A stretch of DNA of 40,515 nt from Paludibacteraceae bacterium (GTDB lineage: Bacteria > Bacteroidota > Bacteroidia > Bacteroidales > Paludibacteraceae), in contig JAKSNY010000007.1 of the NCBI GenBank assembly GCA_024399495.1, positions 1 through 40,515 of the forward strand, written 5' to 3'. The notes beneath the pieces are model-generated. The model was not told the origin of the DNA. It did not search any database and saw only the letters and a list, made by a program, of their open reading frames with translations. The position numbers and the translations under genes were made by a program. Shown here piece after piece: positions 1 to 40,515 of this stretch. Position 1 is the stretch's first letter; the number at the start of each line of letters is the position of its first letter.

Positions 1-26
1 GCTCTGGCCAACTGAGCTAAAGAGGC
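1..26 (-). tRNA. tRNA-Thr-like gene, 5' part only (cut by window edge)
   Basis: Read on the minus strand, these 26 bases are identical to the first 26 bases of the complete tRNA-Thr at 94-167 (acceptor 5' strand, D-stem and D-loop). The gene runs off the window, so the anticodon is not visible; a second tRNA-Thr is the likeliest reading. In many bacteria several tRNA genes, including two tRNA-Thr, precede tuf, which would lie just outside the window (inference). Confidence 0.75.
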
Positions 27-93
27 GGTGCGGAATGTCTTTTCAGACAAGCCTTAGTATGTCTCTCATTTTATAGATATGAGCAATCTTTTG

Positions 94-167
94 AGCCTCT
101 TGTCGGATTCGAACCAACGACCCCGAGATTACAAATCACGTGCTCTGGCCAACTGAGCTAAAGAGGC
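94..167 (-). tRNA. tRNA-Thr (anticodon TGT)
   Basis: The minus strand folds into a complete 74-nt cloverleaf. The acceptor is GCCTCTT/AAGAGGC with discriminator T. The anticodon loop TTTGTAA gives anticodon TGT, and the T-loop is TTCGAAT. CCA is not encoded. The anticodon stem CGTGA/TCTCG contains one T-T opposition in the middle, which is unusual but leaves four pairs. A Bacteroidota-type promoter lies directly upstream (188-218), and a second tRNA with the same 5' half follows 67 nt downstream, so the two are probably cotranscribed. Confidence 0.95.
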
Positions 168-187
168 ATAGCTTTTCTAACGGCTTG

Positions 188-218
188 CAAATGTATGACA
201 ATTTTTTCAAACCGCAAA
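188..218 (-). promoter_or_regulatory. Promoter of the tRNA-Thr cluster
   Basis: On the minus strand a -33 TTTG (215-218) and a -7 TACATTTG (188-195) are separated by exactly 19 nt, matching the Bacteroidota primary sigma consensus. The predicted start lies about 15-20 nt before the tRNA 5' end. This makes the tRNA unit independent of hpf upstream. Confidence 0.75.
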
Positions 219-243
219 ATAATTTTACAAAAAACTATAAATT

Positions 244-537
244 TTATTGATTTTTCTCTTTTGCTTTAGTCAATTGTTTTTGGATTGCTTCAGCACATAA
301 GTCTGTGGCATCTTCAAAACTGTCAGCTATTTTGCTGGCAAACAATTCAATATGAGGTGCTATGACTTTTATGGATACTTCTTTGTTGGCAGCTGTTTCC
401 GGTTTAATCACTTTTAATGATACCTCAACATTTGTAATACCTTCGTAAAATTTGCCAAGTTTCTCTACACGTTTGTTAATGAAGTTCTGCAACTTCTCTG
501 TTGCATCAAACTTAATTGATTGAATGTTGATGTTCAT
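244..537 (-). CDS. hpf: Ribosome hibernation promoting factor (HPF/RaiA, short form)
   Basis: The protein has 97 residues from the chosen start. It has the beta-alpha-beta-beta-beta-alpha pattern of the short HPF/YfiA family, which binds the 30S decoding region and stabilises inactive ribosomes in slow growth. The N-terminus MNINIQSIKFDATEKLQNFI and the VEVSLKVIKPE/KEVSIKVIAP strands are typical. An ATG six codons further upstream would add MLNYNI, which is outside the family pattern, so the ATG at 537 is preferred. No long C-terminal dimerisation domain is present. It lies downstream of xerC and upstream of tRNA-Thr, an order often seen in Bacteroidota. No clear promoter is visible in the 153-nt gap upstream, which holds repeats, so readthrough from xerC is possible. 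Confidence 0.93.
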   Translation of the reverse strand: MNINIQSIKFDATEKLQNFINKRVEKLGKFYEGITNVEVSLKVIKPETAANKEVSIKVIAPHIELFASKIADSFEDATDLCAEAIQKQLTKAKEKNQ

Positions 538-587
538 AATGTTATAATTTAGCAATTAATAGGTTAATACACTATATATAAAGTAAA

Positions 588-660
588 GATTCTTCGTTCC
601 GCTTCGCTCTACTCAGAATGACGGAGAAAGTCATACATCATACATCTATACATCATACAT
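588..660. repeat. Intergenic palindrome remnant and CATACAT heptamers
   Basis: Positions 588-619 hold an imperfect palindrome (ATTCT at 589-593, AGAAT at 615-619, with a CG/TTCG-rich middle) of the kind scattered between bacterial genes. It is followed by CATACAT units at 632-638, 639-645 and 654-660, with one 8-nt variant between. The same heptamer recurs in four perfect copies at 16907-16934. No gene or clear promoter is visible in this 150-nt spacer between xerC and hpf. Confidence 0.7.
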
Positions 661-690
661 AAAAACAACCCCTTACACGATAGCAGTATG

Positions 691-1572
691 TTATTTTCTT
701 GGATGTGCCTTGCTGTATATTTGCATCATCTGTTCAAAAGATGTGTGGGTATATATCTGTGTCGCCGCCAAATTGGCATGTCCTAACAGTTCCTTTACAG
801 CGTTTATTTCAGCCCCGGAGTTGAGCAATGCACCTGCAAAAGTGTGCCTCATAACGTGCGGACTGCGTTTTGTGAGAGACGATACACAACCCATACTCTC
901 TGTAACAATTCTGTATATAAGCTGAGGATAGGCTTTCTCTCCTTTGTCTGTCACTATAAAATAGGTGGTGTCGCCAAAAACCTCATTCTTTAGAGCAATG
1001 TATTTTTGTGCTTTCTCCTTTAGTATATCACTGATAGGAATCACCCGCTCCTTACCACCTTTACCCGTTACTTGCAAAGTTAGTGAAAAAAAATTAAAAT
1101 CGCAATCTTTTATTGAAATTAATTCAGCCCTACGTATGCCTGTGTCGTACAGCAGTTCCAGTACCATATCGTTCCTCGATGCTGTGAAGTCCCCATCTAT
1201 CGGCTTGCTGCTCAACACTTCGTCCACTTCGCTCTCCCTAAAGAATATAGGTAGCGGCTTTGGTGTCTTTAATGCCGTTATCTTGACCATCGGGTCAATA
1301 AACTCATTATCACACTTTTTTATATACTTAAAAAAGCTGCGTAAAGATGATAATTTTCTGTTCACCGATGTGGAGCAAATGCTGTTCTCTTTCAGTGACA
1401 TAATCCAATCTCTTACATAAACACTCTTGGTATCAGTAAGTTCAGAAACACCATAAGTGTTCTGCAGGAATACTTGGAATTGCTCCAAATCCCTTTTATA
1501 CGCCTCTGCCGTCAGATTAGAGTATCGCTTTTGGTGGATAATGTACTCGATGTAATCCTCAACTTTACTCAT
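691..1572 (-). CDS. xerC: Tyrosine recombinase XerC/XerD family
   Basis: This 293-residue site-specific recombinase has the length and two-domain plan of XerC/XerD, which resolve chromosome dimers at dif with FtsK. The SAM-like N-terminal domain (about 1-90) starts with VEDYIEYIIHQKRYSNLTAEAYKRDL-type sequence. The catalytic domain carries Arg in DTGIRRAEL, Lys in TGKGGKER, the HVMRH box, LLGHANLAATQIYTH with the second His, and a nucleophile Tyr in that last motif. The gene is preceded by 54 nt that include five TTTTCAA-type heptamers (1591-1625) just after the carbonic anhydrase stop. Its position next to hpf favours the housekeeping XerC over a mobile integrase, and no attachment site is seen. 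XerC versus XerD cannot be settled from sequence alone. Confidence 0.9.
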   Translation of the reverse strand: MSKVEDYIEYIIHQKRYSNLTAEAYKRDLEQFQVFLQNTYGVSELTDTKSVYVRDWIMSLKENSICSTSVNRKLSSLRSFFKYIKKCDNEFIDPMVKITALKTPKPLPIFFRESEVDEVLSSKPIDGDFTASRNDMVLELLYDTGIRRAELISIKDCDFNFFSLTLQVTGKGGKERVIPISDILKEKAQKYIALKNEVFGDTTYFIVTDKGEKAYPQLIYRIVTESMGCVSSLTKRSPHVMRHTFAGALLNSGAEINAVKELLGHANLAATQIYTHTSFEQMMQIYSKAHPRK

Positions 1573-1590
1573 TACTACGTAATTCGTGAA

Positions 1591-1625
1591 TTTTCAATTT
1601 TCCATTTTCAATTTTCAATTTTCAA
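1591..1625. repeat. Five tandem TTTTCAA heptamers
   Basis: The units are TTTTCAA, TTTTCCA, TTTTCAA, TTTTCAA, TTTTCAA, perfectly in 7-nt register. The block begins one base beyond the stop codon of the carbonic anhydrase gene (read on the minus strand). It fills most of the spacer before xerC. Confidence 0.9.
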
Positions 1626-1626
1626 T

Positions 1627-2139
1627 TCATTTATACCACGATGCGTACATTGCATAGTTATGGGCTATCTTTTGGTTAATCTCCTTAGCCTGTTCAGGTG
1701 ACACCTCTTTAACCTGTTTGGCTGGTACACCTGCCCAAATGGTGCCTGCCGGAACCTGAGTATTGCTTAATACTAATGCCCCCGCTGCAATAATGGCACC
1801 CTCGCCTACGACGGCACCGTCAAGAACGGTGGCACCCATACCTACAAGTGCATAATCACAGATTTTGGCTCCGTGAATTGTAACATTGTGTCCTACAGAC
1901 ACGTAGTCTCCAATCTCAACAACTGATTTTTGGTAAAGCGTATGTAGCACCGCTCCGTCCTGAATGTTTACATGATTACCAATGGTTATGGTGTTTACAT
2001 CACCACGTAACACTGTGCCAAACCATATACTGCAACCGTCACCAATGGTGGTGTCGCCAATAATCACCGCATTGTCGGCAAGAAAACAATCATTGCCTAT
2101 TTTTGGGGTGAACCCCCGTACAGATTTAATTATAGCCAT
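1627..2139 (-). CDS. Gamma-class carbonic anhydrase family protein (left-handed beta-helix)
   Basis: This 170-residue protein is built of hexapeptide repeats ([LIV]-G-x-x-x-x), as in the gamma carbonic anhydrase/PaaY/YrdA family of trimeric left-handed beta-helices. Three likely metal-binding histidines are visible in VLHT, VGHN and TIHG, in the spacing of the Cam-type zinc site. The C-terminal helix (about 145-170) is typical. Family members hydrate CO2 or act on CoA thioesters, and many have no proven substrate, so the exact reaction is open. The start 13 nt after the thioredoxin-like gene suggests one transcript. Confidence 0.9.
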   Translation of the reverse strand: MAIIKSVRGFTPKIGNDCFLADNAVIIGDTTIGDGCSIWFGTVLRGDVNTITIGNHVNIQDGAVLHTLYQKSVVEIGDYVSVGHNVTIHGAKICDYALVGMGATVLDGAVVGEGAIIAAGALVLSNTQVPAGTIWAGVPAKQVKEVSPEQAKEINQKIAHNYAMYASWYK

Positions 2140-2152
2140 AAATAATTGAAAG

Positions 2153-3589
2153 TTATTTTAACTCATAAGATGCAATAAGTTTTAGTGTATCTACATCTAT
2201 TTTCTTTGCAAAAATCTTATGCTCCTTGTCAAGAACGTATATCATAGGGGTGGAAGATGTGTCAAACCAATACCAATAATACGACGTACGGTCAGGGTCC
2301 CATACGTTGGTAAGATTCTGCATGTTCTTCTCCTCTATGAATTGAGTCCACTCATTCTTGTCTGTCAGCATATAGACTGCAATAATCTTAATGCGAGGGT
2401 CGTCCTTGTACTGTTCATAAAACTCACTGACCAGTGGAGCGGTCTTTTTGCAGTGTCCGCATTGGGGCTCAAAGAAAAACAATACCGTGTATTGGGAACC
2501 GCATAAGTCATAAATAGGTTTGTCAACCCCATCGATGGTCTTTACCACCATGTTATGGGCAATGTCACCCACTAAACTGTGCTCTATTTTCTTAACCTCC
2601 TTGCCTATATTGGATACAAGTGCTGAGTCAGCCCAAGTGGCAACGCCATTCATATAATAGTTTCTGCCAAGTTCCACTATCATTCTGTCCATACCCATAA
2701 TGTTGCTTTTTACGCAATATTGCAACATATAGTTGCATACGGCACGGAAAGTGGCTTCTGTTCCCTTTCGGCTTCTTTCTATCAGTGCCATAGCCGGTGG
2801 AATTATTGAGTCATAACGCTGTATTAGATTATGCTCCAGATAGTTATCAAACATATCTTTTAGATATGGAGTGTGAAAGCATCTTTCATCGGCAAGGTTT
2901 ACATTATCAAAACTATGGTCTCGTTGGAACGCATATTGTATAACCCATTTTATGGAGTCAGGTGTAGAATCAAATCCATCGGGTTTGTTAAATTCCACAG
3001 GCTGAAGACCTTTGATGAAAATGCCTGTCATTGTTTCAGAATATTTTTTTATGAGTTTATTCTGATACTCTGTTACAGATGTACCCAATAGTTTAATTTC
3101 CGCCTTCACTCTGTCAATCTCAACGCTATCGGTCAGTGCCTTTATATATTCAGATTTTTCTCGAGTCTGCTTCTGCACTTTTTTCATAAAAGAGGCATAG
3201 TCGTTAAAATCACCCGATTCTATGCAATCTTCAAACACCACATTATCATAATGGTTTGCAGAATCTATTTTAATACTCATAGTCTGATCAGCCCCAAGAA
3301 TAAAGTCAATGACAGGCACTCGGTTTACGCATAGCGTATATAGCCCCTCGTGATATTTTTCTTTAGTCTCAAACCTGCCTTTGCCCTTGCTGTCTAAGGT
3401 TATTGAGTCCTTTACATAAATCTGCCCGAAATAGTAATAAGCAAGCAGGATTGTGTTGCCGGCAAGCGATTTTGAATTTATTGAGATAGAAGAGTGGTCT
3501 GAATTTTCTATTGCAGATACTGAGCTTTTTGAAAAAACAGATGTAGCCGCCATCAACACCGCTATTAAACAAATATTTCTATATTTCAT
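2153..3589 (-). CDS. Thioredoxin-fold protein with N-terminal DUF4369/DUF5106-like region, exported
   Basis: This 478-residue protein has an N-terminal hydrophobic segment (about 1-22) consistent with export to the periplasm. Residues about 30-130 form a beta-rich region resembling DUF4369. A long helical middle follows (about 130-330, DUF5106-like). The C-terminus (about 345-478) is a TlpA/AhpC-TSA thioredoxin domain with the redox motif CGHC in FEPQCGHCKK. Such Bacteroidales proteins are thought to be periplasmic thiol-disulfide oxidoreductases. The start codon overlaps the aminopeptidase stop by 11 nt (ATG inside TATGAAATATAG), so translation is probably coupled. The substrate is unknown. 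Confidence 0.82.
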   Translation of the reverse strand: MKYRNICLIAVLMAATSVFSKSSVSAIENSDHSSISINSKSLAGNTILLAYYYFGQIYVKDSITLDSKGKGRFETKEKYHEGLYTLCVNRVPVIDFILGADQTMSIKIDSANHYDNVVFEDCIESGDFNDYASFMKKVQKQTREKSEYIKALTDSVEIDRVKAEIKLLGTSVTEYQNKLIKKYSETMTGIFIKGLQPVEFNKPDGFDSTPDSIKWVIQYAFQRDHSFDNVNLADERCFHTPYLKDMFDNYLEHNLIQRYDSIIPPAMALIERSRKGTEATFRAVCNYMLQYCVKSNIMGMDRMIVELGRNYYMNGVATWADSALVSNIGKEVKKIEHSLVGDIAHNMVVKTIDGVDKPIYDLCGSQYTVLFFFEPQCGHCKKTAPLVSEFYEQYKDDPRIKIIAVYMLTDKNEWTQFIEEKNMQNLTNVWDPDRTSYYWYWFDTSSTPMIYVLDKEHKIFAKKIDVDTLKLIASYELK

Positions 3590-5330
3590 ACGCTATTGTT
3601 TTTAAGAACTCAAATTCCTCATCAGTAAGATAAGGAGATAGAGTACTGCACATATTTCTATTATAGTTGTTTATAAAATTCTTTTCATCATTAGTAAGCA
3701 TACTCACATCTATGGCACTCATTGCGTAAGGGGCAATGGTAAGATGTTCAAAAGTTAGAAACTCTCCAAAATCGGTTTTTTTATAAGGCTTTACCAGAAC
3801 AGTGTTCTCTATCCGTATTCCATATTTTCCCTCCCTATAGATGCCAGGCTCATCTGTCATTGTAAGCCAAGGCTCATACCCGATATTGTTTTCTGACGGA
3901 CGTAGCCACGCATAGCCCTCATGCACGTTAAGTAAATGACCCACACCGTGCCCTGTGCCGTGACCGTAGTTCATTCCGCTCTGCCATAGATACTGTCTTG
4001 CAAGAATGTCAAGTTGAGAGCCTTTAGTACCTTTAGGAAATACAGCCGTGCCAAGGGCGATGTGCCCTTTGAGCACCAATGTGTAATCGTGCCTCTCGTC
4101 ATCAGAAAGGCTGCCACATACCATAGTTCTAGTGGTGTCGGTGGTTCCGTCAAGATAGTGTGTGCCTGTGTCAATAACCAAAAATCCCTTATGTTCAATT
4201 TTGGAATCGGTTTCTGCGTTTGCTGCATAATGCCCGATGGCTCCGTGTTCCGCATACCCTGCTATAGTGCCGAAACTCTCATCTATAAAATCTTTCTGAA
4301 CGCTCTTCAATTCTCTTAATTTATCCATTACAGATATTTCTGAAATAGTCTCATTGTTTTTAAGAGATTCAGTGAACCATTTGTAAAATTTAACCCAAAC
4401 CACACCGTCCTTAATCATGGAAGAGCGGTAGCCCTCTATCTCCACTGTATTCTTAACCGCCCTCAAGTGTGATATGAACAACGGAAAATCTATAAAGTCT
4501 TTACATAATTTGACCTTTTCAAACAGTCCGTAGTTTAAATTCCCTTTGTCAAGCAGTACGGTCTTATCTTTATTACCTTCAATAAAAGCCCCGATGCCGC
4601 CATAATCGGCAGTCTCAATGCCATTGTTTCTAAAATAGTCAGCTACAGGCTGTTCAATCTTATTTGAATCTACAAAAATAAGGCATCGTGTGGGGGTTAT
4701 GGCAACATAACTTCTTACTACAGGGTTGTATTCCACATCAGCCCCTCTGATATTGAGTAGCCATGCTATATCATCTAAATTGCAAATCAAGGCAATATCG
4801 GCGTTTTTTTTGCCCATTATATCCCGTACCCTTTGCAGTTTGGATTTTATACTCTCACCTGAGAATTTCTCATCGTGAATGAATATCTTGCTTGCACATA
4901 GGGCAGGACGGTCTTTCCAAACACTCTCAAAACCGTTGTCATTGCAAATATTTATGCTTTCAGAAAGTTTTTCCCACTCTTTGGCGGAGAACAAAAATGC
5001 GTTTGCAGCCACTTTTCCACCATTAGATTGCGATGCAGCCCATTCAGAATATGTGGGGACATCGGGTAGTCCACATTTAAAAAGTGATATGCCAGAGTCT
5101 TTAAGTTGAATTGATGCCTGAATATGGTATCTTGAGTCAGTGAATAGGGCGGCTTTGTCACGTGTGATGACCAACGTGCCGGCAGAACCTGTAAAGCCAC
5201 TTATGAATCCACGTAGCTTATAATAGTCCTCTATGTATTCACTTTGATGAGGGTCTGCCTGTGGCACAATGCATGCCGCATAATCATTACCTTTCAACCA
5301 ATATTGAATATTTAAGACAAACTCCTTCAT
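3579..5330 (-). CDS. pepP: Xaa-Pro aminopeptidase (M24B family)
   Basis: The protein has 583 residues from the chosen start. It has two creatinase-like N-terminal domains (about 1-150 and 155-300) and a C-terminal pita-bread metallopeptidase domain (about 305-530), followed by the extra C-terminal domain seen in the long eukaryote-like aminopeptidase P type. The metal ligands are visible: Asp in VIDTGTHYLDGTTDTTRT (two), His in GHGTGHGVGHLLNVHE, and Glu in TDEPGIY and GIRIENT. It removes an N-terminal residue ahead of proline. No signal peptide is seen, so it is probably cytoplasmic. The upstream in-frame ATG at 5393 lies before the predicted promoter's transcription start, so the ATG at 5330 is chosen. 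Confidence 0.92.
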   Translation of the reverse strand: MKEFVLNIQYWLKGNDYAACIVPQADPHQSEYIEDYYKLRGFISGFTGSAGTLVITRDKAALFTDSRYHIQASIQLKDSGISLFKCGLPDVPTYSEWAASQSNGGKVAANAFLFSAKEWEKLSESINICNDNGFESVWKDRPALCASKIFIHDEKFSGESIKSKLQRVRDIMGKKNADIALICNLDDIAWLLNIRGADVEYNPVVRSYVAITPTRCLIFVDSNKIEQPVADYFRNNGIETADYGGIGAFIEGNKDKTVLLDKGNLNYGLFEKVKLCKDFIDFPLFISHLRAVKNTVEIEGYRSSMIKDGVVWVKFYKWFTESLKNNETISEISVMDKLRELKSVQKDFIDESFGTIAGYAEHGAIGHYAANAETDSKIEHKGFLVIDTGTHYLDGTTDTTRTMVCGSLSDDERHDYTLVLKGHIALGTAVFPKGTKGSQLDILARQYLWQSGMNYGHGTGHGVGHLLNVHEGYAWLRPSENNIGYEPWLTMTDEPGIYREGKYGIRIENTVLVKPYKKTDFGEFLTFEHLTIAPYAMSAIDVSMLTNDEKNFINNYNRNMCSTLSPYLTDEEFEFLKTIAYEI

Positions 5331-5339
5331 ATTAAAATA

Positions 5340-5370
5340 CAAAGTTAGTGATTTGTAGCCCCATTTCAAA
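5340..5370 (-). promoter_or_regulatory. Promoter of the aminopeptidase operon, near-leaderless
   Basis: On the minus strand -33 TTTG (5367-5370) and -7 TAACTTTG (5340-5347) are 19 nt apart, a full consensus match. The -7 box ends only 9 nt before the ATG (5330), so the mRNA should have a leader of only a few nucleotides. Confidence 0.8.
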
Positions 5371-5386
5371 AAAAATATTAAAAAAT

Positions 5387-5417
5387 TTTGCAAATATAAG
5401 GAGTTTGATTAACTTTG
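5387..5417 (+). promoter_or_regulatory. Promoter of rpsU
   Basis: The -33 TTTG (5387-5390) and -7 TAACTTTG (5410-5417) are separated by 19 nt. The predicted start is near 5424, giving a leader of about 40 nt that contains the long SD. It is divergent from the aminopeptidase promoter, with the two -33 boxes 16 nt apart. Confidence 0.82.
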
Positions 5418-5444
5418 TGCCCTCAATTGGAGAGTATTCCAGAT

Positions 5445-5457
5445 GAAAGGAGGTGAT
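5445..5457 (+). promoter_or_regulatory. Extended Shine-Dalgarno sequence of rpsU
   Basis: GAAAGGAGGTGAT is complementary over 13 contiguous bases to the 3' end of Bacteroidota 16S rRNA (AUCACCUCCUUUC). The GGAGG core sits 9 nt before the ATG. Most genes in the window have no recognisable SD, so this one stands out. In Flavobacterium, published work links such an SD on rpsU to autoregulation by ribosomes lacking bS21; applying that here is inference. Confidence 0.85.
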
Positions 5458-5462
5458 TTTAA

Positions 5463-5654
5463 ATGATTATAGTACCTATTAAGGAAGGCGAGAACATAGA
5501 GAAAGCCCTAAAGAAGTTCAAACGTAAATTTGAGAAGACAGGCGTTGTAAAGGAACTTCGTAAACGTCAGGCATACAATAAACCTTCAGAGGTTAAGAGA
5601 GAGCGTCTTATTCACGCAATCTACGTACAACAACTTCAACAAGGTGAGGAATAA
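5463..5654 (+). CDS. rpsU: Small ribosomal subunit protein bS21
   Basis: The 63-residue protein MIIVPIKEGENIEKALKKFK... matches bS21 over its whole length. It is basic and helical, with the usual IEKALKKFKRKFEKTGVV segment and RKRQAYNKPSEVKRER tail. bS21 binds near the 16S 3' end and the anti-SD on the 30S platform. It is monocistronic: its own promoter lies upstream and a strong terminator begins directly after the stop. The very strong SD suggests translational control by bS21 occupancy of ribosomes. Confidence 0.97.
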   Translation: MIIVPIKEGENIEKALKKFKRKFEKTGVVKELRKRQAYNKPSEVKRERLIHAIYVQQLQQGEE

Positions 5655-5655
5655 T

Positions 5656-5686
5656 AAAAAGCGGGAAATCAAAATCCCGCTTTTTT
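5656..5686 (+). terminator. Bidirectional intrinsic terminator between rpsU and porZ
   Basis: The stem AAAAAGCGGGA/TCCCGCTTTTT encloses an 8-nt loop and is followed by a T-run. On the minus strand it also ends in T5, 17 nt beyond the porZ stop, so it can serve both convergent transcripts. Confidence 0.9.
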
Positions 5687-5702
5687 GTGTAACATCTTTG
5701 AA

Positions 5703-8051
5703 TTAACGTATTATAAGCACTTTGGCGGCGGCACTTCTGCTGTCATCTTCATCAGAGTTGAAAAGATGATAGAAATAAACTCCTCCACTAACATTCTGTC
5801 CTCTGAAATTCTTTCCATTCCAGGCGAATGAACCGCCGTTTGAAACCCCTTCAAACACCAAATGACCGCTTGCGTCAGTTATTTTTACAGTGGTGTTTTC
5901 TTCTAATCCAACTATGGTAATCATACCTGTATAGTCTGGCTTTACAGGATTGGGATAGACATAGATATTGCCTTTTTTCATGTTTTTTACAGGCTCTGTT
6001 GAATCTCCGCCATAACAAATAAGCCCTTCTGTTGTACCTATAAGAACCTCTCCAGTGTTGGAATTTATGGCAATGGCAGTAATCTCATTTGACGGCAACG
6101 GACTGTTGTCGGTTGTAAAATGGTGAATTGTTGTAAGACCGTCAGCTGATATAAGAAAGAGTCCGCTATTTTCTGTTCCAATCCACTTTCTGTTTGCCCC
6201 ATCAATCGCTATAGCCTTTACACCGATACCATCTAAAAGATAATCAGCCAATCCGGTGCCGTCATTACGTGGAATTTTTATTCTTGTGCATCTATAGTTG
6301 GAATCAAAAATATTAGCACAGGAGGTAAAGGTTACAGGACCCGCAGATGTGCCTACCCAGACATTGCCATCTTTATCTTCAACCATATCGTAAATAAACG
6401 AGGGAGAAAGAGTTCTGCCGTCTTTGTCTGTAAATGTTGAAAAAGATTTGGTCTTATTGTCTTTCTTTATAAAAATGCACTGGGGATTTCTTGCCGATAA
6501 CACCCACGATTGTCCATTGGTGTGAAAAAACATTTTTAAAAGGTGTCCGTATGTCTCTACAGGAGAATATCCTTGCAACCCTTTCCATTCACCACTTGGT
6601 GTCATGCATACTACAGAGTTGGCTGTGCCTTTTGATGTGTTTAGTGTTACTAATACGTAAAGATTTCCCTCTTTATCAAATGTAAGACCATCTACACGGA
6701 CATAATGCACGCCATAACCGTCTATGTCTTGAAGAACTCCGTTTGTGTTTTCCTTATCATAAAGTGTTATGGCTTTGCCATTTAAGAATTCATATACACC
6801 CTCTCCCCAGGTTGAGGCAAAAATATGATTCTTATTTTTAGGATCTACTGCTACAGAGACCACATCGTAGAAAATTCTGTCTGGAGCCAAATTCAATGCA
6901 CCGGAATTGGAACCGGTGTAAGATGTCCATTTCTCATTTTGCAATAACATAACGGCACCTTTCCAAGTCTCTTTGTTATTGTAAGAATATCCTCTGTTAA
7001 GCCACGAGAAGCCAGGTGCCACCACAAATTTATCACCGTCAAAAATTATTTTCTGAGCCCTTCCTGTGTAAGGCCCGTATGGTAGATATGAGGTATTGTA
7101 CTCATCAAGCTTTAACTTTACCAATCCCGATTCTCCGCATGCAAGCCAATAAACGTTATTTGAGTAAAGAACATCTGTATGATTAATTTTGTCAACTTGT
7201 TTTGATAACCAAGACGTATCATATTTAATGAAAAAATCGTATGCACTAATCAGTAGATTATCATTGCTTTTATGCAGTTTTATTGGTTTCTCTTGTGGGT
7301 TTTCAAGTAGGATTTGCCAAGAACTATCAGTAGGTTTGCATCTGAATACGTTGCTGTTTTGTGTGGCAAGCACAAAATACCCGCCAAAAACAGTTAAATC
7401 AGTGAATTTATAACCCGATGGCAGTTTGGGAAGTGTATTTGAGGACCAACTGCTAAAGTCAAGCAAGTTGGTGTGCTTGATGGAATTTGCTTTTATTTGG
7501 TTATCCATAAGTGCGTATATGCTGTCATTGTAAAATTCTACAGCATATACAGGATTCATTTGAGCATTGTCCCCGATTATGTAGGTGTCTTTGATCTCAT
7601 ATTTCTTAAGATTCAACACCACTATGCCCATATTGGTTGCAAGGTATGCGTTGCCCTTTAAAAATGTAATTTTATTGATGGTTTTGTCTGTGGATATCTC
7701 TTTTCTAAAAAAATCGGGTATATTGTATATGGTTCCGTTAGCATCAATAACATCTATATTTGAGTTTGTGTAGGCTATAACCATTTTGCCACTGTTTTTA
7801 TCGTATGCCACACACTGAATATTTGTACTGCAAAAGCCGTCTGTTTTTGAATAAGTGTCTATATGTCCGTCATCTTTGGAAACAGAGTACAAATGATTGT
7901 CAGCGATGGCAAAAATCTTATTCGCAGTTTCCTCTATTATAGTAGTTGTCCTATAAGATGAGTGGTTTGTCCATTGCCCTACAGGAGTGTGAGCTTGCAG
8001 TGGCAATAAAATCAGTGGTAATATGAGTAATAAAAAAATTCTATTTTTCAT
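5703..8051 (-). CDS. porZ: Type IX secretion system protein PorZ
   Basis: This 782-residue protein has a signal peptide (about 1-20, ending LQA) and a mature start TPVGQWTNHSSY typical of PorZ. Beta-propeller repeats of the two-component-regulator type run from about 30 to 680 (for example DKDGNVWVGTSAGPV and IDGANRKWIGTENSGLF). A C-terminal Ig-like type A sorting domain (about 695-782, from YVYPNPVKP to GGVYFYHLF and KVLIIR) marks it as itself secreted by the T9SS. In Porphyromonas, PorZ is part of the surface attachment complex with PorU, PorQ and PorV, and helps supply A-LPS for cargo anchoring. It overlaps rdgB by 11 nt. Other T9SS genes are not in the window. Confidence 0.88.
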   Translation of the reverse strand: MKNRIFLLLILPLILLPLQAHTPVGQWTNHSSYRTTTIIEETANKIFAIADNHLYSVSKDDGHIDTYSKTDGFCSTNIQCVAYDKNSGKMVIAYTNSNIDVIDANGTIYNIPDFFRKEISTDKTINKITFLKGNAYLATNMGIVVLNLKKYEIKDTYIIGDNAQMNPVYAVEFYNDSIYALMDNQIKANSIKHTNLLDFSSWSSNTLPKLPSGYKFTDLTVFGGYFVLATQNSNVFRCKPTDSSWQILLENPQEKPIKLHKSNDNLLISAYDFFIKYDTSWLSKQVDKINHTDVLYSNNVYWLACGESGLVKLKLDEYNTSYLPYGPYTGRAQKIIFDGDKFVVAPGFSWLNRGYSYNNKETWKGAVMLLQNEKWTSYTGSNSGALNLAPDRIFYDVVSVAVDPKNKNHIFASTWGEGVYEFLNGKAITLYDKENTNGVLQDIDGYGVHYVRVDGLTFDKEGNLYVLVTLNTSKGTANSVVCMTPSGEWKGLQGYSPVETYGHLLKMFFHTNGQSWVLSARNPQCIFIKKDNKTKSFSTFTDKDGRTLSPSFIYDMVEDKDGNVWVGTSAGPVTFTSCANIFDSNYRCTRIKIPRNDGTGLADYLLDGIGVKAIAIDGANRKWIGTENSGLFLISADGLTTIHHFTTDNSPLPSNEITAIAINSNTGEVLIGTTEGLICYGGDSTEPVKNMKKGNIYVYPNPVKPDYTGMITIVGLEENTTVKITDASGHLVFEGVSNGGSFAWNGKNFRGQNVSGGVYFYHLFNSDEDDSRSAAAKVLIIR

Positions 8052-8625
8052 CTTTTAAAAAAGAAATGAATTTTTGCATAGCCAAAGCCCTATGGCTGAT
8101 TTTGTTTTTCTCAGATAATGGAAGTTGGGCAAAGGTTTTGTCGTATCCTTTAGGCATAAAGATAGGGTCATAGCCAAATCCTTGTATTCCGCACCTCTCT
8201 TGTATGATGGACCCTTCCGCAATCCCATCAAAATAGTGAACAGAACCGTTGTTGTCTATATATGCTATTACAGTACGGAAACGGGCGGTGCGGTTCTTTA
8301 CATTCTCCAAGTTTTTAAGCAGCAGATTTATATTGTCTTCAGAAGAGCAACTTTCACCTGCATATCTTGCAGTATAGACCCCTGGTGCTCCGTTCAGGGC
8401 ATCAACCTCAAGCCCAGTATCATCTGCAAAGCAAGATTTTCCTGTCTTGTCATACACATATTTTGCCTTTTGTAAGGCATTACCCTCAAGGGTGTCGGCA
8501 GTTTCAGGTATGTCTTCTGTTATGCCCACATCTTTAAGGCAGGAAAGTGCAAAACCTTTACCTAAAAAGTCCTGCACTTCTTCTGCCTTATGCTTGTTTC
8601 CGGTTGCAAAAACCAGTGTACGCAT
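8041..8625 (-). CDS. rdgB: XTP/dITP diphosphatase (HAM1/RdgB family)
   Basis: The protein has 194 residues from the chosen start. The N-terminal nucleotide-binding signature is LVFATGNKHKAEE. The metal/purine site is FADDTGLEVDALNGAPGVYTARYAG, and GFGYDPIF and SHRALAMQKF follow. It hydrolyses non-canonical purine triphosphates (ITP, dITP, XTP) to monophosphates, keeping them out of nucleic acids. An ATG eight codons upstream would extend it into the tpiA stop region; the ATG at 8625, 10 nt after the tpiA stop, gives the standard N-terminus. The gene lies between tpiA and porZ in one operon, with an 11-nt overlap to porZ. Confidence 0.95.
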   Translation of the reverse strand: MRTLVFATGNKHKAEEVQDFLGKGFALSCLKDVGITEDIPETADTLEGNALQKAKYVYDKTGKSCFADDTGLEVDALNGAPGVYTARYAGESCSSEDNINLLLKNLENVKNRTARFRTVIAYIDNNGSVHYFDGIAEGSIIQERCGIQGFGYDPIFMPKGYDKTFAQLPLSEKNKISHRALAMQKFISFLKDEK

Positions 8626-8635
8626 ATTATAGATA

Positions 8636-9391
8636 TTAGAATGCGTCAATAATTCCTTTGAAATCAGGAGCCTTTAGAGAGGCACCGCCGATAAGGCCAC
8701 CGTCAATGTCAGGCTTTGCAAAAAGTTCAGGAGCGTTAGAAGCCTTGCAGCTGCCGCCATAAAGTATAGATGTATCTTCTGCAACCTGCTTTCCGTACTT
8801 GTCTGCTATAAGGCTACGGATGTATGCGTGAATCTCCTCTGCTTGGTCAGAAGTAGCGGTCTTGCCTGTACCTATAGCCCAGATTGGCTCGTATGCTATA
8901 ATTATGTTTGCAAATTCTGCAGGTGCAAGGTGGAATACACTGCCTTCCAATTCTGCCTTTACCACTGCGTTCTGCTTGTTAGCCTCACGTTCTTCAAGGC
9001 TCTCTCCTATACAGAATATAACTTTTAGTCCGTTAGCAAGTGCTAAATCAACTTTTTCCTTTAGTATTTCAGGAGTCTCACCATAGTAGCCACGACGTTC
9101 AGAGTGACCAAGTATGCAGTATTCCGCACCTGTAGATTTAACCATAGCGGCAGAAACCTCACCTGTGTAAGCACCAGACTCCTTGTCTGCACAGTTCTCT
9201 GCTGATAATTTGATTACACTTCCTTTAATCACCTCTGCAACAGAAGCCAAGTGAATAAACGGAGTGCCTATTATAACTTCACAATTAGGTTTTTGACCTT
9301 TAAGAACCTCTTTTAACTCAGTAGCCAGTGCTACACCTTCCTGCAGGGTCTTGTTCATTTTCCAGTTGCCTGCTACAATGTTTTTTCTCAT
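8636..9391 (-). CDS. tpiA: Triosephosphate isomerase
   Basis: This 251-residue protein is a full-length TIM barrel interconverting dihydroxyacetone phosphate and glyceraldehyde 3-phosphate in glycolysis. The conserved elements are all present: GNWKMN (catalytic Lys), LGHSERR (catalytic His), [15 protein letters not shown] (catalytic Glu and flexible loop), and LYGGS plus GGLIGGASL phosphate-binding segments. It starts 12 nt after the DoxX-like gene, and rdgB follows 10 nt later, consistent with one operon. Confidence 0.98.
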
Positions 9392-9403
9392 TTTTAGTTA
9401 ATT

Positions 9404-10525
9404 TTATTTTGTAATGTTGTTAAGTTCCTTATTTGACGGGAAATCGTTATAATGCCATTTCTTTATGACAGTGCCTTTATTTAGCAACACAAGTCCAGGA
9501 TTAGACCTTACAATGGTCTTCAGTGTTATTTCATCGGTCTGGGCTATAGTAAACTTAGTGTCATTTTTGCTTTCAAAGTCGGTTATTACATCGTGGAAAG
9601 AGGCTGTGAGGCAATACATCGGTATATCCCTGCTCTCAGCCCATTCATTTATTTCATTCAGTCTTTTGAAACTGTCAGTGTCTGTTATCTCCAATTTGGA
9701 GCAGATAACAAGTAGTGTATATCCTTCTCTTTCAAGCACTAAATCTGTAATGTCCTCACCGTCCACCTGTACGGAAAAATCATGGATAGGCGGCACATAT
9801 CCTTTTTCAACTAACTCTACGTTTTGCCTTACAAATGTCCATGTGGAGTCATCGGCAGGGTAGTTCTCAAGGGTGAACTCCTTTTCAACACCGTTTTTGC
9901 TATATATAAAAGTTGTGTTGTACTTGTCTGTAGGTGCATCATCGGGTATTACCATAAGTTCCGTAATATTGTTGCCTATCTTATAAGGACGGAAATCTAT
10001 TATAGGCAGATGACGATAACAGTATATTTGCAGTCCCAGGCAGAAAATTATGGGCAGAACCATAAAAATCCATTGCCCCATTTCTGCAAGTAGTGCTTTG
10101 TTAGCCTTTAGCGTCAGGAATAGCACTACAAGAACTATGTCTATTACTATGTTTTTGTAAAAAGTCTGCCAGTTGGTAAGCACTATGGCATCGCCAAAAC
10201 AGCCGCAGTCCGATACCGGATTTGCAATGGCAAGGTATAGGGTTAGCGGAGTCATCACTGCCATAAACAGCGCCGTAACTATGGCGGTGATTTTTAATCG
10301 CAGATTGCATACCATATTAAAGCCTATGGTAAACTCCACAATTATCATTATGAATGCTACAGGTAGTGCTAAGGCTTGCAGTTCCGACAGTCCGAATGCT
10401 TCTAAATAATCTCCTATCTTGTATGAGGTGCCAAGGGGGTCAACTGCCTTTACAAAACCTGAAAATAGGAACACAACTCCTATAAACAGTCTGCACAGTA
10501 TGTTTAACGCCCTCTTAATCTTCAT
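9404..10525 (-). CDS. DoxX/MauE-like membrane protein (BT_3928 family)
   Basis: This 373-residue protein has four predicted membrane helices in the first about 150 residues, with the DoxX-like segments RLFIGVVFLFSGFVKAVDPLGTSYKIGDYL and SDCGCFGDAI. The last carries a Cys pair (CGC), as in MauE-type proteins linked to disulfide chemistry. A further helix lies near 140-160, then a soluble C-terminal part (about 165-373) of beta/alpha character without a clear CxxC. Its start overlaps the DUF1599 stop by one base (TAATG), indicating translational coupling. The neighbourhood with DUF1599 and tpiA is conserved in Bacteroides. The function is unknown. Confidence 0.78.
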   Translation of the reverse strand: MKIKRALNILCRLFIGVVFLFSGFVKAVDPLGTSYKIGDYLEAFGLSELQALALPVAFIMIIVEFTIGFNMVCNLRLKITAIVTALFMAVMTPLTLYLAIANPVSDCGCFGDAIVLTNWQTFYKNIVIDIVLVVLFLTLKANKALLAEMGQWIFMVLPIIFCLGLQIYCYRHLPIIDFRPYKIGNNITELMVIPDDAPTDKYNTTFIYSKNGVEKEFTLENYPADDSTWTFVRQNVELVEKGYVPPIHDFSVQVDGEDITDLVLEREGYTLLVICSKLEITDTDSFKRLNEINEWAESRDIPMYCLTASFHDVITDFESKNDTKFTIAQTDEITLKTIVRSNPGLVLLNKGTVIKKWHYNDFPSNKELNNITK

Positions 10526-11073
10526 TATTCCGCTTCTCCTTCCGCTATCTTTATTAGTGCAAATACGGCATAGTTAAGCATATCAAAATAGTTTGCGTCT
10601 ATACCTTCAGATATAAGAGTCTTGCCCTTGTGGTCCTCTATCTCTTTAGTGCGGTTAATCTTCATAAGAATAAGGTCTGTGTATGAGCTGATTCTCATGC
10701 TACGCCAAGCCTCATCGTAGTCATGGTTTTTGGCAAACATAAGATTTTTTGCATCCGATACGTATTTGTCATACAATTTTACAATAGCATCGGGTTGCAT
10801 ATCTATGGTGTCAGAAGCGCCGTATGCAAGTTGTATAAGACCTATTACAGCGTAGTTCACTATGCCTATGAACTCAGGCTTAATGCCTTCGCCCACAAGA
10901 TTCTCTTTCTTGATTTCAAGACTGCGTATGCGTTTAGCCTTAATAAAAATTTGGTCTGTGACTGATTCAGTGCGCATTATACGCCACGCACCGCCGTAGT
11001 CATAGAGTTTTTTTGTAAAAATCTCCTTACAGCAGGCAATAGCCTCATCAAATTGTTTGTTAGTGTCTTTCAT
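10525..11073 (-). CDS. DUF1599 family protein, two-repeat
   Basis: The protein has 182 residues from the chosen start and contains two copies of one motif. Copy one reads LYDYGGAWRIMRTESVTDQIFIKAKRIRSLE and copy two reads NHDYDEAWRSMRISSYTDLILMKINRTKEIE; each is followed by a GI...F/YF...NYAV segment. This duplication is characteristic of DUF1599, whose function is not established. The upstream ATG at 11085 lies inside the predicted -7 box, so the ATG at 11073 is used. It is the first gene of the tpiA operon. Confidence 0.85.
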   Translation of the reverse strand: MKDTNKQFDEAIACCKEIFTKKLYDYGGAWRIMRTESVTDQIFIKAKRIRSLEIKKENLVGEGIKPEFIGIVNYAVIGLIQLAYGASDTIDMQPDAIVKLYDKYVSDAKNLMFAKNHDYDEAWRSMRISSYTDLILMKINRTKEIEDHKGKTLISEGIDANYFDMLNYAVFALIKIAEGEAE

Positions 11074-11082
11074 AATGGGTTG

Positions 11083-11114
11083 CAAAGATACAAAATCTAT
11101 TTTGCTTTTGCAAG
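11083..11114 (-). promoter_or_regulatory. Promoter of the DUF1599-tpiA-porZ operon, inside the end of the amylase gene
   Basis: The -7 TATCTTTG (11083-11090) is a perfect match; the -33 is CTTG (11111-11114) at 20 nt. The -33 and spacer lie in the last codons of the upstream GH13 gene. The -7 box ends 9 nt before the ATG at 11073, so the transcript would be almost leaderless. Confidence 0.68.
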
Positions 11115-13496
11115 CGTAAGCACCTCAACTCCATTTGCAGGTACGTTTACACTCAATACATTTTTATCTAAAGAGAATTCACATCCTAAGTTAGTTTTGT
11201 ACTCCTTGTTTTCCAATATCTTAGGCAACAGAATCTGAATATTCTTACTCTCCTTGCCTTTATTGAAAACCGCTATGGCAATATCTCCAAAGTAATTTCT
11301 GGCGTATGCCCAAGTGGTGTCATCAAGACGTAACTCTATAAAGTCACCGTACATAAGAGGCATACTGCTTCTTCTAAGTTTGGCAATGGTGGAAACAGAT
11401 TTAAGAACCTGCTTCTCATACTTGTTAAGGCTATCGTCAAACCTCATCATACGGCGGCAGTCGGGGTCATTTGCACCTGCCATACCTATCTCATCGCCGT
11501 AGAATATTACGGGAACACCAGGAATGGTGAGGTTAAATGCGTTAAGTTGAACCAACTTGTTATATGCAGTGGTGTCTGTAACACTAATATCACGTAGCCA
11601 GCCAGCCGCTTTTGTGTCTTCGTCATAACGCACATCACCCGATGCAAAGCATATAAAGCGAGCCCTGTCGTGATTTCCTGATATGTAGCCCATAAGATTG
11701 TGGCTTCCATACACTTTAAGGCTCATGTTAAGAGTATTGCTTATTCTACGCAGACTTTGTCCCTCTACTGCAAATACGTTGGAGGCATCGTCAGATACGT
11801 TAAAGTCAAATTGACCGTTAAGCATACCTGAATTTACATAACTGCTGATAAGTTTAGGACTTCCGTAAGACTCTCCTATTTGGTAAATCTCCTTATGCTC
11901 AGGTATTTCCACCTCTTTTTTTAGTTTATAGGTGAGTGTTCTCCAAAAATGCTCTTGAACATGCTTGCAGGCATCGTGACGGAAGCCGTCAAGGTCAAAT
12001 TTGGTTATCCAAGCCACAGCGGAGTCTGTCATGGTCTGTACTATCTCCTCTCTTGAGTAGTCAAGAGTAGGCAAGAACTCATCAAACCATGTGGTAAGAC
12101 GGTGGTCATTCCAGCGCTCAAGATTTTTAGTGCCGTCCGGCAGTATGAGAGGGGTGCAGATGGTAGGGTCATTCTTAAACATAGGGTGTTCCTTATGAAC
12201 ATGGTTAGCCACGTAGTCCATAATAACGTTAAGCCCGTGTTTGTGAGCGTTATTCACCATTTCAAGCATCTCATCATCTGTTCCAAAACGGAAATCAATC
12301 TTGCTTGATGATATAGGCCAATATCCATGATAGCCTGAGAATTTGGTCTTAACAGGATATTCCATTCCGGAATACGGCTCCAGCGGATTCTGCACGATAG
12401 GTGAAATCCAAATTGTGCCTACACCCAAAGAGTCAAAATATCCCGATTCTATCTTATCTGATACGCCCTTTAAATCACCGCCAAAATAATCCACTTTAGG
12501 GTTTACATCGGGGCGGTTCATAGGGTGGTTGTTATCCTTGTTGCCATCAGAGAAGCGGTCAATCATAAGGGAGTAAAGCACTTGGCTGTGCTTGTCAAAA
12601 CGGTCTATCATTTTAGCGTCAGAAACCACCTTGCCAAATTCAAGCGGAACCAGAACGTCATTTGAAATGCCGTACTTATTGGCGGCAATAATCCTTATAT
12701 ATGAGCGTTTTACACTATTGGCCTCGTCTGGAATGTGTATCTCTATATTGTCATCAAACTGCTTTACAAAGCGTGTAGGCAGTTTGTAGTTCTGCCAGTA
12801 AGCGTAAACCTGCTCCACATCATTGTAGGTGTCAAGAGTAAATGTTTTTTTATCAAAACTCCCCGATGTAAGCACCGGTGCCTTGTCTTGAGTGCCTTGT
12901 ATATGCAGTATAGAGTTAAACTTGCCCGAATTGTTATCCACCATTTCAGGGTTGGTTTCATCGTGATTCCAATCGCCGTCACGGACTAACTGATAAAGGT
13001 ATGTTCCCGGACTTATGCGGAACGTAACCTCATAGATGCCGTCGCTGTTAAGTGTAAGGTCAGGGTGAAATGATGGTACCCAATCATTCATCTGTCCCGC
13101 AAGCTGAACCCTGTTCCAACGCTTGCCGTGCGGATTATAGCGGAATGTGTACTCACCTTCATCTGTGCGTTTGCACAGAATGCTGTAAGGCACCCCCTTA
13201 ACCCAAATGGCAATGTTCTGTAACTGATGTGCCTTGCCTAAATAAACGTTTATTTGGCTCTTATCTTCGCTCAGATGTGCAATAATCATCTTGTTATCAC
13301 ACGATATAGAGTCTATTTGGTTTGTGTCAAGCACATAATCTTTAGTCAAAATCACATTTGGACCAGGCTCCAATGTTACAAACGAGTTGAGCCCCATATC
13401 CTCTGTGTTGTCTGCTGGAAGCCCCAATTCATACTGTGTGCAGCCTGACAGAAAGGTTGCTAAAACTAAAAAAATCGCTAACTTAAATATTTTCAT
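11097..13496 (-). CDS. GH13 alpha-amylase family surface lipoprotein (SusG-like role)
   Basis: The protein has 799 residues from the chosen start. A lipoprotein signal ends at LSGC (Cys19). Residues about 119-200 resemble the CBM48/glycogen-binding Ig fold (LAGQMNDWVP...DGIYEVTF..GTYLYQLVRDG), followed by a second beta domain to about 290. The GH13 barrel has region I DYVANH (about 427), region II GFRHDACKH with the nucleophile Asp (about 508), region III GES with the acid Glu (about 542) and region IV GNHD (about 610). A C-terminal beta domain ends the protein. It should cut alpha-1,4-glucans at the cell surface or outer membrane. The upstream ATG at 13568 only adds residues translated from intergenic heptamer repeats and would hide the signal peptide. 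It is the last gene of the lacI-susA-MFS run. Confidence 0.9.
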   Translation of the reverse strand: MKIFKLAIFLVLATFLSGCTQYELGLPADNTEDMGLNSFVTLEPGPNVILTKDYVLDTNQIDSISCDNKMIIAHLSEDKSQINVYLGKAHQLQNIAIWVKGVPYSILCKRTDEGEYTFRYNPHGKRWNRVQLAGQMNDWVPSFHPDLTLNSDGIYEVTFRISPGTYLYQLVRDGDWNHDETNPEMVDNNSGKFNSILHIQGTQDKAPVLTSGSFDKKTFTLDTYNDVEQVYAYWQNYKLPTRFVKQFDDNIEIHIPDEANSVKRSYIRIIAANKYGISNDVLVPLEFGKVVSDAKMIDRFDKHSQVLYSLMIDRFSDGNKDNNHPMNRPDVNPKVDYFGGDLKGVSDKIESGYFDSLGVGTIWISPIVQNPLEPYSGMEYPVKTKFSGYHGYWPISSSKIDFRFGTDDEMLEMVNNAHKHGLNVIMDYVANHVHKEHPMFKNDPTICTPLILPDGTKNLERWNDHRLTTWFDEFLPTLDYSREEIVQTMTDSAVAWITKFDLDGFRHDACKHVQEHFWRTLTYKLKKEVEIPEHKEIYQIGESYGSPKLISSYVNSGMLNGQFDFNVSDDASNVFAVEGQSLRRISNTLNMSLKVYGSHNLMGYISGNHDRARFICFASGDVRYDEDTKAAGWLRDISVTDTTAYNKLVQLNAFNLTIPGVPVIFYGDEIGMAGANDPDCRRMMRFDDSLNKYEKQVLKSVSTIAKLRRSSMPLMYGDFIELRLDDTTWAYARNYFGDIAIAVFNKGKESKNIQILLPKILENKEYKTNLGCEFSLDKNVLSVNVPANGVEVLTLAKAK

Positions 13497-13510
13497 GATA
13501 TTATTATTTA

Positions 13511-13573
13511 GTTGACAGTTGACAGTTGACAGTTGACAGTGATTAATAGTCCACTGTCCATTGTCCACTGTCC
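13511..13573. repeat. GTTGACA x4 and ACTGTCC x3 heptamer blocks
   Basis: Four perfect GTTGACA units occupy 13511-13538. After a 14-nt interruption come ACTGTCC, ATTGTCC, ACTGTCC (13553-13573). The blocks are partly inverted to each other: GACAGTG (13535-13541) and CACTGTC (13552-13558) could form a 7-bp hairpin with a 10-nt loop. They fill the spacer between the MFS gene and the amylase lipoprotein. Confidence 0.9.
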
Positions 13574-13584
13574 ACTTATTATAA

Positions 13585-14913
13585 TTACTCCTTAATTAAT
13601 ATAACACTTATTGCTCCCAATATCAGCAGCACTCCTGCCACTGCAAGCATGGCAAGTTGAGTGCCAACAACACTGAGGATAAGACCACCGCAAATAGCGG
13701 CAACTATCTGCGGCAGGCATATTGTACAATTAAAAAGTCCAAGGTAATAACCCATATTGTCACCTTTCAGTGAGTTTGTAAGGATAGTGAACGGAATGGC
13801 AAGCATGGCAGCCCATGTTGCACCTACCAATGCGTAGCTTACGAACAATATGTATTTATTTGTTACAAACAATATGGAGATAAACCCTATTGCTCCAATA
13901 ATCAGGCTTATGGCGTAAGCCCACTTGTTACCTAACTTGTTCTCTATGGCAGGTAGCAGGGCAGCCCAAATAAGCGAGCCAATAGCCTGAACGGCAAATA
14001 CCACGCCAACCCAGTTTCCTGCATCTTGAAATGCAATGTCTTTGGTCTCAAAGCCACTCCAGCCAAAACAACTTGAGGCGATGGCACCGTTTGAGTATGT
14101 CCACATATACATAAATGCAGCCCAGCAGAAAAACTGAACCAAACCTACAGTCCAAAAAGTGGAAGGGGCGTTCTTTAGCAGACTGAAGAAATTTGCTTCC
14201 CTCTTTTTTTCTGTACTCTCTGCATTATCGGTAATTCCATGGAACTCTTTGTATTCTTGAGGATTAAGTTCTTTAACTGTTACAAATGTATAAATTACGC
14301 ATAAAATCAGTATAGCGGCACCAATATAGAAACTCCACTTAACAGAATCAGGGATTACACCCTCAGGGGCTGTGTTTGCTATGCCTATCCAGGTAAAGAA
14401 TATAGGGAATAGATAACCTACAAGAGAACCTGCATTGCATAAGAATGACTGAATGGAATAAGCCAATCCTTTCTGCTCATTGCTAACCATATCGCCAACC
14501 ATCATCTTAAACGGCTGCATGGCTATGTTTATTGATGTGTCAAGAAACATAAGAGAGAACAGTCCGAACCACATGGCGGCATTGAGTCCAAGAAACAGAC
14601 CTTGTGCAAATGTGAAATTACCTGCATTAGGGAGCAGTGCCATAACCGCTACTGCGATTATCGCACCTACAAGCAGGTATGGCTTACGTCTGCCTATGGA
14701 GCACCATGTCTTGTCTGAATATTTGCCTACTAAAGGTTGAACTAACATACCCATAAGTGGGGGTAGTATCCAAAAGAAACTGAGAGTGTGAGGGTCTGCC
14801 CCAAGGGTGGCAAAAATCCTGCTTATATTGGCACTTTGCAGTGCGTATGCAATCTGCACTCCAAAAAATCCGAAACTTATATTAAATAGTTTTAAAAAAG
14901 ATTGGTTTTTCAT
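13585..14913 (-). CDS. MFS sugar transporter (SLC45/GPH-like, probable maltose/maltodextrin)
   Basis: This 442-residue protein has about 12 hydrophobic membrane segments. The early part, SFGFFGVQIAYALQSANISRIF and PLVGKYSDKTWCSIGRRKPYLLVGA, carries the MFS loop 2-3 signature (D/G-x-x-x-D-R/K-x-G-R-R) in the form shared with sucrose/maltose-type SLC45 relatives. It sits in the inner membrane. Its position between two GH13 enzymes makes uptake of maltose or maltodextrins the best guess. It takes the role that SusB/inner-membrane transport functions fill in other sus loci. The substrate is inferred from context only. Confidence 0.85.
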   Translation of the reverse strand: MKNQSFLKLFNISFGFFGVQIAYALQSANISRIFATLGADPHTLSFFWILPPLMGMLVQPLVGKYSDKTWCSIGRRKPYLLVGAIIAVAVMALLPNAGNFTFAQGLFLGLNAAMWFGLFSLMFLDTSINIAMQPFKMMVGDMVSNEQKGLAYSIQSFLCNAGSLVGYLFPIFFTWIGIANTAPEGVIPDSVKWSFYIGAAILILCVIYTFVTVKELNPQEYKEFHGITDNAESTEKKREANFFSLLKNAPSTFWTVGLVQFFCWAAFMYMWTYSNGAIASSCFGWSGFETKDIAFQDAGNWVGVVFAVQAIGSLIWAALLPAIENKLGNKWAYAISLIIGAIGFISILFVTNKYILFVSYALVGATWAAMLAIPFTILTNSLKGDNMGYYLGLFNCTICLPQIVAAICGGLILSVVGTQLAMLAVAGVLLILGAISVILIKE

Positions 14914-14943
14914 AATATTTTTTTATTCGTTTCACTCATAAAA

Positions 14944-15008
14944 AAGGGTCAAGGTTAAAGGGTCAGGGGTTAAGATTAAAGATACTTGTCCCTTGATACT
15001 TGTCCCCT
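14944..15008. repeat. Heptamer-periodic spacer between susA-like and MFS genes
   Basis: Units AAGGGTC, AAGGTTA, AAGGGTC and an 8-nt AGGGGTTA run from 14944 to 14972. Then a 14-nt unit, GATACTTGTCCCTT, is repeated with one change (14981-14994 and 14995-15008). The period is again 7 or a multiple of 7. Confidence 0.8.
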
Positions 15009-15012
15009 GTCC

Positions 15013-16869
15013 CTAAAAATTGATTTCATCAATTTTTATCACGTACGCTGTTTTGGCTGGGATGGAAAGTTTGGTGGTAAAGTCTATCTTTTTACCTGTA
15101 ACAACCTCTGTTCCTGATTCAGAACCTTCAAATAACTCCTTGTATCTGTCAAAACTTATAAGTTGGTCATTTACACTATTGTTAAATACCATAATAACCC
15201 TGCTCTTGTCATCGTAACGTGAGAATACATAGATTCCGTCGTATGGTATGAATTGGGTCATCTTGCCTGTTTGTAGGGCAGTGCAGCCCTTGCGGAAGTT
15301 AAGTAACTTACGCATATAGTTGAATATCTCATTTTCTTCTGCCGTTCTGCCTTTTGCTGTAAAGGCATTGCGGTCATCATCTTTCCAACCGCCTGGAAAA
15401 TCAAAACGGTAGCCTTCATAGTTGCCCGGTATGCCGTCAAGCATTATCTCATCACCGGAATAAATCTGTGGAAATCCACGTGTGGTAAGTAGCATTGCGA
15501 TGCCCATCTTATACTTATTCACGTCACGGTTAACAGCACCTGACATGCGGTCAATATCGTGGTTATCAATGAAATTCATAATATTGTTTACATTGGGGTA
15601 TGCAAAATCCTGTGCATAGTGGGCATAGAATTTAGCCATACCGTGGTCCCAATCGTCACGCTCATTGAACGCCTCCTGCAGTTTGTCTTTAAGAACAAAA
15701 TCCATAACACTTGGCAGGTTGGAGTCAAAACCGTCCTTGTTATTGTTGCCCGATTGGTAATAGGCTATCTCAAGCGGAGATTTAACCCAGCATTCACCCA
15801 CGATGTTTATGTTAGGATATTCACTACGGAATGTCTTCATAAATTCACTTGCCACCTTAATATTATTATAAGGGTATGTGTCAACCCTTATTCCGTCTGC
15901 ACCGCCATACTCAAGCCACCAAATATAAACTTGGCTTAGGTATTTGAATAGTAGCGGATTCTCTAAATTAAGGTCAGGCATATTGTATGAGAACCAACCT
16001 TTTTCCAGAATCTCACGGTCAAGTTTGGCTGCATGAGGGTCTGTCCATGCGGTCATTCTATAGTTGGAACCGGTGTAGTTAGGCCAGGTGTGATACCAGT
16101 CTTTTGCAGGCAGGTCTTTTGTCCAATAACTTGCAGTGCCGCAATGGTTTGGAACTACATCAAGAATAAGTTTAAGTCCCAATGCGTGACAGCTGTCGGC
16201 AAGAGCCTTGTATAACTCATTTGTACCCAAACGTGGGTCCACCTTAAAGTAATCGCCCGTAGCGTAGTGGTGGTAAGAGTACTGACTGTCATTATTATCA
16301 AAGAAAGGTGTAATCCAAAGTGCAGTGCACCCCAAATCCTTAATGTAAGGCAAATGGTCTATAACACCCTGAATATCACCTCCGTGGCGTTTGCCTAAAT
16401 CAGAGCGGTCAACACCTTGTATGTAACCATTTATGCTGTCGTTACTGTAATCGCCGTTAGCAAAACGGTCCGGCATAAGCAGATATACCGCATCTTCAGG
16501 ACCAAAACTAACCCTCTGACGGCTTTCCTGCTTGCGTGCATTTAATGTATAAGCCCATTTTGCAATCTTCTTTTTGCCGTTTTTGAACACTATATTAAAT
16601 GTACCAGGCTTGGTGGAGGGGTCAATGTTTAGGAATACGAACAGATAATTTGGATTGTCTGTGATTTCTGTTTTGGTAATGGTTACACCTGGGTGGTTTA
16701 TCTCTACAGATGCATTCTGAATGTCTGTTCCATAGCATAACAATTGCAGTTCAGGATTCTCCATCCCAACCCACCAACTTATAGGCTCCACCTTGCTCAC
16801 ACTCTGCTTAGCGGCAAATGCCGCTACACTTGCGGTCATCAGTAATAATAAGGTAAATGTTTTTTTCAT
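15013..16869 (-). CDS. susA: Periplasmic GH13 neopullulanase/alpha-amylase (SusA-like)
   Basis: This 618-residue protein matches SusA in length and plan. A cleavable signal peptide (about 1-20, ending AFA) lacks a lipobox, so it is periplasmic. An N-terminal Ig-like domain (about 23-112) precedes the barrel. Catalytic regions are I DVVPNH (237-242), II GIRVDTYPY with nucleophile Asp330, III GEC with acid Glu359 and IV FIDNHD ending at Asp438. A C-terminal beta domain covers about 540-618. SusA-type enzymes degrade oligosaccharides imported by SusCD to maltose and glucose, with some pullulan activity. It follows lacI by 67 nt of repeat-rich spacer without a good promoter, so cotranscription with lacI is likely. 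Confidence 0.93.
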   Translation of the reverse strand: MKKTFTLLLLMTASVAAFAAKQSVSKVEPISWWVGMENPELQLLCYGTDIQNASVEINHPGVTITKTEITDNPNYLFVFLNIDPSTKPGTFNIVFKNGKKKIAKWAYTLNARKQESRQRVSFGPEDAVYLLMPDRFANGDYSNDSINGYIQGVDRSDLGKRHGGDIQGVIDHLPYIKDLGCTALWITPFFDNNDSQYSYHHYATGDYFKVDPRLGTNELYKALADSCHALGLKLILDVVPNHCGTASYWTKDLPAKDWYHTWPNYTGSNYRMTAWTDPHAAKLDREILEKGWFSYNMPDLNLENPLLFKYLSQVYIWWLEYGGADGIRVDTYPYNNIKVASEFMKTFRSEYPNINIVGECWVKSPLEIAYYQSGNNNKDGFDSNLPSVMDFVLKDKLQEAFNERDDWDHGMAKFYAHYAQDFAYPNVNNIMNFIDNHDIDRMSGAVNRDVNKYKMGIAMLLTTRGFPQIYSGDEIMLDGIPGNYEGYRFDFPGGWKDDDRNAFTAKGRTAEENEIFNYMRKLLNFRKGCTALQTGKMTQFIPYDGIYVFSRYDDKSRVIMVFNNSVNDQLISFDRYKELFEGSESGTEVVTGKKIDFTTKLSIPAKTAYVIKIDEINF

Positions 16870-16891
16870 ATATAATTGTTTATTCGGTTAA

Positions 16892-16934
16892 TTGTCCCTT
16901 GACCCTCATACATCATACATCATACATCATACAT
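16892..16934. repeat. TTGTCCC/TTGACCC and CATACAT x4 heptamers
   Basis: TTGTCCC (16892-16898) and TTGACCC (16899-16905) are followed by four perfect CATACAT units (16907-16934). The block ends two bases before the lacI stop codon on the minus strand. The CATACAT unit is shared with 632-660, about 16 kb away. Confidence 0.9.
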
Positions 16935-16936
16935 CC

Positions 16937-17944
16937 TCACTTAGTACTCTCCCTCAATATCAACCTTGTAGGAATAGTCTCCTGTGTAATAGGCAGAGAG
17001 TCCTTGTTCTCTATTCTGGCAATAAGAAGTTTGCACGCCTCAACCCCCATCTCATATCCGTTCTGCTCTACAGTAGTTATGGTGGGGTCTGAAATCTGAG
17101 CCACTATACCGTCTCCAAATCCGCAAACAGACACATCTTGCGGAATTTTCTTTCCGGCAAGTTTTAAGGCATATATTATGCCCGATGCCGTATCGTCATT
17201 AACTGCAAAGAACGCATCGGGTAGGGAGTTTGACTTAATTATCTTTTCTGTAAGTGTAATAGCATTATCTCTATTGTCACACTCAAAAATAAGAGAATCG
17301 TCAACCATTATACCATTTGCCTTAATGGCATCTAAGTATCCGTTTGTGCGGTCTTTTGCTATTGTAATATTATTGCCGGTTCTAAATAACGCTATTTTTC
17401 TGCATCCTGATTTGACAAGGTAGTCCACTGCCTGAAAAGCACCGGAATAGTCATCTGCCACTACGTGGTCTGTTACCAAATCGGGGCAGAAGCGGTCGTA
17501 AAATACAAGAGGAGTGCCGTCTTCCATAAGTTCTTTGTAGTGAGAAAAATCCTTGACCTCTTTTGATATGGATGCCAGCACACCCGATACATGAGCGGAC
17601 ATAAGAGTCTCTATGCATTTCACTTCTCTATAATAGTTCTCTGACGATTGACATATTACCACCGTATATCCTTTATCATTTGCAGTGTCCTCGATACCCG
17701 AAATCACGGAGGAGAAGAAATGGTGTACGATTTCAGGAATTATTACACCTATTAAATTAGAGTGCCGCATTTTTAAACTCAGGGCAATGGCATTGGGCTT
17801 ATAGTGATGCTCCTGTGCAAAAGACTGTACCTTGTCTCTGGTTGCCTTGCTTATTTCTGTATTCCCGTTCAATGCCCTTGATACGGTGGAAATAGAGATG
17901 TTTAACGCTTTTGCTATGTCTTTTATTGTGATTTGTGATTTCAT
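16937..17944 (-). CDS. LacI family transcriptional regulator of the starch locus
   Basis: This 335-residue protein has the LacI/GalR plan. The N-terminal helix-turn-helix is TIKDIAKALNISISTVSRALNG (about 4-25), followed by the hinge helix region NAIALSLKMRHSNLIGVIIPE. A periplasmic-binding-protein-like effector domain (about 60-335) contains VVADDYSGAFQAVDYL, PDAFFAVNDDTASGIIYAL and VCGFGDG. It would bind a sugar effector and an operator with a central CG. It is divergent from susC and next to a candidate operator at 18047-18064, so control of both PUL arms is likely. In B. thetaiotaomicron the sus locus uses a different type of regulator, SusR. Confidence 0.93.
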   Translation of the reverse strand: MKSQITIKDIAKALNISISTVSRALNGNTEISKATRDKVQSFAQEHHYKPNAIALSLKMRHSNLIGVIIPEIVHHFFSSVISGIEDTANDKGYTVVICQSSENYYREVKCIETLMSAHVSGVLASISKEVKDFSHYKELMEDGTPLVFYDRFCPDLVTDHVVADDYSGAFQAVDYLVKSGCRKIALFRTGNNITIAKDRTNGYLDAIKANGIMVDDSLIFECDNRDNAITLTEKIIKSNSLPDAFFAVNDDTASGIIYALKLAGKKIPQDVSVCGFGDGIVAQISDPTITTVEQNGYEMGVEACKLLIARIENKDSLPITQETIPTRLILRESTK

Positions 17945-17974
17945 AGTCTGACAATAACACTCTTCTTCAACTTA

Positions 17975-18005
17975 CAAAAATAGTCAATATTTACTAAAAA
18001 ACAAA
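17975..18005 (-). promoter_or_regulatory. Promoter of lacI
   Basis: On the minus strand -33 TTTG (18002-18005) and -7 TATTTTTG (17975-17982) have a 19-nt spacer. The start should lie near 17970, giving a leader of about 25 nt before the ATG at 17944. Confidence 0.78.
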
Positions 18006-18046
18006 TTATTTTGGCTTGAATAAGCAAAAATTTAGCCTAAAAACTA

Positions 18047-18064
18047 AAAAAAGCGTTTTAAAAG
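18047..18064. promoter_or_regulatory. Candidate LacI-type operator upstream of susC
   Basis: The sequence AAAAAAGCGTTTTAAAA has a central AGCGTTTT core flanked by A/T arms, like LacI/CcpA family operators (ARCGNTTT type). It lies immediately upstream of the susC -33 region and 42 nt upstream of the lacI -33 box. Its upstream placement would fit activation of susC or repression by overlap; the direction is not shown by sequence. Confidence 0.45.
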
Positions 18065-18095
18065 TTGTTTTGATGCAAAAATATTTGTAAGTTTG
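18064..18095 (+). promoter_or_regulatory. Promoter of susC
   Basis: The -7 TAAGTTTG (18088-18095) matches TAnnTTTG. The best -33 is GTTG at 18064-18067 (20-nt spacer), a weak match that suggests dependence on an activator. The leader to the ATG at 18170 is about 70 nt and contains no SD. Confidence 0.65.
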
Positions 18096-18169
18096 TAAGT
18101 CGTTTCTCGTGGCTATACGTTTTAGAGAATAGAATTAAACTAAATTATTAACCTTAAAAATTTCAATGC

Positions 18170-21157
18170 ATGACTAAAAAATTACACCGGGCAATTCTTC
18201 TTGCCCTTGTATCTGTAGCATCCATTGCAGCCTCGTATGCGCAAACAGCCATAACAGGTACAGTTACGGATGAGACAGGGGAACCAATCATTGGAGCGTA
18301 CATTACGCTTGAAAGTGACAAGTCGGTTGGAACAATCACTGACTTCGACGGTAATTATGAAATTTCGGTTCCGGCAGACTCAAAGTTGATTTTCTCTTAC
18401 ACAGGTTATGAGAGCCAGACTTTGAGCACATCAGGAAAAAGTTCACTTAGTGTTGTACTAAAAGAGGCCTCCACTCACTTGGAAGAGGTTGTAGCCGTAG
18501 GTTACGGTTCTCAAAAGGCGAAGGAAATCACATCTGCCGTTTCCAGCGTTAAGTCAGAGAACTTTAATGCAGGTGTAACATCAAGCCCTATGGGTCTTAT
18601 CCAAGGTAAGGTTGCCGGTCTTACCATTACCAATACAAATGGTGGTGACCCTACAAGCACAGGTTTGAATGTTCAGATTCGTGGTACTTCCACTTTGAAC
18701 GCAGGTGCAGGTTCTACACCCCTTTATATAGTGGATGGCGTTCCTGTATCAAGTATCGATAACATTGCTCCTGAAGACATTGCCTCTATGGACGTGTTAA
18801 AAGATGGTTCTTCTGCCGCTATCTATGGTACTCGTGGTACTAACGGTGTAATTCTTATCACCACCAAGCGTGGTTCATCTTCAGAAGGTGTTGAGTGCGG
18901 TACTACTAATTTTGAATATGCAGGTTATGTTTCTGTAGCACATAAGACAGGTAAAACAGGTATGACTACAATAGATGAGTATGTCAATATGGAAGATTGG
19001 ACTAATGGTAAATTCACACCATATAACCACGGCAGTTATAGCGATTACTACTCAATGATGTCTCGTGAGGCTCCTGTTACCACAAACCATAACTTTGCCA
19101 TTACAGGTGCCACTAAGAAATTCAACTACCGTGCATCAGTAAACTATAAGTATGCAGAAGGTATTGCAAAAGACCGCCAAGAGATTAACGCTAAGTTCTC
19201 CGCTAACCAAAAAGCATTTGAGGGCTGGTTGGATTTGCAATACGATTTCTCTTATATGCACTATAAGAACAATAATGCGTGGACACAGTTTGATATGGCA
19301 GCCACACTTAACCCTACATATCCCGTATATGACAAATCTACAAAATCAGGTTTTTACTTGATTGAGGCTTCAGGGTTCAATAACCCTATAGAGCCATACG
19401 TACTTAACAGTGAGTATAGCGACGGAAATTTCTTCCGTGGGTCTGTACGTGCTACGGTAAATATTCTTCCTGTCAAGGGTCTTAAAGCGAATGGATTTGT
19501 TGCTTTTGAGGAGGGAGATAACTACAATTATAAGTATAACAGTATTAAGTATGTAGCAAGTCCCGATGAGGCAGGTAAGGCAACACGTTGGCAGGGAAGG
19601 GATATGAATATATTGGCTGAAGGTACTATTGACTATGCCGGTCAATGGAGCGGACACAGTTTGGCTTTGGTAGGCGGTTTCTCATATCAGCAGTTTTCAC
19701 ATGATGAATCAAAAATGGAGAATTCAGGTTTTGCCACAGATAACATCATGTACTACAAGATGCAGGAGGGCGATGCTACCAAGGTAAAGTTGAATGTGGA
19801 TTCTAAAAGAGAATTCAATGCTTTGGCATCTGCTTTCTTCCGTGCAAACTATAACTACAAAGAGAAATACTTGTTATCAGCATCAATACGTGCAGAGGGT
19901 TCTTCCCGTTTTGGTAAGAACAACCGTTGGGGTTGGTTCCCCGCCGCTTCTGTAGGTTGGCGTATAACAGGTGAGGACTTTATGCAGAACGTAAATGGTG
20001 TGGATGACCTTAAAATCCGTTTTGGTTTTGGTATCACAGGTAATAACGTAGGTCAGAACCTTGCTTCTAAAGAGTTACTTGGAGCCGGTGGTACATTCTG
20101 GTATAACGGAGAATGGGTAAAGACATACAATGTTACTCAAAATGCCAACCCTGATTTAAAATGGGAGCGTAAGTTTGAGTATAACTTGGGTATTGATTTC
20201 TCGTTCTTAAGCAACCGTTTGTACGGTTCTATAGATATGTATATTCGTGATACCAAAGATTTGCTTTATTGGTACGACGTGCCGTCTCCTCCGTATCAGT
20301 TTAATAAATTGCTGTCCAATGCAGGTGAGATTAGAGCAAAAGGTATAGAGGTTGCCCTTACAGGTGTTCCTATCAAGACCAAGAATTGGTTATGGACATC
20401 TACTTGGACAATGGCGTTTGACAACAGTAAAATCAAATCATTAAGTGACCCTGCCAAGGGCCTTAACTATACAGAGGTTTTAAGTGGAAATATAGGTGGT
20501 AACGGACTTAATGATGTAAAAACTCAAATTATTAGAGAGGGTGAGAGCATAGGTGTGTTCTATGGATATAGATACGACCATGTAGATCCTGAAACGCACG
20601 AGTTGTGGTATAAGAAAAAAGACGGAAGTATTACCAAAAATGAAGCAGACTTGAAAGAAGAGGATAAGGCTATTGTTGGTAAGGCTCAGCCTATTATGAC
20701 TTACGGCTGGAACAATACCGTAAAATGGAAATGGTTAGACTTTACAATATTCTTCCGTGGTATGGTAGGAAACAAGGTGCTTAACGTAACACGTTGGGCT
20801 TACACTCCTACAAAAGCAGGTCAGCAAGCCAATATGGTTTATAAATCTACTACAGAGGCAATTGCAAAGGGTAACGGTGCTTATAGGGCAGGTGTATTTT
20901 CTGATTATTGGTTGGAAGATGGCTCTTACTTAAGATGCGATAACATTACTGTAGGTTTCACTATTCCACTTAAACCTAATAAGTATGTTAAACATTTGAG
21001 ACTATATGTTACAGGACAGAACCTGTTTACCATTACCAAGTATTCAGGACTTGATCCTGAAGTCAATGTATCTTCCATTGATAATGCAGGTATTAACTAC
21101 ATAGGATTCTATCCAAGAGTAAGCAGTTATCTGTTTGGTGTTAATGTTACATTCTAA
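18170..21157 (+). CDS. susC: SusC/RagA family TonB-dependent outer-membrane transporter
   Basis: This 995-residue protein has a signal peptide (about 1-24, ending SYAQ). A carboxypeptidase-D-like regulatory domain follows (ITGTVTDETGEPIIGAYITL to about 110). The TonB-box-like segment is LEEVVAVGYGSQ, then comes the plug (SSPMGLIQGKVAGLTI, IRGTSTLNAGAGSTPLYIVDGVPV, DVLKDGSSAAIYGTRGTNGVILITTKRG). The 22-stranded barrel runs to the end, which closes with YLFGVNVTF. With SusD it imports glucan oligosaccharides using TonB energy. The susD gene starts 18 nt later. The substrate, starch or maltodextrin, is inferred from the two GH13 neighbours. Confidence 0.96.
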   Translation: MTKKLHRAILLALVSVASIAASYAQTAITGTVTDETGEPIIGAYITLESDKSVGTITDFDGNYEISVPADSKLIFSYTGYESQTLSTSGKSSLSVVLKEASTHLEEVVAVGYGSQKAKEITSAVSSVKSENFNAGVTSSPMGLIQGKVAGLTITNTNGGDPTSTGLNVQIRGTSTLNAGAGSTPLYIVDGVPVSSIDNIAPEDIASMDVLKDGSSAAIYGTRGTNGVILITTKRGSSSEGVECGTTNFEYAGYVSVAHKTGKTGMTTIDEYVNMEDWTNGKFTPYNHGSYSDYYSMMSREAPVTTNHNFAITGATKKFNYRASVNYKYAEGIAKDRQEINAKFSANQKAFEGWLDLQYDFSYMHYKNNNAWTQFDMAATLNPTYPVYDKSTKSGFYLIEASGFNNPIEPYVLNSEYSDGNFFRGSVRATVNILPVKGLKANGFVAFEEGDNYNYKYNSIKYVASPDEAGKATRWQGRDMNILAEGTIDYAGQWSGHSLALVGGFSYQQFSHDESKMENSGFATDNIMYYKMQEGDATKVKLNVDSKREFNALASAFFRANYNYKEKYLLSASIRAEGSSRFGKNNRWGWFPAASVGWRITGEDFMQNVNGVDDLKIRFGFGITGNNVGQNLASKELLGAGGTFWYNGEWVKTYNVTQNANPDLKWERKFEYNLGIDFSFLSNRLYGSIDMYIRDTKDLLYWYDVPSPPYQFNKLLSNAGEIRAKGIEVALTGVPIKTKNWLWTSTWTMAFDNSKIKSLSDPAKGLNYTEVLSGNIGGNGLNDVKTQIIREGESIGVFYGYRYDHVDPETHELWYKKKDGSITKNEADLKEEDKAIVGKAQPIMTYGWNNTVKWKWLDFTIFFRGMVGNKVLNVTRWAYTPTKAGQQANMVYKSTTEAIAKGNGAYRAGVFSDYWLEDGSYLRCDNITVGFTIPLKPNKYVKHLRLYVTGQNLFTITKYSGLDPEVNVSSIDNAGINYIGFYPRVSSYLFGVNVTF

Positions 21158-21175
21158 TTATAAAATACAAGAGAT

Positions 21176-22849
21176 ATGAAAAAGTCTATTATATATACGT
21201 TAATAATTTCGTTGGGGCTTTCTCTAACTTCATGCAAGGATTTCTTAGAGGAGAAGGCATACGGCAACCCGTCATCAGAGGAACTTTTACAAGATCCTGA
21301 GAATATGGTTAGGCTTGTAGGACAGGCATACGCAGAACTTAAGTGGTTGCACGACCACTGGGGATACTGGGGCTTGAACACTCTTACATCAGATGAGGCG
21401 CGTTGCCCGGTACGTAATCCTGGAAATAACTGGGAGGATAATAAGTATTGGCAGAATCTTAACTCTATGAAATGGGATCAAGATGGTAAGTCTTTTGAGA
21501 ATGTGTGGGATAAATGTATTGCGGGTGCCACTTTGTGTAATAAGATTCTGAAGCAAATATCTGCATATCAGGGTGATGTAAAGGAGTCTGATTACAAGAG
21601 ATATACGGCAGAGTTGGCTGTACTTAGAAGTTACTACTACTTTACAATGTTTGACCTCTTTGGCAGAATCCCTTATACAGAAGAGTTCCCATCAAGTGAG
21701 ACTGCACAGTTCCCATTGCTTGAGGTACAGGATGTTTGGACTCATTTGGTTAATTGCTTGGAGGCTAATACCCCTAATCTGCCAGCCATTTCTCCTGCAG
21801 AAAAGGCGGCTAATTACGGACGTGCCACCCAGGCTTTGAGTTACGGACTTCTTGCCCGTCTTTATTTGAATGCGGAAAGTTATGGAATACAAAATGTAAG
21901 CGAACCGTATGTTAAATGTGCCAAGTATTGCAAAAAGATTATTGACAGCAGGTCATACTCATTAGAGTCTAATTTCTTTAGTAACTTTGCAGTATATAAC
22001 GAGAACAGTGCAGAAAATATATTTGTAATAGTTGAGAATGGTAATGCCGCATTTGACTATCAAGATGTAGCAGGCGGTATGTGTAACAAATTACGTATAA
22101 ATCTTCTTACACAACATTATGCTTTTCTAACAGTATATGGGCTTTTGGAGAAACCTTGGAACGGTTTTGCTGCGTCTCCGCAATACTTGGAGTTGTTTGA
22201 GACAACAGACCATCGTGGTCCTTGCCCTGAAAGTGCAGGTACAGATATAGATTTTCAAAATGTAAACACCAAATACGGTTGGTTCCTTGGTCCGGTAAAG
22301 GATGAAAACGGTAAAATTATGGTAGATGAGAATGGTCTTGAAGTTGTTATTGTTAAGAACTTTAAAAATCAGGCTGATGCCACTTGGAACGATGGTGCCC
22401 GTTGTATGAAATATGAGACAGAAAAAAATTCTACTGTAAATAAGTATAGCGAGAATGACTTTGTGCTTATGCGTTATGCGGAGATAGTGCTTATGTATGC
22501 AGAGGCTTGTTTAAGAGACCCACAGGCTGGAGATGGGAGTTATGTAAAACCAGACCTTGATTTAATTCGTAGTCGTGTTGGTGCATCAAGCATAAGTAAT
22601 TATACTCTTAATACAGATAGAGCCAAACAAAACTCAATACTTAATGAGCGTGCCCGTGAGTTTGCATGGGAGAACCTTCGCCGTAGAGACCTTATACGTT
22701 TTGGCGTATATACAGACCCATCTTATAAATGGGAATTCAAGAATATCAGCCCGGGTGAGGACTTTAGAAAATGGTTCCCTATTCCTAAACACATGTTGGA
22801 GGTTCATGCCGGGGATAGAGTTCCTTGGACTCAAAACGAGGGTTATTAA
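21176..22849 (+). CDS. susD: SusD/RagB family surface glycan-binding lipoprotein
   Basis: This 557-residue protein has a lipoprotein signal ending at SLTSC (Cys20), followed by KDFLEEK. The all-helical TPR-bearing SusD fold is recognisable from NPSSEELLQDPENMVRLVGQAYAEL, AELAVLRSYYYFTMFDLFGRIPYTEE, YGLLARLYLNAE and the family's C-terminal RRRDLIRFG and FPIPKHML segments. It caps the SusC barrel and delivers substrate. It is cotranscribed with susC (18-nt gap) and the next lipoprotein (32-nt gap). Confidence 0.96.
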   Translation: MKKSIIYTLIISLGLSLTSCKDFLEEKAYGNPSSEELLQDPENMVRLVGQAYAELKWLHDHWGYWGLNTLTSDEARCPVRNPGNNWEDNKYWQNLNSMKWDQDGKSFENVWDKCIAGATLCNKILKQISAYQGDVKESDYKRYTAELAVLRSYYYFTMFDLFGRIPYTEEFPSSETAQFPLLEVQDVWTHLVNCLEANTPNLPAISPAEKAANYGRATQALSYGLLARLYLNAESYGIQNVSEPYVKCAKYCKKIIDSRSYSLESNFFSNFAVYNENSAENIFVIVENGNAAFDYQDVAGGMCNKLRINLLTQHYAFLTVYGLLEKPWNGFAASPQYLELFETTDHRGPCPESAGTDIDFQNVNTKYGWFLGPVKDENGKIMVDENGLEVVIVKNFKNQADATWNDGARCMKYETEKNSTVNKYSENDFVLMRYAEIVLMYAEACLRDPQAGDGSYVKPDLDLIRSRVGASSISNYTLNTDRAKQNSILNERAREFAWENLRRRDLIRFGVYTDPSYKWEFKNISPGEDFRKWFPIPKHMLEVHAGDRVPWTQNEGY

Positions 22850-22881
22850 TGATTAGTTTTTAACATAAAAAACATTAGAAT

Positions 22882-24477
22882 ATGAAATCAAAAAGTTATA
22901 TATTAGGTATAAGCCTACTCTCTGTTCTTGCACTGTTTTCGTGCAAGAAAGAGAATGAGTTGGCTTTCTCTACAAATCCCAGACAAGCGGGACAGACGGA
23001 GTATGACAAACTATACGTAGGAGATACTAAACAAATGAAAGTTGAATCCTATGGAGTTAAATCAAGTGAAGGATATGTAGTAAGCGGTGTCAGCTGGTCA
23101 AGTTCAGATAATTTTGTTGCAACTGTAAATTCCAATGGTTTGGCGACTGCCAGAAAAGTTGGTAAGGCTAATATCATAGGTAAATTTGATGGTAAGACCG
23201 TATATTGCACAATAGAGGTGTCCGGTAGGGCAAACACTTATTTTGAGCCGGTTATTAAAGAGAGCATAACCGATATTACAAACAAGGAGCTTGTAGCGGG
23301 GAAAAAGGTTATGCGTTCAAATGTTGCAGGTGCAGTTCCGTATGCGGTTTTCAAGGATACGACAACAGTTGGCGGTACTTCTGAAAATACAGATTATACG
23401 GTATATTTGTTTGCCGAGAATTCTACAAGCGCTATGGTGAACCTAATTACAGAAAAGGCTTTTATAGATGTGGCTGAAGTATTCTTGCTTGAACGTTATA
23501 ACCTACAAGAGGGTTATTATAATAATCCGTACGGAGTGCGTGTAATGCAATCTTCATCTCCTTTTAAGGATGTGGTTTTCTATACCAACGATTCTCATCC
23601 AATGGAGATAGCGGATTTTGCTACGCAATATAGGCTTGTGTCAAAAGAGTATGTTCTCTTAATTATCAATCCGGCAACTTATGGTAAGGATGTATTGGGA
23701 TTGGAGAATGACTTTACATACGGAAGCCGCGACAAAGGTGCTATAGACAATATTGCAAGCGAGTGTAATGAAACTATAGACAACCAAGGCTCAACTATTA
23801 AGTCAATAGAGGATAAATTGGCTTCCGCAACAACAGATATATATCAGTTGTTCCTTGCAGGAGCAAGACTTGAAGCACAGGATATGTGTCATAGTAAGTT
23901 GCCAGCCTCGCCTACTACAGAGAATTTCTATCAGCCTGCTCTTGATTCAATTCAGAAATTGGATAATAAGTTTATGGCTCTGTATGACACTGCAAGCACT
24001 ATTGTATATTTGGATAGATTGGTTACCAGTGCCCAAAAATCTTATAGTGGTTTCTTGACTAAGAAAGTAATAGATGAAAATGTTATCAAATCTATTGAAA
24101 GAGAGTATAAGACATACCTGGACAAACAGGCTAGTTACAGTGAGAAGGCATTTGCTTTGATAGAAACACATTATGCCAGTGCAAAGGCTGGTGCAGAGTA
24201 TATTTTCTCATTGAAAGATGCTAATGACATTATGGCGGAACAGAAGGCACTTGACAAAGATGTTATTGTAGGTGGTGAAGAAAAGGAACTAGAACAGAAA
24301 ACCAAACTTGATGAAGAGTTTGCCAAATATAATGAATCTGAATATACAGAAGAGAATTGGGCTACGCTTAAAGGCATTTATGAAAAGGCTAAGGCTGATT
24401 TAGAAGCCGGTCAATTGTACTACTCTGTTGTAAGTACAGCAATAGCGGATATGGCTAAAATAGAAAAAAAACAATGA
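22882..24477 (+). CDS. Lipoprotein in SusE position: Big_2-like domain plus helical, FIVAR-like C-terminus
   Basis: This 531-residue protein has a lipobox ending LFSC (Cys21), followed by KKENE. Residues about 45-115 look like a bacterial Ig-like (Big_2) domain (YGVKSSEGYVVSGVSWSSSD, GLATARKVGKANI). Residues about 120-270 are mixed beta. From about 280 the protein is strongly helical with coiled-coil character. The last 56 residues resemble a FIVAR module (YTEENWATLKGIYEKAKADL). It is not a recognisable SusE or SusF, which are tandem beta-sandwich starch binders. Order and lipoprotein signal suggest a surface protein made with SusCD. The function is unknown. Confidence 0.8.
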   Translation: MKSKSYILGISLLSVLALFSCKKENELAFSTNPRQAGQTEYDKLYVGDTKQMKVESYGVKSSEGYVVSGVSWSSSDNFVATVNSNGLATARKVGKANIIGKFDGKTVYCTIEVSGRANTYFEPVIKESITDITNKELVAGKKVMRSNVAGAVPYAVFKDTTTVGGTSENTDYTVYLFAENSTSAMVNLITEKAFIDVAEVFLLERYNLQEGYYNNPYGVRVMQSSSPFKDVVFYTNDSHPMEIADFATQYRLVSKEYVLLIINPATYGKDVLGLENDFTYGSRDKGAIDNIASECNETIDNQGSTIKSIEDKLASATTDIYQLFLAGARLEAQDMCHSKLPASPTTENFYQPALDSIQKLDNKFMALYDTASTIVYLDRLVTSAQKSYSGFLTKKVIDENVIKSIEREYKTYLDKQASYSEKAFALIETHYASAKAGAEYIFSLKDANDIMAEQKALDKDVIVGGEEKELEQKTKLDEEFAKYNESEYTEENWATLKGIYEKAKADLEAGQLYYSVVSTAIADMAKIEKKQ

Positions 24478-24480
24478 AAA

Positions 24481-24512
24481 TTTGATTTTTAACTTTTAAT
24501 TGTTTATATTTG
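24481..24512 (+). promoter_or_regulatory. Internal promoter before the last PUL lipoprotein
   Basis: The -33 TTTG (24481-24484) and -7 TATATTTG (24505-24512) are 20 nt apart, and both boxes are exact. The leader to the ATG at 24564 is about 45 nt. The box starts 4 nt after the stop of the preceding gene, so this lipoprotein can be transcribed apart from susCD. Confidence 0.72.
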
Positions 24513-24563
24513 CATAGTGAAAATACTTTATAACTAACTTTTATTAACTAAAAACTTAAAAAA

Positions 24564-25967
24564 ATGAAAGCAAAAATTTCTTTAATCGCCCTATTGGGCT
24601 TGTTTTTGATTGGTGCTGTTTCGTGTAAAAAAAAGGATGACCCAGCATCTCCAACGCCGGTACCAGTAAAAAAAGGTATTACCATTACTCCTGCTAGTGT
24701 AAGTTTGAAGCCAGGTGAAACAGCAGTTCTTACTGCAACTCTTACTCAGATTGAGGGTGCTATTGATTGGACAGTAGAACCAGCAGAAGGTGTTATCAGC
24801 CTTGACCCATCTGGTGCAGGTAGTACTAAATGCGGAATTGAGGCAATAGGTGAAGGTACTGCAACCGTTACCGCTACTTGTGGTGAGTATAAGGCAACAT
24901 GTACTGTTGAGGTTAAGAATGCTGAAATCAAGCATCCTACAGTTCAGCCAACCGAAGGTATGATTACAATTGCATTCCTTGCTCCTGAGGTTAGCTGCGA
25001 TGGTTTGGTTATAAACATGTTTGGTGATTTCCAAGACAATAATACCGAGGATACATCTTATGAGGCATCTGTTTATGATGGTACACAGTGGCCAGGTTGG
25101 TATGTAGTTACATTCCCTGATAATGATGGTTCAGGTACAGCGCAAGGCAAACTTTGCCCACAGGCATTAGGCTCAGGTGTAGGCACATGGAACTATCAAG
25201 CTAAAGACTTTGATATTATTGAAGGTCCTGCAGAGAGAGTTGGTGATATGGGTTCAGACGCTATTAAATGCAATGACGGTTGCGTAGGCAAAGTAATCTA
25301 TGTAAACGTTAAGCAGTGGAGCGGTGACCCATGTTCAGTACCATTCCCAGGCGGTGATGTTGAATTCAATATAATTCTTACTAATGAGTTCCCTGAGGGC
25401 TTTGATATCTCAACTATTCAGATTGCAGTAGCACACTGGGATGTTGGTCAGGATGAACTTACATACGACTTTACTTATGTAGGTCCTGGTTATAAATTTA
25501 CAGGTATTGTTGCAGATTTCCCTGCAGGTCAGCAGTATAAGTACAATATCCAATATACTCCAGATGGTGGCGAGCCTTCTGGTTGGATTTGGGAGAAAGG
25601 TGATGACCGTAGTGTTCCTTACAGTGGTAAAACAGAAGATGAGGTTGCTGTATGGGAATCTGAGCCATGGAATCCAATACCAGGCGGCACAGGTAAATTC
25701 ACTATTACATTCTCTGAAGGCTGCAATATGGCTCAATATGAGAAGGTTATCTTTACAGGTAACTTTGCAGAAGAGTCTTGGGGCGATAGCCAACGTGAGA
25801 TGACCAAGGAAGCTGATAATGTTTACTCTTGGGAAGGTGAGTTCCCAGATAACTTTATGTATAAAGTTATTGGTAGAACAGAGGGTGCTGAAGATGCTTG
25901 GATTGGTCCTGGTGACAACTGGAAATTTGACGGTGCTACATTTGAGCAATCTTGGACATGTGAATAA
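24564..25967 (+). CDS. Multi-module surface lipoprotein, probable starch-binding (SusE/SusF analogue)
   Basis: This 467-residue protein has a lipobox ending GAVSC (Cys21), followed by KKKDD, an acidic tail after Cys resembling the Bacteroides surface-export signal. A short Pro-rich linker leads to a Big_2-like domain (about 37-118). Three beta-rich, Trp/Tyr-rich modules follow (about 130-263, 264-370 and 376-467). The last reads IFTGNFAEESWGDSQREMTKEADNVYSWEGEF and resembles starch-binding Ig modules of the CBM20/48 or SusE/F type. The architecture fits a non-catalytic glucan binder on the cell surface. A strong terminator follows the stop. Family assignment is by eye; the binding role is inferred from architecture and locus. 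Confidence 0.75.
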   Translation: MKAKISLIALLGLFLIGAVSCKKKDDPASPTPVPVKKGITITPASVSLKPGETAVLTATLTQIEGAIDWTVEPAEGVISLDPSGAGSTKCGIEAIGEGTATVTATCGEYKATCTVEVKNAEIKHPTVQPTEGMITIAFLAPEVSCDGLVINMFGDFQDNNTEDTSYEASVYDGTQWPGWYVVTFPDNDGSGTAQGKLCPQALGSGVGTWNYQAKDFDIIEGPAERVGDMGSDAIKCNDGCVGKVIYVNVKQWSGDPCSVPFPGGDVEFNIILTNEFPEGFDISTIQIAVAHWDVGQDELTYDFTYVGPGYKFTGIVADFPAGQQYKYNIQYTPDGGEPSGWIWEKGDDRSVPYSGKTEDEVAVWESEPWNPIPGGTGKFTITFSEGCNMAQYEKVIFTGNFAEESWGDSQREMTKEADNVYSWEGEFPDNFMYKVIGRTEGAEDAWIGPGDNWKFDGATFEQSWTCE

Positions 25968-25984
25968 TCACAAATATTCCAAAT

Positions 25985-26017
25985 AAAAAAGAGCGGCTTT
26001 TAAAGTCGCTCTTTTTT
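25985..26017 (+). terminator. Intrinsic terminator of the susCD operon
   Basis: The 11-bp arms AAAAAAGAGCG (25985-25995) and CGCTCTTTTTT (26007-26017) enclose an 11-nt loop and continue into a T8 run. The T-run is directly followed by the rseP -7 box. Confidence 0.9.
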
Positions 26018-26028
26018 TTGTATCTTTG
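25998..26028 (+). promoter_or_regulatory. Promoter of rseP, embedded in the terminator
   Basis: The -7 TATCTTTG (26021-26028) is perfect. The position 19 nt upstream is TTTT (25998-26001), a 3/4 match to TTTG, inside the loop of the upstream terminator hairpin. The -7 box ends 8 nt before the ATG, so the leader is at most a few nt. Confidence 0.65.
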
Positions 26029-26036
26029 TAGCCGTT

Positions 26037-27341
26037 ATGCAGTTTCTACAGTTAATGCTTGCGTTGTCGTTTCTTGTGATAATTCACGAGTTCGGACATT
26101 TTATTACGGCAAAGATATTTGGTGTAAGGGTGGAGAAATTTTACCTGTTCTTTAACCCTTGGTTTACACTATTTAAGTTTAAGCCTAAAAATTCAGATAC
26201 GGAGTACGGCATAGGGTGGCTTCCGTTTGGAGGCTACGTAAAGCTTGCCGGCATGATAGATGAGAGCCTTGATACAGAGCAAATGGCAAAACCTGCTGAG
26301 CCTTGGGAGTTCCGCTCCAAACCTGCGTGGCAGAGGCTTATAATTATGAGTGCCGGCGTAATTATGAACCTTATAGGGGCTATGGTCATTTATGCCATGA
26401 TACTGTACTCCAATGGTGAGCAATATGTAAAGTTAAGCGATGCCTCAATGGGTATGAATTTCTCTGAGGTGGCACAAGACCAAGGTTTCCGTGACGGCGA
26501 TATTCTGCTTATGGCAGATGGGGAAGAGTTGGAGGCTATGGACGAGGAGAATGTACGTAAGATACTAAACGCCTCTACCGTAACTGTATTGCGAGGCGGA
26601 GAGCGTAAGACCCTTACTATGAGCCGTACATTTATGCAGGATTTAATTGCCTCAAAAGAGGGTTTCGCGGACTTTAGATTGCCGTTTGTGGTAAAAGAGG
26701 TAATAGAGTCCACACCTGCGGCGGAATCGGGGCTTATGGCAAATGACAGCCTTGTAAGCATAAATGATTCCACACTTGTGGCGTGGAGTGATTTTACCCC
26801 TGTACTAAAAGCAAATAAAAATGTTCCGCTTAATTTAGGCTTATATAGAAACGGAGCGTTTATGACCACCGTTCTTACCCCCGATAGCGTAGGCAAGATA
26901 GGGGTGTATGTAAAATCCATCTACGATATTTACCCTGTAACGGAGCATAAGTATGGTTTCTGGGAGTCTTTCCCAGCCGGCATAAAGAAAGGGTTTATAG
27001 CATTTACAGGCTATGGCAGTGACTTTAAGATGGTGTTTACCAAAGAGGGTGCGGAGAACCTTGGTGGTTTTGGCACCATTACCAAACTGTTCCCCGATGA
27101 GATAAATTGGACTTATTTCTGGTATATTACCGCATACCTGTCTGTTATTCTTGCGTTTATGAATATTCTGCCAATACCTGCCCTTGACGGTGGTCATATA
27201 ATATTCCTGCTTTACGAGATTATTACCCGCCGTAAGCTTAGCCAGGAGTTTATGATTACAATGCAGAAGATAGGGCTGTTGCTGCTGATATTCTTACTCC
27301 TGTATGCTAATGGAATGGACATAATCAGAGCGTTTAATTAA
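26037..27341 (+). CDS. rseP: Site-2 intramembrane zinc protease RseP
   Basis: This 434-residue M50 protease has the active-site HEFGH (17-21) in the first membrane helix and the third metal ligand in IPALDGGH near residue 385 in a late helix. At least one PDZ region is visible between (about 200-290, with STPAAESGLMANDSLVSINDS); another PDZ-like stretch precedes it. The early GYVKLAGM segment is typical. RseP-type proteases cut single-pass membrane proteins such as anti-sigma factors and remnant signal peptides. It is transcribed alone from a promoter nested in the upstream terminator. Heptamer repeats start at the first base after the stop. Confidence 0.95.
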   Translation: MQFLQLMLALSFLVIIHEFGHFITAKIFGVRVEKFYLFFNPWFTLFKFKPKNSDTEYGIGWLPFGGYVKLAGMIDESLDTEQMAKPAEPWEFRSKPAWQRLIIMSAGVIMNLIGAMVIYAMILYSNGEQYVKLSDASMGMNFSEVAQDQGFRDGDILLMADGEELEAMDEENVRKILNASTVTVLRGGERKTLTMSRTFMQDLIASKEGFADFRLPFVVKEVIESTPAAESGLMANDSLVSINDSTLVAWSDFTPVLKANKNVPLNLGLYRNGAFMTTVLTPDSVGKIGVYVKSIYDIYPVTEHKYGFWESFPAGIKKGFIAFTGYGSDFKMVFTKEGAENLGGFGTITKLFPDEINWTYFWYITAYLSVILAFMNILPIPALDGGHIIFLLYEIITRRKLSQEFMITMQKIGLLLLIFLLLYANGMDIIRAFN

Positions 27342-27461
27342 TTGAAAGTTGAAAATTGACTGTGAAACTGACCGAAGGTAAAGTTCCCTCCTAACCTCCC
27401 TAAAGGGAGGAACCGATTGTAAAATCTATTAAATTTCCACTTTCAACTTTCCACTTTCAAC
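27342..27461. repeat. Convergent heptamer repeat blocks between rseP and dxr
   Basis: The left block begins immediately after the rseP stop: TTGAAAG, TTGAAAA, TTGACTG, TGAAACT, GACCGAA, GGTAAAG (27342-27383). The right block is TTTCCAC, TTTCAAC, TTTCCAC, TTTCAAC (27434-27461) and contains the dxr stop codon (27457-27459). GAAAGTTGAAA on the left is the exact inverse of TTTCAACTTTC on the right. Between them CCTCCC-TAAA-GGGAGG (27395-27410) forms a hairpin. No gene is seen; the structure may end both convergent transcripts. Confidence 0.88.
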
Positions 27462-28596
27462 TATATATGAACTTTCGTGTTTCGGAGTCCGTATTTACGT
27501 AGTCATCGTACGTGGGGTGGGTGATATGGGGAACGGAAGTGAGAGCGTTTTCTATTATGTCAGACATCTGTAAGAATCCAACTTCACCACGCAGGAAAGC
27601 GGCATTCGCCACCTCATTGGCGGCATTCAGAATGCATGGAGCGTTGCCACCCATCTCTATAGCCTTGTAGGCAAGGGCAAGATTACGGAACTTGTTTAAA
27701 TCTGGCTTCTCAAATGTAAGAGAACCTAAATCAAACAGATTAACTCTGTTATAGTCATTAGGTATGCGAATAGGATATGAGAGTGCGTACTGAATAGGTA
27801 TTCTCATATCGGGTACACCTAACTGAGCCTTAATGGAGCCGTCAGCAAACTGAACTGCGGAGTGAACTATGGATTGCGGGTGAACCACCACCTCTATATT
27901 TTTTACATCTACATTAAAGAGCCATTTTGCCTCTATAACCTCAAACCCCTTGTTTATCATAGATGCGGAGTCTATAGTGATTTTGGCACCCATATTCCAA
28001 TTTGGGTGTTTCAGAGCATCGGCGGCAGTAACGGTACGCAGATAGTCTATATCTTTAGTGCGGAACGGACCACCCGATGCGGTAAGCAGAATCTTCTCCA
28101 CACTATTATTTCTCTCACCCTCCAAACATTGGAAAATGGCGGAATGCTCAGAATCCACAGGTAGAATGGCACTTCCGTATTGTTCCTGAAGGCTGCACAT
28201 AAGGTCTCCTGCTACCACCATAGTCTCTTTATTGGCAAGAGCTATGGTCTTTCCTTTTTTTAGTGCAGAGATGGTTGGTTTAAGCCCGGCATAGCCCACC
28301 ATTGCGGTAAGCACCATATCCACGCCGTCCATTGCCACCACATCGCAAACGCTGTCAATGCCTGAAAGTACTTTTACATCGGTGTTACTTAGGGCATTGC
28401 AAACATCGGGGTAATTATCCTCCTTAACCATAACGGCATACTTAGGACGGAACTGCAACGCTTGCTTTATAAGCAGGTCTGTGTTATTGTATGCGGTAAT
28501 GGCAAAAACCTCAAACTTATCAGGGTTATCTGCTATAACCTGCAGTGTCTGAGTGCCTATAGAGCCTGTAGAGCCTAATATTGCTATGCTTTTCAT
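27457..28596 (-). CDS. dxr: 1-deoxy-D-xylulose 5-phosphate reductoisomerase
   Basis: This 379-residue protein is full length for Dxr, which converts DXP to MEP in the non-mevalonate isoprenoid pathway using NADPH and a divalent metal. It shows the nucleotide-binding start SIAILGSTGSIGTQTL, the core ALANKETMVVAGDL, metal/substrate ligands in PVDSEHSAIFQCL, the SGGPFR loop, and the C-terminal segments HPNWNMGAKITIDSASMINKG and VVHPQSIVHS. It begins at the last base of the upstream M23-like gene, so the two are coupled. Its stop codon lies in a heptamer repeat block. Confidence 0.97.
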   Translation of the reverse strand: MKSIAILGSTGSIGTQTLQVIADNPDKFEVFAITAYNNTDLLIKQALQFRPKYAVMVKEDNYPDVCNALSNTDVKVLSGIDSVCDVVAMDGVDMVLTAMVGYAGLKPTISALKKGKTIALANKETMVVAGDLMCSLQEQYGSAILPVDSEHSAIFQCLEGERNNSVEKILLTASGGPFRTKDIDYLRTVTAADALKHPNWNMGAKITIDSASMINKGFEVIEAKWLFNVDVKNIEVVVHPQSIVHSAVQFADGSIKAQLGVPDMRIPIQYALSYPIRIPNDYNRVNLFDLGSLTFEKPDLNKFRNLALAYKAIEMGGNAPCILNAANEVANAAFLRGEVGFLQMSDIIENALTSVPHITHPTYDDYVNTDSETRKFIYS

Positions 28597-29456
28597 TACT
28601 CAAAAATCATATAATTGACTGGATTTTGAGGCTGGTCATTGTTCCATAGTTCAAAATGGAAACATGGCTTTTTGTCTGCATCATTATCAAATACCGCACC
28701 AATAACCTGTCCTGTGCTAACCAACTCGTTTTTGTTTACAAATACAAGCCCCAATCCCCTATATATTGTTATAAAATTATGCTCGTGTATAATCTCTAAA
28801 TAATATCCCGATGTGTAATCGTAACCTACACTGAACACCAATCCCTTGTAAGCCGCCGCCACCGAAGCCTTTGGGGTGGTTGTAATATCTATGCCAAATC
28901 TGTTATCAATGAGTGAGAACCCCGATGTTATGATTCCTTTTGCAGGTGTAAAGAATATAAGACCCGATTGTGCTTGCACAGGATTGGAGATATTGTACAT
29001 CTCCTCCTCTTCAAAGGCCTTGCCAAACTCTTTTTCCGCCTCACTTTTCTCCATAAATAATTGTGTGCGTTTTTCCTCTATAATTCCTTCTGTAATGACA
29101 TCTGTGGTGTCAAGTTCTATATCGCCACTTATAATGTGCTTGATTACATCAAAATAGGATTCTTGCTTTTTAACTTCATTTGTAAGAGAGTCTATTGTAA
29201 GAGCCTGTTCTGTTATTTGAGTTTTAAGTGCGGTGTCAATATTTTCTGGCAGCAAGCCTTTTAAAGGTGTGTGTAGAATAAGAAGCGAGAACAGTATAAG
29301 TGTTATCACAATTATAACAATGCTTGTTACCAACAGTCCCAAGGCGGATAATCGGGTGTGGAACACCTCTTCAAGAGTTCCCTCGTTGATTATAGACACC
29401 TTATGTCGTACAGTAAGACGCTTAAAAAAACTAAGTTTTCTGTCTTTCTTTTGCAT
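28596..29456 (-). CDS. M23-like (LytM-fold) membrane-anchored protein, probably inactive as a peptidase
   Basis: This 286-residue protein has one membrane helix (about 36-62) after a basic N-terminus and a coiled-coil stretch (about 85-145). The C-terminal LytM/M23 domain (about 168-286) includes GIITSGFSLIDNRFGIDI, GYYLEIIHEHNFITIYRGL and a FHFELWN end. Active M23 enzymes have HxxxD and HxH zinc motifs. Here the first His is Arg (RFGID), and the HxH has become CFH, so one ligand and one catalytic His are missing. It may act as a regulator or scaffold, as EnvC- or NlpD-type degenerate LytM proteins do. It shares a promoter with dxr. Confidence 0.82.
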   Translation of the reverse strand: MQKKDRKLSFFKRLTVRHKVSIINEGTLEEVFHTRLSALGLLVTSIVIIVITLILFSLLILHTPLKGLLPENIDTALKTQITEQALTIDSLTNEVKKQESYFDVIKHIISGDIELDTTDVITEGIIEEKRTQLFMEKSEAEKEFGKAFEEEEMYNISNPVQAQSGLIFFTPAKGIITSGFSLIDNRFGIDITTTPKASVAAAYKGLVFSVGYDYTSGYYLEIIHEHNFITIYRGLGLVFVNKNELVSTGQVIGAVFDNDADKKPCFHFELWNNDQPQNPVNYMIFE

Positions 29457-29460
29457 AGTG

Positions 29461-29491
29461 CAAAGATACGATTAAGTAAGGTAAAAACAAA
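29461..29491 (-). promoter_or_regulatory. Promoter of the M23-like/dxr operon, leaderless
   Basis: The -33 TTTG (29488-29491) and -7 TATCTTTG (29461-29468) are exact at 19-nt spacing. The -7 box ends only 4 nt before the ATG, so transcription should start at or within a base or two of the start codon. Confidence 0.8.
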
Positions 29492-29530
29492 ATAAAAATA
29501 GCGGCACTACGTATGCCGCCATCTTTTAAG

Positions 29531-29602
<72 letters not shown>

Positions 29603-29613
29603 ATATTGCGGTG

Positions 29614-29644
29614 CAAAGATAGTGTATTTTGTTTACAATACAAA
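29614..29644 (-). promoter_or_regulatory. Promoter of initiator tRNA-Met
   Basis: The -33 TTTG (29641-29644) and -7 TATCTTTG (29614-29621) are exact, with a 19-nt spacer. The predicted start is about 5-7 nt before the mature tRNA 5' end. Confidence 0.8.
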
Positions 29645-29715
29645 ATTTAACTCGTTTTTTTTATCGCCGAATATCGTTTTAGTCAAATGATAGTAATAAA
29701 ATAGAATTTTTTTTG

Positions 29716-29723
29716 TACCTTTG
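29716..29723 (+). promoter_or_regulatory. thiS: -7 box of the thi operon promoter
   Basis: TACCTTTG fits TAnnTTTG and lies 11 nt upstream of the riboswitch aptamer, so the transcript would start just at the aptamer. No TTTG is found at the usual -33 distance (29693-29696 reads GTAA), so the promoter is weaker or differently recognised. Confidence 0.6.
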
Positions 29724-29733
29724 CGAGTGCAAA

Positions 29734-29804
29734 ATTCTGGAGGGGTGCCAATTGGCTGAGATCATACCCTTATAACCTGAACCGGACAATGCCGGCGTAG
29801 GAAT
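29734..29804 (+). promoter_or_regulatory. TPP riboswitch (THI element) aptamer
   Basis: The conserved thi-box parts appear in order: GGGGTGCC (29742-29749), GGCTGAGA (29754-29761), ACCC, AACCTGA (29774-29780), ACCGGACAATGCCGGCGTAGG. P1 can form from ATTC(T) at 29734 and (G)GAAT ending at 29804. It precedes the thiamine operon directly. Thiamine pyrophosphate binding is expected to lower expression. Confidence 0.95.
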
Positions 29805-29816
29805 CAGTATATTTAC

Positions 29817-29863
29817 TTAGCATTGCGCTATTTCCTCCACTAAAAAATTAAACGCAATGTTAG
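29817..29863 (+). promoter_or_regulatory. Start-codon-sequestering hairpin of thiS (likely riboswitch expression platform)
   Basis: CATTGCG (29821-29827) is the exact inverse of CGCAATG (29853-29859), which contains the thiS ATG (29857-29859). The stem extends to 11 pairs (two G-U) from 29817 to 29863. The 25-nt loop contains CCTCCA (29834-29839), complementary to TGGAGG (29738-29743) within the aptamer, so an alternative pairing is possible. No T-run follows, so control of translation is favoured over termination. Confidence 0.65.
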
Positions 29864-30060
29864 TTACAATCAACAACCGGCTTTTTAAGTGTTCAAACGG
29901 TGATAATATCACCAAAGTGTTGGAGACAGCAGGGCTTAACGTCTCTATCAATATCGCTGTGGCTATCGGGTCACAAATAATTCCACGCTCAAAATGGGAA
30001 TGTACTACGGTTTATGATGGAGATAAGATTCTTGTAATCAAGGCGGCTTATGGAGGTTAA
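29857..30060 (+). CDS. thiS: Sulfur carrier protein ThiS
   Basis: This 67-residue ubiquitin-like protein ends in the essential Gly-Gly (AAYGG). ThiF adenylates that C-terminus, and as thiocarboxylate it gives sulfur to the thiazole ring made by ThiG. The start MLVTINNRLFKCSNGDNITKVLE fits the beta-grasp fold. It is the first gene of the thi operon, directly after the riboswitch. The Gly-Gly codons GGAGGT double as an SD-like sequence for the next gene, whose ATG begins at the base after the stop. Confidence 0.95.
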   Translation: MLVTINNRLFKCSNGDNITKVLETAGLNVSINIAVAIGSQIIPRSKWECTTVYDGDKILVIKAAYGG

Positions 30061-32067
30061 ATGATGTTTTCGATAATTATCATAACACCATGCCATACCA
30101 TAGAGAATGAAACTATAATATGTAATAGCCTTTTTGCAAAGGGGTTATCCACACTTCACCTTAGAAAACCTGATGCAGATGAATCTGAAGTAAGGCACTA
30201 TATAGAATCTGTTGAACCTTGCTACAGAAACCGTATTGTTATTCATAGTCATTTTCACTTGGTAAATGAATATGGATTGAAGGGCATACACCTTAAGTCC
30301 ACTATGATTTCCGATTTTAAGAAATATGTAAGTGTAAGGCACGTAAGTGTATCCTGTCATTCGTTTGAGGAAATTGAAAATCTGACCTTTAATCCGTCGT
30401 ACGTTTTTATAAGTCCTGTTTTTGACAGTATATCAAAACCAGGATATAAGGCAAATAACGCTTTGTTGGATAAATTACGTATATCTTCATCAAAGGTTCC
30501 GTTAATGGCTCTTGGTGGTATAGATGATACAAATGTGATAAAATGCAGAATGTATGGTTTTGCAGGAGCCGCCGTAATGGGATATATATGGAACAATCCA
30601 AACTATGCTTTGGAGAGGTTTGGTGTACTACAAAAACCTATGGTTCTTTCCATTGCCGGTTTTGATTCCACCTCCGGTGCGGGAGTGAGTGCAGATATTA
30701 AAACGGTTGAATCATGTGGTGTTTATGCAATGGGGGTTGTCTCCGCCATTACATTTCAGAATGTTTGTCGTTATGAAGGGACTGAATGGATTGACAAGGC
30801 GATTATATTACGTCAAATGGAGACTTTGTTTAAGACCCATACTGTTGAAATAGCAAAGATAGGGTTGATAGAAAATTATGAGACTTTGATAAGCGTTTTG
30901 AAAGTCTTGCATAAATGCAATCCTAATATAAAGATAATTTGGGACCCGATTATGAAGGCGACTGCATCAGATGACAGTTTCCACGGAGCGGATTTGCGTG
31001 CCAATCTTGGTAAGATAATGGATATGATAGATCTTATAACACCAAATACAGAGGAACTGGTTGATTTGTTTGATGATACAACCCCTGCCGGATTATATAA
31101 GTTGTCAATAGATATGAATTGTGCCATACTACATAAAGGCGGACACTCAAACGGAGAGGAGTCTTGTGATACTCTTTATATGCCCAATGGGGATATTTTC
31201 CAAAATTGTGTCATTCGTATTCCTTTTGAAAAACACGGGACGGGTTGTTTCCTGTCTTCCGCCATAATGGCATATTGGTCATTAGGATATTCTTTGCCGG
31301 AAGCCTGTGCCTTGGCTCAAAGTAAGACAGCGGCATTTATCAGCTCTAATCATACAAAATTAGGATATAATGTATCAGAGGATAATAAAATAATTAAAAT
31401 TGAAGAATGTGGCATAATGTATATAAGTGATTACCGACACGATTGCACTATAGCGGAACAAATAGAGGCTGTTTGTAAGGGTGGAATAAAATGGATTCAA
31501 CTTAGAATGAAGGATAGTACGGATAAGGATATGTTGTCTGTGGGAAGGCTTGTTAAGGAGATTTGCAACAGATATGGTGCCACATTTATAGTAAATGATA
31601 GGGTTGAAATAGCAAGGGTTCTTAATGCAGATGGTGTACACTTGGGAAAATCTGATATGAATCCACTGGAAGCACGTAGAATATTGGGGAAAAATAAAAT
31701 AATAGGAGCCACATGTAACACTTTTGAGGATATACTGACAAGTAGTCGTCAGAGTGTGGATTATATTGGTGTGGGGCCGTTCAGATTTACTACGACAAAG
31801 AGAAATTTAAGTCCTGTAATAGGTGTGGATGGGTACAGAATGTTGGTGTCAAGGTGCAGAAATTCAGGCATTAAAACACCTTTGTTTGCAATAGGGGGAA
31901 TTACAGTTAATGATTTTTCTGAAATAATGTCAACCGGTGTAACCGGTATAGCATTATCCGGTGGCATCTTAAGATCCGATGATATTACAGCAAAAGCAAA
32001 ACAGTGTATTGATATGATAAAAAATTCAAATAATGGAAAAACTAATTATTGCAGGAAAGGAATTTAA
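30061..32067 (+). CDS. Fusion protein: TenI-like domain + HMP(-P) kinase ThiD + thiamine-phosphate synthase ThiE
   Basis: This 668-residue protein has three enzymatic domains. Residues about 1-185 form a ThiE/TenI-type TIM barrel (HLRKP, GIHLKS, SVSCHS, SPVFDS, ALGGID) that lacks the VND motif of active ThiE (IHSH instead). It keeps a His (about 100) in the place of the tautomerase His of TenI. Residues about 193-437 are ThiD ([26 protein letters not shown]), which phosphorylates HMP-P. Residues about 452-655 are a complete ThiE ([37 protein letters not shown]), joining HMP-PP and thiazole phosphate. The C-terminus overlaps thiG by 35 nt. In Bacteroides relatives these activities are usually separate genes. 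Domain calls are by motif; TenI activity is inferred. Confidence 0.92.
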
Positions 32068-32809
32068 TTCCAGACTGTTTTTGGGAACGGGCAAATTCAA
32101 ATCTAATCAGGAAATGAGAAATGCCATAATGGCTTCTGGAACAGAGATGGTTACGGTTGCTATGAAACGTATAGACCTTAACAATGAGGAAGATGATATG
32201 CTGAAACATATTCTGTTACCCGACATTCAATTATTGCCTAATACATCGGGGGTGCGTAACGCCGATGAGGCGGTGTTTGCCGCTAAAATGAGTAGGGAGG
32301 CGTTTGGAACAAACTGGATCAAACTGGAAATTCATCCTGATCCGCGTTATCTTTTGCCTGATTCTGCTGAAACTCTTAAAGCGACTGAGCAACTTGTAAA
32401 ATTGGGATTTGTTGTACTTCCATACTGTCAGGCAGATCCTGTCTTATGTCGTCAACTTGAAGAGGCAGGAGCCGCTACCGTTATGCCACTTGCAGCTCCC
32501 ATAGGGACTAATAGAGGCTTGCTGACTCGTGAATTTATTGAAATTATTATAGAACAATCCAGTGTCCCTGTTGTAGTTGACGCAGGTTTAGGGGCACCGA
32601 GCCATGCGGCAGAGGCTATGGAGATGGGTGCCGAAGCCTGTCTTGTGAATACGTCTGTCGCAATTGCTGAAAATTCCGTCAGTATGGCTAATGCTTTCAG
32701 ACTTGCGGTTGAGGCTGGTCGTATGGCATACGAATCCGGACTCAAAATAAGCGAATGTAAAAGCGTGGCGTCCGCTTCATCTCCTTTAACATCATTTTTA
32801 AACGATTGA
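32033..32809 (+). CDS. thiG: Thiazole synthase ThiG
   Basis: This 258-residue TIM-barrel protein condenses DXP, dehydroglycine and ThiS-thiocarboxylate to thiazole phosphate. Hallmarks are [12 protein letters not shown] near the start, the Schiff-base Lys in [55 protein letters not shown] and [10 protein letters not shown]. The start lies 35 nt inside the preceding gene. It gets DXP from the isoprenoid pathway, whose next enzyme, Dxr, is encoded 4 kb away. Confidence 0.97.
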
Positions 32810-34444
<1,635 letters not shown>

Positions 34445-34451
34445 TATCGTT

Positions 34452-35564
34452 ATGTTCAGTGATGAGTTGAAAAAAATTTCATGGAATGAGATTGCAAAAA
34501 TAATAAAAAATAAAACCAATGCCGATGTGTGTCGTGCACTGTCAAAAGACAAATGCGATATAGATGATTTTATGGCATTGGTATCCACAGCCGCAGAGCC
34601 GTATCTTGAACAAATGGCGGCATTGAGTCATAGATATACGATGGAACGGTTTGGTAAGACTATATCCATGTTTATCCCGTTGTATCTTACAAATTCTTGC
34701 GTAAACGGATGCGTGTATTGCGGTTTTCATTCCAAGAATAAGTCTAAACGTACAATTCTCACATACGAGGAGATGGAAAATGAATTTAAGGCTATAAAAA
34801 GATTGGCTCCGTTTGAGAATCTGCTTATGGTTACAGGAGAGAATCCTGTGTTGGCAGGAGTGCCGTATATCGCCAAGTCTCTTGATATAGCAAAAAAATA
34901 TTTCAGTTCATTAAAAATTGAAGTTATGCCACTTGACACTTGTGAATATGCGGAATTAGTCAAACATGGTCTTACTGGAGTTATCTGTTTTCAAGAGACA
35001 TACAATCGCGACAGATACGGCATATATCATCCGTATGGAAAGAAGTCAAATTTTGAGTGGAGAGTCAATGGTTTTGACCGTATGGGTATGGCTGGGGTAC
35101 ATACCATTGGCATGGGTGTCCTTATTGGCTTGGAGGATTGGCGTACAGACTGTACGATGATGGCGTTGCATCTGCGTTATTTGCAGAAACATTATTGGAA
35201 AACCAAATATAGCGTTAATTTTCCAAGAATGAGAACTTCAGAAAATGGAGGTTTCCAACCAAATGTAATTATGAGCGATAGGGAACTTGCACAGGTTACG
35301 TTTGCCATGCGCATCTTTGACCATGATGTGGATATATCTTATTCCACTCGGGAGCCAATGAAAATGCGTGATAATATGTGTAAGCTTGGCGTTACTACAA
35401 TGAGTGCCGGAAGTAAGACTGAACCAGGAGGCTACTATACATATCCGCAAACTCTTGAGCAGTTTCATATTAGTGACGATCGTAGTGTGGCTGAGGTGGC
35501 GACCGCTATTCGCAATGCCGGCTTGGAACCTGTGTTTAAGGATTGGGATATGGTATTACAATGA
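34452..35564 (+). CDS. thiH: 2-iminoacetate synthase ThiH
   Basis: This 370-residue radical SAM enzyme cleaves tyrosine to dehydroglycine for ThiG. The cluster Cys are C83-x3-C87-x2-C90 (SCVNGCVYCGF). Other ThiH features are LLMVTGENP, EVMPLDTCEYAELVKHGLTGVICFQETY, GMGVLIGLEDWRTD and MSAGSKTEPGGY. Having ThiH instead of glycine oxidase ThiO fits an anaerobe. It starts 7 nt after thiC. Confidence 0.96.
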   Translation: MFSDELKKISWNEIAKIIKNKTNADVCRALSKDKCDIDDFMALVSTAAEPYLEQMAALSHRYTMERFGKTISMFIPLYLTNSCVNGCVYCGFHSKNKSKRTILTYEEMENEFKAIKRLAPFENLLMVTGENPVLAGVPYIAKSLDIAKKYFSSLKIEVMPLDTCEYAELVKHGLTGVICFQETYNRDRYGIYHPYGKKSNFEWRVNGFDRMGMAGVHTIGMGVLIGLEDWRTDCTMMALHLRYLQKHYWKTKYSVNFPRMRTSENGGFQPNVIMSDRELAQVTFAMRIFDHDVDISYSTREPMKMRDNMCKLGVTTMSAGSKTEPGGYYTYPQTLEQFHISDDRSVAEVATAIRNAGLEPVFKDWDMVLQ

Positions 35565-35571
35565 TAGACAA

Positions 35572-36282
35572 ATGCTTACTATAGAAGAGAAAGAGAGATT
35601 CTTGCGTCATATTATTTTTAAGGATGTGGGAATTGAAGGACAAGAGAAATTAAAAGACAGCAGTGTGCTGGTTATCGGAGCAGGGGGGCTTGGATCTCCT
35701 GTGCTTCTTTATCTGGCTGCCGCAGGGGTGGGGCGTATAGGTATTGTAGATGATGATATAGTAAGTATAGATAATCTTCAGCGTCAGATTCTTTATAAAA
35801 CAGAGGATATAGGATTGCTTAAATGCCAATGTGCCGCAAAAAGATTGCTTGATCTTAACCCCAATGTTGATATTACAACCTACAACAAGAGACTTGATGA
35901 TGATAACTGTCGGGAAATTGTATCGGGATATGATATTGTGGTGGATGCTACTGATAATATGCGGTCCAGATATGTTATAAGTGGGGCTTGCTGTTCTATG
36001 AAAAAGATAATGGTACACGGAAGTGTTTGTGAAAATAAAGGTTACGTGGCATTGCTTACGTGTGAAAATAAGAATACATCATACGAGGCTTTGTTCCCAA
36101 ATGATGGTGAAACAGAACCTTTTATGCAACCAACAGGCATTATAGGCACATTGCCGGGAATCATAGGAACAATACAAGCCATGACTACTGTAAAATATAT
36201 AATCGGGATACCGGTGTTGGTGAATCAATTGTTGGTGTTTGATGCAGAGTCAATGGATTTTTTAAAACTTAATGTAAGTTGA
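35572..36282 (+). CDS. thiF: ThiS adenylyltransferase ThiF (E1-like), lacking the zinc cysteines
   Basis: This 236-residue E1-like enzyme has the nucleotide-binding GAGGLGSPV (36-44), Asp/Arg/Lys positions in IVDDDIVSIDNLQRQILY and DIGLLKCQCAAKRL, and DATDN (125-129). The usual CxxC of ThiF/MoeB is replaced (SYEALFP instead of a YRCLxP-type motif). The Cys expected before the GIIGTLPGIIGTIQA motif is missing (FMQPTG), and there is no C-terminal CxxC. The ATG at 35572 is 7 nt after the thiH stop and yields the normal N-terminus; an upstream start would overlap thiH by 160 nt. It is the last gene of the operon. Confidence 0.9.
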   Translation: MLTIEEKERFLRHIIFKDVGIEGQEKLKDSSVLVIGAGGLGSPVLLYLAAAGVGRIGIVDDDIVSIDNLQRQILYKTEDIGLLKCQCAAKRLLDLNPNVDITTYNKRLDDDNCREIVSGYDIVVDATDNMRSRYVISGACCSMKKIMVHGSVCENKGYVALLTCENKNTSYEALFPNDGETEPFMQPTGIIGTLPGIIGTIQAMTTVKYIIGIPVLVNQLLVFDAESMDFLKLNVS

Positions 36283-36320
36283 GAATACTCAAAAAATCAA
36301 ACAAAAATCAATCCTAAAAT

Positions 36321-36352
36321 ATTGTGTATGTATAAAATTAATTGTACCTTTG
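36321..36352 (+). promoter_or_regulatory. Promoter of gltX
   Basis: The -7 TACCTTTG (36345-36352) fits the consensus; -33 is ATTG (36321-36324) at 20 nt. The predicted start near 36358 lies after the upstream in-frame ATG (36342), which supports the later gltX start at 36432. Confidence 0.65.
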
Positions 36353-36431
36353 CCCGATTGAGTATATAACTTTATCAGACGTTGCGTATCTTTATTACAA
36401 CTTTGAGAATAAAATAAAAGATTGTTTGATT

Positions 36432-37949
36432 ATGGGAAAAGTGAGAGTGCGTTTTGCACCAAGTCCAACAGGTCCGCTACATATTGGCGGTGTGCGTACA
36501 GCGTTATATAACTATCTGTTTGCCAAACAGAACGGCGGTGATATGATATTGCGTATAGAGGATACTGACTCCACACGTTTTGTGCCTGGAGCGGAGAAAT
36601 ATATAATAGAGGCACTTACTTGGCTTGGAATAAAGTTTGATGAGGGTATAAAAGAGGGAGCGGCAACAGTACGCCAAAGTGAGCGTAAGGAGATTTACCG
36701 TAAATATGTGGATTATCTGCTTGATAATGGCAAGGCATACATTGCTTTTGACACCCCACAGGAACTTGATGCCAAACGTCAGGAGATTAAGAATTTTCAA
36801 TACGATGCCACCACACGTATGTCTATGCGTAACTCACTTACATTGGGCAGTGAAGAGACCAAGAGGCTTATAGCAGAGGGTACGCCATACGTAGTGCGTT
36901 GCCTTATAACCCCTAATGAGAATATTACACTGGAGGATATGATACGTGGTACTGTCACCATAAATTCCTCTATATTAGATGATAAGGTGCTGTATAAGAG
37001 TGCCGATAACCTGCCTACCTATCACCTTGCCAATATAGTTGATGACCACCTGATGGGCATCACCCACGTAATCAGGGGTGAGGAGTGGCTGCCGTCAGCA
37101 CCGCTGCATGTATTGCTTTACAGGCATTTAGGCTGGGCAGACACGATGCCGCAGTTTGCACATCTTCCACTGCTTCTTAAACCCGACGGGAACGGAAAAC
37201 TAAGCAAGCGTGACGGAGACCGCCTTGGATTCCCTGTGTTCCCGCTTGATTGGTTTGACCCTAAATCGGGAGAGAAATCATCGGGTTACCGAGAGGCAGG
37301 GTATTTTCCTGAGGCTGTGGTAAATTTTCTTGCACTGCTTGGCTGGCATGCAGAGGGCGATGAGGAGTTTTTTACTATGGATGAGCTTATCAAGCGTTTC
37401 TCTTTCAGCCGTGTAAGTAAATCGGGTGCTAAGTTTGACTATGAAAAATGCAAGTGGTTCAATCATCAGTACCTTATGAACAAAGATGATAAGACTCTTG
37501 CAGAACTGATTAAGCCTCAGATACTTGCCACATACGGTATAGATTGCCCTATGGATAAGTTAATAACGGCGGTAGGCTATACAAAGAATCGTTGCACATT
37601 CCCTGCTGATTTTTGGAATCAAATAAGCTTTTTCTTTATAGCCCCTACATCTTACGATGAAAAGACTGTGCAGAAACGCTGGAAAGAGAGCTCACCACAA
37701 GATATGCGTGAACTTTATGCCGTGTTGGAGGCAATAGACGATTTCTCACTTGAGAATACAGAAAAGGTTGTAATGCAATGGATTGCAGATAAGGAGTACA
37801 ATACAGGCACCATTATGAACGCCTTCCGTCTATGCCTTGTAGGAGAGGGTAAAGGTCCGCACATGTTTGAGATAACATCACTACTTGGCAAGGCTGAAAC
37901 TTTAAAGAGGCTTGATAGAGCAATTAAAGAGTTGAAAGTTGAAAATTGA
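36432..37949 (+). CDS. gltX: Glutamyl-tRNA synthetase
   Basis: The 505-residue class I synthetase (from the chosen start) begins [20 protein letters not shown] with the HIGH-type motif and carries the KMSKS equivalent KLSKRDG. It also has [15 protein letters not shown] and [13 protein letters not shown], as in bacterial GluRS. It charges tRNA-Glu (discrimination against tRNA-Gln is not predictable here). The last residues, ELKVEN, and the stop are encoded by TTGAAAG-type heptamer repeats that continue to 3 nt before the next gene. Confidence 0.97.
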
Positions 37950-37987
37950 AAGTTGACTGTGAAACTGACTGAAAGTAAAGTTGAAAG
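37932..37987. repeat. Eight heptamers bridging gltX and the next gene
   Basis: Exactly 56 nt divide into TTGAAAG, TTGAAAA, TTGAAAG, TTGACTG, TGAAACT, GACTGAA, AGTAAAG, TTGAAAG. All but the third and last are shared in order with the block at 27342-27383, with two base changes. The block includes the gltX stop (37947-37949) and ends 3 nt before the next ATG. Confidence 0.92.
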
Positions 37988-37990
37988 TGT

Positions 37991-39502
37991 ATGAATCGTA
38001 TAATACTAACATCGCTATTTTTTTTGTTTTTCTTGGGAGTTTTTGCCCAAGCGGTAGATGATGACCACAGACCATATAATCCTATTCCTAAAAGGGAGTT
38101 CCGTGGCGTGTGGGTGCATACTATAGAGCAGTTCTATTTTTCTGAACTCAACTCAGAACAGATAAAGGATACCCTGCGTAAGCAGTTGGATGTTTTCCAA
38201 AAATGTGGCTTTAATGCACTCTTGTTTCAGGTGAGACCGGAGTCCGATGCTTTCTACAAGTCTGATATAGAGCCTTGGAGCCGCTACCTTACAGGAGAGC
38301 AGGGCAAGGCGCCTGACGACCCCGATTTTGACCCTATGGCGTTCCTTATAGAAGAGTGCCACAAGCGTTGTATGGAGTTTCATGCTTGGGTGAATCCATA
38401 TCGGGCTAATATAGACAAGACAAAATACAGACTATGCGATAACCATATATATTATGACCGTCGTTATATGTTTTTTTCATACGGAACGTTTTTGCTGTTT
38501 AATCCAGGCGTGCCGGAATCAAGAGAATACATTTGCAAAGTTATAAAGGATATAGTATCCCGATACGATATTGATGCCCTACACATGGATGATTATTTCT
38601 ATCCATATCCTATTAAGGGACTTAAAATACCCGATGATCAGGCATTTAAAAAGTATGGCATTCCTGCAGGTTTTAAAGAGAATCAGAGAGCAGAGTGGAG
38701 GCGTGACAATGTAAACAAACTTGTAAAAGCCCTTACTGATACCATACACAGCGTAAAACCTTGGGTAAGATTCTCTATAAGCCCGTTTGGAATATATAGA
38801 AACAGTGACCGCTATATAGATGGTAGTGATACAAAGGGACTTACCTGTTATGATGACCTTTACGCCGATGTTATGCTTTGGGTAAGGAACGGATGGATAG
38901 ACCAATGTATTCCGCAACTTTATTGGGAGGACGGACATAGTAAGGCAAACTATACCACGCTAATAAATTGGTGGGCAAAAAACACTTTAGCCCCGTGTAA
39001 ATTATACGTAGGTCAGGATGTGTCACGCACCTATATGCAGATGAATGCAAAGATGACTAAAGCTCGTGAACTGCGTAAGGTGGAGGGTAACTGTTTCTTT
39101 AGCGGAAAAATGATATTGGAGAATATGGGAGGCATACAGGATAGCCTACAGGCTTATCAGTCCAAGCCCGCCTTGCTTCCAGAATATCCTGGTATAGATA
39201 TGATGACTCCTGCCACACCTACAGATTTAAGGTATGAGGTGGACAGTACAGGTATTACCATTACTTGGGAGTCTGCTGAAACCACAAACCCTAAAGATGA
39301 AATACGCTATTTTGCCATTTATATGTTTGATGAGGAACAGCCTATAAATGTAGATAATATGAACGCCTTGAGGGGTGTAACGGCAGAAAAGCACTACTTT
39401 ATTCCGGCAGATGAGTACGTGCTTTGCAAGTGGTTTGTAGTTACTGCAATAGACCGTATGCACAATGAGAGTAAGCCTGCAATGATACTGATAGACAATT
39501 AG
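37991..39502 (+). CDS. GHL10-type (DUF187/YngK-like) glycosyl hydrolase-like protein, exported
   Basis: This 503-residue protein has a signal peptide (about 1-20, ending GVFAQA). A TIM-barrel GHL10 domain follows (about 35-400), with KREFRGVWVHTIEQ, GFNALLFQVRPESDAFY, FHAWVNPYRAN, PGVPESREYICKVI, DALHMDDYFYP and PQLYWEDGHSKANY. The Asp/Glu residues in MDDYFYP and YWEDG are candidate acids. A fibronectin-like C-terminal domain covers about 405-503. Such proteins are predicted glycosidases, and some act on glycan-peptide polymers; the substrate is unknown. No promoter is visible in the repeat spacer, so it may be cotranscribed with gltX. Its stop directly abuts the stop of the convergent gene. 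Confidence 0.83.
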   Translation: MNRIILTSLFFLFFLGVFAQAVDDDHRPYNPIPKREFRGVWVHTIEQFYFSELNSEQIKDTLRKQLDVFQKCGFNALLFQVRPESDAFYKSDIEPWSRYLTGEQGKAPDDPDFDPMAFLIEECHKRCMEFHAWVNPYRANIDKTKYRLCDNHIYYDRRYMFFSYGTFLLFNPGVPESREYICKVIKDIVSRYDIDALHMDDYFYPYPIKGLKIPDDQAFKKYGIPAGFKENQRAEWRRDNVNKLVKALTDTIHSVKPWVRFSISPFGIYRNSDRYIDGSDTKGLTCYDDLYADVMLWVRNGWIDQCIPQLYWEDGHSKANYTTLINWWAKNTLAPCKLYVGQDVSRTYMQMNAKMTKARELRKVEGNCFFSGKMILENMGGIQDSLQAYQSKPALLPEYPGIDMMTPATPTDLRYEVDSTGITITWESAETTNPKDEIRYFAIYMFDEEQPINVDNMNALRGVTAEKHYFIPADEYVLCKWFVVTAIDRMHNESKPAMILIDN

Positions 39503-40515
39503 TTACCATTCGTACTGAAACATTGCAAGTATGCGGTGATTGCCTACCCAATGTAAATCTGTGGTTGCAAGCCCGTAATTATTGACGCTCTTGCCATACT
39601 GTGCGGCTGTGTAGTGATATTCAACTCCAAAAAGGAACTTGCCTAACTGAACCTTGAATGAAGGAATTATTCGCCATGCCGCCGTCAGACCTTCGCCACA
39701 GAATGAGTTTATAAACAGATGCTCCTTGTCTGTGCTGACTAACGGAGATGTTGTCCCTAAATTCTTAAAATAGCCTCCAAATACAGAACCTATATACTTT
39801 TTACCATATTGGATATATCCCCACGTGGAACTACTCTGCATAGGGGTGTATTCCCAACTTCCGTCAGCGTTCATCTTTTTAACTCCGTAACCACTCATAA
39901 GGTTAATCTGCTCTCCTGCCTGTCCGTATGTGGTTTTTGCACTTACAACCAAATCCTTATATTTGTACTCAAGGAACAGATATGGGCAAAATGTTGTTAT
40001 TCTGTCTTTTACAATAACTTTAACACTATCGGTATCATATCCGTATTTTCTTGGTCTAAGACTGGTGATATTGACACCTGCTCTTGCAGTAAGCCCTTTG
40101 TCAGAGTACGTGAAAGCCACAAACGCCTCTGGTGTAAGGGCGTATTTCTGATAATCTACAGATGCTCCCTCCGGTCCGGTAGAGGCGTATTGGAATTGGG
40201 CGATTAAGGCACCTGTAATGGTGTATTTTTTATCAAGTGTGGCATCCATTGTTATTTGGGGAGAACGGTTTGCCACATCAAACGGAGAACCTGTCTCAAA
40301 ACTCATAATATCAGCATAGCCTATTGAGATGGGGTGCCAATTCTGTCCCATAAGCAATCTTACTTCCGCTGTTTTATCTTTACACAGTTTAAGGTCTTTC
40401 CACGTCATAGTGAAAAAAGCATGCCTTAATCTGAGAGCCACCGCTGATGTTGTACCTAATGAGAATGCAAAATCGCACTCAATTCTTGCGGCAAAATAGG
40501 TGTTCTTATACTTGT
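39503..40515 (-). CDS. Outer-membrane beta-barrel (porin-like) protein, 5' end outside the window
   Basis: The reading frame is open to the window edge: codons upstream of the GTG at 40441 continue without stop (KYKNTYFAARIECDFAFSLG...), so the gene is truncated by the window. The visible 337 residues are alternating amphipathic strands with aromatic girdles (for example GALIAQFQYAS, VEYHYTAAQYG) and end in FQYEW, an aromatic C-terminus typical of outer-membrane barrels. The region with MGQNWHPISIGYADIMSFETGSPFDVANRSPQ resembles porin-like proteins of Bacteroidales. The substrate is unknown. Confidence 0.75.
   Translation of the reverse strand, partial: KYKNTYFAARIECDFAFSLGTTSAVALRLRHAFFTMTWKDLKLCKDKTAEVRLLMGQNWHPISIGYADIMSFETGSPFDVANRSPQITMDATLDKKYTITGALIAQFQYASTGPEGASVDYQKYALTPEAFVAFTYSDKGLTARAGVNITSLRPRKYGYDTDSVKVIVKDRITTFCPYLFLEYKYKDLVVSAKTTYGQAGEQINLMSGYGVKKMNADGSWEYTPMQSSSTWGYIQYGKKYIGSVFGGYFKNLGTTSPLVSTDKEHLFINSFCGEGLTAAWRIIPSFKVQLGKFLFGVEYHYTAAQYGKSVNNYGLATTDLHWVGNHRILAMFQYEW

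Follow-up and report, generated by a model that had tools for sequence, protein, structure and literature searches.

The window analysed here is a 40,515-nt stretch of DNA from the genome of a gut bacterium, a Paludibacteraceae-like member of the Bacteroidales, and short arrays of tandem 7-nt units lie at the junctions between its genes (Table 1). An array is termed R in the orientation of its G-richer strand and Y in the opposite orientation, and a converging pair is written RY. An earlier note on this DNA had listed period-7 spacers in the window, and most of the places hold such arrays, with the exceptions of 16892-16905, where only about two degenerate units are present, and 37957-37987, where there is no clean array. 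One of the arrays that it described as intergenic runs into the end of a coding sequence. In the intergenic DNA of the window (2364 bp, defined by hand-picked ORFs), 3 exact period-7 runs were found against a shuffle mean of 0.02.

Table 1. Heptamer arrays and an associated palindrome in the window, with the state of the corresponding gap in the relative G010.
Position	Strand	Feature	Detection	Gap in G010
631..660	-	RATGTAT array, Y orientation (CATACAT on +), one interruption, between two minus-strand ORFs	TRF	
1589..1627	-	GTTGAMA-family array, Y orientation (TTTTCAA on +), adjoins right-hand ORF boundary at 1627	TRF	8-base GGTGATGC/GAATCACC arrays
13510..13540	+	R array, AGTTGAC x4.4, left half of convergent pair	TRF	no array
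13549..13576	-	Y array, GTCCAYT x4, right half of pair with 13510..13540	TRF	
14944..14970	+	degenerate R array (AAGGGTC / AAGGTTA)		no array
14985..15014	-	weaker Y array (CTTGTCC / 14-nt unit), partner of 14944..14970		
16887..16905	-	weak Y array (TTGTCCC / TTGACCC), about 2 units		
16906..16935	-	Y array, CATACAT, 4.3 units	TRF	array kept, one unit longer
about 27340..27360	+	weaker R array (TTGAAAG/GTTGAAA), left half of convergent pair, between convergent genes		
27395..27410	.	near-palindrome CCTCCCTAAAGGGAGG in spacer of the 27340/27434 pair		
27434..27462	-	Y array, TTTCCAC/TTTCAAC alternating, right half of pair with 27340..27360	TRF	AGTTGAC arrays, different filler
37930..37956	+	R array (TTGAAAG), overlaps 3' end of glutamyl-tRNA synthetase ORF (36342-37949)	TRF	

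Beyond the window, an 837-kb sample of the same genome contained 135 noncoding arrays at lag 7 and 21 at lag 8; lag 14 apart, no other lag had more than 6. Coding arrays at lag 7 numbered 33. The 64 kb of intergenic DNA in this sample carried 124 lag-7 arrays, versus a mean of 0.4 in 20 shuffles and a maximum of 2 in any one of them; lag 8 was the runner-up with 18 arrays, lag 14 being set aside. The earlier note had named a genome without such an excess, or shuffled DNA with the same periodicity, as grounds for giving up its proposal, and the proposal came through this test, the excess being established in 40% of the genome. Cyanobacterial STRR sequences are likewise dispersed short tandem heptamers in noncoding DNA. 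As in repeats of the Rehm/STRR type, tandem 7-nt units exceed other periods and are mostly noncoding, and the unit length is nearly constant at 7, with a minor 8-base class.

The units themselves had been described as unrelated, and this has to be abandoned: 133 of the 135 noncoding lag-7 arrays fall into three families, GTTGAMA-like, RATGTAT and AAGGGWC, which are neither the TAACTGA unit nor the GGGNATC G-quadruplex unit. Reading the units of the window directly, GTTGACA, TTGAAAG, TTTTCAA, ACTGTCC, TTTCCAC/TTTCAAC and TTGTCCC are, when read on one strand, variants of a single degenerate heptamer, A-R-K-K-R-A-M; AAGGGTC stands next to this heptamer, and CATACAT alone stands apart. Thus, of the suggestion that the underlying mechanism fixes length and not sequence, the near-constant length stands, whereas the sequence is strongly constrained, by the three families, by polarity and by the outer phase of the main family.

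The polarity of the arrays was unexpected. When arrays of 20 nt or more were compared with their neighbours, the 837 kb gave 25 RY, no YR, 1 RR and 1 YY pairs; the out-of-sample 397 kb alone gave 11 RY, no YR and 1 YY. With less strict detection, the first 440 kb gave 18 RY, no YR, 4 RR and 4 YY. Loci outside the array-rich group yielded 10 RY and no YR pairs, and a strict scan of the phylum agreed with convergent polarity (5/395 genomes versus 0/395). In addition, 115 of 139 arrays lie closer to the gene predicted from their strand, with a majority in all four gene-orientation classes; this side rule is obeyed by 72 of the 86 lone arrays and is broken by 24 arrays in all. Convergent pairs and nearness to the gene 5' of the G-rich strand are accordingly found together, as in the Rehm/STRR type. 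The side rule is weaker for arrays of period 8 (13/18), whose pairs in loci L054-L130 were 1 RY, 1 YR and 4 RR. When periods 5-11 were scored with G>C labels, two YR pairs appeared in the window's genome, each involving 5-base arrays. The two arms of a pair appear to be chosen independently: they are complementary in 11 of the 25 RY pairs, that is, 44% versus 43% under random pairing, and 14 of the 25 contain no complementary stretch of 10 nt, the check used for terminal inverted repeats of the MITE type. Complementarity was measured rather than read from family membership, the arms at C1:179396 being complementary though classed in different families. The spacers of RY pairs range from 0 to 149 nt and are at most 17 nt in 8 of 25.

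The outer and inner ends of the arrays behave differently. In 62 of 72 GTTGAMA arrays the outer boundary lies in a single phase, with T preceding the outer A in 45 of these 62, whereas the inner phase is scattered. One similarity group takes in the inner flanks of 93 of 139 arrays, an upper figure because inner flanks are also joined by matches that run through adjacent arrays. Recurring inner sequences include an asymmetric composite of an ATGTATG block, ACTTTCAGTCAGCTAACGCAGT and a TTTCAAC block, found in one orientation at C12:88329 and C7:29760 and in the other at C12:179654, as well as the near-palindrome of the window, all 5 exact copies of which in the genome sample lie at most 120 bp from a heptamer array. 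At C12:55975, comparison by eye with the corresponding gap in G003 suggested an insertion flanked by TA on both sides, at this one site; target duplication is not consistent from locus to locus.

Orthologous gaps of congeners keep, lack or replace arrays. Among 13 gaps with arrays in the window's genome and an alignable counterpart in G010, a close relative, we read the same unit in 5, different units in 5 (in one of these, at window position 27335, G010 has a variant within the same family and another filler) and no array in 3. Copy number changes in 7-base steps, the total gap length differing by exactly 7 nt in 3 of the 5 gaps in which G010 keeps the unit. The GTTGAMA unit also divides the genus, with 6 rich and 10 poor members among the 16 genomes searched; a control with the reversed pattern was uninformative because this unit is nearly mirror-symmetric.

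Heptamer repeats of bacteria have been catalogued, and an accepted origin is not apparent in the portions of the literature available so far. The G-rich heptamers GGGAATC and GGGGA(C/T)T of Xanthomonas and Nostoc are scattered between genes as period-7 arrays, four units being the preferred number, are arranged in convergent pairs (70 in Xcc and 75 in Xac), and sit closer to the 5' neighbouring ORF whatever its direction (Rehm 2015, PMC4692102). Their strand polarity is the same as that in the window's genome, and the convergent arrangement is therefore partly known. However, that account concerns one G4-forming unit type, describes the flanking gene context as stable, with few pairs in Nostoc, and, in the sections available, gives no mechanism for the polarity, whereas several units occur here, are mixed within one pair and change between congeners at a single gap. 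The TAACTGA direct repeats of Beggiatoaceae, cyanobacteria and five Bacteroidetes are, like the arrays here, intergenic heptamers; they lie near start codons and show 7-nt indels between close strains (MacGregor 2015, PMC4679880). In the BOGUAY genome and in Flexibacter litoralis most of them share a single orientation relative to the start codon, a Microcystis sample has mixed orientations, and other heptamers share some of their gaps; they differ from the arrays here in unit, in being interpreted as binding sites and, as far as the accessible text goes, in having no convergent-pair rule (PMC4679880). REP elements, palindromes with GTAG/CGTC tags, are likewise short modules dispersed between genes, near the ends of ORFs (PMC3733652), and palindromes serve as fillers between arrays here. 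The arrays are nevertheless tandem and not palindromic; they were rejected as REP elements (20-40 nt palindromes associated with a RAYT), no Y1 transposase having turned up in any of the 6 array-rich genus members.

We tentatively favour, at close to even chances, the view that the arrays mark polar insertions at gene junctions, with a copy number later changed by slippage. DNA modules would be inserted into short gaps between genes, each module opening, on one side or on both, with a run of 7-base units in which the G-richer strand points away from the neighbouring gene; a few module types would be copied, giving the same units across the genome, and slippage would afterwards alter the copy number by 7-base steps. 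The insertion would proceed by copying of dispersed REP/MITE-like modules, TA may be a preferred site, and one putative activity would make or recognise the heptamer ends. Inward polarity and turnover between close species suggest directional DNA insertion and not random copying slips. Several observations run against insertion modules: the variable spacers and the lone arrays leave no fixed total element, target duplication is inconsistent, Y1 transposases were not found in the 6 rich members nor DDE_3 transposases in any of the 16 genus members searched, 24 of 139 arrays break the side rule, and the copying of modules leaves period 7 itself unexplained. No DDE_3 or Y1_Tnp (RAYT-type) match was obtained in the window's genome, a draft that is 82.5% complete, and searches of viral contigs with four patterns gave 0 matches for each.

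Strand-specific repeat addition, in which free 3' ends would be extended in a telomerase-like manner by an enzyme that carries an internal template or uses a single-stranded one, seems unlikely to us. G-strand heptamers would be added at breaks in gene gaps and two extended ends joined head to head. Arrays made in this way should converge, start in a fixed phase and end variably on the inner side, have mutually independent arms and refill one gap with different units, all as observed; their units should also differ by species, for which the samples are small. The recurring inner modules are not predicted. DRT10, a bacterial reverse transcriptase, makes tandem repeats by a telomerase-like cycle (PMC12632851, preprint), and strand-specific synthesis of this kind would yield the polarity seen here, but its products are 9-nt, protein-primed cDNA in a defence system. 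Moreover, none of RVT_1, Ku, Y1_Tnp and DDE_3 tracks the arrays among the 31 genomes searched: Ku had no match in any of them, and RVT_1 is present in G000, G002 and G012 and was not found in the array-bearing G001 (83% complete), G003 (95%) and G010 (80%), so that a telomerase-like system with a reverse transcriptase in every array-rich genome was rejected. Still less probable is the broader proposal that, in several bacterial phyla, a strand-specific repeat-adding activity uses G-strand heptamers peculiar to each species to cap or heal DNA ends in gene gaps and leaves fusion-like scars. The scars of such a proposed activity would be head-to-head, telomere-fusion-like structures, hundreds per genome.

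As doubtful as strand-specific repeat addition is slippage combined with selection, by which heptamers would expand anywhere, period 7 would reflect the polymerase footprint (Mrazek 2007, cited in Rehm 2015, PMC4692102), and only orientations harmless to start or stop codons would persist. The exact 7-nt length changes between G010 and the window's genome speak for slippage, and AGTTGAA, AGTTGAC, AATTGAA and ATGTATG have stop codons on the R strand and none on the Y strand, so that an R array would do no harm downstream of a stop codon, nor a Y array upstream of a start codon. However, the side rule holds between convergent genes too (11 of 14 arrays) and is published for the stop-free GGGAATC (PMC4692102). 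AGTGGAC and AAGGGAC, like GGGAATC, have no stop on either strand, and the stop codon of AAGGGTC lies on the Y strand; we therefore rejected the supply of stop codons as a general account. Independent events would not give three unit families common to nearly all arrays, and pure slippage was rejected as their source on this ground; it fits as a later process, not as the way in which over 100 loci came to carry the same units.

A role of the pairs as hairpins, kept by selection as transcription terminators or RNA stabilisers, is very improbable and was dismissed as a general explanation, because their arms are no more complementary than under random R/Y pairing. Most arrays are also lone, and nothing in a hairpin as such would rule out Y followed by R. 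In favour of hairpins, arms are complementary in 9 of 10 RY pairs of loci L054-L130 and in 11 of the 25 here. Multivalent binding sites for a protein reading 7-nt steps, as proposed for the TAACTGA repeats, would suit the commonest RATGTAT length of about 4 units (29 nt) but appear just as remote, there being no conserved site and orthologous gaps with the same flanks losing arrays or switching units.

Polarity outlasts changes of unit, with independent arms, in Bacteroidota and in the published Xanthomonas and Nostoc repeats, which says that the process controls strand and not sequence. With the polarity rule, a long-standing curiosity becomes a question that can be tested, that of the enzyme making or inserting heptamers, and the split into rich and poor members within one genus is a natural system for finding it. 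Two Nostoc plasmids (227 kb) contained 10 lag-7 arrays and no scored array pairs, and of the 9 scorable arrays 5 followed the side rule while 4 broke it. A convergent AGTTGAC / GTCCACT pair on a Nostoc plasmid is 79% identical over 72 nt to positions 13510-13581 of the window.

Period-7 arrays were present at nearly all of the positions named in the earlier note, as judged by TRF and direct reading. The genome sample comprised 40 stretches and the window, 837,485 bases in all, and an array required 11 or more matches out of 12 at a single lag. Noncoding DNA held 135 such arrays at lag 7, 101 at its double, lag 14, and 21 at lag 8, with at most six at each remaining lag from 4 to 15; coding DNA held 33 lag-7 arrays. 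Of the 358 intergenic pieces 30 nt or longer, 95 contained an array, and the lag-7 count was 124 versus 0.4 after dinucleotide shuffling, so the excess is not a property of AT-rich DNA. Array density varies strongly from contig to contig: for periods 7, 14 and 21 together, TRF gave 47 rows in C12:1-200 kb and 13 in C1:1-200 kb of the source genome. The units themselves, described in the note as unrelated, are nearly all variants of a few heptamers when read on one strand: two or more units of the GTTGAMA-like, RATGTAT or AAGGGWC families are present in 133 of the 135 noncoding lag-7 arrays, the other two being near variants of the GTTGAMA-like type.

The arrays follow a polarity rule. Of the two strands, the one in which G outnumbers C (GTTGAAA, ATGTATG, AAGGGAC) was labelled R and its complement Y, and neighbours separated by less than 200 bp, each at least 20 nt long, were compared. 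From left to right, the order in the 837,485-base sample was RY (convergent) in 25 cases and YR (divergent) in none, with one RR and one YY. The 397 kb added once the rule had been formulated gave RY 11, YR 0 and YY 1, and looser detection in the first 440 kb gave RY 18, YR 0, RR 4 and YY 4. In addition, R lies near the left gene or Y near the right gene in 115 of 139 arrays, including 72 of 86 lone arrays, with a majority in every orientation of the flanking genes (++ 60/70, -- 32/39, -+ 12/16, +- 11/14), gene starts being approximate because a simple ORF rule was used. Compliance was weaker for period-8 arrays (13/18).

The two arms of a pair need not match. Different families are combined in 14 of the 25 RY pairs by class label, and direct measurement (a complementary run 10 nt or longer, one mismatch tolerated) found complementary arms in 11 pairs and none in 14. 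As 43% of randomly paired R and Y arrays were complementary (400 draws), a hairpin was rejected as the property uniting the pairs, and the two sides of a gap seem to receive their arrays independently.

The polarity extends beyond the source genome. Congener stretches gave RY 4, YR 0, RR 1 and YY 1. In other genomes, for the most part Bacteroidota as well, 77 loci (L054-L130) were scored with R set by G>C alone, and period-7 pairs were RY 10, YR 0, RR 5 and YY 1. Four of the RY pairs (L078, L092, L095, L103), with units and spacing in common, do not count as independent, and that in L125 is weak. The units of these pairs differ from those of the source genome (e.g., AAGTTTT, GAAGAAT, GGAGGAA); the four array-poor congeners among these loci yielded no pair, and period-8 pairs were RY 1 and YR 1. 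Since the arms were complementary in 9 of the 10 RY pairs, free mixing of arms may be special to the clade of the source genome. A strict convergent pattern matched 5 of 395 Bacteroidota genomes (five sites in the source genome, six in four others), and a divergent counterpart, equally degenerate but not its exact mirror, matched none of the 395. Across phyla, a convergent AGTTGAC/GTCCACT pair between two genes of a Nostoc plasmid is 79% identical over 72 nt to a window sequence; nine scorable arrays in two Nostoc plasmids were divided over the side rule, five for and four against.

The arrays also turn over within orthologous gaps, as revealed by comparing the window and C12:40-60 kb with five congeners. 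In 13 array-bearing gaps with alignable sequence in congener G010, the latter had the same unit in five, other units in five (in one of these a GTTGAMA-family variant with different filler) and no array in three; the retained gaps differed in length by exactly 7 nt in three cases and by 11 in two. For example, the gap at C12:52960 holds GTTGAAA/TTTCAAC arrays in the source genome, AAGGGAC-type arrays in G010, AGTTGAC with TTTTAAC in G001 and an 8-base GGTGAATC/GATTAACC pair in G003, with R then Y in all four filled versions, and no arrays in G012 and G002. At C12:55975, comparison by eye shows a resemblance to the G003 gap once the array and a single TA are taken out; a constant duplication was not seen at the other compared sites.

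The gene-side end of GTTGAMA arrays has a common phase in 62 of 72 cases, and the inner ends scatter over phases. T precedes the outer A in 45 of these 62, or in 45 of the 59 with a non-A preceding base versus 46% expected from base counts (binomial p 2e-6), the fairer figure because a preceding A would often have lengthened the array. RATGTAT arrays, most commonly 29 nt long, start with ATGTATG in 39 of 59 and end with ATGTATGA in 41 of 59. BLAST matches 25 nt or longer join 93 of 139 inner flanks, an upper figure because matches including neighbouring arrays also link loci, and an asymmetric composite (ATGTATG block, ACTTTCAGTCAGCTAACGCAGT filler, TTTCAAC block) was found in both orientations. 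A dispersed element of ~170 nt is listed in the table; RNA folding of one copy beats 200 of 200 shuffles (z -3.5), and its GGAGCCGTAGGCGA sequence was counted 15 times in the 837 kb, with heptamer arrays close to 11 of these copies.

These observations call for a process that works at gene junctions, controls the strand and can bring the same units to numerous loci. One candidate is the copying of dispersed modules whose ends are polar heptamers; this copying explains the shared units, the common outer phase, the recurrent inner sequences and the composite in both orientations, but leaves period 7 and arm independence unexplained. Polarity and independent arms would be accounted for most simply by strand-specific addition of heptamers at 3' ends, but no enzyme is in sight. 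The presence of RVT_1, Ku, Y1_Tnp and DDE_3 does not track the arrays, and single absences are weak evidence because the six array-rich drafts are 78-96% complete. The polarity rule may owe some of its sharpness to selection acting at gene ends, but such selection fails for units without stop codons and for convergent gene pairs. Slippage explains the 7-nt steps and nothing beyond them.

The convergent arrangement is already published for one unit, since Rehm et al. 2015 (PMC4692102) report GGGAATC convergent pairs in Xanthomonas (70 and 75); they also place arrays near the 5' neighbouring ORF, Nostoc included, and cite Mrazek 2007 for the proposal that polymerase contact underlies the seven. 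In MacGregor 2015 (PMC4679880), TAACTGA arrays show 7-nt indels and favour one orientation relative to start codons. No description of a polarity rule across several units, of arm independence or of unit replacement in one gap was found in the literature searched, which had subscription journals mostly outside its reach.

A degenerate GTTGAMA pattern, which detects this family only, matched 273 times in the source genome, 133 in G001, 69-75 in G002, G003, G010 and G012, and 0-5 in the remaining ten of the fifteen congeners (G001-G015), a sharp split within the genus; family-wide, 39 of 61 genomes had a match, mostly few. The window corresponds to contig C24 of a 2.08 Mb draft genome, which carries T9SS PorZ, SusC and a SusD-like protein; among named relatives, the closest is a metagenome-assembled genome of Paludibacteraceae recovered from horse faeces (91% identity over the protein at 15013-16869).

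Locations of individual features in the source genome and a Nostoc plasmid
Feature	Location	Remarks
Dispersed element, ~170 nt (GGAGCCGTAGGCGA ... GAGGTTAAAATG)	L017:202-385 (C12:120202-120385); C6:20624-20803	ATGTATG units at both ends, direct orientation
Stretch of ~96 nt	L013:7934-8030 (C12:47934-48030)	Several congener places at 82-98% identity among the matches listed
Convergent pair, Nostoc plasmid	NZ_CP026696.1 27429-27502 (L171:7380-7453)	Compared with window 13510-13581
Possible starch-utilisation cluster	Window 11097-22849	Amylase-family ORF (11097-13568) near SusC and SusD-like ORFs
TPP riboswitch	Window 29731-29820	Lies upstream of genes for thiamine biosynthesis (thiD/thiE-like ORF, thiC)
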